Positions 1-36,337 of a stretch of 36,337 bases of DNA are shown one piece after another. The DNA comes from Asaia bogorensis (lineage in GTDB: Bacteria > Pseudomonadota > Alphaproteobacteria > Acetobacterales > Acetobacteraceae). Every line of letters begins with the position of its first letter. Within the stretch, counting starts at the first letter, position 1. A program made the translations under genes and the position numbers. The stretch covers positions 1 to 36,337 of the forward strand of contig CAMCJI010000010.1 of the NCBI GenBank assembly GCA_945874805.1, given 5' to 3'. The notes under the pieces are model-generated. The model was not told where the DNA came from and searched no databases. It saw nothing but the letters and a program-made list of their open reading frames with translations.

Positions 1-20
1 GTGATCAGAGTCGGCGTCAT
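1..20 (-). CDS. Start of an unidentified gene, cut by the window edge
   Basis: The stop codon of the MFS transporter (17-19 on the minus strand) overlaps an ATG at 18-20 in the arrangement ATGA. This is the translationally coupled junction seen at several other places in this window. Only six codons (M-T-P-T-L-I) are visible before the edge, so nothing can be said about function. The call rests only on the overlap geometry and could be chance. Confidence 0.35.
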
Positions 21-1147
21 GCGGGCTCTCCGGGGGTGATGGCGCGGCGGGCGAAGATGATCACGGCGGCCATCAGCAGGCCAAGCAGGCCGAAGGCGAC
101 CGGCAGGCTCAGCAGGTCAGCGGCGACGCCGACCATGGCCGGGCCGGCGAGCAGGCCGGCATAGCCCGGCGTGGCGGCGGCCGAGATCGCCTGGCTCGGC
201 GGCATGCCGGGCACGCGGGACGCGGCGGCGAACAGCACGGGGACCATGTTGGCGCAGCCCAGCCCGATCATCAGGCAGCCGGCCATGCCGGCCCAGACGG
301 TCGGCACGATGGCGGCGAGCAGATAGCCCGCGCCGGCCAGCGCCGCGCCCCAGCGCAGCAGGTTCGCGGGGGCGACATGCGCCTGCACCCAGTCACCGGT
401 CAGCCGCGCCAGCGCCATTGCGGCAGAGAACCAGGCGAAGGCCAGCCCGGCCGTCTCGATCCCCGCGCCGCGGTGGAAGCGCAGCAGCACGCCTGCCCAG
501 TCGAGCACCGCGCCTTCGGCAAGGAAGGCGATGAAGCAGAGCGCGCCGATCAGGATGAGCCGTCCGCGCGGCCAGGCGAGGCCGCTGCTGGCCTCGCGCG
601 CCGGCAGCATATAGGCGCAGCAGGGCAGCAGGATCGCCAGCGACAGCACCGCCGAGCCGGTCGCCGCCATCCAAGGTGCCACGCCCGCGCCGAGCAGCAG
701 CGAGACGCCCCCGGCGCCGAGCAGGCCGCCGGCGCTGTAGCCGCCGTGGAAGCTGCTCATCAGGCTGCGCCCGGCCAGCGCCTCGACCCGCACGGCCTGG
801 GCGTTCATCGCGACATCGACGGTGGCGAGCGAGGCGCCGAATACGGCGAGGGCGAGGCCGAGGCCCCAGGCGGTGGGAACCAAGGCGAGCGTGGGCAGCG
901 TCGCACAATAGATCAGGCCGCCGACGAGGCAGACGGCGGGGGCGCCGAAGCGCTGGGTCAGCAAGCCGGCGCCGGGCAAGGCCGCGAGCGCACCGCCGCC
1001 GAGGGCGAGCAGCAAAACGCCCAGGGTGGAGTCATCCAGCCCCAGGCGCTGCTTGGCGTCCGGCACCAGCGGCGCCCAGGTGGAGGTGCCGATGCCGACG
1101 ATCAGAAAGACCAGAAAGGTCGCCAGCCGCGGCGCGCGCCAGTTCAT
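17..1147 (-). CDS. MFS transporter (FucP/YbjJ-like)
   Basis: A 376-residue integral membrane protein with about 12 hydrophobic segments. The pattern is that of the major facilitator superfamily: N-terminal R-x-A-T-F-L-V-F-L-I-V-G-I-G, a short basic loop after the second helix (TQRFG), and a second half beginning near residue 195. The overall look, with the SSFHGGYSAGG segment in helix 5, resembles the YbjJ/fucose permease-like branch. Substrate cannot be read from the sequence. It begins 22 bp after the icd stop on the same strand, so the two may be co-transcribed, and its stop overlaps the start of a further gene at the window edge. No strong ribosome binding site is visible before the ATG. 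MFS membership is secure; the subfamily is an impression. Confidence 0.85.
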   Translation of the reverse strand: MNWRAPRLATFLVFLIVGIGTSTWAPLVPDAKQRLGLDDSTLGVLLLALGGGALAALPGAGLLTQRFGAPAVCLVGGLIYCATLPTLALVPTAWGLGLALAVFGASLATVDVAMNAQAVRVEALAGRSLMSSFHGGYSAGGLLGAGGVSLLLGAGVAPWMAATGSAVLSLAILLPCCAYMLPAREASSGLAWPRGRLILIGALCFIAFLAEGAVLDWAGVLLRFHRGAGIETAGLAFAWFSAAMALARLTGDWVQAHVAPANLLRWGAALAGAGYLLAAIVPTVWAGMAGCLMIGLGCANMVPVLFAAASRVPGMPPSQAISAAATPGYAGLLAGPAMVGVAADLLSLPVAFGLLGLLMAAVIIFARRAITPGEPA

Positions 1148-1169
1148 CGGACGCGCGCCGCACGTGGGA

Positions 1170-2384
1170 TCAGGCCATCGCCTTGACGAGGTTTTCGTCG
1201 ATCTTGGCGAGGAAGTTCTGGGTGTTCATCCAGGGCTGCTCCTTGCCGATCAGGCTGGCGAGGTCCTTGGTCATGTGGCCGGATTCAACCGTCTCGATGC
1301 AGACCCGCTCCAGGGTGTCGGCAAAGCCGGTGACGTCCGGCGTGTTGTCGAACTTGCCGCGATAGGCCAGCCCGCGCGTCCAGGCGAAGATCGAAGCGAT
1401 CGGGTTGGTGCTGGTCTCGCGGCCCTTCTGGTGCTCGCGGTAGTGGCGGGTGACGGTGCCGTGCGCGGCCTCGCTCTCCACCGTCGCCCCGTCCGGGCTG
1501 AGCAGCACGGAGGTCATCAGGCCGAGCGAGCCGAAGCCCTGGGCGACGATGTCCGACTGGACGTCGCCGTCGTAGTTCTTGCAGGCCCAGACATAGCCGC
1601 CGTCCCACTTCAGGGCGGAGGCGACCATGTCGTCGATCAGGCGCTGTTCGTAGGTCAGGCCGGCGGCCTTGAACTTGGCGGCGAATTCGGCGTCGAAGAC
1701 GTCCTGGAACACGTCCTTGAACATGCCGTCATAGGCCTTGAGGATGGTGTTCTTGTGGCTGAGATACACCGGGTAGTTGCGCGCCAGGCCGTAGTTGAAG
1801 GACGCACGGGCGAAGCCTTCGATGGAAGCCTTGGTGTTGTGCATGCCCATCACCACGCCGTCGCCCTTGAACTCATGCACCAGCATCTCGACCGGGGCGG
1901 AGCCGTCGGCGGGGGTGAACATCAGGCTCACCTTGCCGGGCTGCAGGATCTTGGTTTCGGTGGCGCGGTAGATGTCGCCATAGGCGTGGCGGCCGATGAC
2001 GATCGGCTTGTTCCAGTGCGGGACGAGGCGCGGCACGTTGGAGCAGATGATCGGTTCGCGGAAGATCGTGCCGTCGAGGATGTTGCGGATGGTGCCGTTC
2101 GGGCTGCGCCACATCTTCTTGAGCTTGAACTCCTCAACCCGCGCCTCATCCGGGGTGATCGTCGCGCATTTCACGCCGACGCCGTAGCGCTTGATGGCGT
2201 GGGCGGCGTCGACGGTCACCTGGTCGTCGGTCTGGTCGCGGTATTCGACGCCGAGGTCGTAGTATTTCAGGTCGATATCGAGATACGGCAGGATCAGCTT
2301 CTCCTTGATGAAGCCCCAGATGATGCGCGTCATCTCATCCCCGTCGAGTTCCACAACCGGGGTCTTCACCTTGATCTTCGCCAT
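1170..2384 (-). CDS. icd: NADP-dependent isocitrate dehydrogenase (eukaryotic-type, about 404 aa)
   Basis: Converts isocitrate to 2-oxoglutarate with NADP+ in the TCA cycle; cytosolic. From the ATG at 2384 the protein has 404 residues and its active site keeps the same numbering as human IDH1: Ser94 and Arg100 in SPNGTIRN, Arg109, Arg132 in GRHAYGD and Tyr139. It therefore belongs to the homodimeric IDH1/2-like subfamily common in alphaproteobacteria, not to the E. coli Icd type. The open frame runs upstream to 3032, but only from MAKIKVK does it match the family, and GAGGA lies just ahead of this ATG. It faces away from the signalling gene at 2576. The 191 bp between them hold paired GC-rich hairpins (2407-2461). 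Confidence 0.96.
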
Positions 2385-2406
2385 ACCGTCCTCGCTGGTG
2401 TGCGTG

Positions 2407-2461
2407 CCGGGCATCTGCCGCCCGGACGCGATGATGGGCCGGGCGGATATCTGCCGCCCGG
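2407..2461. repeat. Duplicated GC-rich hairpin upstream of icd
   Basis: Two short inverted repeats lie side by side in the icd 5' region. One has arms CCGGG (2407-2411) and CCCGG (2421-2425). The other has a perfect 8-bp stem, CCGGGCGG (2439-2446) and CCGCCCGG (2454-2461), with a 7-nt loop. They share the direct repeat ATCTGCCGCCCGG at 2413-2425 and 2449-2461. They sit 23-77 bp before the icd ATG and could be operators or leader hairpins. Their role is not known. Confidence 0.45.
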
Positions 2462-2575
2462 GAATGCGGCCGGACAATTGCACTTGAGGTCCCGCGCGGC
2501 AACCTTTGCAGCCCAGGCCGGGCAGAAAATCACCAGCGTTGAACGCGGCGGCGCGGTGGTGTTCACTGCCCGCAG

Positions 2576-3988
2576 ATGCAGGACTCCCAAACCGGACTGA
2601 CCTTTGCGGCCGATGTTCTGGCGGTGCTCGCGCTCGCCGGGCTGCTCGCCACGATCCTTGCCGCCTTGCTGCTGCTGCGCGCGGCACAACGGCGCGAGGC
2701 GGCGATGCTGCGCGAGCGCGCCGCCCTGACCGCGGCCTACGCCCAGGTCGCCGCCGCGCGCACGGCCGCCGAATGCCGCGCGAGCCTGGCCGCGACGATG
2801 GTGGCGGGGCTGCCGGATGGCATGGTGATGTTCGATGCCGGCATGCGCCTCGTTTTGTGGAACGACCGCTTCGGCGAGATCGCCGGCGTGCCGCCGGAGC
2901 TGCTGCGCGAGGGAACGACGCTGGACGAGATGATCCGCGCCCAGGCACTCGCCGGCGAGTTCGGCCGCGGCGACATGGAGGCCGAGGTGATGCGCCGCTC
3001 CTCCGCCGCCCGGCGGGCGGGGGAACTGGCATTCAGCGAGCGCCAGCGGCCGAACGGGCGGGTGATCGAACTGCGCCGCCGCACACTGCCGGGGGGCGAG
3101 ATGGTCACGCTGGTCGCCGACGTCACCGCCCGCCGGCGGATGGCCCAGCCGATGCGCAGCGACCCCGCCGGCATCGCCCCGGCCGCAGCAGCCCTCCCCC
3201 CCGGCGGCCTCGTCAGCGTGCCGCCGCGCCCGCCGCGGCGCGCCACTGTGCTGCTTGTCGAAGATATCCTGGTCAACCAGCTCGTCACCGCGACGCAGTT
3301 GCGCCGCGACGGGCACCGGGTGGATGTCGCCTCCACCGGGGCGGAGGCGGTGCGCATGGTGGCCAGCACGCCCTACGATCTCGTGCTGATGGACCTGATG
3401 ATGCCCGGCATGAGCGGGCATGAGGCCGCGCGCGCCATCCGCGGCATGGCCGGCCTGTCCGGCGTGGTGCCGATCCTGGCGCTGACCGCCAATACCAGCC
3501 CGCTCGACCGGCAGCGCTGCATCGAGGCCGGCATGCAGGGCATGCTCAGCAAGCCCGTCAGCGCCGAGGAGCTGAGCGCGGCCATCGCCGATCTGCGCCG
3601 CCCCGGCAGCATCGTGCCGGTCTCCACCTCCACCTCCGTGCAACTGCTGGATATCGAGCGGCTGACCGAGTTACGGGAGGGATTGCCGGCCGGTCTGTTC
3701 GTCTCCCTCGCCGAGCAGTGTATCGTCGACATGCGCGAGCGGATGATGGACCTGCACGAGGCGATCGAGACGGCCGAGACGGAGCGCACGGTCGCCGCAT
3801 CGCACGCGCTGGCGGGCATGGCCGGCAGCTACGGCATGGCGGCGGTGGAGCGGCGGATGCGCCATATCATGGCGGCAGGCCAGGCGGCGGACGCCGAGCT
3901 GTGCCGCCGCCTGACCTACGGCATGGACGGCGAGCTCGACCGGTCGGAGGAGGCGTTGCAGACGCTGGTGCAGGCGCAGCCGGCGTGA
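2576..3988 (+). CDS. Membrane-anchored PAS-REC-Hpt signalling protein without a kinase domain
   Basis: A 470-residue signalling protein. Residues about 12-35 form one hydrophobic segment followed by a coiled, Arg/Ala-rich stretch (35-70). A PAS-like domain spans about 72-185 ([19 protein letters not shown]). After a Pro/Ala linker, a receiver domain (about 224-341) has acidic pocket Glu229-Asp230, phospho-acceptor Asp273 (LMDLMMPG), Thr304 and Lys326 (SKP). A C-terminal Hpt domain (about 355-470) carries the likely phospho-His410 in [10 protein letters not shown]. The HisKA and HATPase domains normally found between PAS and REC in hybrid kinases are absent. It therefore probably relays phosphate from another kinase, which is inference. 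Its TGA overlaps the GTG of the next gene. The ribosome binding site is weak. Confidence 0.85.
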
Positions 3989-4539
3989 AGCGGGTCTATC
4001 TCGCCGGCCCGGATGTGTTTCTGCCCGACCCGATGGCGCGGGCCGCGGCGCTGAAGGCGATCTGCGCGGCGCACGGGCTGCACGGCGTCTCGCCGCTCGA
4101 TCCGCTGGATGGCGGTGACCCGGCGGGCTGGGCGGCGCTGGCGCTACCGCTGCAAATCGCCCTGCGCAACGAGGCGCATATCACCGGCTGCGACGGGCTG
4201 ATCGCCAATCTCACGCCGTTCCGCGGGCCGAGCGCGGATGCGGGTACCGTGTTCGAGGTCGGCTACATGCGCGCCCTTGGGCGGCCGGTGTTCGGCTGGA
4301 GCAACAGTGCCGCGCTGTTTGTGGACCGCACGCGGGGGTTTCTCGGCTCCGGCGCCGCGACGGACGGGGAGGGGCTGCTGGTGGAGGATTTCCCCGGCAT
4401 GCGCGACAATCTGATGATCGACGGCGCGATCGCGGCCTCGGGCGGCGTGTTCGTCACCCGCGCGGCGGCGGCGCGCTGGCAGGATCTGGCCGCGTTCGAG
4501 GACTGCGTGGCCCAGGCGGCAGCCGTGCTGCGAGAATAG
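3985..4539 (+). CDS. Nucleoside 2-deoxyribosyltransferase family protein
   Basis: Members of this family (PF05014) cleave or transfer deoxyribose between nucleobases, or hydrolyse (deoxy)nucleoside monophosphates. The 184-residue protein opens with the family hallmark VYLAGPDVF and has the DGLIANL strand. The catalytic-glutamate segment is AGTVFEVGYM, with Glu91 as the likely nucleophile, and DNLMIDGAI lies near the C terminus. The start is a GTG at 3985 in a GTGA overlap with the stop of the PAS-REC-Hpt gene; the longer in-frame extension upstream only shadows that gene. Coupled translation with a phosphorelay protein is an unusual pairing. A strong hairpin follows its stop. Substrate is not predictable. 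Confidence 0.85.
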   Translation: MKRVYLAGPDVFLPDPMARAAALKAICAAHGLHGVSPLDPLDGGDPAGWAALALPLQIALRNEAHITGCDGLIANLTPFRGPSADAGTVFEVGYMRALGRPVFGWSNSAALFVDRTRGFLGSGAATDGEGLLVEDFPGMRDNLMIDGAIAASGGVFVTRAAAARWQDLAAFEDCVAQAAAVLRE

Positions 4540-4584
4540 CACCCGCCCCCCGCCGCGGCGCGGCGGGGGGGCGGGGCCGGTGCT
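4538..4584. terminator. Bidirectional GC-rich terminator hairpin between convergent genes
   Basis: Outer arms AGCACC (4538-4543) and GGTGCT (4579-4584) enclose a longer inner stem. Its left arm, 4544-4555, is a C-run flanked by CG and GCCG; the complementary G-run is at 4561-4573 with one bulged base. The loop is only about 5 nt. The hairpin spans the last bases of both convergent genes (stops at 4537-4539 on plus and 4584-4586 on minus), so it would act on both. There is no clear T-tract, so termination strength is uncertain. Confidence 0.7.
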
Positions 4585-5792
4585 CAGGCGGAGGCGTCGA
4601 TCACGTCGCCGAAGCGCTCATAGGTGGTGCCGGTCCAGCGCGTGAGCTGCATCTGCTGGATCGGGTGGAAGTTGGCCGGTCCGGTGCTGACGGTGACACC
4701 GGGCAGCAGCACGGGCACGGTCAGCTTCTTGATGTTGGCGGCCTGCTTCATGATGTTCTCGCGGGAGAAATCATCGCCGCACTGCTTCAGCACCTGCAGC
4801 ATGGTCGTACATACGCCGTAGCTGAACACATAGCCGCCATCCAGCATGTCGCCGTCCGGGATGTACTTGGCCATGAACGCGCGCCATTCGTTCATCCCGG
4901 CATCCGTCTTCCAGGACGGGTCCGAATTGTCCTTGAGATACTGCGAGGTGATCACGCCGACGGCCTTCTCCGGGCCGGCGGGATTGATCGTCGCACCCAC
5001 CGAGGAGGAGACGTTGGACATGAAGTGCAGCGGCTTCCAGCCGATGTCGAAGGCCTTGCGGATGGTCTGGGCGGCGAATTTCGGGATCGCGGCGGTGACC
5101 AGCGTGTCCGCCCCGCTGTCCTTCATCGCCACCACCTGGCTGTCCACGGTGGCGTCCGACGACTCGTAGGTCACAATCTTGGTGAACATCTTGTCGAAGT
5201 CGGCCTTCAGCTCATCCTTGAGGCCGATCAGGTAGTCCTTGCCGAAATCGTCGTTCTGATAGATCAGCGCGGCCTTGGCCGCCGGCTTGTTGGCGCGGAT
5301 GTATTTTGCGTAGATCTGGGCTTCGGTGCGGTAGCTCGGCTGCCAGCCCATCGTCCAGGGGAAGTCCTTGGGATTGCCCCATTTATCCGCCCCGGTGGCA
5401 AGGAACAGATGCGGGACCTTCCGGCCATTGATGTAGCGGTGGATCGCCGTGTTGTTCGGCGTGCCGAGTGGGTTGAACAGGAAAGCCACCTCGTCCTGCT
5501 CCACCAGCCGACGGGTCTGCTCCACCGTCTTGGCGGGGATGTAGCCGTCGTCCAGCGTGATGAAGGTGATCTTGCGCCCGCCGACTCCGCCGTTTTCGTT
5601 GACCATCCTGAAGAAGGCCGCGGCCCCCTTGCCGATCACGCCGTAGCTGCTGGCGTTGCCGGAATAGGGCATGGTGTTGCCGATCTTGATCTCGGTTTTG
5701 GTGACGCCGACCACGGTCGCCGCCAGGGCCTCGCCGACGCCGCCGAAGGCTGCAAAGGCGCCAAGGCCCTTGAGAACTGTCCGCCGATCCAT
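4584..5792 (-). CDS. Branched-chain amino acid-type ABC transporter, periplasmic substrate-binding protein
   Basis: A 402-residue periplasmic binding protein of the LivJ/LivK type (Peripla_BP_6). An export signal occupies about residues 1-24: twin arginines in MDRRTVLKG, a hydrophobic Ala/Gly core and a likely cut after ALA, which fits Tat or Sec export. The mature part begins with the family pattern TKTEIKIGNTMPYSGNASSYG and continues with two Rossmann-like lobes (KITFITLDDGYIPAKTVEQTRRLVEQDEV; ALIYQNDDFGKDY). It is the last gene of a five-gene liv operon, 24 bp after livM, with GGGGAAA as ribosome binding site. Family members also bind aromatic acids, amides or urea, so the ligand is open. 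Confidence 0.93.
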   Translation of the reverse strand: MDRRTVLKGLGAFAAFGGVGEALAATVVGVTKTEIKIGNTMPYSGNASSYGVIGKGAAAFFRMVNENGGVGGRKITFITLDDGYIPAKTVEQTRRLVEQDEVAFLFNPLGTPNNTAIHRYINGRKVPHLFLATGADKWGNPKDFPWTMGWQPSYRTEAQIYAKYIRANKPAAKAALIYQNDDFGKDYLIGLKDELKADFDKMFTKIVTYESSDATVDSQVVAMKDSGADTLVTAAIPKFAAQTIRKAFDIGWKPLHFMSNVSSSVGATINPAGPEKAVGVITSQYLKDNSDPSWKTDAGMNEWRAFMAKYIPDGDMLDGGYVFSYGVCTTMLQVLKQCGDDFSRENIMKQAANIKKLTVPVLLPGVTVSTGPANFHPIQQMQLTRWTGTTYERFGDVIDASA

Positions 5793-5816
5793 TGTGTTTC
5801 CCCGTTGTTTTTTTGA

Positions 5817-6764
5817 TTAGGTCGTCTTGGTCAGCCGCGCCCGCACCAGGCTGGCGATGCCGCCGGGTGCGAGGAACATGAAGGCGATCAGGATGATACC
5901 ATAGACTGCCCCCGGGGCGGCTTTGGAAAGATGGTCGGCCAGATTCGGGATGAACTGGATGAACAGCGCGCCATAGATCGCACCGGAAATCGAGGCCGCC
6001 CCCCCGATCACCATGCCGACGAACAGGGTGATGGAGAGCGCCACGGTGAAACTGTCCGGCGAGACGAACTGCACCGCAATTGCCCCGAGCGACCCCGCGA
6101 CGCCGGTGAACATGGCCGATGTGGCGAAGGTCAGCGTCTTGAACTGGGCGAGATCGATGCCCATCGCCTCGGCCGCCAGCGGCTGGTCGCGGATGGCCTT
6201 CATCGCGCGCCCGATCCGCCCGCCGACGAGGTTCGCCGCGAGGATGAACATGCCCACCCCGACCGCGAGGCTGAACAGATACAGCCATTGGTCGCCGCTC
6301 AGCGGCAGGCCGAACGGCGCATCCGGCTTCATGATGACAACGCCCTGCACGCCGCCGGTCCAGTCCTCGAACAGGTGGTATTTCAGCAATTGCGGGATGG
6401 CCACCGCCAGCGCGAAGGTGGTCAGCGCGAGATAAACGCCCCCCAGCCGCAAGGCCGGCATGCCGAGCAGAAAGCCCACCCCGGCACACACCACGGCCGA
6501 GACGGGCAGGGTCGCCCAGTAGGGCACGTCGAACTTGTCCATCAGAATGGCGGTGACGTAGGCCCCCACCGCATAGAACGCGCCATGCCCCAGCGAAACC
6601 TGGCCGTTGTAGCCGGTGACGAGGTTGAGCCCGAGAATGGCCATCGCATAGGCCACAACCAACGTCAGCTGGAACAGCTGATAGCCGCTGGCAAAGCTCG
6701 TCGGGACCACCGCCAGCAGAGCGATCAATCCAACGAGACCCCAGGGTGAGCGCAGGAATGCCAT
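5817..6764 (-). CDS. livM: Branched-chain amino acid-type ABC permease LivM
   Basis: The second inner-membrane permease of the Liv-type importer, 315 residues with about 8-10 hydrophobic helices. Family signatures include LNLVTGYNGQVSLGHGAFYAVGAY cut into the motifs GYNGQVSLGHGAF and LGMPALRLGGVYLALTTFA. The cytoplasmic coupling-helix region is GRAMKAIRDQPLAAEAMG, which docks on the LivG/LivF ATPases. It starts 3 bp after the livH stop, and livK follows after 24 bp. The C terminus (LTKTT) is complete. Assignment to the LivM family is firm; the transported substrate is not defined by sequence. Confidence 0.93.
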   Translation of the reverse strand: MAFLRSPWGLVGLIALLAVVPTSFASGYQLFQLTLVVAYAMAILGLNLVTGYNGQVSLGHGAFYAVGAYVTAILMDKFDVPYWATLPVSAVVCAGVGFLLGMPALRLGGVYLALTTFALAVAIPQLLKYHLFEDWTGGVQGVVIMKPDAPFGLPLSGDQWLYLFSLAVGVGMFILAANLVGGRIGRAMKAIRDQPLAAEAMGIDLAQFKTLTFATSAMFTGVAGSLGAIAVQFVSPDSFTVALSITLFVGMVIGGAASISGAIYGALFIQFIPNLADHLSKAAPGAVYGIILIAFMFLAPGGIASLVRARLTKTT

Positions 6765-6767
6765 GAT

Positions 6768-7640
6768 CTACACCCGGCTCGCGAGGGTCTTGCCGAACAG
6801 CCCGGCTGGCCTCAGCACCAGCACGGCGACGATGATCAGCAGCGCCATCGTCAGCTTCAGCTCGGTGCCGACGATGTAGGCGCCGCCGATATTCTCGATG
6901 ATCCCCACCAGGAAACCGCCGATCACCGCCCCCAGCGGATTGGTGATGCCCCCCAGCAGCGCCCCGGCGAAGGCATACAGCAGCACGCCGGCCATCATGT
7001 TCGGGTCGAGAAAGACGATGGGCGCCACCATCATGCCGGCCATCGCCCCGATGCCGGCGGCAAGACCCCAGCCCAGCGCCAGCATCCGCGCCACCGGCAC
7101 ACCGACGAGGCGGCTGGACACCGGGTTGTACGCCGCCGCCCGCATCGCCAGCCCCAGCCGGGTGAAGCGGAAGAACGCCCAGACCGAGGTCAGCACGCAC
7201 AAAGTCACGAAGGTCGAGCCGAGTTCGTGGCGGGAGAACATGCCGCCCAGCAGCGGCGCACCCTCGCCGAACGGGGTGGGGAAGGGCTTGAGCGTATAGG
7301 TGAAGATCCAGCCGGCGATGGAGTTGAAGATCAGCAACATGCCGATGAACACCCCCACCGTCGCCAGGATCGGTGCATTGGCCAAGGGTTGCAGCACGAT
7401 GCGCTGGATGGCGATACCCATGGCCATCGACACCGCGACCGTGATGGCGAACGCCGCCCAATACGGCACGCCCGCCTGGATCAGCGTCAGCGCAATATAG
7501 GTCGAGAACATCGCCATCTCGCCCTGGGCGAAATTCACGTGATGCGTCGCCTGATAGATCATCACCAAAGCCAGAGCGACGGAGGCGTAGATGCCCCCTG
7601 TCGCGATCCCCGAAAACAACTGGTGCAGAACGCCGTCCAT
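6768..7640 (-). CDS. livH: Branched-chain amino acid-type ABC permease LivH
   Basis: The first inner-membrane permease of the system, 290 residues. Features of the LivH family are the N-terminal QLFSGIATGGIYASVALAL stretch, the HHVNFAQGEMAMFSTY segment, and the coupling region RLGLAMRAAAYNPVSSRLVGV that contacts the ATPases. The C-terminal helices end in the typical LVLRPAGLFGK. It pairs with LivM to form the translocation pore. It lies 2 bp downstream of livF and 3 bp upstream of livM, so expression as part of the operon is very likely. Confidence 0.93.
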   Translation of the reverse strand: MDGVLHQLFSGIATGGIYASVALALVMIYQATHHVNFAQGEMAMFSTYIALTLIQAGVPYWAAFAITVAVSMAMGIAIQRIVLQPLANAPILATVGVFIGMLLIFNSIAGWIFTYTLKPFPTPFGEGAPLLGGMFSRHELGSTFVTLCVLTSVWAFFRFTRLGLAMRAAAYNPVSSRLVGVPVARMLALGWGLAAGIGAMAGMMVAPIVFLDPNMMAGVLLYAFAGALLGGITNPLGAVIGGFLVGIIENIGGAYIVGTELKLTMALLIIVAVLVLRPAGLFGKTLASRV

Positions 7641-7642
7641 GG

Positions 7643-8356
7643 TCAGTACCCCAGATACGAGCGGCGGACGGCTTCGTCCCTACGGATGTCGGCCGCGGCA
7701 CCGGACATGACGATGCGACCGGTTTCCAGCAGATAGGCCTGATCGGCGATGGTCAGCGCCAGGGCGGCGTTCTGCTCCACCACCAATATCGAGGTGCCCT
7801 CGCGCTCGATGATGCTGCGCATGATCTCGAAGATCTCGCGCACGATCAGCGGGGCGAGGCCGAAGGACGGCTCGTCGAGCAGCAGCAGCTTCGGCCGCAG
7901 CATCAGCGCGCGGGCGATCGCCAGCATCTGCTGCTCCCCGCCCGAGAGCGTGCCGGCCTGCTGGCGGAAGCGCTGCTTCAGCTTGGGGAAATAGGCGAAC
8001 ATGCGCTCAAGGTCGGGGCCGGTATCGTCGCGCCGCGTATAGGCGCCGAGGCGGAGGTTCTCCTCCACCGTCAGCTCCATGAAGGTGCCGCGACCGTCGG
8101 GCACATGCGCGACGCCCATGCCGGCAATCGCCTCCGTCGCTACGCCCACCAGCGAGCGCCCGGCGAAGTCGATGCTGCCGGATACCCGCAGCATGCCGCT
8201 GATCGCCCGCAGCGTGGTGGTCTTGCCCGCGCCATTGGCGCCGAGCAGCGTGGTGACGCCGCCTTGCGCGACAAAAAAATCGAGCCCGTGCAGCACCTTG
8301 GTGATGCCGTAGCCGGCATGCAGGCCGGTGACGCGGAGCAGCGGGTCAGTGGCCAT
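7643..8356 (-). CDS. livF: ABC transporter ATP-binding protein LivF (first system)
   Basis: One of the two ATPases of the Liv importer. It has Walker A LLGANGAGKTTTL, the signature LSGGEQQMLAIARAL, Walker B LLLLDEPSFGLAP and the H-loop region ILVVEQNAALAL. I chose the ATG at 8356 (237 aa) over a GTG at 8362, because GGAGG lies 6 nt before this ATG whereas it would touch the GTG. The gene begins inside the 3' end of livG (stop at 8346), an 11-bp overlap that suggests translational coupling. All ATPase motifs are intact, in contrast to the degenerate ABC protein at 31856-34546. Confidence 0.94.
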   Translation of the reverse strand: MATDPLLRVTGLHAGYGITKVLHGLDFFVAQGGVTTLLGANGAGKTTTLRAISGMLRVSGSIDFAGRSLVGVATEAIAGMGVAHVPDGRGTFMELTVEENLRLGAYTRRDDTGPDLERMFAYFPKLKQRFRQQAGTLSGGEQQMLAIARALMLRPKLLLLDEPSFGLAPLIVREIFEIMRSIIEREGTSILVVEQNAALALTIADQAYLLETGRIVMSGAAADIRRDEAVRRSYLGY

Positions 8357-9134
8357 CGGCACCCTCCCCGAGATAGGCGCGGATCACTTCCGGCTCGGCG
8401 CGCACCTCGTCCGGCGTGCCATCGGCGATCTTGCGGCCGAATTCGAGGGCAACGACCTTGTCCGAGACGCGCATCACCAGGCTCATGTGATGCTCGACCA
8501 GCAGGATCGACATGTCGAAATGCTGGCGCAGCTTCAGGATGAGGTCGCCGAGTTCGTCCACCTCGCCATGGTTCAGCCCGCCCGCCGGCTCATCGAGCAG
8601 CAGCAGCTTCGGCGCCGATATGAGCGCGCGGCCGAGTTCCACGCGCTTCTGCCAGCCGAAGGGCAGGGCGCCGACCACGGTATCGGCGACATGGCCGAGT
8701 TCCAGCAGGTCGAGCAGCTCGCCTGCCCGCGCACGCGCGGCCCGCTCCTCGGCGCGCGTCGCCGGCAGGCGCAGCGCGTTGGTGATGAAGCCGGATTGCG
8801 CCTTGGTATGGGCGCCGACGAGCATGTTGTCGCGGACCGACATGCTGCGGAACAAAGCGACGTTCTGGAAGGTCCGCCCGATCCCCAGGCTGACCATCCG
8901 ATGCCGCGCCATGCCGGTCAACGAGGCACCATCGAAGCGGATATCGCCGCGGGAGTAGCGGTAGAAGCCGGAGATGCAGTTGAACATCGTGGTCTTGCCG
9001 GAGCCGTTCGGCCCGATCAGCCCGCAGATCTGCCGGCGCCCGACCTCGAAGGACACACCGGCCAGGGCCACAATGCCGCCGAACCGCATCTCCACATCGG
9101 CGACCTGCATCAGCGCCGACGCGTCAGGCGTCAA
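8346..9134 (-). CDS. livG: ABC transporter ATP-binding protein LivG (first system)
   Basis: The other ATPase of the importer and the first gene of the operon, 262 residues. Walker A is LIGPNGSGKTTMF; the LivG-specific segment RTFQNVALFRSMSVRDN follows. The signature region is unusual, reading LPFGWQKRVELGRAL in place of LSGGQ-type, which is common in LivG proteins (LPYGQQRRLE-like). Walker B is LLLLDEPAGGLN, and the H-loop is SILLVEHHMSLV. The C-terminal VIRAYLGEG is the family tail. The 176 bp upstream contain a pair of 11-bp-spaced direct repeats that may regulate it. Confidence 0.94.
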   Translation of the reverse strand: MTPDASALMQVADVEMRFGGIVALAGVSFEVGRRQICGLIGPNGSGKTTMFNCISGFYRYSRGDIRFDGASLTGMARHRMVSLGIGRTFQNVALFRSMSVRDNMLVGAHTKAQSGFITNALRLPATRAEERAARARAGELLDLLELGHVADTVVGALPFGWQKRVELGRALISAPKLLLLDEPAGGLNHGEVDELGDLILKLRQHFDMSILLVEHHMSLVMRVSDKVVALEFGRKIADGTPDEVRAEPEVIRAYLGEGADGH

Positions 9135-9200
9135 GAGTCACGGCCTTGCTGCGTCGTGCTGCCACGCGCGTCCTCCCCCTGGTCGTCGCGCGGTTTTCCG

Positions 9201-9218
9201 CACGTTACAACCACGTTA
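9201..9218. promoter_or_regulatory. Tandem CACGTTA repeats, candidate operator of the liv operon
   Basis: CACGTTA occurs at 9201-9207 and again at 9212-9218, exactly 11 bp apart, about one DNA turn. The pair lies 67-84 bp upstream of the livG start codon, a position suited to an activator or repressor of the minus-strand liv operon. Only the repeat is seen; the regulator is unknown. Confidence 0.3.
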
Positions 9219-9271
9219 GGACGCCCCACGCGCCGCAGCAAGCACGATATCATCGCGGGGCGTGGGAAGGC

Positions 9272-9295
9272 GGCGAGGGGGGTGAGCCCCCCGCC
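9272..9295 (-). terminator. Hairpin behind the aminotransferase gene
   Basis: A six-G run (9277-9282) and a six-C run (9287-9292) are separated by TGAG and extended by GGC/GCC after a two-base bulge. The hairpin lies 16 bp beyond the stop of the minus-strand aminotransferase. No T-tract follows, so it may be a weak or Rho-assisted terminator that separates the aminotransferase from the liv operon. Confidence 0.45.
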
Positions 9296-9310
9296 CTGTC
9301 GTACTCTGGC

Positions 9311-10711
9311 TTAGCTGACCACGCTGATCTGCTCACGGCGCAGCTGCACCGTCAGCTCATCGAGCGCCCGGCCGATGCCGTCGAGCATTTCGTGGATCTC
9401 TTCCACGCTGATGATCAGCGGCGGGCTGAAGGCCAGCGCGTCGTTCGGCAGCGCGCGCCCGATCACGCCTTGCGCCTCGCACAGTTTCACCCAGCGCGCG
9501 CCGATCTTCAGCTTGGGGTCGAAGTTCTTGCGGGTCGCCTTGTCGGCCACCAGTTCCACCGCCCCGATCAGCCCGATGCCACGGACTTCGCCGACCAGCG
9601 GATGGTCGGTGAAGCGGCGGCGCAGTTCGGCCTGCAGCACCGGGCCTACGGCCTGCACATGATCGCCGATCTTCATCTCGTCATAGATCTTCAGCGTCTC
9701 GACGGCGACGGCCGCCGGCACCGGATGGCCCGAGTAGGTATAGCCATGCCCGAAGGTGCCGATGGTGCTGCTCTCCTCGGACAGGCCCTGGAACACCCGC
9801 TCGTTCACCAGCACCGCCGAGATCGGCAGATAGGAGGAGGACAGCGCCTTGGCGCAAACCAGGATGTCCGGCTTCATCTCCAGCGTCTGGCTGCCCCAGT
9901 AGTGGCCGGTGCGCCAGAAGCCGCAGATCACCTCATCGGCCACCAGCAGCACGTCATACTTCTTCAGAACCGCCTGAATTTTCGGGAAATAGCCACGCGG
10001 CGGGATGATCACGCCGCCGGCCCCCATGATCGGCTCGGCCCACATCGCCGCCACCGTATCCGGCCCCTCGGCGAGGATCAGCTTCTCCAGTTCATCGGCG
10101 CAGCGGGTGGCGAAATCGTCCTCGGATTCACCCGGCAGCGCGCCATGGTAGTAATGCGGCGTCATCGTATGGACGAAGCGGTCGAGCGGCACATCGAAGC
10201 TGCGATGGTTGGCCGGCAGCCCGGTCAGGCTCGCCGCGGCCAGGGTGATGCCGTGATAGCCCTTGATCCGGCCGATCAGCTTCTTCTTCTCCGGCCGGCC
10301 GACGGCGTTGTTGAAATACCACACCATCTTGATCGCCGTGTCGTTCGCTTCGGAGCCGGAATTGGCGAAGAACGCCTTGCTCATCGGCACCGGCGCCCGC
10401 GCGATCAGCATCTCTGCCAGATCGATCATCGGCGGGTGCGATTTGGCGGTGAAGGCGTGGTAGAACGGCAACTGCCGCATCTGCGCCGCCGCCGCCTGCA
10501 CCAGGCGCTCGTTGGAGAAGCCCAGCGCGGCGCACCAGAGCCCGGCGACCGACTCGATATAGCCCTTGCCGTTCTCATCGAACACTCGCACGCCTTCGCC
10601 ACGGGCGATCACCATCGGGCCGACCTCCTGATGGGCCTTCAGGTCGGTATAGGGGTGCAGCACGTTCGCGATATCGCGGGCGGCGGCGGAATTGGCGCGC
10701 GGGGGGGTCAT
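9311..10711 (-). CDS. Class III PLP-dependent aminotransferase (omega-amino acid:pyruvate type)
   Basis: A 466-residue cytosolic fold-type I PLP enzyme. Visible landmarks are FFANSGSEANDTAIKM (phosphate-cup region, near 114-129), GYHG (151-154), Asp259 in VADEVICGFWRTG, which binds the pyridine nitrogen, and the Schiff-base Lys288 in VCAKALSSSYLP. The length and the GLWCAALGFSNERL start fit the omega-amino acid, putrescine or taurine:pyruvate transaminases often labelled aspartate aminotransferase family. The amino donor cannot be told from sequence. It is divergent from the bisC-like gene, with 71 bp between the starts, and upstream of the liv operon on the same strand. A shared role in amine or amino acid use is possible but unproven. 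Confidence 0.92.
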   Translation of the reverse strand: MTPPRANSAAARDIANVLHPYTDLKAHQEVGPMVIARGEGVRVFDENGKGYIESVAGLWCAALGFSNERLVQAAAAQMRQLPFYHAFTAKSHPPMIDLAEMLIARAPVPMSKAFFANSGSEANDTAIKMVWYFNNAVGRPEKKKLIGRIKGYHGITLAAASLTGLPANHRSFDVPLDRFVHTMTPHYYHGALPGESEDDFATRCADELEKLILAEGPDTVAAMWAEPIMGAGGVIIPPRGYFPKIQAVLKKYDVLLVADEVICGFWRTGHYWGSQTLEMKPDILVCAKALSSSYLPISAVLVNERVFQGLSEESSTIGTFGHGYTYSGHPVPAAVAVETLKIYDEMKIGDHVQAVGPVLQAELRRRFTDHPLVGEVRGIGLIGAVELVADKATRKNFDPKLKIGARWVKLCEAQGVIGRALPNDALAFSPPLIISVEEIHEMLDGIGRALDELTVQLRREQISVVS

Positions 10712-10782
10712 GGCGGCTCCTGGGCTAAGAACGATCGGCAGTGTAGAACCGTGCCGAACCGTTTGATAGCCGGGTGCCCGCC

Positions 10783-13071
10783 ATGACCGTCATCACCCCC
10801 TCCGCCGCCCACTGGGGCGCCTTCCGCGCCATCGTGCAGGACGGCCAGCTCGCCGCCATCCAGCCTTTCCCGGGGGACAGCGCGCCCCCGCCGATCCTCG
10901 CCGCCATGCCGGCGGCGGTGCATTCGCCGCTGCGGATCGACCGCCCCTACGTGCGCAAATCCTGGCTCAACGGCGACCGCGCCGGCGGCACCCCGCGCGG
11001 CGGCGACACCTTCGTCCCGCTCGACTGGGATACGGCCACCCGCCTCGTCGCCGGCGAAGTCGCCCGCATCCGCGACGCCCACGGCCCCGCCGCGATCTTC
11101 GGCGGCAGCTACGGCTGGGCCTCCGCCGGCCGTTTCCACCACGCCCGCGGCCAGCTTCACCGCTTGCTCTCCAGCGCCGGCGGCTTCACCGCCCAGCTCA
11201 CCAACTACTCCTACGCCGCCGGCATGACGCTGATGCCCCACATCATGGGCAGCAACGACCCGGTTGACGGCGCAGGGGTGGAGTGGCGAGACATCCACGC
11301 GAACGCCCGCCTTCTCCTCTGCTTCGGCGGCATCACCACCCGCAACGGCCAGGTCAACGCCGGCGGCGGCGCCCGCCACCAGATGGGCCAGTGGGTGCGC
11401 GAGGCCGCCGCCGCCGGCATCCGCCTCGTCAACATCTCCCCCATCCGCGCCGACATCCCAGACTATCCCGAGGTCGAATGGGTGCCGATCCGCCCGGGCA
11501 CGGACACGGCGATGATGCTGGCCATGGCGCATGTGCTGTTCGCCGAGGGCCGCGCGGACCTCAATTTCCTCGCCCGCTGCACCGTCGGCCACGAGCAGCT
11601 GCGCGCCTACACCGCCGACAAAACCCCCGCTTGGGCCGCCGAAATCACCGGCGTGCCCGCGGCCACCATCGCCCAACTCGCCCGCGACGCGGCGGCCGCC
11701 CCCACCATGCTGGCCGCCGCCTGGTCGCTGCAACGCGCCGAATACGGCGAGCAGCCCTACTGGATGCTCGCAGCCCTCGCCTCGATCCTCGGCAACGTTG
11801 GCAAGCCCGGCCAGGGTTTCACCTTCGGCCTCGGCAGCGAAAACGGCCGCGGCCTCTCACGCGAGAAGCTGCCCGCCGTCAACCTGCCCGCCATCCCCAA
11901 CCCCGCCCAGAGCTTCATTCCCGTCGCCCGCATCAGCGACATGCTGGAAAGCCCGGGCACCGAATACGACTACAACGGCCGCCGCATGATCTACCCCCAC
12001 GCCCGCATGATCTGGTGGGCCGGCGGCAACCCCTTCCACCATCACCAGGACCTCAACCGCCTGCTGCGCGCCTGGGCGCGCGCCGAGACGATCATCGTCT
12101 CCGAAAGCTGGTGGACCGCCCCCGCCCGCCACGCCGACATCGTCCTGCCCGCCACCACCACGCTGGAACGCGACGACATCGGCGGCTCCAGCTACGACCG
12201 CTTCATCCTGGCGATGCACCAGGCCATCGCCCCGGTCGGCCAGGCCCGCAACGAGTTCGACTATATGGCGGATATCGCCGAGGCCCTCGGCATCCGCGAC
12301 CGCTTCACCCAGCAGCGCGACACCAACGCCTGGCTGCGCTCGATCTACGACCGCGCCCGCAACACCTACGCCCAGGCGGACATCGCGCTGCCGGATTTCG
12401 AGACCTTCTGGGCCACCGGCCACGTCGAAATCCCCGTGCCCGCCAAGCACCACATCCCCTGGTCCGGCTTCCGCGCCGACCCCGGCACGACCAAACTCAA
12501 CACCCCCTCCGGCAAGATCGAGCTCTACAGCGAACGCATCGCCGGCTTCGGCTATGACGACTGCCCCGGCCACCCCGTCTGGCGCACCCCCACCGAATGG
12601 CTGGGCAGTCCCGAGACCGCACGCCATCCGCTGCACCTGCTCTCCGTCCAGCCGTCCACCCGCCTGCACAGCCAGATGGACATGGCCGGCCCCTCCGCCG
12701 CCTCGAAGATCCAGGGCCGCGAGCCCATCCGCATCGGCCCCGCCGACGCCGCCGCCCGCAACATCGCCGCCGGCGACATCGTCCGCGTCTTCAACGACCG
12801 CGGCGCCTGCCTCGCCGGCGCGGTGCTCGATGAGGGCCTGCTCCCCGGCGTCGTCGTCCTCGCCACCGGCGCCTGGTTCGACCCCGAACACCCCGGCACC
12901 CCCGGCAGCCTCTGCGTGCACGGCAACCCCAACGTGCTGACCCGCGACGTCGGCACCTCCAAACTCGGCCAAGGCCCGGTGGCGCAAAGCTGCCTCGTGC
13001 AGATCGAACGCTTCATCGGCACGCCGCCGCCGGTGAAAATCAACCGGCCGCCGGTCATTGAAGGAAAGTAA
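10783..13071 (+). CDS. bisC: Molybdopterin-dependent S/N-oxide reductase (BisC/TorZ-like)
   Basis: A DMSO-reductase-family molybdoenzyme of 762 residues. BisC reduces biotin sulfoxide and methionine sulfoxide; relatives reduce TMAO or DMSO. The protein lacks the N-terminal Cys motif for a 4Fe-4S cluster and has no signal peptide, as in cytoplasmic BisC. The likely Mo-ligating Ser109 lies in GGSYGWASAGR. Other family features are WWAGGNPFHHHQDLNR (cofactor region), SWWTAPARHADIVLPATT and, in the C-terminal domain, QPSTRLHSQMD and LCVHGNPNVLTRD. I start at the ATG 10783; a GTG at 10774 is also in frame. The stop lies in GGAAAGTAA at the outer edge of repeat element copy 1. BisC-type is well supported, but the exact substrate is not. 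Confidence 0.88.
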   Translation: MTVITPSAAHWGAFRAIVQDGQLAAIQPFPGDSAPPPILAAMPAAVHSPLRIDRPYVRKSWLNGDRAGGTPRGGDTFVPLDWDTATRLVAGEVARIRDAHGPAAIFGGSYGWASAGRFHHARGQLHRLLSSAGGFTAQLTNYSYAAGMTLMPHIMGSNDPVDGAGVEWRDIHANARLLLCFGGITTRNGQVNAGGGARHQMGQWVREAAAAGIRLVNISPIRADIPDYPEVEWVPIRPGTDTAMMLAMAHVLFAEGRADLNFLARCTVGHEQLRAYTADKTPAWAAEITGVPAATIAQLARDAAAAPTMLAAAWSLQRAEYGEQPYWMLAALASILGNVGKPGQGFTFGLGSENGRGLSREKLPAVNLPAIPNPAQSFIPVARISDMLESPGTEYDYNGRRMIYPHARMIWWAGGNPFHHHQDLNRLLRAWARAETIIVSESWWTAPARHADIVLPATTTLERDDIGGSSYDRFILAMHQAIAPVGQARNEFDYMADIAEALGIRDRFTQQRDTNAWLRSIYDRARNTYAQADIALPDFETFWATGHVEIPVPAKHHIPWSGFRADPGTTKLNTPSGKIELYSERIAGFGYDDCPGHPVWRTPTEWLGSPETARHPLHLLSVQPSTRLHSQMDMAGPSAASKIQGREPIRIGPADAAARNIAAGDIVRVFNDRGACLAGAVLDEGLLPGVVVLATGAWFDPEHPGTPGSLCVHGNPNVLTRDVGTSKLGQGPVAQSCLVQIERFIGTPPPVKINRPPVIEGK

Positions 13072-13087
13072 GCGAGGGCAAGTAAGC

Positions 13088-13341
13088 GTCTTCTTTTTGT
13101 GAACAAAAAGAAGCAAAAAACTTTGTTCCATTTCGCCCGGCCTTTCCGCCTCCATCCGTGATCCTGGGCGAAGCGAAGGACCCCGGCTTGCCCTGCGCGG
13201 GATCGCGAGGCGGTCCGAGGGCTTCGCCGCCAAGCCACCCAGTGGAGTGCGACGACGGCGAAGCCATCAGATCCGATGCCGCCAAACCCACCCCTAAACG
13301 GATAAAGTTTTTTTGCTTCTTTTTGTTCACAAAAAGAAGAC
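13088..13341. repeat. Nested inverted-repeat intergenic element, copy 1
   Basis: Fills most of the 303-bp gap between the convergent bisC and G3E GTPase genes; no gene is visible in it. The left arm (13088-13126) and right arm (13302-13341) are near-perfect reverse complements over about 39 bp, differing by one A in a run and one base near the inner end. Each arm is itself a hairpin: CTTCTTTTTG/CAAAAAGAAG at 13090-13099/13104-13113 with loop TGAA, and at 13316-13325/13330-13339 with loop TTCA. An inner stem GGCTTCGCCG (13220-13229)/CGGCGAAGCC (13256-13265) has a 26-nt loop. Three more copies are at 18397, 25700 and 28592. It could be a bidirectional terminator, a MITE-like element or both. 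Confidence 0.85.
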
Positions 13342-13374
13342 TCTTCCCTTCCTGCCCCTTGCCTCGCCTACCCG

Positions 13375-14340
13375 CTAAGCGGACCGCAACACCGGGCGCG
13401 CGCGCGCAAAAGGGGAGGGGGCTGACACCTGAATCGGCAGCATCGGCGTCATCCCCGCCAGTTCCGCCAGCGCTGCGTCGCGCGCGATGATCACCAGAAA
13501 CGGCGGCCCCGGCTGCGGCGGAAAGGGTCGCGGTGCGCTGAACACCGTGCCCACCGCCTGCACCAGCATCGGCCAGTCCTGCCCCTCGACCGCCACCAGC
13601 CCCTTCACCCGCAGCAATCTCTCGCCCAGCAGTCCCGCGAGATTGTCGAGCCACACCGCCACATCGTCCCACGCCAGGGCCCCGGCCGGCCGCGCCAGCC
13701 ACGTCACCAGCCGCGGATGTGCCTGTGCCGACGGCTCATCGACGACAACGGGCGCTCCCCGCCGCCGCCCGAACACCGCCCGCAACACCGCCGCGCGGTC
13801 CGCCCCGTCGATGATCTCGGCGAGTGGATTGATCCCCGCCGCAACCCCCGCCGCCGCGCCGGGGTCAGCGAGATCGCGCCGGGTGAGCACCAGCGCCTGC
13901 GCCCCCGCCCACTGCGCCGCCGCCTCCTCGAATCCCGCCACCTCGGCCCCGCGCAGGCAATCGAACGTCGCCACCACCGATATCCGCAACGGCAGCCCCG
14001 CGAGGCTCTGCAGGCTCCGCAAGATGGGCCCGGGCTTGGACAGCCCGCTGGTTTCCAGCACGATCCGCGCCGGCGGCACATCCACGCTGGCCAGCAGGTT
14101 CTCGATGGTGGCGGAAAGCTCGCTGCCCGCGGCACAGCACACGCAGCCATTGGCGAGCATCGCCATCTGCAATCCGCCGGCCCCCTCGGCCAGGATCGCC
14201 CCGTCGAGCCCGATCTCGCCCGCTTCGTTGACGATCACCGCCGTCCCCGCCGCCTCCGGCAGCGCCAGGAAATCCCGCAGCAGCGTCGTCTTGCCGCTGC
14301 CGAGGAACCCCGTCAGTACGACGAGGTCGAGCGGCGTCAC
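13375..14340 (-). CDS. G3E family P-loop GTPase (CobW/YjiA-like metallochaperone family)
   Basis: Members handle metal delivery or metalloenzyme maturation. The 321-residue protein has Walker A GFLGSGKTT (11-19), the metal-binding CxCC motif in NGCVCC (Cys66, Cys68, Cys69) and ETSGLSKPGPI (switch II region, about 96-106). In place of the usual NKxD base-recognition motif it reads TRRD (153-156). A shorter C-terminal domain (about 235-321) follows. The start is the GTG at 14340, in a GTGA overlap with the stop of the amidohydrolase; the longer frame upstream shadows that gene. The overlap suggests the GTPase may help metallate the amidohydrolase (inference). The CobW annotation is by family only. 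Confidence 0.85.
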   Translation of the reverse strand: MTPLDLVVLTGFLGSGKTTLLRDFLALPEAAGTAVIVNEAGEIGLDGAILAEGAGGLQMAMLANGCVCCAAGSELSATIENLLASVDVPPARIVLETSGLSKPGPILRSLQSLAGLPLRISVVATFDCLRGAEVAGFEEAAAQWAGAQALVLTRRDLADPGAAAGVAAGINPLAEIIDGADRAAVLRAVFGRRRGAPVVVDEPSAQAHPRLVTWLARPAGALAWDDVAVWLDNLAGLLGERLLRVKGLVAVEGQDWPMLVQAVGTVFSAPRPFPPQPGPPFLVIIARDAALAELAGMTPMLPIQVSAPSPFARARPVLRSA

Positions 14341-15923
14341 GGCCGCGCCGACGGATCGTCCTCGTAGCTCTGCACCACCATCGCCCGCACGTCGGCCAGC
14401 AGCTCCGCCACGTCGAACACCATCCCCGCCTTGATCGTCCAGCGCAGCGCCCGGTGCCACTCCGCCTTGTTGGTGGCATCGTTCAGCCGCAGCGCCCCGG
14501 TGCCGTAGAGCAGCTTGAAGTCGGTCAGCGGATTATGGTCGTGCACCAGCAGATCGGCCCGCTTGCCCACCTCGATGCTCCCCACCTCATCGCCGATCCC
14601 CAGCAGGTCGGCACCCTGCACGGTGGCGCTGCGCAGCACCTCCAGTGGATGGAACCCCGCCTCCTGCAACAGCTCCAGCTCGCGGATGAAGCCGAACCCG
14701 AAGATCTGATAGATGAAGCCGCTGTCGCTTCCCGCGCAGACCCGGCCGCCCTTGTTCTTGTACTCGTTGATGAACTGCATCCAGACGCGGTAGTTCTGCT
14801 TCCACTCGATCTCGTTCTGCGTCGTCCAGTTCACCCAATAGCTGCCATGCCCGCCGCGCTGCGGCTGGAAATACTTCCACAGGCTGTTCCAGGCATAGTC
14901 GTGATGCCAGTCCGCCTGCCGCGCCCGCATCAGGTCGCGGTTGGCGTCATAGATGCTGAACGTCGGCACGAAGGTGAAGTCCAGCGCGAGGAACTCATCC
15001 ATCACCCGATTCCAGGTCTCGCTGCCCGGCTTGGCCGCCTGCGCAAAGGTCTGCCCGGCATAGGCAAAGCGGAAATACTCGTCGTTGTAGTCGTAATCGA
15101 GCGGATAGTTCTGCACCACCCGATCCTCGAACAGCGATTCCGGCAGACCGTAATAATGCTCGGCGGACGTCAGCCCCCACTTCGCCGAGGTCAGCGCGTT
15201 CATCCGCGTCACCGCCATCTGCGCGTGATGGCAGCCGCTGCGCAGCCCGATCTTGCGGCATTCGTCGAGTGCCGCCTCCATGATCGCCGGCGGCGCCCCG
15301 AAGAACTTGATCCCGTCCGCCCCCCGCGCCCGCACCCGCCGCAGCCACTCCCGCCCCTGCTCGGGCGTATGGATGATCTTCAGCATGTCGTTCACGGCCG
15401 GAAAATACGCGTGCGCGACGATATGCGGCGCTGCGATCTCGCCCGCCGCCGAGCGCGCCTTCTGCCGCAATGTCCAGTCGAGCCCGTTCATCGAGCCCAT
15501 CTCGCGCACGGTGGTCACCCCATGCGCCAGCCACAGCTTGTACACATAGTCCACCGACGGCACATGCCCGTTCGCCGCGTGATACGGCACGCCGGCATGC
15601 GCGTGGCAGTCGATGAAGCCGGGCGTGATCCACTTGCCGTGGCAGTCGATCTCGTGATCCCCCGCCGCCGGCCGGTTGGCCTCCTTGATCGGCCGCTTGG
15701 CAGCCGCCACCTTGCGCATCTCCACGATGCGCCCGCCTTCCACCACGATATCCACCGGCCCGATCGGCGGTGCCCCGGTGCCGTCGATCACCGTCCCGCC
15801 CCGCAGCACCAGCCGCCCGAACGGCCCGATCCCGCGATCGCGCCCCGTCGCCTCGGGCACCGGCGGCTGCCCCTGCTTCGCCCGGGTGAGCGCGAGTTCC
15901 TCGCCGGCCTGCATCTCGCTCAT
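14337..15923 (-). CDS. Metal-dependent amidohydrolase family protein
   Basis: A 528-residue amidohydrolase (imidazolonepropionase/dihydroorotase-like superfamily). The first beta-sandwich portion has LVLRGGTVIDGTGAPPIGP. The metal-binding HxH lies in PGFIDCHAHAG (His107, His109), further histidines in SGCHHAQM and SAEHYYG, and the last metal Asp probably in CAGSDSGF. The C-terminal sandwich ends with GSIEVGKRADLLVHDHNPL. The ATG at 15923 is chosen because AGAGGA precedes it by 8 nt and upstream codons have no family similarity. It starts 13 bp after the FkbM gene and overlaps the G3E GTPase by 4 bp, so the three genes form one unit. Substrate unknown. Confidence 0.88.
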   Translation of the reverse strand: MSEMQAGEELALTRAKQGQPPVPEATGRDRGIGPFGRLVLRGGTVIDGTGAPPIGPVDIVVEGGRIVEMRKVAAAKRPIKEANRPAAGDHEIDCHGKWITPGFIDCHAHAGVPYHAANGHVPSVDYVYKLWLAHGVTTVREMGSMNGLDWTLRQKARSAAGEIAAPHIVAHAYFPAVNDMLKIIHTPEQGREWLRRVRARGADGIKFFGAPPAIMEAALDECRKIGLRSGCHHAQMAVTRMNALTSAKWGLTSAEHYYGLPESLFEDRVVQNYPLDYDYNDEYFRFAYAGQTFAQAAKPGSETWNRVMDEFLALDFTFVPTFSIYDANRDLMRARQADWHHDYAWNSLWKYFQPQRGGHGSYWVNWTTQNEIEWKQNYRVWMQFINEYKNKGGRVCAGSDSGFIYQIFGFGFIRELELLQEAGFHPLEVLRSATVQGADLLGIGDEVGSIEVGKRADLLVHDHNPLTDFKLLYGTGALRLNDATNKAEWHRALRWTIKAGMVFDVAELLADVRAMVVQSYEDDPSARP

Positions 15924-15936
15924 CCCGCTTGTCCTC

Positions 15937-17148
15937 TCAGCGATTGGTGAAGGTGGAGACCGGTCGCAGCTTGGCCCGCACCGTGTCGAGATACCCGGCC
16001 CCCCGCTCGGCCGCGAGCCGGTCGATGAAGCGCTGATGCAGGAAGAACGCATCCACCCCCAGCGCCCCAATGCAGGTGTAGCCCTTCGGCTCCAGGAACG
16101 CCCGGTGCTCGGTCCAGGGCGTCGCGTTGTCCTCGATGGTGAACATGTCGATGCTCACCTGGTCGAAATCGAGCGAGCGCAGGATCGTCATCTCCGCCCC
16201 TTCGACATCCAGGCTGAAGTAATCGACGTGCGAGATTCCCGCCTCGGCGAACACCTCCATCGTCGGGCGCACCTTGACCCAGCGCACCCTGTAGTCCGGC
16301 TTCGGCTCCACCCCCTGCGAGTGCTGCTCCAGATGCACCACCGCCGCATGCTCGAAATACCGCAAGAGCCCGGAGCGGTCGCCGGCATCGAGATACAGCA
16401 GTTCCATCGCCTCAGTGCCAAGCGCACCGTTGACGCAGCGCGCGCCCTGCCGCTTGTGGATGATCTCCGGGAAGTAGCGCGGCTGCATCTCCACCAGAAT
16501 CCCCGTCCACCCCAGCGCCTTCTCAAAGAAGAAGCTGTTGGACAGCGCGACGCCCTCATGCGCCCCCACCTCGAAGAAGGTGCCGCCGCGATGGCTCATA
16601 AGATTGTCGTAGATGAACTGATCCTGCCCCCACTGCGAGCGCAGATACCCCGTCAGCGACCCGCCAGGTGCGATCGCATCGCTGGTCGTGTGGATGGCCA
16701 CATCGAGCCGCGCGAACGCATACTGGTCCGCCCCCCGCCCGTCATACCGCCCGCCTTCGCCCCGGCTGGTGCCGACGGAGACGGTCTCATGCGAGCTGTA
16801 GTACACCACCACCACATCGAACCAGCCATCCCCCGCCGGGGTGACGGTGATGCTCTCGCTGATCCCGCGCCCGCGCACGCCGCCATCCGCCGCGATCCGA
16901 CACACATCGATGCCGCCCCAGTGGTTGACGTAAAACTCCGTGTCGCACCCCGCCGCCGGCCGCATCCGGATCACCAGCCGCAACCGCCGGTTGGCGAACA
17001 GCGGATCGCTGATGCGCATCAGGTGGTAATCCATCCCCGGCGCATCGGCATAGATCAGCCCGTCCGCCTCCAGGCGCAGGCGCGCGGAATGGACGGGCTT
17101 CCACACATGCAACGGCAGGTGGGCGGCTTCGGGTGGTGTCATGTTCAT
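15937..17148 (-). CDS. FkbM family methyltransferase with an extra N-terminal domain
   Basis: FkbM-type enzymes transfer methyl groups from SAM, often to sugar or polyketide hydroxyls. The methyltransferase domain fills about residues 190-400, with SAM motif I as FFEVGAHEGVALSNS, the loop GILVEMQPRYF, and the family marker DYFSLDVEGAEMTILRSL. The first 180 residues are a beta-rich domain (YVNHWGGIDVCRIAADGG; WFDVVVVYYSSHETV) that I do not recognise; it resembles a carbohydrate-binding jelly roll only in general look. ATG 17148 gives 403 aa; an in-frame TTG at 17178 and ATG at 17142 are alternatives, none with a good ribosome binding site. First gene of a unit with the amidohydrolase and GTPase. 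Confidence 0.83.
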   Translation of the reverse strand: MNMTPPEAAHLPLHVWKPVHSARLRLEADGLIYADAPGMDYHLMRISDPLFANRRLRLVIRMRPAAGCDTEFYVNHWGGIDVCRIAADGGVRGRGISESITVTPAGDGWFDVVVVYYSSHETVSVGTSRGEGGRYDGRGADQYAFARLDVAIHTTSDAIAPGGSLTGYLRSQWGQDQFIYDNLMSHRGGTFFEVGAHEGVALSNSFFFEKALGWTGILVEMQPRYFPEIIHKRQGARCVNGALGTEAMELLYLDAGDRSGLLRYFEHAAVVHLEQHSQGVEPKPDYRVRWVKVRPTMEVFAEAGISHVDYFSLDVEGAEMTILRSLDFDQVSIDMFTIEDNATPWTEHRAFLEPKGYTCIGALGVDAFFLHQRFIDRLAAERGAGYLDTVRAKLRPVSTFTNR

Positions 17149-17270
17149 GCGCGCGGCTTCATGCTTTGTTGATGGCAAGCGGCATACATCGCCGCGGTGG
17201 GAGAAGGATTAACGTCTCCCCGGCACGCCCGCAACGCGGCCCCGGCCGGCCGGCGTCACGTCCGCGTGTC

Positions 17271-17299
17271 TTGGCCCCCCCGGCCCGGGCTGATATACC
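17271..17299 (+). promoter_or_regulatory. Candidate sigma-70-type promoter
   Basis: TTGGCC at 17271-17276 and TATACC at 17294-17299 are separated by 17 bp. They lie 58 bp upstream of the ATG at 17357, in the 208-bp gap between two divergent genes. This is the only locally AT-rich hexamer in a very GC-rich stretch. It is a pattern match only. Confidence 0.35.
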
Positions 17300-17356
17300 C
17301 CGCCGGCGGCCGATCAATTGTCTCGCCGCAACGATCTGCAGGAGCGCCGCCCGCCT

Positions 17357-18385
17357 ATGCCCGTTGACATCCCCGCCTATCACGCTGCCGTCGCGGGCTA
17401 TGACTGGGGCAGGGCGCTCACCCCCGCCCGCACCCTCGCAGACGAGGTCACCGGCCACGACCGCATCGACAAGCTGCGTGAACTGTCCAACATCGAACGC
17501 CATCTCGGCGACTGGGATGCCGCCCGCGCCTCGATGCAGGCCGCCTGGCACCACGCGCAGTCCCAGGGCCTGGCCATGCACGGCGGCCAGGTGATGCATT
17601 TCGCCGCCGCCGCCGACGTCCTCGGCCTCAACGACCTCACCGCCGCGGCGCTCACCCATCTGCCAGCGCATGTCGAAACGCCTTGGAACACCGCGATCAT
17701 GCAGCGCCGGGTCGATGCCGCCCAGGCCACCCGCATCCGCCTGCGCGGCAAACAGGTCCGCATCCTGCCGCTCGGCCAGGAATGCCTGCCCTTCAACATC
17801 CTGATGAAATGGGGCTTCTTCGAATTCGGCGTGGACGGCCCCTTCACCGCAGGCGTCTTCCCGCGCGACTGCGTGCAACTGGCGCTGGAGGACAAGTTCG
17901 CCGCCTTCCTCGACCCCGAAGCCTACCGCACCATGCGCACCCCGCAGGGCCTCGATGCCCCGCTGATCCAGCGCTACGGCTGCCTGCTCAACCACGAATG
18001 CGGCCCGTATTACTGTGCCGACGGCCTGGCCGAGACCGTCCGCCTCTACACCACCCGCACCCAGGCCGCCCAGGCCGCGCTGACCGGCACGGCGCAGATA
18101 CTGTTCATGATCGAACGCACCCGCTTCACCGACCTGCCGGCCCTGCTGGAAACCCTCTTCCGCCTCTACGCCGACCGCCACCCCCGCGTCTTCGTCCTCG
18201 ACGACGGCAACTCCGAACCCGACGAAACCCCGATCGACGACCCCCGCGTCACCATCCTCCCAGCCCCCCGCCCGTCGGAGGCCTACGTCTGGCACCGCCA
18301 GGACCACTACAGCACCGAAGAAGGCTACGCCTACGAAGCCCCCAGGGCCGCCGCCCTCGAAAAACTCGTCGCGGAGCTGGGCTGA
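17357..18385 (+). CDS. DUF1796-like putative papain-like cysteine peptidase
   Basis: A 342-residue protein. Residues about 25-110 look like helical TPR-type repeats (ELSNIERHLGDWDAARASM; HFAAAADVLGLNDLTAAAL). The second part resembles DUF1796 proteins, described as putative papain-like cysteine peptidases: it opens with RILPLGQECLPFNILMK, where Cys143 is the natural nucleophile candidate, then GPFTAGVFPRD, NHECGPYY, a core strand ILFMIERTRFTDL and VFVLDDGNSEP. I start at ATG 17357, with GGAG 12 nt upstream, a long spacing; a TTG at 17318 is in frame. Neighbours include FkbM and GT9 enzymes, so a link to surface polysaccharide is conceivable. Family call is from recognition only. Confidence 0.6.
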   Translation: MPVDIPAYHAAVAGYDWGRALTPARTLADEVTGHDRIDKLRELSNIERHLGDWDAARASMQAAWHHAQSQGLAMHGGQVMHFAAAADVLGLNDLTAAALTHLPAHVETPWNTAIMQRRVDAAQATRIRLRGKQVRILPLGQECLPFNILMKWGFFEFGVDGPFTAGVFPRDCVQLALEDKFAAFLDPEAYRTMRTPQGLDAPLIQRYGCLLNHECGPYYCADGLAETVRLYTTRTQAAQAALTGTAQILFMIERTRFTDLPALLETLFRLYADRHPRVFVLDDGNSEPDETPIDDPRVTILPAPRPSEAYVWHRQDHYSTEEGYAYEAPRAAALEKLVAELG

Positions 18386-18396
18386 GGAGAAGGAAG

Positions 18397-18603
18397 CATC
18401 TACTTTTTTGAAAAAAAGAAGCAAAAAACTTCTGTCCCTGGCTTCGCCGCCCAGCCGCATAGGCGGTTGAAAAACCGGCGAAGCCAAAAAATCCCCCGCC
18501 GCAAACCCCCACCCCGCGGTGCAACCCGGCACCGAACGGACAAAGTTTTTTTGCTTCTTTCCTGCGCGGCGTCTTCGCCGTCGCAAGTTCACAAAAAGAA
18601 GAC
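18397..18603. repeat. Nested inverted-repeat intergenic element, copy 2 (with loop insertion)
   Basis: Sits between the convergent genes ending at 18385 and 18631. The left arm hairpin reads CTACTTTTTTG then AAAAAAAGAAG (18400-18421), one mismatch from the other copies. The inner stem is GGCTTCGCCG (18440-18449)/CGGCGAAGCC (18476-18485), again with a 26-nt loop. In the right arm the hairpin is split: between CTTCTTT (18554-18560) and TTCACAAAAAGAAG (18588-18601) lie 27 extra bases, which contain their own hairpin CGGCG-TCTT-CGCCG (18567-18580). Behind the stop on each strand it would be positioned as a terminator. No gene is visible in this gap. Confidence 0.8.
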
Positions 18604-18630
18604 TCTTGCCTTCCTGCCCTCGCCTCCGCC

Positions 18631-19044
18631 CTACCCCCCAAAAGCCCGCGCAAAATCCTCATCCACCGGAATCCGGTAAGCCGCCACCATCCGGTTGCTT
18701 TCCACCGCCAGCCCGACGATGGCGATCAGCTCCGCCATCTGTGCTTCGGTGACGCCTTTCTTGCGCGCCTGGTAGCTGTGCGAGGCCACGCAGTAGTCGC
18801 ATTGCTGCGACATCGACACGGCGAGATAGATCATCTCCTTCGTCACGTTGTCGATGGCACCGGGCGCCATCACCTTCCGCGCCCGTTCCCAGCTGCTGCG
18901 CAGGTTCGCCGGATGGATCGCCTGTGCCTTCCACGCATTGTTCACATGCCGCGGATCGATGCCGCGCACCCGCGCGATATCTTCATAAACCGCCCGCACC
19001 TCGGCGCAGGCGTCGTCGTATTCCACCAGTGTCACAGCGCTCAT
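18631..19044 (-). CDS. Carboxymuconolactone decarboxylase/AhpD-like protein
   Basis: A 137-residue, all-helical protein of the AhpD/CMD superfamily. The diagnostic motif is SQQCDYCVASHS, with redox Cys82 and Cys85 and His89, and an upstream Glu70 in TKEMIYLAVS. In AhpD these residues reduce hydroperoxides with help of a dithiol partner; many relatives have unknown substrates. It stands alone on the minus strand, with the methyltransferase gene 61 bp upstream in the same direction and repeat copy 2 behind it. Its stop codon (TAG) falls 28 bp beyond the element core. Confidence 0.87.
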   Translation of the reverse strand: MSAVTLVEYDDACAEVRAVYEDIARVRGIDPRHVNNAWKAQAIHPANLRSSWERARKVMAPGAIDNVTKEMIYLAVSMSQQCDYCVASHSYQARKKGVTEAQMAELIAIVGLAVESNRMVAAYRIPVDEDFARAFGG

Positions 19045-19105
19045 CGCGTCCTCCCCGGATCAACCCGCCGAGGCTGGCACGTGCGCCGCGCGCCGGCCAG
19101 AGCCG

Positions 19106-20185
19106 CTAGTCCGGCCCTTTGCGCATCAGGAAGGCGTTGGAAATCCACAGCCCGTGATGATCGATCGCCGCATCCGGCTGCACTTCCAGCGGATGCGTGT
19201 CGTGCCGCCGCCCCGCCTGCAGAACCATGCGCTGCGGCAGGAAATGCATCTCCATCGTCGCCTCCTTCGCCAGCGTCTCGAAATACCGCGCCACCGAGAA
19301 GCTGTAGCCCAGCGCGTAGGTCGGCACCTGGAAGAACGCGACGCCCCCCGGCCGCAGCCCGGCAAACGCCCGGTCGAGAATATCCAGCATGATCGGCGGC
19401 GGATTATGCTGCAGCACGATCAGCGAGAAGAACACATCCACCCCCGCCAGCGCCGCCAGGTCCCCTGGCCCGCGCACCAGCACGTAGTCCACGTTGGTGA
19501 TCCCCTGGGCGGTGAGGCGGGCGCGGGCGGCATCCAGATGCGGCTGAGAGATGTCGAACGCGATCACCCGGCGGAAGCGCCGGGCCAGCACATGGGTCAC
19601 CCGGCCGACGCCACAGCCATATTCGGCACAGACCATATCTTCGCTGAGCGCCACCTGGTTGCGCGCCGCCCAGGCCCACATCCGCCCGGCATGCGCCTCT
19701 CCGGTGCGGTAGAACGCATCGAGCGTTTCCGCCCGGTTCATCTTCGCCGCCCGCCAGTCCTCATGCACCATGACCGACCAGTAGGGATCGGTCTCGCCAA
19801 AGCCCGACCAGACCTCGCCGATATGCGCCCAGATCGCATCCCGCTCGGCATCGCTGTAGCTGGTCTGCACCTCCATCGCCGGCGCGCCGTCCAGCGGGAA
19901 CATCGAATCCCCCGGCCGGAACTTGCGCAGAAACTCATCAGACCGGTGGAACTCCCCCAGCAGCGTCTCCAGGCTCATGCCGCCGCGCAGTGCGGCCACA
20001 TGCGCCTGCAACCCCTCCACATCCGGCTCGCGATGCAGCAGCGCGCGATACAGCGCGGTGACGAGCTGGTGCTGCAGGAACGGCGAACGAGCGTAGGAGC
20101 GCGCCAGCAGCCCCATCACACCGTCACGCAAAATCGCCTTGACCGGCCAGTTCGGATAGTTGTCCTGTACCATACCGCCAGCCAT
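19106..20185 (-). CDS. DUF4214 domain-class I SAM methyltransferase fusion
   Basis: A 359-residue protein. Residues about 38-90 match the DUF4214 pattern (LVTALYRALLHREPDVEGL, then GEFHRSDEFLRKF), a small helical domain related to phycobilisome-linker repeats and common in secreted or glycan-related proteins. Residues about 160-330 form a class I methyltransferase: CAEYGCGVGRVTHVL (186-200), VIAFDISQPHLDAAR, and VDVFFSLIVLQHNPPP for the acceptor side. There is no signal peptide. ATG 20185 is preceded by GAGGA with a 7-nt gap; a second ATG lies at 20173. The open frame extends much further upstream but without similarity. Substrate unknown; modification of a glycan or surface molecule is only a guess. 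Confidence 0.82.
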   Translation of the reverse strand: MAGGMVQDNYPNWPVKAILRDGVMGLLARSYARSPFLQHQLVTALYRALLHREPDVEGLQAHVAALRGGMSLETLLGEFHRSDEFLRKFRPGDSMFPLDGAPAMEVQTSYSDAERDAIWAHIGEVWSGFGETDPYWSVMVHEDWRAAKMNRAETLDAFYRTGEAHAGRMWAWAARNQVALSEDMVCAEYGCGVGRVTHVLARRFRRVIAFDISQPHLDAARARLTAQGITNVDYVLVRGPGDLAALAGVDVFFSLIVLQHNPPPIMLDILDRAFAGLRPGGVAFFQVPTYALGYSFSVARYFETLAKEATMEMHFLPQRMVLQAGRRHDTHPLEVQPDAAIDHHGLWISNAFLMRKGPD

Positions 20186-20299
20186 CCTCGAGTCCTCTGT
20201 CCTAATTCTGCCAGTTCCGGCCCCCCCGATCAAACCGCCGCCCTTGGCACGGCGCCGCCGCTGTCGCACCATGCGCGCATCAGCACAGACGAGGCGCAC

Positions 20300-21493
20300 A
20301 TGGCCCATCGCGGCATGAATTTCGGCATCTTCCTCGCCCCCTTCCACCGCCTGGGCGACAACCCGACTTTGGGCATCCGCCGGGATATCGAGATGCTCGA
20401 ATGGCTCGACCATCTCGGCTACGACGAGGCCTGGATCGGCGAGCACCATTCCGCCGGCTGGGAGACCATCGCCTCGCCCGAGCTGATCATCGCCGCCGCG
20501 GCCGAGCGCACCAAGCACATCCGCCTCGGCTCCGGCGTCACCTCGCTGCCCTACCACCACCCGTTCCTGGTGGCCCAGCGCTTCGTCCAGCTCGACCACA
20601 TGACGCGCGGGCGCGCCATGCTCGGCTGCGGCCCCGGCGCCCTGGTCTCGGACGCCTACATGCTCGGCATCGACCCGCCGACCCAGCGCCGCCGCATGGA
20701 CGAATCGCTCGGCGTCATCATGCGCCTGCTGGCCGGCGAGACGGTGACGATGAAGACCGACTGGTTCGAGATGAAGGAGGCCCGCCTGCATCTCGCCCCC
20801 TGGTCAGACCCGCATTTCCCCATCGCGGTCGCCAGCACCATGACCCCCGCCGGCCCCACGTCCGCCGGCAAACACGGCGTCGGCATGCTCTCGCTCGGCG
20901 CCGGCCTGCCCGGCGGGCCGGAGGCGATCGCCGGCCAGTGGCGCATCGCCGAGGAGGCGGCCGCCGCCGCCGGCAAAACCATCAGCCGGAAGGATTGGCG
21001 CCTCGTCGTCAACGTCCACGTCGCCGAGGATGACGAGCTTGCCCTGCGCCAGGTCCAGCACGGCGAACGCATGGAGACAGTCACCTATTTCGAGGACGCG
21101 CTGGGCCGCCCGCCCGGCCGCAGCGAAAACCCGCTGCGCGAGGGCGTCGCCTCCGGCAGCACCCTCGTCGGCTCGCCCGACCTCGTCGCCCGCGGCATCG
21201 AGCGGCTGATCAAGCTGTCCGATGGCGGCTTCGGCGGCCTGATGTTCCGCGCGCATGACTGGGCGGACCGCGAGCAGACGTGGCGCAGCTACGAGCTGTT
21301 CGCCCGCTACGTCATGCCCCGCTTCCAGGGCTCGCTCGACCCGCTGCGCGCCAGCCATGCCTGGACGGTGGAGAACCGCAAAACCATCTTCAGCCCGAAT
21401 GTCGAGGCGTTGAAGCGCGCCTATGTCGATGCCGGCAAGCCGGTGCCCGACCAGTTCGCCGCCCGCGCCAGCGGCGCGCGCGACAGCGACTAG
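20300..21493 (+). CDS. LLM class flavin-dependent oxidoreductase
   Basis: A luciferase-like (bacterial luciferase/limonene monooxygenase) TIM-barrel enzyme of 397 residues that uses reduced flavin. Recognisable parts are MNFGIFLAPFHRLGDNP at the first strand, YDEAWIGEHHSAGWE (His pair near the flavin), IRLGSGVTSLPYHHPF, the CGPGALVSDAYMLG loop, PIAVASTMTP, and the C-terminal GSPDLVARGIERL. ATG 20300 follows GAGG at 20291-20294. An open frame continues upstream through the antisense of the methyltransferase gene but is not coding. The FHA gene starts 11 bp after its stop, suggesting an operon. Physiological substrate unknown. Confidence 0.9.
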   Translation: MAHRGMNFGIFLAPFHRLGDNPTLGIRRDIEMLEWLDHLGYDEAWIGEHHSAGWETIASPELIIAAAAERTKHIRLGSGVTSLPYHHPFLVAQRFVQLDHMTRGRAMLGCGPGALVSDAYMLGIDPPTQRRRMDESLGVIMRLLAGETVTMKTDWFEMKEARLHLAPWSDPHFPIAVASTMTPAGPTSAGKHGVGMLSLGAGLPGGPEAIAGQWRIAEEAAAAAGKTISRKDWRLVVNVHVAEDDELALRQVQHGERMETVTYFEDALGRPPGRSENPLREGVASGSTLVGSPDLVARGIERLIKLSDGGFGGLMFRAHDWADREQTWRSYELFARYVMPRFQGSLDPLRASHAWTVENRKTIFSPNVEALKRAYVDAGKPVPDQFAARASGARDSD

Positions 21494-21504
21494 CCGGCGG
21501 CAAG

Positions 21505-22539
21505 GTGGCGCACCAGGACGAGACCATCGGGCCGGGCGGCGGCCCGCAACTGCTGCACAGCCTCACGGTCACCGCACCGGGGCAGAAGCCGCAGCAGGTC
21601 AAGCTCGCTGGCACTCTGACCATCGGCCGCGTCCCGCCGGCCGGTCTCGTGCTGCCTTACCCCGAGGTCTCCCGCCGCCATGCCGAGATCGTGCTGGCCG
21701 GCGGCGCGGCGGTGATGAGCGATCTCGGCTCCACCAACGGCGTCTGGGTGGATGGCGCGCAGATCGGCGGCCCCACCGTGCTCGCTCCCGGCGCGCAGAT
21801 CCGCATCGGCCATGTCGTGCTGGTCTACGAGGCGGAGCCGGAAACCGCGACGATGATGTCCGCCCCGCAAGCCTCCGCCGCCCCCGCCCGGCCCGCCGGC
21901 CGGCTGGACGACCCGCTGCTGCACGCCGCCTGGCTGGCCGCGGCAGGCGGGCAGGGCAGGGAGGTGATGCACGCCGCCACGCTCGGCGGCCGGCTGTTCG
22001 CCGGCTTCGCCCTGCATGTCGCCGGGCCGGACCGGGCAGCGGCGGTGCAGGCCGCCAGCATCGCCCAGGCCCTGCGCGAGGGCCTGCCAGGGGCAGACCC
22101 CATGCACCCGGCCGAGGCGGTCTCGCGCCTGAACGACATCCTCGCCGGCAAGGGCCAGGATGGCCTCGTCCCCGCGCTCTGGGCCTGGTCCTACGACCCG
22201 GCGGCGCGGGTGCTGGAATACTGCGCCGCCGGCCACCCCCCCGCCTTCCTCATCGCCCCGGACGGGCAGACGGTGGTGGCGCTGGACAAGCGCAACCCCT
22301 CGCCGGGCCTGATGCCGGATTTCGCCTTCAGCCACGCCAGGCTGAAGCTGCGGCCGGGCTGCGCGCTCGCCCTCTTCGGCGCCGATGTCTTCGACCGCCC
22401 CGGCGCCGGCGGCGCCCCCTGGGGCCTCGCCGACGCCCAGCCTTTGCTGCGCGCGGCCGAAGGCAGCCCGCAGCAGGACGCCGGGCGCCTGCAACAGGCC
22501 CTTGGCGACGCCTCCGTCGCGGTGCTGCATTTCCCCTGA
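21505..22539 (+). CDS. FHA domain fused to a degenerate SpoIIE/PP2C-type phosphatase domain
   Basis: The 344-residue protein begins at a GTG (21505). An FHA phosphopeptide-binding domain spans about 16-110 with all key residues: GR (41-42), SRRH (56-59) and STNG (76-79). From about 130 to the end the fold resembles SpoIIE serine phosphatases: an AVSRLNDILAG helix, YCAAGHPPAFLIAPDGQ (the AGHpPp motif), and an RPGCALALFGADVFD final strand. The metal-binding positions are lost: the GGDFYD motif is absent, DVSGHG reads HVAGPD, and TDG reads GAD. It is probably inactive and may act as a binding or scaffold module for the downstream kinase pair, which is inference. A 66-bp gap precedes the kinase gene. 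Confidence 0.78.
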   Translation: MAHQDETIGPGGGPQLLHSLTVTAPGQKPQQVKLAGTLTIGRVPPAGLVLPYPEVSRRHAEIVLAGGAAVMSDLGSTNGVWVDGAQIGGPTVLAPGAQIRIGHVVLVYEAEPETATMMSAPQASAAPARPAGRLDDPLLHAAWLAAAGGQGREVMHAATLGGRLFAGFALHVAGPDRAAAVQAASIAQALREGLPGADPMHPAEAVSRLNDILAGKGQDGLVPALWAWSYDPAARVLEYCAAGHPPAFLIAPDGQTVVALDKRNPSPGLMPDFAFSHARLKLRPGCALALFGADVFDRPGAGGAPWGLADAQPLLRAAEGSPQQDAGRLQQALGDASVAVLHFP

Positions 22540-22605
22540 GCCGGCGCGGCCTGTTGCATCGCGCCCCAAGCTCACGGCACTCTGTTCGTCACCCCTTGTG
22601 AACGA

Positions 22606-24543
22606 ATGATGCCCACCCACCTGCCACCATCGCCATCCGCCCACGCCGGCGCCGGCCTTCTCGGCCGGCCCTGGAGCCTGCGCACCCGGCTGATCCTGCT
22701 GGTCCTCGCCTGCATCCTGCCAATCATTCTCGTCGGTGGCCTCTTCATCGCCGGCATGGCCCAGCACCTGCTCGACATGCACGCCGAGCGGATGGACCTG
22801 ATGCTGGAGGACGCCAACCATCGCCTGCACGATGCCGGCGCCCAGCCCGGCGGCCCGGCCATCCCGCCCGCCCGCCTGCTCGCCGCCCTGGCCGAGGCCT
22901 CGGCGCCCGAGCGGGGCGGCTTCGTCCTGACCGGCCCGGACGGCACGGTGATCGCCACCACCCTGCCGGCCCCGCTCGCGGTCCTGCCCGCCCTCCTGCG
23001 CGGCGCCGCACCCGCCCCCGCGGTGCATCCGGTCACCGCGCCGGACGGGCACCGCTACTCCGTCCTGCTCGCCCGCTCCAGCGCCGCCGCCCCGCTGAGC
23101 CTCTCCATCTGGGAACCGGCGGATACCCGCGCCGCCGCCTGGAAGCAGCCGGTGCTGCGCTACATCGTCCTGATGCTGCTGGCCCTTCTCGTCGCGCTGG
23201 CCGCCGCCGCGATCATGGCCATCCGGCTCGTCCGCCCGCTGACCGGGCTGACCGAACACGCCCTCGCCGTCGCCCGCGGCCAGGACGGCAACGCCGTGCC
23301 GGTCCCCACCAGCCGCGTCACGGAATTCGAAACCCTCCGCGTCGCCCTGGCCGACGCCGCCCTCGCTTTGCGCCGCCGTGCCGCCACCGAGCGCCGCGCC
23401 ATGCACGATGCGCAGGACGGACAGATACTCCTCGCCTCCGTCATCGCCGCCTCGGCGGACGGCATCACCGTCAAGGCGCTCGATGGCCGCTACCTGCTGG
23501 CCAACCGCGCCGCCGCCGGCATCATGGGCCTGTCCGAGCCGCATGCCGCCCTCGTCGGCCGCACCGCCCGCGAATTCCTCGACCCGCAGACGGCCGCGCG
23601 CATCGAACGCCTCGACCAGGAGGTGATCGCCACCGGCGCCACCCGCAGCAACGAAAGCCACTGGCCGCAGGCCGCCCCCGACGGCCGCCACGTCCTCGTC
23701 CTCAAATCCCCCTGGCGCGACACCGCCGGCACCACCACCGGCGTCGTCACCGTCATGCGCGACGTCACCCGCCAACGCCAGGACGAGGCCCGCCTGCACG
23801 CAGCCCAAAGCGAACTCGCCCGCGCCTCGCGCCTCTCCGCCATGGGCGTGATGGCCTCGGGTCTCGCCCACGACCTCAACCAGCCGCTCGCCGCCGCCGC
23901 GAACTTCCTTGGGGCCGCCCGCCGCCTGCTCGCCCGCGCCCCCGCCGCCTCGCCCGCCGCCCCCCCCGCAGCGATAGATGCGCTGGATGAGGCGGTGGCC
24001 CAGGTCCTGCGCGCCGGCGGCATCGTCAACGCCCTGCGCGGCTTCCTGCAAGGCGGCCATGTCAGCCTCGCCCCCACCGACCTCGCCGCCCTGGTGCAGG
24101 AAGCCTGCGCCATCACCCGCGCCGACGGCACGCTCGGCTCCGCCCGCCTCACCATCGACCTGCCCCCCGACCTGCCCATCGTCATGGCCGACCGCACCCA
24201 GTTGCAACAGGTCATCGTCAACCTCATCCGCAACGCCGCCGAGGCCCTGGCCACCCACACCGGCGCCCCCGGCGAAATCCGCATCCGCGCCACCCCCCAC
24301 TCCACCGGCGTCGGCATCGCGGTGGCCGATACCGGCCCCGGCCTGGACGCCGCGATCGCCGATCGCCTGTTCCAGCCCTTCGTCAGCACCAAGCCGGACG
24401 GGCTGGGAATCGGCCTTGCAATCTGCCACGCCATCGTCGACGCCCATGGCGGCCGCCTCTCCGGCGCCACCGCCCCCACCGGCGGCGCCGTCTTCACCAT
24501 CGACCTGCCGCTACCCTCCAACTCCCCGGATACCGCTGCATGA
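22606..24543 (+). CDS. Membrane sensor histidine kinase (HAMP-PAS-HisKA-HATPase, FixL-like output)
   Basis: A 645-residue inner-membrane kinase. TM1 is about 27-49 and TM2 about 184-206; they enclose a periplasmic sensor of about 130 residues. A HAMP linker (207-258, LVRPLTGLTEHA) and a PAS domain (272-390, ADGITVKALDGRYLLANRAA) follow. The phospho-acceptor is His422 in LAHDLNQPLAA, the H-box type of FixL/DctB-like kinases. The ATPase domain has the N-box NLIRNAAEAL (Asn543), G1 DTGPG (575-579) and G2 GLGIGLAIC. Its TGA overlaps ATG 24540 of the regulator. Start is ATG 22606; a second ATG follows at 22609 and no strong ribosome binding site is seen. The stimulus is unknown. Confidence 0.92.
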   Translation: MMPTHLPPSPSAHAGAGLLGRPWSLRTRLILLVLACILPIILVGGLFIAGMAQHLLDMHAERMDLMLEDANHRLHDAGAQPGGPAIPPARLLAALAEASAPERGGFVLTGPDGTVIATTLPAPLAVLPALLRGAAPAPAVHPVTAPDGHRYSVLLARSSAAAPLSLSIWEPADTRAAAWKQPVLRYIVLMLLALLVALAAAAIMAIRLVRPLTGLTEHALAVARGQDGNAVPVPTSRVTEFETLRVALADAALALRRRAATERRAMHDAQDGQILLASVIAASADGITVKALDGRYLLANRAAAGIMGLSEPHAALVGRTAREFLDPQTAARIERLDQEVIATGATRSNESHWPQAAPDGRHVLVLKSPWRDTAGTTTGVVTVMRDVTRQRQDEARLHAAQSELARASRLSAMGVMASGLAHDLNQPLAAAANFLGAARRLLARAPAASPAAPPAAIDALDEAVAQVLRAGGIVNALRGFLQGGHVSLAPTDLAALVQEACAITRADGTLGSARLTIDLPPDLPIVMADRTQLQQVIVNLIRNAAEALATHTGAPGEIRIRATPHSTGVGIAVADTGPGLDAAIADRLFQPFVSTKPDGLGIGLAICHAIVDAHGGRLSGATAPTGGAVFTIDLPLPSNSPDTAA

Positions 24544-25185
24544 GCCCCCCCCGCCCAACCCACCATCCACATCGTTGACGACGACGCCGCCGTCCGCCGC
24601 TCCCTCACCTTGCTGCTGGTCTCGCACGGCATGTCGGTCTGCGAGCATGTCTCCGGCGACGCCCTCCTCGCCGCCGAGCCGCTCGCCCCCGGCTGCATCA
24701 TCCTCGACCTGCGCATGCCCGGCCGCGACGGCCTGGCCGTGCTGGGCGAACTGCGCGCCCGCGGCACAACCATGCCGGTGCTGATCGTCTCCGGCCACGC
24801 CGATGTCCGCCAGGCCGTCATCGCCATGAAGTCCGGCGCGGTGGACGTGATCGAGAAGCCCTACGCCGAACACGCCATCATCGGCGCCGTCGAATCCGCC
24901 CTGCAAACCCCCGCCGAGCCCGGATCACGAGAACGTGACCGCGCCGCCGAGGCCCGTCTCGCCGTGCTGACCCCCCGCGAAACCGAGGTCCTGCGCCACA
25001 TGGTCGCCGGCCTGCCGAACAAGGCGATCGCCCTTGAACTCGGCATCAGCCCGCGCACCGTGGAGATCCACCGCGCCAACGTGATGGACAAGCTTGCCTG
25101 TCGCAGCCTTGCAGAAACCGTAAGGCTCGCCTTGCAGGCGGGCCTCGGCGAGCCCACCCCGCCAGCCACCGCCGGCGGCCGCTGA
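24540..25185 (+). CDS. FixJ/LuxR-family response regulator, reading frame broken in a C8 tract
   Basis: From 24562 the frame encodes a normal receiver: TIHIVDDDAAVRRSL, phospho-Asp in ILDLRMPG, VSGHAD, Lys in EKPY. A LuxR-type helix-turn-helix follows (LTPRETEVLRHMVAGLPNKAIA, residues cut here; then SPRTVEIHRANVMDKL). This is the natural partner of the kinase upstream. Yet the only sensible start, ATG 24540 in an ATGA overlap with the kinase stop, is in another frame. The eight C bases at 24545-24552 put it out by one; seven C bases would give M-S-P-P-A-Q-P-T-I-H-I-V-D. Without the shift, the first start is TTG 24610, which removes strand 1 and the acidic pocket. Sequencing error, mutation or slippage are all possible. 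Confidence 0.75.
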
Positions 25186-25329
25186 CCCCCGCGCAGCCGG
25201 CGCCTCCCCCCTGCGCGCGCAACCGCCGGTATTCAGTCGTTACGTAGCATCCCTCACTGGTTGCCGCAGCGTGCTTGTTGCACACCGTCATGGATTCGAA
25301 TGCACGCAACGGATGCAGCAGGAGAGCCG

Positions 25330-25674
25330 ATGGACCATCACCCCAATCCCAATTTCGACTCCCCCGCGGTCACCGACCTCAGGTCGAGCCAACCCGACCC
25401 CGAACGCGACTTCGCCGACGCCCTGCTCGCGGCCGTCGCCGCCATGGCCGCCCGCAGCCACCGCCGCCAGGCCGACCTCTTCGTCGCCGCCCGCCGCTTC
25501 GGCCTGACCGCCCCGCCCGACCACATTCGCCAAACCCTGCGCCAACTCCACGCCGACGGCTGCGTCGAACGCGTCGTCCCCCTGGCCGACGGCGGCATCC
25601 TCCTCTCCATCACCGGCCGCGGCCTCGAACGCCTGAGCCACAGCAGCCTGCGCCACCTCGCAGAAGGCTTCTGA
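25330..25674 (+). CDS. Small winged-helix-like hypothetical protein
   Basis: A 114-residue protein with an excellent start: GGAG at 25321-25324, 5 nt before the ATG. The first 35 residues are polar and probably disordered. From about 40 on, the pattern is alpha-alpha-alpha-beta-beta: RRQADLFVAARRFGL, HIRQTLRQLHADGCVERVV, then ADGGILLSITGRGLERL. That layout resembles winged-helix DNA-binding domains of the MarR/PadR type, but no family is clearly recognised. It sits 144 bp after the response regulator, so it may have its own promoter. Its stop is 26 bp before the core of repeat copy 3. Confidence 0.65.
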   Translation: MDHHPNPNFDSPAVTDLRSSQPDPERDFADALLAAVAAMAARSHRRQADLFVAARRFGLTAPPDHIRQTLRQLHADGCVERVVPLADGGILLSITGRGLERLSHSSLRHLAEGF

Positions 25675-25699
25675 CCGCAGGAAGAAAGTGAAGGCAAGC

Positions 25700-25887
25700 G
25701 TCTTCTTTTTTGAAAAAAAGAAGCAAAAAACTTTTGCCCATTGCTCCGCTCAACAACCGCAAAACCGCGAAAAAGACGGCGAAGCCAAAAAACCCACAAA
25801 TCCCAAAACCCAAAACCCAACCCCGAGAGCCCACCCCAACCCAGCGAACAAAGTTTTTTTGCTTCTTTTTGTTCACAAAAAGAAGAA
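25700..25887. repeat. Nested inverted-repeat intergenic element, copy 3
   Basis: Shortest copy (188-bp core), between the convergent genes ending at 25674 and 25891. The left arm carries CTTCTTTTTTG plus AAAAAAAGAAG; the right arm carries CTTCTTTTTG (25862-25871), TTCA, CAAAAAGAAG (25876-25885). So the two arm types (GA loop and TTCA loop) are mixed in one copy. The right half of the inner stem, CGGCGAAGCC, is intact at 25777-25786, but the expected left half at 25741-25750 has decayed. The region between is rich in the pattern CAAAACCCAAAACCC. The glycosyltransferase stop TAA lies in GGGAAAGTAAG at its right border. Confidence 0.8.
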
Positions 25888-25890
25888 TCC

Positions 25891-26775
25891 TTACTTTCCC
25901 ACCACCGCCCCCAAAACCCGCCCCACGCTCAGCCCCGCCATCGTCCCGTCGGGGCTCACCACCGCCGCCGCCTGCGGCCCTGCCGGTGCGTAGTCGGCCA
26001 CCGACGTCGGTCCGAACAGCCCCAGCGTCCGCGCCCCTGCCGCCGCTGCCAGGTGCATCGGCCCGGAATCGTTGCCCACGAACAGGTCGCAGCGCTCCAG
26101 GCAGGCGATCGCCTCGGGGAGCGACAGCCCGTACAGCGCCACCGCCCCCGGCACCGCCCCCCGCACCGCCTCGGCCAACCCATGCTCACGCGCCCCCGGC
26201 CCGGCGAGCACGAACACCGCCGCACCCGGCAGCGGCCCCGCCCGCAACCCCGCCGCCAGTTCCACGAACCGCGCCGCCGGCCAGATCTTGTCAGATGACG
26301 CGGCAGTCGGTGCCAGCACCACGGCCTTGCGCCCCGCCGGCATCCGCGCCGCCGCTGCACGCCGCTCGGCCTCCCCGGTCCAGACGATCGGCAGCAGCGG
26401 CGGCACCAGCCCCAGAATCGCCCCGTGCTGCGCCGTCTTGTGCCCCGCCGCCCCCCGTCGCCGCAGCGCCAGCCGCCCGCGCCACAAAAACCAGCCGAGC
26501 CCCGAGCCGCGCACGTCCACCACCAGATCCCAGCGCGTCCCCACCACCGCCAGCCACAGCCGCAGCCAATGCAGGATGCTGAGCGCCTTCAGCCGATGCT
26601 TGCGCATCACGATCACCCGCCGCAGCCCCGGCATATGCTGGAACAACCCCTCGGAGATCGGCCCGCAGGCGATCGTGTACTCCGCCCCCGGATGACGCGC
26701 CTGCAAGTCCCGCAGCAGCACGCTGGAAAGCACGGTATCGCCAAGCGGTCCGGGGGCCACGAATAGAATGCGCAT
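25891..26775 (-). CDS. Glycosyltransferase family 9 (heptosyltransferase-like)
   Basis: GT9 enzymes add heptose or other sugars to the lipopolysaccharide core in the cytoplasm. The 294-residue protein starts with MRILFVAPGPLGDTVL, the N-terminal Rossmann strand and the GD motif of the family. It continues with WDLVVDVRGSGLGW and ends with the family's best marker, FVGNDSGPMHLAAAAG (232-247), followed by LGLFGPTS. It starts at ATG 26775; the frame upstream has no similarity. The gene is divergent from asnB, with 71 bp between starts. Its stop (VVGK then TAA) is embedded in the border of repeat copy 3. Which sugar is transferred cannot be said. Confidence 0.9.
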   Translation of the reverse strand: MRILFVAPGPLGDTVLSSVLLRDLQARHPGAEYTIACGPISEGLFQHMPGLRRVIVMRKHRLKALSILHWLRLWLAVVGTRWDLVVDVRGSGLGWFLWRGRLALRRRGAAGHKTAQHGAILGLVPPLLPIVWTGEAERRAAAARMPAGRKAVVLAPTAASSDKIWPAARFVELAAGLRAGPLPGAAVFVLAGPGAREHGLAEAVRGAVPGAVALYGLSLPEAIACLERCDLFVGNDSGPMHLAAAAGARTLGLFGPTSVADYAPAGPQAAAVVSPDGTMAGLSVGRVLGAVVGK

Positions 26776-26796
26776 CCCCCGCCGATAGCAGCCTTT

Positions 26797-26826
26797 TTGC
26801 CTGCCCGCACCAGGGCGTGGTAGCGA
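26797..26826 (+). promoter_or_regulatory. Candidate promoter of asnB
   Basis: TTGCCT (26797-26802) and TAGCGA (26821-26826) are 18 bp apart. They end 20 bp before the asnB ATG, in the 71-bp gap to the divergent GT9 gene. The -10 match is poor, so this is tentative. Confidence 0.25.
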
Positions 26827-26846
26827 CCCCATAAGGAGACAGCGCG

Positions 26847-28583
26847 ATGTGCGGCATTGCCGGGATGATGATGCGCGACGCCAGCCCCCCGCCGGCCGCG
26901 ACGCTCGACAGGTTGCTCGCGGCCCTGGCCCATCGCGGCCCGGACGGCGACGGCCGCCTCGTGCGCGCCAACACCGCTTTGCTGCACAACCGCCTGGCCA
27001 TCGTCGACCTCGTCACCGGCGACCAGCCGCTCTACGCCCCGTCAGGCGCGGCCCTCGTCTGCAACGGCGAGATCTACAACAACGACGAACTCCGCGCCGC
27101 CATGCCCGCCACCCCCTTCCGCACGCGGTCAGACTGCGAGCCGGCGGTCTTCCTCTACGAGCAGCACGGCCTCGCCTTCGCCGAACAGCTGCGCGGCATG
27201 TATGCCATCGCCATCCACGACCCCGCCGCCGGCCGCCTCGTCCTCGCCCGCGACCCCTTCGGCATCAAGCCGCTCTACTACACCCATACCGACACCGCGT
27301 TCGCCTTCGCCTCCGAACCCCAGGCGCTCCGCCGCGCCGGCTTCGGCACCCAAGGCGAGGTGCCGCAACCCCGCGCCGAACTCCTCCAACTCAAATTCAC
27401 CACCGGCGCCGAGACCATCTTCCCCGGCATCTTCCGCGTCCTCCCCGGCGAGACCCTGGTCGTCGAAGCCGGCCAGATCACCGCCCGCCACCGCCGCCAC
27501 GCCCTCCCGGAAGGCCCCCCCGGCCCCCCGCAATCCCGCACCGCCCTCGACCGCGTCCTGCTCGACAGCGTCACCGTCCACCTGCGCGCGGACGTCCCCT
27601 ACGGCCTCTTCCTCTCCGGCGGCATCGACTCGGCAGCCGTCCTCGCGCTGATGACCCGCGCCGCCGGCCGCATCCAGGCCCTCACCTGCGGCTGGGACGG
27701 CGTGGGCGTGGACGAAACCGCCGAAGCCATCCGCCTCGCCCGCGCCCAGGGGGCCGACGTCGAGCGCATATCGATGGGTGCCGACAGCTTCTGGGCGCTC
27801 GCCCCGCGCATCGCCGCCGCCATCGACGACCCCACCGCGGACGCCGCCGTCCTCCCCACCTGGCTCCTCGGCCAGGCCGCCCGCGCCGGCGGCCTGAAAG
27901 TCACCTTGTGCGGGGAGGGGGCAGACGAGCTGTTCGGCGGCTATACCCGCTACCGCAAGCGCCGCGCCCCCTGGCGCTGGCTCTCCCGCAAACCCCGCAG
28001 CAAAGGCGTCCTCGGCGACCCGCCCGGCCTCACCGGCTGGCGCGACGGCCTCGCCCGCGCCGAAGCCGCAAACCCGCACGGCCGCACCCCGCTGCAACAG
28101 GCCCAGGCGGCGGACATCGCCGAATGGCTCCCCAACGACCTGCTGACCAAACTCGACCGCTGCCTGATGGCGCACGGCGTCGAAGGCCGCACCCCCTTCC
28201 TCGACCCCGAAGTCGCCAAATTCGCCTTCCCCCTGCCAGACGCCCAGAAAGCCGGGCTGCGCTTCGGCAAGGTCCTCCTGCGCGACTGGCTCGCCCACAG
28301 CTTCCCCGAAGCCGGCGCCTACGCCCGCAAAAAAGGCTTCAAACCCCCGGTCGGCCAGTGGATGCAGGCCCGCGCCACAACCCTCGCCCCCCTGGTCGCG
28401 GCCCAACCCGGCATCGCCGCCTGCATCGATGCCGCTACCGTCACCGCCAGCTTCGAAGGCGCCGGCCAAAACTCACAACCTGCCTGGAGCCTGCTGTTCT
28501 ACGCCCTCTGGCACAGCCACCACATCCTCGGCCTGCCCAGCGACGGCAGCATCGCCGATGTCCTCAGTCAGGCCAGGAAGTGA
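26847..28583 (+). CDS. asnB: Asparagine synthetase (glutamine-hydrolysing)
   Basis: Makes asparagine from aspartate, ATP and glutamine, or amidates another carboxylate in specialised members. The 578-residue protein begins with catalytic Cys2 in MCGIAGMMM. The N-terminal glutaminase domain has AHRGPDGDG, NRLAIVDL, CNGEIYN and ARDPFGIKPLYY. The synthetase domain has the PP-loop FLSGGIDSAAVL (about 253-264), TLCGEGADELFGGY and DLLTKLDRCLMAHGVEGRTPFLD. AAGGAG precedes the ATG well. The location beside a GT9 gene would also suit the AsnB-like enzymes of polysaccharide clusters, but sequence alone does not decide. The stop lies in AGGAAGTGAAGG, the border of repeat copy 4. Confidence 0.93.
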   Translation: MCGIAGMMMRDASPPPAATLDRLLAALAHRGPDGDGRLVRANTALLHNRLAIVDLVTGDQPLYAPSGAALVCNGEIYNNDELRAAMPATPFRTRSDCEPAVFLYEQHGLAFAEQLRGMYAIAIHDPAAGRLVLARDPFGIKPLYYTHTDTAFAFASEPQALRRAGFGTQGEVPQPRAELLQLKFTTGAETIFPGIFRVLPGETLVVEAGQITARHRRHALPEGPPGPPQSRTALDRVLLDSVTVHLRADVPYGLFLSGGIDSAAVLALMTRAAGRIQALTCGWDGVGVDETAEAIRLARAQGADVERISMGADSFWALAPRIAAAIDDPTADAAVLPTWLLGQAARAGGLKVTLCGEGADELFGGYTRYRKRRAPWRWLSRKPRSKGVLGDPPGLTGWRDGLARAEAANPHGRTPLQQAQAADIAEWLPNDLLTKLDRCLMAHGVEGRTPFLDPEVAKFAFPLPDAQKAGLRFGKVLLRDWLAHSFPEAGAYARKKGFKPPVGQWMQARATTLAPLVAAQPGIAACIDAATVTASFEGAGQNSQPAWSLLFYALWHSHHILGLPSDGSIADVLSQARK

Positions 28584-28591
28584 AGGCAAGC

Positions 28592-28851
28592 GCGTTCTTT
28601 TTTGAAAAAAAGAACCAAAAAACTTTCATTCGTTTTTGGTAGGGCGGAAAAGCTCAGCGCCTTCCGCCACTAACGGCATCAAACAGGCGTATTGTCCTTG
28701 GCATGAGCGGTCTCCTGGCTTCGCCGCCAGGCCGCAAAGACCGTGGAAGGCCCGGCGAAGCCCAAAACCCCCCCTCACCAGCGCCCACTCCGCGAGCCAC
28801 CCCCACCCAAGTCCAAAAAGTTTTTTGCTTCTTTTTTTCAAAAAAGAAGAC
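28592..28851. repeat. Nested inverted-repeat intergenic element, copy 4 (compensatory stem change)
   Basis: Occupies most of the 310 bp between asnB and the gene at 28894; no gene is visible there. The left hairpin reads GTTCTTTTTT, G, AAAAAAAGAAC (28594-28615): compared with other copies the outer C-G pair has become G-C, so both bases changed and pairing is kept. The right hairpin is CTTCTTTTTT (28828-28837)/AAAAAAGAAG (28840-28849). The inner stem GGCTTCGCCG (28717-28726)/CGGCGAAGCC (28753-28762) again has a 26-nt loop. About 70 bases (28636-28705) between left arm and inner stem are unique to this copy. It is the only copy followed by a gene in the same direction. Confidence 0.85.
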
Positions 28852-28866
28852 TCTTCCCTTGCCTTT

Positions 28867-28887
28867 TAACTAACAACTCGTTAGTTA
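28867..28887. promoter_or_regulatory. Palindromic operator-like site before the gene at 28894
   Basis: TAACTAAC (28867-28874) and GTTAGTTA (28880-28887) form a perfect 8-bp inverted repeat with a 5-nt centre. It lies 6 bp before the ATG and is strikingly AT-rich here. The size and form resemble TetR-family operators. A TTATAC at 28885-28890 overlaps its right half and could be a -10 box. No regulator gene is adjacent. Confidence 0.45.
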
Positions 28888-28893
28888 TACCCC

Positions 28894-29478
28894 ATGCATT
28901 CCCCCACCTCCCTCAGCGAGAACCTCGCCCGCACTGGCGATCTTCTCCGTGAGAAGGTCGGTCAGCACGCCGTGAAGTTCCGCGCCCTCGCGCCGCTGAT
29001 TCTGCTGGTGTGGAACCGCATCTGCCGCCTGCGCAATCGCTTCACCCGGCTGATGCTGCTGTGGGAGCGTGGCCAACTCCCCACCCCCCGCCCGAGGGCC
29101 AAGCGCCCAAGCCAGCCCCACCCGAAGCCCGAACTCCGTCTCCCCACCGGCAAGATGTGGCTGGTCAAGCTTGTCCCGTTCACCGCCGAGAATATCGGCC
29201 ATATCGAGGGCCTGCTGAACGATCCGGATATCAAAGCCCTTGTCGCCGCCCACCCCCAGGCCGGCCGGATCCTGCGCCCCTGGGCCAGGATGTTCGGCAT
29301 CGCTTTGCCAGACCACCTGAAACTCCCCCCGCGCGCCCCGCGCAAGCCCAGGCCGCCGAAGCCGCGCCGGCCGAAGATCGACCTGTCCGATCTCCGCCCC
29401 ATCGCCATCCGCTTCATTCCGCCGAAAGACCGCGCCCGCCTGCGCCGCCAGGGCCTGCGCTTAAAAAAAGGCCCGTGA
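28894..29478 (+). CDS. Basic Pro/Arg-rich hypothetical protein
   Basis: A 194-residue protein not assigned to any family. The N-terminal 60 residues are amphipathic with a short hydrophobic patch (FRALAPLILLVWNRICRL). A Pro/Lys-rich linker (PRPRAKRPSQPHPKPE) follows. A compact central segment of about 50 residues (MWLVKLVPFTAENIGHIEGL, then LLNDPDIKALVAAHPQAG) may be a folded domain. The C terminus is very basic (RAPRKPRPPKPRRPKID). It might bind nucleic acid or membranes, but nothing proves it. Translation would start 6 bp after the palindrome at 28867-28887, leaving no room for a normal ribosome binding site. A hairpin with an AT-rich tail follows the stop. Confidence 0.6.
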   Translation: MHSPTSLSENLARTGDLLREKVGQHAVKFRALAPLILLVWNRICRLRNRFTRLMLLWERGQLPTPRPRAKRPSQPHPKPELRLPTGKMWLVKLVPFTAENIGHIEGLLNDPDIKALVAAHPQAGRILRPWARMFGIALPDHLKLPPRAPRKPRPPKPRRPKIDLSDLRPIAIRFIPPKDRARLRRQGLRLKKGP

Positions 29479-29508
29479 GGGCAGGGGAGACCCGCGCCCT
29501 ATATTATT
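29478..29508 (+). terminator. Hairpin with AT-rich tail behind the gene at 28894
   Basis: AGGGC (29478-29482) pairs with GCCCT (29496-29500). An inner GGG/CCC pair and a GAGA loop lie between them, and ATATTATT follows directly. This is close to a classic intrinsic terminator for the plus strand, between convergent genes that end at 29478 and 29521. Confidence 0.45.
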
Positions 29509-29520
29509 CCGATATAACAA

Positions 29521-30390
29521 CTAAACCCGTCCAAGCTCAAAGACATCCCCCTCGGCCGCCGCCACCAGCCGCACCCCGGCCTCGCCGAACGGCCCGGCTT
29601 GCAGCCCGGCCATTGCCACGTCGAGTGCCGCGTCGGACCGGTTGGGATCGTGATGCGTCATTGCGACCGTCCCCACCCCGGCCAGCGCCGCCATCCGGGC
29701 GGCGTATTCATGCGTGCCGTGCCCCCAGCCGGCATGGCCGGGATACTCCGCGGCGGTGTACTGCGCGTCATGCACGACCAGATCGGCGCCGGCGAGAAAA
29801 TCCGCATGCCGCGCATCCGCCCCGCGCACCTGGCCCAGCCCGCCGGCCAGCCCGGGATCGAACGGCTCGTGATCGCAGGCATAAACCACCGCCGCCCCAT
29901 CCGCTTCGAGCCGGTAGCCGAGCGTGGGGGCGGCGTGGTGCAGCATCTGCGCCTGCACCCGCACCCCCTCGATCTCGAACCGCCCTTCCTCCAGTGCATG
30001 AAACCGGATCGTCGCCCGCATATCCGCCAGCTTCACCGGAAAAAATGGCGCCTGCATCTGTGCCGACAGGATCTCCCGCAGCGTGTGCCCGGCATCGCGC
30101 GGCGCATAGATGTCCCACTCCCCCCCGGCCATCCACAGCGGCGCGAAGAACGGCAGGCCCTGGATATGATCCCAATGCGTATGCGTGATCAGCAGATGCC
30201 CCCGCATCTTCGGCCCCAACCGCTCGGTCAGCGCGTGGCCGAGGTCATGCGCCCCGGTCCCGGCATCCAGTACGATCAACGCGCCGGACCCCGTCACCAC
30301 CTCCAGGCAGGAAGTATTGCCCCCATGCCGCAACGTCGCCGGCCCCGGCTTGGGGATGGAGCCGCGGGTTCCCCAGAAGCGAACCTGCAT
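29521..30390 (-). CDS. MBL-fold metallo-hydrolase (possible cyclic nucleotide phosphodiesterase)
   Basis: A 289-residue metallo-beta-lactamase-fold enzyme. It begins with MQVRFWGTRGSIPKPGP, the GTRGS-type start of the RNase Z/PhnP/class II phosphodiesterase-like branch. The zinc motif is HTHWDH (70-75); further ligands are probably in LHHAAPTLGYRL, CDHE and VHDAQY, with a final histidine in MTHHDP. The ATG at 30390 shares its A with the TGA of the adenylate cyclase gene (TGATG), so the two are translationally coupled. Because it is tied to a cyclase and a cNMP-binding protein, hydrolysis of cAMP is an attractive role, but that is inference from context. The longer upstream frame is not coding. 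Confidence 0.85.
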   Translation of the reverse strand: MQVRFWGTRGSIPKPGPATLRHGGNTSCLEVVTGSGALIVLDAGTGAHDLGHALTERLGPKMRGHLLITHTHWDHIQGLPFFAPLWMAGGEWDIYAPRDAGHTLREILSAQMQAPFFPVKLADMRATIRFHALEEGRFEIEGVRVQAQMLHHAAPTLGYRLEADGAAVVYACDHEPFDPGLAGGLGQVRGADARHADFLAGADLVVHDAQYTAAEYPGHAGWGHGTHEYAARMAALAGVGTVAMTHHDPNRSDAALDVAMAGLQAGPFGEAGVRLVAAAEGDVFELGRV

Positions 30391-31289
30391 CAGTTGGCCA
30401 GATCGTAGCGCACACGCACATTCGACCCCGGCGAGGGCTCTTCCCCCAACCCCAGCGTCCCCGAACCGCGCAGCTCGCAGGCATCGCGATGCACAAACGT
30501 CGAAAACCCGCCATCCGGCAGCACAAAGGTGCCGTTGGCGCTCTGATCGGTCAGCAACACCCGCCCCTGCCGCAACTCGATCTTGGCATGCTGGCGGGAG
30601 ACGCGGGCAAACGGCACGGTCAGGCTGACCTCGTCGCTGCGTCCCAGCGTCAAGGCCGGATTGCGCTCGGAGAGCTCCACGCGCACGCGGCCCGCGCTGA
30701 GCACCATCCGCAAGCCGCCCGCCGGCCGCACAGCGGCCTTGGGCAGCGGCGCGGCCCGCATCGTCGTCGCCTCCTCGGCCTGCCAGACCACCTCGCAGAT
30801 CTCCACCGGCTCCGCCTTGCCCTTGACCTCGATCCAGCCGATCTGCCGGCAATTGTTCTGCCAGGACCCGCGCAGCTGCGCGACGGTCGTGCCGGTGGTC
30901 AATATCTCACCGCCCTTCGCCTGACTGGTCATCCGTGCCGCGACATTCACCGCATCGCCGAACACATCGCCCGAGACCGCGACCACCTGGCCGTGATGCA
31001 TCCCCACCTTGATCGCCATCCGTCTGCCGCCCGCCGGCGGCATCCCGGTCACCGCATCCTGCATCGCCACCGCGGCGGCCACTGCGATGTCCGGGGCAGG
31101 GAAGGTGGCCATCAGCTCGTCGCCGATCGTCTTCACCACCGTGCCGCCATGCTGCAGAGTCGCCCGCGCCAGCACGGCCAGGCAGCCGGCGACGACCTCG
31201 CGCGCCTGCTGATCGCCCAGCGTCTCATAGAGCCGCGTGCTGCCGGAGATATCCGCAAACAGGATCGCCAGCGTGGTTTCGGCGGCCAT
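30390..31289 (-). CDS. Class III adenylate cyclase catalytic domain fused to a C-terminal FHA domain
   Basis: A 299-residue soluble protein. The cyclase homology domain (about 5-165) has metal-binding Asp13 (FADISGST) and Asp57 (VVKTIGDELMATF), with Lys53 and Asp108 (SGDVFGDAVNVAARM) at the base-recognition positions, which favours ATP as substrate. After a linker, an FHA domain (about 203-299) has GR (216-217), SRQH (231-234) and NG (252-253), so it should bind a phosphothreonine partner. ATG 31289 is preceded by GGGGAGAG; an in-frame TTG at 31316 is less likely. It overlaps the MBL hydrolase by one base and follows the cNMP-binding gene after 73 bp. FHA-cyclase fusions link cAMP production to protein phosphorylation. 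Confidence 0.9.
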   Translation of the reverse strand: MAAETTLAILFADISGSTRLYETLGDQQAREVVAGCLAVLARATLQHGGTVVKTIGDELMATFPAPDIAVAAAVAMQDAVTGMPPAGGRRMAIKVGMHHGQVVAVSGDVFGDAVNVAARMTSQAKGGEILTTGTTVAQLRGSWQNNCRQIGWIEVKGKAEPVEICEVVWQAEEATTMRAAPLPKAAVRPAGGLRMVLSAGRVRVELSERNPALTLGRSDEVSLTVPFARVSRQHAKIELRQGRVLLTDQSANGTFVLPDGGFSTFVHRDACELRGSGTLGLGEEPSPGSNVRVRYDLAN

Positions 31290-31362
31290 CACACTCTCCC
31301 CGCACCTGCATCGCAAACCAGATCGTTACACCCCCGCCTGCGTCGAGGCCAGCCGTATCGCA

Positions 31363-31830
31363 TCACCCGCCCGCCCGCTTCAGCGCCTCGCGCGTGCTGG
31401 CCAATTCCCGGTTCGCCCGGTTGAGCCGCAGCGCCAGCACCCGGATGATCGCCACCGCCATATCCGGCGCATGGCGCAGCATATCGAGCAGCTGCGGCTT
31501 GCTGATCATCAGCGCATCCAGCGCCCCGCGGGCGCGGACGGTGGCGGTGCGCGGCAGGTCGCACAGAATGGCGATCTCGCCGACGATCTCGTGCCGGCCC
31601 AGCTCGGCCAGCACGATCTCCTGGTCCCCCGCGATCAGCACCACCTCGGCGGTGCCGTTGATCACCACATAGGCGGCATCCCCGTCCTCGCCCTGATGGA
31701 ACAGCACCTGCCGGTCCTCGAACATCAGGCGCTTGGAGGTGAAGGCGAGCAGGCGCAGGTTCGCCGTCTCCACCGAATCGAACAGCGGCACCCGCCGAAG
31801 CACTTCCAGGTCCTGTTGCAGGCTGCTCAC
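31363..31830 (-). CDS. Stand-alone cyclic nucleotide-binding domain protein
   Basis: A 155-residue protein consisting almost wholly of a CRP-like cNMP-binding beta-roll. The phosphate-binding cassette is GEIAILCDLPRTATV (84-98), with Glu85 and Arg94 as ribose and phosphate contacts. The segment LFHQGEDGDAAYVVINGTAEV is the usual early part of the roll. A C-terminal helix (about 115-150) replaces the DNA-binding domain of CRP, so it is not a transcription factor by itself. It starts at a GTG (31830) with GGGAGAG upstream, 25 bp behind the degenerate ABC gene. It probably senses cAMP made by the downstream cyclase and may act on the ABC-like protein (inference). Confidence 0.88.
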   Translation of the reverse strand: MSSLQQDLEVLRRVPLFDSVETANLRLLAFTSKRLMFEDRQVLFHQGEDGDAAYVVINGTAEVVLIAGDQEIVLAELGRHEIVGEIAILCDLPRTATVRARGALDALMISKPQLLDMLRHAPDMAVAIIRVLALRLNRANRELASTREALKRAGG

Positions 31831-31855
31831 GCGCGATCTCTCCCGATATCCGTTC

Positions 31856-34546
31856 TCAAGCCGTCAACCTCGCGAGCGCCCCGCCGGCCGCCCGCAGCGC
31901 CGTCGGCGCTCCGTCCTCGACCACCCGGCCATCGTCGATCACCACCGCCCGGTCGAACAGCTCGGCCATCGCCGGGTTGGCCAGCGTCCATACCACGCCG
32001 AACCCCTGCGGACCGCGCGCCACGTCGAGCACGCGCTCCATGATCTGCAGCTGGCTCTGCGTATCGATGTTCGATAGCGCCCGCTGGGCGATCAGCAGAT
32101 CCGGCCGGCGCAGCAGCGCGCGGGCCAGGGCGAGCTTCTGCTTCTGCCCCGGGTTGAGCCGCTTGCCACCGTTGCCGACATTGAATGCCAGCCCCGCCTC
32201 ATGCACCAGCGCCGTCAGCTCCTGGGCGCCGACCACCCGGCGCAGGATGACGCTGATCCGGCTGTCGGCGGCGGCGACCCCGTAGGCGATGCGGCCGAAC
32301 AGGATGTTGTCCTGGATGGTGGCCGCCATGCTGATCGCCGCGCGGTCATAGGGCACGAACTTGCCGGTCCCGCCGGGCTCCGCGTGGAAAGCCCGCCGCG
32401 CCGCCAGGATATGCGCGCGCAGCTCGTCGGTCAGCAGGCCCAGGCGGTCGCGCGGTTCGACGTAGTTGAAGGCGAGGTCGAGGAACAGCGCCCGGTCGGC
32501 TTCGGTCGCGGCGGCGAAGCCGCGCGCCTCGACGCGGTTGGCAGCGGCCTTGGTGTCGGCGAAGCGCTCGGGCTGCATCAGCGTCAGGCGCTGGAACATC
32601 GGGCTGTCGGGGCTGAGGCCGTCAAAGATCTCCAGGATGGTGCCGGCCGCGGCCAGGCCGAGGTCGAACAGCAGGGAATCCAGCCCATCCTTGGCCAGCA
32701 CCGACCGCAGCGCCGGGTTGCCAGCGAGCTGGGCCATGCCGTAGCCCGGATCGACGGGGGTGCCGAACAGCAGGTTCTCGGCGATGCTGGCCTGCACGGC
32801 GTAATGCGCGGGGTCGAACTCCTCGACCAGATGCAGCATGCCTGCGGCTTCCAGCTCGGTGCGGAAGCGGCCGCGGGCGGTGACCAGTGCGGCCCGGTCG
32901 GTCTCGCCCGTGTCCGGCGGGAGGGCGGCGTTGAAGCCGAGGCTGAAGATGTCGTCATCCAGCCCCGTCAGCCGCAGCATTTCCGTGATCCGCCCGCGCA
33001 GAGCGGCCGGGCCTTCCACCCCGAGGACGTCGTAGTCGATCCAGTCGCCCTCATTGTCCAGACGGATGCCGCCGGTGTCGATCACCCGGTGCAGGGAGGT
33101 GCGGCCGAGGCCGTGCGTGCCGTCGAAGCCGCCGGCGCGCCGGCGGGCGCCGCCCAACAGCGCGTCGAGGATGCTGCCGGCAGTGAAGTAGGTCTCCGGC
33201 CCGGCATAGGAGATGCGGCGCGTCAGCTGCTCGGCGGGCCACTCCCGCACCTCGCGCCCGGCGATCAGGAAGCTGCCGGACTTCGCCTCACCCAGCCGGG
33301 CCAGCAGCTCGACCATGGTGTCGCCGCCGCCTTTCGCCGGGCCGCAGATGGCGATCAGCTCGGCCGCCTCGAAGCGCAGCGAGAGCTGATCGAGCAGCCT
33401 GGCGCCGGCGTAGTCCTCGACGGTGACGTTGTAGAGCGCGATCTCGCCGGCGATATGCGGCGCCTCGGTGCCATCGGCCGGCTTGACCGGCGGTAGCAGG
33501 GTCAGCCCGTCGCGGTCGAACTGCTCGATCACCTGGCGGTATTTGACGTCGACATCCATGCGCTGCTGATCCCAGTCGATCAGCTCCTTCACCGGGGTCG
33601 GCAGGTCCTTGTAGGCGGCGATGACGGCGACGAGTTGGCCGATGTCCAGGCTGCCCTTGATCGCGAAGTAGCCACCGATCACGTAGAACAGGAACGGCGT
33701 CATCTGCGCCAACATGTTGTTGAGGAACTTCACGAAGAACTTCCACTGATACAGCGCGAAGCGGATCGCGAAGATCTTCGTCAGCCGTTGGGCCACATCC
33801 GCGCGCTGCCAGTCCGCCGAGCCGTTGGTGCGGATCGAGGGCATGTCCTCGACCACTTCGGATATCCGGCCGGCAAGCGCGCGGGCGGTGAGCTGGCGCT
33901 GGCGGCCGAGCTCGATCTGCTTGCGGCGCAGGCGCGGGATCACGATGCCCTGCACCAGCAGCAGGGCCACCGCGATCATCCCGAGAGAGGGGCTCTGGAC
34001 GAGGATGAAGCCGAGGGCCGTGACGATCTGGCCGGCGAGGAAGACGGGCTGGACGAAGGCATCGCCGATGAAGCCGCCCATCGGCTCCACCTCGTCCTTG
34101 ATCATCGTCGCGACTTCGGCGGATTTGACCCGGCGGAATTCGCCGAGGGGAAAGCGCAGCACCCGGTCGAACAGCTCGTAGCGGAGTTGCTGGAGCATCC
34201 GCTCGCCCAGCCGGCCCTTGAAGGTGTTGATGTAGAATTTCAGCAGGCCGTTGAGGATGACGAGTGCCAGGAACAGGCTGGCCAGCAGCAGCAAGGCTTC
34301 CAGTCGGTGTGCCTCGAACCCGTCGAACAGCCGCAGGCTGCCCCAGGGGGTCGGCACGCTGAGCTGCATGACGGTCTGCGTCGCGTCATTGGCGAAGCCG
34401 CGGCCCTGGATGGGGCCGTTGATGATGGTCTTTGGCAGATCGAGCAGCACGAAGCCGGCCGGCATCGATGCCAGGATGACAAAGATGATCCATATCTGAT
34501 CGCGGCTGGTCTGCCGCCAGATGTAGCGGAAGATGTTGGTTTCCAT
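31856..34546 (-). CDS. ABC exporter-like membrane protein with a degenerate, expanded nucleotide-binding domain
   Basis: An 896-residue protein. Residues 1-330 are an ABC-exporter transmembrane domain (helices near 18-38, 81-103, 163-200, 272-298) with coupling segment RYELFDRVLRFPLGEF. The nucleotide-binding domain starts near 365 but every catalytic motif is altered. Walker A reads CGPAKGGGDTM (401-411) without the Lys-Ser/Thr pair. The Q-loop reads AGPETYF. The signature is LNPGQKQ (797-803). Walker B is LLIAQRAL without Asp-Glu, and the H-loop position is TLANP. Only the D-loop (SNID, 825-828) is close to normal. Some 300 extra residues lie between Q-loop and signature. ATP hydrolysis is unlikely. 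First gene of a unit with the cNMP-binding, cyclase and MBL genes. Confidence 0.85.
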   Translation of the reverse strand: METNIFRYIWRQTSRDQIWIIFVILASMPAGFVLLDLPKTIINGPIQGRGFANDATQTVMQLSVPTPWGSLRLFDGFEAHRLEALLLLASLFLALVILNGLLKFYINTFKGRLGERMLQQLRYELFDRVLRFPLGEFRRVKSAEVATMIKDEVEPMGGFIGDAFVQPVFLAGQIVTALGFILVQSPSLGMIAVALLLVQGIVIPRLRRKQIELGRQRQLTARALAGRISEVVEDMPSIRTNGSADWQRADVAQRLTKIFAIRFALYQWKFFVKFLNNMLAQMTPFLFYVIGGYFAIKGSLDIGQLVAVIAAYKDLPTPVKELIDWDQQRMDVDVKYRQVIEQFDRDGLTLLPPVKPADGTEAPHIAGEIALYNVTVEDYAGARLLDQLSLRFEAAELIAICGPAKGGGDTMVELLARLGEAKSGSFLIAGREVREWPAEQLTRRISYAGPETYFTAGSILDALLGGARRRAGGFDGTHGLGRTSLHRVIDTGGIRLDNEGDWIDYDVLGVEGPAALRGRITEMLRLTGLDDDIFSLGFNAALPPDTGETDRAALVTARGRFRTELEAAGMLHLVEEFDPAHYAVQASIAENLLFGTPVDPGYGMAQLAGNPALRSVLAKDGLDSLLFDLGLAAAGTILEIFDGLSPDSPMFQRLTLMQPERFADTKAAANRVEARGFAAATEADRALFLDLAFNYVEPRDRLGLLTDELRAHILAARRAFHAEPGGTGKFVPYDRAAISMAATIQDNILFGRIAYGVAAADSRISVILRRVVGAQELTALVHEAGLAFNVGNGGKRLNPGQKQKLALARALLRRPDLLIAQRALSNIDTQSQLQIMERVLDVARGPQGFGVVWTLANPAMAELFDRAVVIDDGRVVEDGAPTALRAAGGALARLTA

Positions 34547-34559
34547 GGGCCGTCCGAGG

Positions 34560-34594
34560 TCTGCGGCGAGTAGTTTCGGCTTGTTGGCCGCAGA
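34560..34594 (-). terminator. Hairpin between livF and the degenerate ABC gene
   Basis: TCTGCGGC (34560-34567) and GCCGCAGA (34587-34594) form a perfect 8-bp stem with a 19-nt loop in the 63-bp gap. It could end livF transcription weakly or serve as a leader structure 14 bp before the ABC start codon. No T-tract is present. Confidence 0.3.
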
Positions 34595-34609
34595 TGCAAC
34601 CTTTCCGTT

Positions 34610-35311
34610 TCAGCCCACACCCAGGAAACGTTCGAGCAGGGCCGCGTCGGCGGCCAACGCCGCGCTGGTACCGGCGTGGACGACGCCTCCGCGCTCCAGG
34701 ATCACGGCATGGTCGGTGATGCCGAGGATCTTGCGGGCGTGCTGTTCGACGACGATGGCGGACATGCCCTCGGCGCGGATGACCTGGCCGATGGCGGCCA
34801 GCACCTCCTCGACCAGGATGGGGGCGAGGCCCTCGGTCGGCTCGTCGAGCAGCAGCAGGCGGGGGTTGAGGACCAGCGCGCGGCCGATGGCCAGCATCTG
34901 CTGTTCGCCGCCGGAGAGCTGGCGGCCCATGTTGGCGCGGCGCTCCTCCAGCCGGGGGAACATGGCGTAGATGCGCGCGAGGCCCCAGGGGCCGGGGCGG
35001 GCGACGGCGGTGAGGTTCTCCTCCACCGTCAGCGATTTGAAGATGTTGCGCTCCTGCGGCACCCAGCCCAGCCCGGCTTCGACCCGCTTGTTGGGGGAGA
35101 GTGCGGAGATGTCCGCACCGTCCAGCAGGATGCGCCCGCCGCCCTGGCGGGTGAGGCCCATGATGGAGCGCAGCAGCGTGGTCTTGCCCATGCCGTTGCG
35201 GCCGAGCAAAGCGAGCGACTCGCCGGCGGCCAGGGTGAGGGAGAGGCCGGCCAGCACCGAGGCGCCGCCGTAGCCGGCCCGCAGAGAGTCGATTTCGAGG
35301 ATGTCAGCCAT
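34610..35311 (-). CDS. livF: ABC transporter ATP-binding protein LivF (second system)
   Basis: A 233-residue ATPase of a second Liv-type importer. Motifs are intact: Walker A LLGRNGMGKTTLL, Q-loop GWVPQERNIFKSL, signature LSGGEQQMLAIGRAL, Walker B LLLLDEPTEGLAP and the H-loop region AIVVEQHAR. The ATG at 35311 lies inside the end of livG (8-bp overlap); the longer frame upstream is a shadow. It is clearly different in sequence from livF at 7643-8356, so the two systems are not a recent duplication. The VPQERNIFKSLTV form is typical of LivF in amide/urea and branched-chain systems alike. Confidence 0.93.
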   Translation of the reverse strand: MADILEIDSLRAGYGGASVLAGLSLTLAAGESLALLGRNGMGKTTLLRSIMGLTRQGGGRILLDGADISALSPNKRVEAGLGWVPQERNIFKSLTVEENLTAVARPGPWGLARIYAMFPRLEERRANMGRQLSGGEQQMLAIGRALVLNPRLLLLDEPTEGLAPILVEEVLAAIGQVIRAEGMSAIVVEQHARKILGITDHAVILERGGVVHAGTSAALAADAALLERFLGVG

Positions 35312-36050
35312 GCGCCTCGCCAAGATAGACCGCGCGGACGCGCGGGTCGGCGGAAATGATCTCGGGGGCGCCTTGCGTGAGGAGTTCGCCGCCGACGAGG
35401 ACGAAGATGTGACGGGCGAACCTGAACACCAGATCCATATCGTGTTCGATGAGCAGAACCGCAACCTCTGCCGGCAGGGCGGCCACCGCGTCGAGGATGG
35501 CGTCGCGCTCATCCTCCGGCACGCCGGCAGCGGGTTCGTCGAGCAGCAGCACGCGCGGCGCGCAGGCGATGGCGACCGCGATCTCCAGCAGGCGCTGGCG
35601 GCCGTAGGGGAGTTCGGCGGTCGGGCGGTCGAGCACGTCGAGCAGGCCGAAGCGGGCGAGGATATCGACGGATTCGTCGATAATGGCGGGCTGGCGGCCC
35701 ATGCGCTGCCAGAACCGCGTGTCCTGGCCCAGGCGGCGGGCGACGGCCAGGGCGACGCTTTCGATCGGGGTCAGGGCGGGGAAAAGCTGGTTGATCTGGA
35801 ACGTGCGGACGAGGCCGCGCGCCACCCGGCGGTCCGCGCGCAGGCCGGTGATGTCGGCCCCGTCGAGATGGATGCTGCCGGCGGTGGGGCGCAGCACGCC
35901 GGTCAGCAGGTTGATGAAGGTGGTTTTGCCGGCGCCGTTCGGGCCGATCAGCGCGTGCCGGGCGCCGACGGGCAGGCTGAGGGAGATGTCGCGGTTGGCG
36001 ACCAGGCCGCCGAAGCTGACGCCGAGGCCGCGGGTTTCCAGTGCGCTCAT
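35304..36050 (-). CDS. livG: ABC transporter ATP-binding protein LivG (second system)
   Basis: A 248-residue ATPase. Walker A is LIGPNGAGKTTFI, followed by LVRTFQINQLFPALTPIES; the signature region is LPYGRQRLLEIAVAIA, the LivG variant. Walker B is LLLDEPAAGVPEDER and the H-loop VLLIEHDMDLVF. Compared with typical LivG (about 255-260 residues) it is slightly short, and the insert before the signature is compact. Its ATG overlaps the livM stop in an ATGA junction, and it overlaps livF by 8 bp, so the genes are translationally coupled. Confidence 0.93.
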   Translation of the reverse strand: MSALETRGLGVSFGGLVANRDISLSLPVGARHALIGPNGAGKTTFINLLTGVLRPTAGSIHLDGADITGLRADRRVARGLVRTFQINQLFPALTPIESVALAVARRLGQDTRFWQRMGRQPAIIDESVDILARFGLLDVLDRPTAELPYGRQRLLEIAVAIACAPRVLLLDEPAAGVPEDERDAILDAVAALPAEVAVLLIEHDMDLVFRFARHIFVLVGGELLTQGAPEIISADPRVRAVYLGEAHG

Positions 36051-36337
36051 CGCAGCCGGGCGATCAGGCGGCGGGGGAGGGAGCCGATCCGCTCGCGGCC
36101 GATGACGACGAGCGCGATCAGCACGATGCCGACCCAGAATTGCCAGTACTGCGGCGTTTGCACCGAAAGCAGGTCCTGCAGCACCTTGAACCCCACCGCG
36201 CCGAGAATGCCGCCGTAGAGGTAGCCGACGCCGCCGATGACCAGCATCAGCATCACCTCCGCCGAGCGGTGGAAGGCCAGCACATCTAGCGAGGCGAACT
36301 GCGTGGTCTGGACCAGCAGCGCGCCGGCGAGGCCGGC
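36047..36337 (-). CDS. livM: LivM-type permease of the second system (C-terminal part; continues past the window)
   Basis: The last 96 codons of a permease; the frame is open to the window edge. It ends with the typical LivM pattern: FHRSAEVMLMLVIGGVGYLYGGILGAVGFKVLQDLL cut into FHRSAEVMLMLVIGG and GYLYGGILGAVGFKVLQD, then QYWQFWVGIVLIALVV and a basic tail. This is the region that faces the ATPases. The stop overlaps the livG start by 4 bp. Confidence 0.9.
   Translation of the reverse strand, partial: AGLAGALLVQTTQFASLDVLAFHRSAEVMLMLVIGGVGYLYGGILGAVGFKVLQDLLSVQTPQYWQFWVGIVLIALVVIGRERIGSLPRRLIARLR

Follow-up and report, generated by a model that had tools for sequence, protein, structure and literature searches.

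Comparison with described repeat families

According to the available part of PMC3733652, REP/BIME of the GTAG and CGTC super-families are short palindromic intergenic units without coding capacity, present in many copies, frequently in inverted pairs; two different units often make up a pair, and CGTC repeats are missing in Acetobacteraceae. The element described here, four copies of which lie in the window (the whole 36,337-nt stretch of Asaia bogorensis DNA that was analyzed), shares this organization, including the frequent pairing of different units. Further copies were looked for in the fragmented 4.53-Mb assembly of its own genome, and many exist: a 20-base arm pattern (up to 2 mismatches) had 379 matches versus 0 for the reversed pattern, which excludes a chance origin of the arms. 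This bacterium carries well over a hundred copies of the element. A 0.83-Mb sample of the genome contained 45 pairs and 16 single arms, i.e., 90 of 106 arms were paired. Unlike the GTAG/CGTC repeats, as characterized in that part of PMC3733652, the element has no constant GTAG or CGTC tag beside the stem; these bases vary in the alignments (GCGT, GAGT, GAAT, AAGT, GCAG, and others). Its tail, CAAAAARACTTT, and its A/T stems are also distinct from REP, and a folding GC-rich centre lies within the pair.

TIR families tied to TIRYT tyrosine transposases likewise have inverted repeats, partly self-complementary tracts, and a moderate copy number (available part of PMC3733652); unlike them, the element had no tyrosine transposase between or beside its arms in the 0.83-Mb sample. 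Bacterial MITEs (ERIC, RUP, NEMIS) are defined in the same part of that source by a length of 70–300 bp, terminal inverted repeats, the absence of genes, and a location in transcribed spacers. Our element has terminal inverted repeats, no coding capacity, and a length within 70–300 bp, and it shows the presence/absence at orthologous sites typical of MITEs; however, its terminal repeats are covarying hairpins, and neither a parent insertion sequence nor a target duplication was found. Paired uptake signal sequences of Neisseria and Pasteurellaceae, which double as terminators, are also dispersed as inverted pairs, which are overrepresented between convergent genes and bear an A tail on one side and a T tail on the other (available part of PMC1852404). 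Compared with their description there, the arms of our element are long (~45 nt each), nearly always paired, and absent from the interior of sampled genes, and the centre is variable. The initial annotation had recognized no named family, and this agrees with our searches: Rfam gave 0 matches in the window and 0 for copy 4 up to an E-value of 1, and no description was found in the literature searched by arm sequence and for repeats in Acetobacteraceae.

Structure of the four copies

The initial annotation had placed four copies at 13088–13341, 18397–18603, 25700–25887, and 28592–28851, describing A/T-rich terminal inverted repeats around a GC-rich interior, each arm being a hairpin of its own. 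All four were present as placed, and both structural features were recovered from the sequence. Each copy contained two A/T hairpins of 9–11 bp with their C-AAAAAA-CTTT tails facing each other and a GC-rich centre between them; an unguided repeat search also returned the inverted arms (57 nt and 84% complementary in copy 1; 49 nt and 86% in copy 4). By codon-model gene prediction, copies 1, 2, and 3 are located between convergent genes, as annotated for three of the four, and copy 4 lies between two plus-strand genes.

In copy 1, the left arm hairpin (13090–13113, plus strand; sequence and alignments) has the loop GTGAAC and is followed by the tail C-AAAAAA-CTTT (13114–13124, plus strand). The right tail (13304–13315, minus strand) reads AAAG-T7-G on the plus strand and adjoins the right arm hairpin (13316–13339, minus strand; 70.8 bits with model R1). 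The left arm hairpin of copy 2 (18400–18421, plus strand) carries a single mismatch in its stem (CTAC/GAAG); the right tail (18542–18553, minus strand) precedes an arm whose loop has a GC-rich insertion of ~24 nt (18554–18601, minus strand), a variant that occurs 6 times in the 0.83-Mb sample. Copy 3 consists of a left arm hairpin (25702–25723) and tail (25724–25734) on the plus strand and a right tail (25850–25861) and arm hairpin (25862–25885) on the minus strand. Copy 4 is built in the same way (28594–28615 and 28616–28626, plus strand; 28817–28827 and 28828–28849, minus strand), with a left stem of GTTC/GAAC that differs on both sides from CTTC/GAAG. The intra-arm hairpins of copies 1, 3, and 4 were perfect. 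In their interiors, copies 1, 2, and 4 had a computed GC hairpin in common, GGCTTCGCC...GGCGAAGCC (13220–13265, 18440–18485, and 28717–28762, respectively).

Paired changes in the arm stems

The two halves of the hairpin agreed at 8 or all of the 9 positions in 238 of 242 arms of relatives and in 94 of 99 arms of the own genome; the arms for this comparison were found with one half plus the tail only, and seven loci from other bacteria (single A/T-rich matches) were left out of it. Stem types changed on both sides together (CTTC/GAAG, GTTC/GAAC, and CTCC/GGAG). The stem counts, made after leaving out the 135 of 341 arms whose loop had another length, yielded 61 cells with both sides changed and a covariation of 0.286 (0.091 in shuffled and no more than 0.067 in slid data). 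The near-universal palindromy of the arms and the two-sided stem changes indicate that the intra-arm hairpin is a kept structure.

A long stem between the left and the right arm, which appeared often (47/95) when the whole element was folded to minimum energy, was rejected as the selected structure because covariation sits within each arm and because the same stem type occurred in both arms in only 6 of 64 pairs of named relatives, with 28.5 expected on random pairing. One old inherited unequal pair would also produce this low count; one stem type was found in 42 of the 45 pairs of the own genome. Pairing of the outer purine-rich flank with the arm, considered as a first terminator, was dropped after reading by eye, since GTTC arms retain GGAAG flanks and the flank thus does not track the stem.

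Distribution and spread

The element is confined to Acetobacteraceae and patchy there: it was detected in 65 of 200 genomes of the family and, among 142 genomes of the class, in its own genome only. Paired arms in relatives, looked for as a check on the initial annotation, were found. Copy number swings within genera, from at least 30 in each of genomes G042 and G213 to 2 in G162. Searches of plasmids and phages returned 2 real matches, both to plasmids, and short matches that were taken as chance; the match begins 6 and 4 nt past a stop codon in two plasmid records with RefSeq annotation.

None of six G042 sites was filled in G162, and both flanks were collinear at 4 of them; the junctions were too diverged to define a target-site duplication. 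The presence/absence pattern of shared sites reveals both gain and loss. At one shared site, the empty relative had a different GC hairpin behind the same gene, and a textbook terminator took that position at a second site. In G213, the element at one site is preceded by the gene's own terminator hairpin with a T6 tract. The four window copies gave no readable empty site because their neighbours differ in relatives. At the site of copy 1, the gene of G001 and G055 continues into an ORF downstream, and G033 carries one arm.

The initial proposal that the element has spread through the genome in many intergenic copies was borne out by the counts and the placement, and its spread, apparently by copying, is well supported. 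Since the element carries no gene, it would have to be copied by something supplied elsewhere, for which a transposase of the REP or MITE type is the obvious candidate. No transposase flanked by arms was seen in the stretches examined, and no parent transposon or insertion sequence was found among the material examined. One wide pair (L049) enclosed an ORF without a Pfam match.

Placement behind genes and the putative terminator function

We consider it probable, at about 0.58, that the copies represent a non-coding, dispersing palindromic-repeat pair of Acetobacteraceae which works as a two-way intrinsic terminator; termination in two directions, as predicted from the sequence features, is the best explanation. 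The unit comprises a 9–11 bp A/T-rich hairpin arm and the tail C-AAAAA(R)A-CTTT; two units face each other with their tails inward, flanking a centre of ~30–200 nt, usually GC-rich and self-complementary. Polymerase leaving a gene would transcribe the first arm and the A tract, after which the centre would fold, and transcription would stop in the U-rich tract of the second arm (AAAG-UUUUUU-GCUUC-UUUUUU). Because the element is symmetrical, the stop would also operate from the other side, suiting convergent genes.

The location of the element behind genes and its excess between convergent genes are as for intrinsic terminators. In the 0.83-Mb sample, 16 of 45 elements were in convergent spacers versus 14 of 276 element-free spacers, and 2 of 45 were in divergent spacers versus 93 of 276. 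No element (0/45) lay wholly inside a gene; scattering within genes had been singled out as evidence against the initial annotation. Of 27 codirectional elements, 25 lay closer to the stop codon than to the following start. In G042, a genome of another genus, the hairpin started at a median of 5 nt from the stop codon (20 distances), and the elements of G192 lay further off (median of 93 nt).

The centres folded better than shuffled sequences on both strands, with mean z values of −2.9 and −3.2 for 96 elements of relatives and −2.2 and −2.3 for 45 elements of the own genome versus −0.1 and −0.4 for control fragments. The arm hairpin was retained in 90 of 95 transcripts cut after the first U tract. 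The adjacency of a hairpin to a following U tract exceeded shuffles only slightly: a strict test (a stem of at least 6 pairs, at least 3 of them GC, ending no more than 8 nt before the U tract) was passed by 39 and 44 of 96 elements of relatives on the two strands versus a mean of 31 and a maximum of 37 in 20 shuffles of one strand, and by 16 and 20 of 45 in the own genome versus a mean of 14.3 and a maximum of 19 for shuffles. If one direction sufficed, the exit arm should be better kept; the opposite was seen in 27 codirectional elements (exit arm better in 7, entry arm better in 13). The ends of the G192 centres were no more complementary than shuffled letters. Complementarity of centre ends was judged by letter shuffles and mixed-genome sets only; a swap control within a genome is invalid because the elements are unoriented and an opposite copy gives a perfect complement. 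Of the structured, spread, two-way terminator initially proposed, the structured, intergenic, and dispersed character stood, and the two-way stop is suggested by placement, A/T tracts, and folding, with some of these results contrary to it.

The direction test, giving no sign of terminator selection, would fit a selfish REP/BIME- or MITE-like repeat without a terminator role, the arms being sites needed by its copying enzyme and copies outside gene ends having been lost as insertions in genes or promoters. The conserved arms around centres that differ in sequence and in length (29 to 355 nt), the swing in copy number within a genus, and the gains or losses at shared sites are also in line with it. 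Such a repeat alone, however, leaves unexplained the 5-nt median distance in G042, the excess of convergent over divergent spacers, and the folding of the centre on both strands, and we regard it as rather unlikely. Improbable is an mRNA 3′-end element, whose hairpins block 3′ exonucleases and so protect the mRNA upstream, or serve as the substrate of a double-strand RNase, with termination elsewhere: the location directly behind stop codons and the very stable folds (z of −8.3 and −5.1) agree with this function, but it needs no two-fold symmetry, and termination explains the convergent enrichment better. A DNA-level signal (an uptake sequence or a site bound by a nucleoid or replication protein, paired by happenstance) is very improbable, since, although the arms are near-perfect DNA palindromes and paired uptake sequences known as terminators are described in the available part of PMC1852404, the copies are long and mostly paired, sampled genes are free of them, and the stems change together with no one fixed motif kept. 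The Rfam searches and the placement gave no support to an uptake sequence, a riboswitch, or an Rfam RNA, and CRISPR was dismissed by form only.

Implications for Acetobacteraceae

Returning to the two-way terminator, we tentatively extend it to the whole family as a possibility: the elements may be self-spreading terminators, mobile cassettes which insert at stop codons and, in one lineage after another, take the place of the native gene ends; by keeping two different end hairpins, they would ensure that each arm pairs with itself rather than with its partner. If this is true, they would amount to a collection of natural two-way terminators ready for use, offer a testable example of moving terminators, and serve as a clean system for studying what maintains unequal arms in paired palindromes. 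In many Acetobacteraceae, one mobile repeat would then account for a large proportion of gene ends, and a dispersing element would therefore set transcription boundaries in an industrially used family.

Element copies in the genome of Asaia bogorensis

The four paired-hairpin elements initially annotated at 13088–13341, 18397–18603, 25700–25887 and 28592–28851 (copies 1–4) were confirmed by direct reading of the sequence and by an unguided repeat search, in which their arms were the longest inverted repeats in the window. Two arm forms were found, TCTTCTTTTT-GTGAAC-AAAAAGAAG-C-AAAAAA(A)-CTTT and TCTTCTTTTTT-GA-AAAAAAGAAG-C-AAAAAA-CTTT; the arms of a pair face each other tail to tail, with the CTTT ends inward. 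Codon-model gene prediction placed copies 1–3 between convergent genes and copy 4 between two plus-strand genes, as had been proposed. Pfam names of genes near the copies were molybdopterin oxidoreductase, CobW, carboxymuconolactone decarboxylase, heptosyltransferase and asparagine synthase. Regions 7851–9019 and 34821–35950 of the window are related, with long direct repeats in common (D2, D3 and D9 of the repeat search); they are perhaps paralogous transporter ATPase genes.

The suggested spread of the element through the genome (4.53 Mb, 401 contigs, 91% complete) was borne out: pattern AAAGTTTTTTNGCTTCTTTTT with at most two mismatches gave 186 forward and 193 reverse matches, and the reversed pattern, used as a control, gave none in this genome. 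In an 829-kb sample (window and 40 further stretches), 45 elements were paired and 16 arms were single. Centre lengths cluster at 107–110, 155–162 and about 200 nt, and most elements are asymmetrical; in the short class, a GGCTTCGCC...GGCGAAGCC hairpin lies closer to one arm. Ungapped likeness was higher among the arms of our genome (0.80, 99 arms) than among its centres. An arm-loop variant with a GC-rich insertion occurred at six places in the sample. Likeness of centres was 0.69 among carriers of this variant (n = 5), 0.65 among 23 other elements and 0.56 for shuffled letters; carrier centres are thus hardly more alike than average, so that the variant they share attests to arms being copied or exchanged, not to whole elements having been copied recently.

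Arm hairpins

Among arms found via one half and the tail only, 238 of 242 from relatives and 94 of 99 from our genome matched in the other half at 8–9 of 9 positions. CTTC/GAAG, GTTC/GAAC, CTCC/GGAG, CTGC/GCAG and GTCC/GGAC stem types were present. Of the 824 stem-base cells in 206 arms with the standard loop length, 811 pair; redealing the 3' halves among them gave a mean of 750 and a maximum of 760. In the arm alignment (A4), 97.9% of cells pair, and both sides changed in 61 cells. Its covariation score, in which related copies are counted several times, was 0.286, versus 0.091 for shuffled (0/500 as high) and at most 0.067 for slid alignments. The stem is closed at the loop by G-C, U-A or C-G and has C-G or G-C as its base pair. 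As evidence against a conserved stem, further pair types in A4 did not exceed shuffles (8 vs. 8.6). We regard the arm hairpin as real and maintained, as RNA, DNA or both.

In 58 of 64 pairs from named relatives the stem types differed or one was unclassified, and equal types were found in 6/64, versus 28.5 expected. The same, weaker trend was seen in relative G001 (3/16 equal, 4.1 expected) and in five other genomes (5/19, 9.4 expected). Our genome goes against it, with 42 of 45 pairs equal. Arm inequality is either selected or inherited.

Centres

Centres are 29–92 nt long in loci of the named relatives. On either strand, the centres of 96 elements from relatives are more strongly folded than shuffled sequences (z −2.9 and −3.2; 192 control fragments, −0.1), as are those of our genome (n = 45; z −2.2 and −2.3; 90 controls, −0.4). 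The two centre ends pair with each other better than shuffled letters in most sets: −13.5 vs. −8.2 kcal/mol in the named set, −13.1 vs. −6.2 in relative G042, also in G001 and a mixed set, and weakly in our genome (−11.0 vs. −9.2). In relative G192 they were no better (−10.4 vs. −10.0 kcal/mol). Some centres contain stretches that we take to resemble CGTC-type REP sequences, e.g., GCGTCATTGCGAGCCCTTGCGAAAGCAATCC in G001; REP-like stretches lie at 13157–13186 of the window and in stretches L228 and L230 of G001. The strict CGTC-type REP pattern was not found in our sample. A second hairpin repeat, GTAGGGCGGAA...TTCCGCC, occurs twice in the sample, each time within an element centre (window 28639–28668; stretch L044, 11908).

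Placement relative to genes

The elements were not scattered inside genes, in line with the intergenic position first proposed: none of the 45 in our sample lay wholly within a gene, the counts being limited by the codon-model gene finder. Sixteen were convergent, 27 codirectional and 2 divergent; element-free spacers of at least 60 nt (n = 276) comprised 14, 169 and 93, respectively. Convergent positions are thus commoner (Fisher p 6e-8) and divergent ones rarer (Fisher p 1e-5), and 25 of the 27 codirectional elements are closer to the upstream stop. Convergent, codirectional and divergent elements numbered 7, 6 and 0 in G042 (n = 13) and 3, 7 and 2 in G192 (n = 13, one at an edge); G056 (n = 4) had two convergent, one codirectional and one at an edge. 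The median stop codon-to-hairpin distance was 5 nt in G042 (20 distances), 9 nt in G056 (6) and 93 nt in G192 (13). Two RefSeq-annotated plasmid copies begin 6 and 4 nt past the stop codon; one occupies an entire convergent spacer.

Tandem elements, two copies about 167–270 nt apart, were seen at four places in 40 kb of G192 (L307, 8403/8570 and 10678/10851; L308, 11474/11650 and 14293/14562). Three similar small ORFs, starting MN..NPFTGLKGALAG by eye, are each followed by a single arm (L049, 17107–17589; L171, about 6050–6640, minus strand; L175, about 1240–1727, minus strand); the one of the three that was scanned had no Pfam match.

Distribution and presence at shared sites

The pattern with at most two mismatches matched 29 of 100 genomes, our own included: 22 of the 59 further genomes of the family, many of them having tens to hundreds of matches, and 6/40 genomes outside the family with 1–3 matches, where the reversed control was similar. 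Among the 80 loci listed, named Acetobacteraceae carriers were Gluconacetobacter, Acidiphilium, Roseomonas, Rhodovarius, Pseudoroseomonas, Novacetimonas and Neokomagataea, besides many MAGs; a few single matches were in unrelated MAGs. R1, a covariance model built from 58 arms, matched 65 of 200 family genomes and, in a class-wide draw of 142 genomes, our genome only. Copy number swings within a genus: at least 30 R1 matches each in G042 and G213 vs. 2 in G162, at least 30 in G056 vs. 2 in G220, and at least 30 each in G136 and G192 vs. 3 in G235.

G042 has four elements in stretch L303 and two in L310. All four L303 elements are present in G213; none of the six is present in G162 (about 80% identical), and both flanks are collinear at four sites. 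In G162, the spacer at L303:2995–3115 holds a different GC hairpin instead, and the one at L303:10272–10412 has, after the same gene, a textbook terminator together with 1.35 kb of other DNA. L310:2140–2275 shows an alignment gap of about 15 nt in place of about 180 nt. At L310:17544 the upstream gene of G042 ends within the element, the arm hairpin providing the stop codon; the ortholog in G162 ends at roughly the same position, on sequence of its own. No target duplication was definable at the G042/G162 sites. The difference is either a gain in one line or a loss in the other. Across four orthologous copies, identity was 88% in arms, 83% in centres and 83% in flanks, suggesting mild extra conservation of the arms.

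Relation to known repeats and putative function

In kind, the element is a BIME/MITE-like repeat. It differs from GTAG/CGTC REPs, whose constant tag it lacks in the tag test; a 2013 survey gives CGTC repeats as missing in Acetobacteraceae (PMC3733652). We failed to find a paper containing the arm letters by literature search, and the words hairpin, palindrom and repeat were absent from a G. oxydans RNA-seq paper (PMC5756330). The BIME/MITE-like kind, the failed tag test and the lack of a paper with the arm letters therefore indicate a new variety of a known kind of repeat. Its nearest functional parallel is paired uptake sequences acting as terminators (PMC1852404).

The evidence against termination includes the weak strict hairpin-before-U-tract test, with a count slightly above shuffles, and the poor G192 centres. 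Moreover, codirectional elements show no better preservation of the exit arm than of the entry arm (7 vs. 13 of 27), and at one gene a terminator is already present. Among single arms retained in codirectional spacers the tendency is opposite (8 exit and 3 entry arms), with numbers too small to count. A U-rich tract lies behind the centre on both strands. A terminator role of the element is probable: transcription would stop at AAAG-U6-G-CUUC-U6 on the exit side. The element would spread via an enzyme acting in trans.

Follow-up and report, generated by a model that had tools for sequence, protein, structure and literature searches.

It is well established that heterodimeric ABC exporters can have one degenerate site, and the ABC proteins CFTR and SUR serve as a gated channel or a regulator, not as a pump. 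Involvement of a cyclic-nucleotide-binding domain (CNBD) in exporter function has been described for HetC of Nostoc, a peptidase-containing ABC exporter whose CNBD is needed for function and binds ppGpp, not cAMP (PMC10986499). Among enzymes of cyclic-nucleotide turnover, the atypical class II phosphodiesterases Rv1339, YhfI, and CpdA carry a motif with which the sequence THTHWDH is compatible (PMC9293780), and CyaC of Sinorhizobium meliloti is described as a membrane cyclase (PMC10463352).

In a 36,337-nucleotide stretch of Asaia bogorensis DNA (the window), four consecutive minus-strand genes lie at the coordinates and on the strands given by the original prediction (Table 1). They encode (i) an ABC-exporter-like protein, pABC, with Pfam domains ABC_membrane and a broken ABC_tran; (ii) a stand-alone cyclic-nucleotide-binding protein, hereafter CNBD (cNMP_binding); (iii) a class III cyclase-FHA fusion (Guanylate_cyc and FHA); and (iv) an MBL-fold hydrolase (Lactamase_B_2). 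The identities predicted for the last three were borne out by these domains and by their key motifs, which are kept, and the genes are therefore real and intact-looking. Gaps of 25 bp and 73 bp separate pABC from CNBD and CNBD from cyclase-FHA, respectively, with a TTG at 31316 as a possible alternative upstream start of the latter gene; the predicted sharing of a base by cyclase and hydrolase was found in a TGATG junction, where base 30390 belongs to both the cyclase stop and the MBL ATG. Only 63 bp lie between pABC and the end of an upstream LivF/UrtE-like importer ATPase gene, which has the same orientation and is absent from the original prediction. Transcription therefore possibly begins further up, and this gene may be co-transcribed with pABC; no such gene was seen beside pABC in the relatives' neighborhoods examined.

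Table 1. Features of the locus in window coordinates
Feature	Coordinates	Strand	Remarks
MBL-fold metallohydrolase	29521..30390	-	289 aa, ATG
MBL metal-binding motif THTHWDH	30166..30186	-	
Class III nucleotidyl cyclase-FHA fusion	30390..31289	-	299 aa, ATG
FHA domain, about residues 195-265	30495..30707	-	
Cyclase catalytic domain, residues 6-160	30810..31274	-	
CNBD, stand-alone cyclic-nucleotide-binding protein without DNA-binding part	31363..31830	-	155 aa, GTG; Pfam PF00027
CNBD phosphate-binding cassette GEIAILCDLPRTATV	31537..31581	-	CRP/PKA-type, with Glu and Arg
pABC, ABC exporter-like, dead enlarged nucleotide-binding domain	31856..34546	-	896 aa, ATG
pABC degenerate Walker B and D-loop DLLIAQRALSNID, residues 816-828	32063..32101	-	
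pABC helical repeat copy 3, residues 722-800, ATIQDNILFG	32147..32383	-	HHalign
pABC helical repeat copy 2, residues 568-650, ASIAENLLFG	32597..32845	-	HHalign to copy 3, probability 98%
pABC helical repeat copy 1, residues 437-545, GSILDALLGG	32912..33238	-	HHalign to copies 2 and 3, probability 94%
pABC degenerate Walker A GPAKGGGDTM, residues 402-411	33314..33343	-	
pABC transmembrane domain, residues 1-343	33518..34546	-	Pfam ABC_membrane; AlphaFold2 helices
LivF/UrtE-like importer ATPase gene	34610..35434	-	63 bp upstream of pABC

pABC lacks catalytic motifs, as had been predicted. The window protein has a degenerate Walker A (GPAKGGGD), Walker B (LLIAQR), and signature (LNPGQ), and its H-loop histidine is lost; moreover, the full catalytic set (Walker A Lys and Ser/Thr, Walker B Asp and Glu) occurs in none of 126 homologs. 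Across the family, the Walker A Ser/Thr is nearly always missing, and the Walker B Asp is replaced by Asn in 105 of the 126, which indicates a conserved change and not random decay. Judged by these motifs, pABC appears unable to hydrolyze ATP. We rejected a degenerate or frame-damaged pseudogene, because the frame is open, full-length homologs are numerous, and catalysis is lost family-wide. An insertion of ∼280 aa in the nucleotide-binding domain carries repeats, a helical segment being present three times by HHalign; no description of this triplication was found in the literature searched. The transmembrane part matches ABC_membrane with 70.4 bits (Pfam cut-off, 28), and the AlphaFold2 model is confident (pLDDT 87.8), with MsbA, TmrAB, PCAT1, and MsRv1273c/72c as structural matches. 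MsbA-type lipid flippases and homodimeric exporters, the best curated match, have the transmembrane fold in common with pABC, but pABC scores 162 bits where the cut-off is 602, and it differs by its vanished nucleotide-binding motifs and by the insertion. A typical MsbA or bacteriocin exporter was thus rejected, since pABC scores under every curated cut-off. In the records examined, the family is labeled only "ABC transporter."

The dead exporter and the cyclic-nucleotide sensor belong together, as originally proposed, in essentially all of 124 loci: the two genes are adjacent in 117 (median gap, 41 bp), fused in 6, where the CNBD sits C-terminally on pABC, and apparently adjacent in the last one. 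The conserved unit is the pABC-CNBD pair. HetC resembles this unit in having an ABC-exporter body under CNBD control (PMC10986499), but it differs by a fused N-terminal CNBD, a C39 peptidase, and an intact, essential ATPase, whereas pABC is ATPase-dead, has no peptidase domain, and has its CNBD as a separate or C-terminal module. The window CNBD matches PKA regulatory subunits and CRP and contains a cAMP-type cassette with the Glu and Arg; the strict cassette pattern recurs in 103 of 124 CNBD relatives, and most of the listed exceptions deviate at one position. This cassette makes cAMP the putative ligand, while the HetC CNBD provides an analogy by which it could be another molecule. Against TIGR03896, the model for a bacteriocin-transport-associated CNBD protein, the window CNBD scored 46.6 bits, below the cut-off of 161.

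pABC is present in about a third of the sampled alphaproteobacterial genomes (128 of 385), and in none of about 40 other genomes of the same family. Its usual setting, overlooked by the original prediction, is a glycosyltransferase cluster, with a dipeptide-type importer also typical. Glycosyltransferases lie within 7-8 kb of pABC in 59 of 80 named loci (a set weighted towards Rhizobiaceae) and in 31 of 40 diverse loci, and they occur in all ten extended pABC clusters, in conserved order. No glycosyltransferase adjoins pABC in the window; a pABC paralog on another contig of this genome has one alongside. By gene order, the Rhizobium leguminosarum root-colonization gene pRL110056 (PMC11103875) may be a member of a pABC cluster; it was left out of the evidence. 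Among the annotated genes of the ten extended clusters, no active ABC half of the exporter type was identified, an observation that bears on two alternative readings. Firstly, pABC could be a scaffold or receptor and not a transporter, placing glycosyltransferases at the membrane, with CNBD tuning their assembly by cAMP. The family-wide loss of catalytic residues, these constant neighbors, and the missing active half are all in keeping with this; the transmembrane domain, however, is conserved at least as well as the rest of the protein, with many invariant positions among residues 100-343, which suggests a functioning pathway or gate, and we consider the scaffold unlikely. Secondly, TmrAB and MsRv1273c/72c, with their exporter fold and non-catalytic nucleotide-binding residues as in pABC, point to a TmrAB-like heterodimer, of which pABC would be the degenerate half and the active half would be encoded elsewhere. 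We regard this as highly improbable, given that degenerate halves normally retain ATP binding, while pABC has lost its catalytic residues more fully and almost always lacks the Walker A Ser/Thr, that no partner half was identified in those clusters, and that the CNBD fusions are found on pABC itself. A role as a gate would liken pABC to CFTR and SUR, which act as channel or regulator instead of pumping; kinship with them is at the superfamily level only, and control would lie with a CNBD, in contrast to a regulatory domain or a potassium channel.

Aligned to solved cyclases, the window cyclase has the two metal Asp residues, the substrate Lys, and the Asn/Arg transition-state motif of class III enzymes; its motifs are FADISGST, KTIGDELM, and GDVFGDAVNVAARM, with the KTIGD lysine and NVAAR kept. 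The FHA domain (39.5 bits; Pfam cut-off, 20.7) retains the phosphothreonine-binding residues GRS, SxxH, and NG in LGRSDEV, VSRQHAK (SRQH), and SANGTFV. Control of cyclase-FHA by a Ser/Thr kinase through this domain is possible; this genome encodes one such kinase, on a different contig. The fusion is rare, being found in 4 of 239 other genomes, and no MBL, CNBD, or pABC gene lies within ∼1.5 kb of those copies. A genome survey for co-occurrence of the exact four genes, as suggested with the original prediction, thereby found cyclase-FHA beside pABC nowhere but in the window, and conservation of the exact set was rejected. The first interpretation, a four-gene cAMP system, is therefore partly supported: the pABC-CNBD unit stands, with class III cyclases and MBL recurrent around it, whereas the exact combination does not. 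That no named pathway has this gene set agrees with the literature searched, in which queries on DUF3095, the gene combination, and inactive or ATP-independent ABC transporters returned no description of the system.

In some lineages, pABC repeatedly has class III cyclases of different kinds nearby. Three architectures recur: the cyclase-FHA of the window and two that stand in for it in other lineages, namely a ferredoxin-membrane cyclase and a cyclase of roughly 460 aa. Of the 80 named loci, a set weighted towards Rhizobiaceae, 37 have a class III cyclase no further than 8 kb from pABC. Any cyclase lies within 7 kb in just 4 of the 40 diverse loci, so cAMP is not necessarily of local origin. 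CyaC, a membrane-bound class III enzyme (PMC10463352), is an analog of the ferredoxin-membrane cyclases beside pABC, whereas the window cyclase is a soluble FHA fusion.

The MBL protein matches Lactamase_B_2 (PF12706) with 59.8 bits, and its THTHWDH follows the [T/S]HxHxDH pattern; this motif type is common to RNase Z relatives and thus does not discriminate RNase Z from an atypical class II phosphodiesterase. An RNA-processing, RNase Z-like activity instead of cAMP hydrolysis is suggested by its best sequence and fold matches, which are RNase Z, and by the genome itself (assembly 91% complete), where no gene passes the RNase Z cut-off and MBL is the best match. We find this reading doubtful, as (i) MBL scores 67.1 bits against 292.95 required by the RNase Z model TIGR02651, (ii) YhfI and PhnP fit its structure almost equally well, (iii) THTHWDH also fits Rv1339, YhfI, and CpdA (PMC9293780), and (iv) MBL is repeatedly coupled to cyclases. 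A housekeeping RNase Z was rejected on the same score, though the genome has no better match. MBL is a candidate cAMP phosphodiesterase of the atypical class II: it shares the PF12706 fold and the motif with Rv1339, YhfI, and CpdA, and YhfI is among its top structural matches, but it scores 29.7 bits against the 400-bit cut-off of the named phosphodiesterase model NF041851.

MBL occurs in 70 of 77 pABC-positive but 39 of 162 pABC-negative genomes (odds ratio 31, uncorrected for phylogeny), and in 24 genomes it shares a contig with pABC at a distance of at most 25 kb. Of 34 loci bearing MBL, 15 have it next to a cyclase, with both gene orders occurring around pABC. A universal MBL-cyclase pairing was rejected, because in pABC-negative genomes a cyclase is rarely the neighbor of MBL, and 13 of 20 MBL loci there contain an OmpR-type response regulator. 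This alternative partnership, the rarity of cyclase-FHA and the lack of such neighbors within ∼1.5 kb of its relatives, and the absence of pABC from the other same-family genomes would fit a pABC-CNBD pair inserted by chance beside an unrelated cyclase-MBL pair; the strong co-occurrence, the shared contigs, and the recurring MBL-cyclase adjacency argue against it, and we hold it improbable.

We tentatively propose, at somewhat less than an even chance, that pABC and CNBD form a cAMP-switched complex that gates or licenses a step by which a cell-surface glycan is exported or assembled. In this single membrane complex, pABC would provide a homodimer-like ABC-exporter body, whose non-hydrolytic nucleotide-binding domains are rebuilt with the three helical-segment copies. 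A nearby class III cyclase would make cAMP for CNBD to bind, and CNBD, docked on the nucleotide-binding domains, would replace ATP as the switch of the transmembrane state, thereby controlling the glycan made by neighboring glycosyltransferases. In the window, the cyclase would additionally be linked to phosphothreonine signaling through its FHA domain, and the cyclase-coupled MBL probably hydrolyzes a phosphodiester, perhaps cAMP. The invariant pairing and fusions, the conserved Walker B Asn, the triplication, the cAMP-type cassette, and the nearby cyclases, glycosyltransferases, and MBL speak for this mechanism, whereas the few cyclases near diverse loci, the ppGpp ligand of the HetC CNBD, and the lack of a glycosyltransferase adjoining the window pABC speak against it. 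A wider claim, that pABC-CNBD represents a ligand-gated membrane device of a new class, in which a cyclic nucleotide opens a non-hydrolytic exporter through an obligate sensor and a triplicated domain to control glycan export in many Alphaproteobacteria, is on the unlikely side.

In summary, our analysis identified a widespread ABC family, apparently non-ATP-hydrolyzing, with an invariant cyclic-nucleotide sensor partner, and its occurrence amid cyclase and sugar-polymer genes suggests an undescribed cAMP control of the cell surface. If CNBD switches pABC, the pair would constitute a direct, non-transcriptional cAMP output in bacteria that have many cyclases and few known receptors, and the proposed mechanism, if true, would connect the surface polysaccharides of symbionts, Sinorhizobium and Rhizobium among them, with cAMP.

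The four genes proposed as a cAMP-controlled system lie as predicted, all on the minus strand (see table), with intergenic gaps of 25 bp and 73 bp, and the cyclase and hydrolase frames do share one base (30390), in a TGATG junction. Pfam assigned ABC_membrane and a broken ABC_tran to the ABC-exporter-like protein (pABC), cNMP_binding to the stand-alone cNMP-binding protein (CNBD), Guanylate_cyc and FHA to the class III cyclase fusion (cyclase-FHA), and Lactamase_B_2 to the MBL-fold hydrolase (MBL); inspection of the sequences found known functional residues retained in the cyclase, FHA, CNBD, and MBL. The window also carries short AT-rich repeat copies (core AAAAAGAAnCAAAAAACTTT) in an otherwise GC-rich genome, those at 25.7 and 28.6 kb being alike over about 52 bp.

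Coordinates of the features discussed (L, compared locus)
Feature	Location	Strand
pABC (896 aa)	window 31856-34546	-
CNBD	window 31363-31830	-
Cyclase-FHA	window 30390-31289	-
MBL	window 29521-30390	-
AT-rich repeat	window 13105	+
AT-rich repeat	window 25715	+
AT-rich repeat	window 28607	+
AT-rich repeat	window 28836	-
Second pABC-CNBD pair	L009 1111-5992	
CNBD, Sinorhizobium meliloti	L228 16809-17273	
Response regulator-MBL	L176 4238-8431	
DUF3095	L035 11541-12725	
DUF3095	L019 15716-16849	
DUF3095	L048 5019-6182	

The description of pABC as lacking catalytic motifs holds: Walker A (GPAKGGGD), Walker B (LLIAQR), and the signature (LNPGQ) are degenerate, the H-loop His is missing, and the complete set occurs in none of 126 homologues. 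Among these, 38 keep the Walker A Lys, almost none has Ser/Thr after it, and 105 replace the Walker B Asp by Asn. A confident AlphaFold2 model (64 sequences; mean pLDDT 87.8, pTM 0.84) is closest to type IV exporters, e.g. BSEP, P-glycoprotein, PCAT1, TmrAB, and MsbA. An insertion of ∼280 residues separates the Q-loop from the signature helix. Profile comparison found one segment (motif xxENLLFG) three times in pABC (pairwise HHalign probabilities of 94, 94, and 98 percent; <1 percent for control segments of this protein). The Asn conserved in Walker B, together with the added repeats, suggests that the nucleotide-binding domain was selected for a new use. Some genomes hold decaying copies, since pABC frames in two (G077:C15 and G245:C15) carry in-frame stop codons. 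Proteins of ∼880-1016 aa in G318, G541, G548, G563, and G664 align with pABC solely over its second half (roughly residues 514-889) and are perhaps a divergent branch.

The constant partner of pABC is CNBD. We examined 124 loci, comprising the best 80, with flanks, of >500 relatives from a public-genome scan and 44 from a separate genome search; CNBD follows pABC on the same strand in 117, is fused to it in six, and occupies the same place in an overlapping frame in the last (L133). This constancy and the fusions argue that CNBD would act on pABC itself. In S. meliloti, this partner bears the annotation Crp/Fnr family transcriptional regulator, yet its 154 aa leave no room for a DNA-binding part. 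The ABC exporter HetC likewise has a CNBD, which it requires to function, but differs from pABC in having an active ATPase plus a peptidase (PMC10986499). Its CNBD binds ppGpp (PMC10986499), so a CNBD need not mean cAMP.

The survey originally proposed, for co-occurrence of all four genes, upheld pABC-CNBD but not cyclase-FHA. Of 239 other genomes, 4 carry a close relative of cyclase-FHA, with neither MBL nor CNBD nor pABC inside ∼1.5 kb of it. Cyclase-FHA appears to be one among several interchangeable class III cyclases in the pABC system; the window genome has five, and one Ser/Thr kinase, on another contig. Among cyclase genes near pABC, 21 of 80 loci have DUF3095 proteins (L035, L019, L048, and others), a family of which we found no mention in open-licence literature.

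MBL occurs in 70/77 pABC-positive vs 39/162 pABC-negative genomes (239 genomes; odds ratio 31, p about 7e-24, uncorrected for phylogeny), within 25 kb of pABC on one contig in 24 of the 70 having both. Of 34 MBL-bearing loci, 15 place it directly next to a same-strand cyclase, with either gene coming first; overlaps of four bases occur at L022 and L042. As to its activity, the structure model (pLDDT 92.5) matches RNase Z best, then the Bacillus anthracis ELAC homologue and YhfI, and PhnP-type enzymes, with Apyc1 and yeast PDE1 ranking lower; the THTHWDH motif agrees with atypical class II phosphodiesterases, a group close to RNase Z (PMC9293780). MBL scores under the cut-offs of both the named phosphodiesterase and RNase Z models, and in pABC-negative genomes an OmpR-type response regulator adjoins it in 13/20 loci (a cyclase in one or two), which together disfavor a fixed cAMP role. 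The regulator-MBL adjacency (L176, L194-L213) is widespread in Alphaproteobacteria, even without pABC.

We found pABC in 128 of 385 sampled alphaproteobacterial genomes; a phylum-wide sample gave just one weak match outside this class, and the public-genome scan single gamma- and betaproteobacterial cases. It is missing from all of roughly 40 other genomes sampled from the family of the window genome, so lateral gain or wide loss is likely. The window genome has a second pABC (40 percent identity) on contig C109 (L009), paired with a separate CNBD and followed by a ferredoxin-membrane cyclase; ATG/GTG overlaps join these genes, and importer genes, a methyltransferase, and a glycosyltransferase lie nearby. 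This looks like the canonical pABC locus of the genome.

The recurring setting comprises two GT28-type and two GT4-type glycosyltransferases, a histidine phosphatase, and an SBP_bac_5-type importer, then pABC, CNBD, and often a Methyltransf_17 gene. Glycosyltransferases, a class III cyclase, and MBL lie within 8 kb of pABC in 59, 37, and 34 of 80 named loci, and within 7 kb in 31, four, and one of 40 diverse loci. In ten genomes picked for MBL proximity, all ten 40-kb stretches have MBL near the pABC cluster; a methyltransferase-like gene comes next, and in five of the stretches a class III cyclase as well. No named system with this gene set was found in open-licence literature, nor a description of the pABC family or cluster, which subscription journals might contain. 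On the most economical reading, pABC would be a non-hydrolytic ABC body switched by cAMP, for which we infer ligand binding, gating, and substrate; its setting among glycosyltransferases points to a role in cell-surface glycans.
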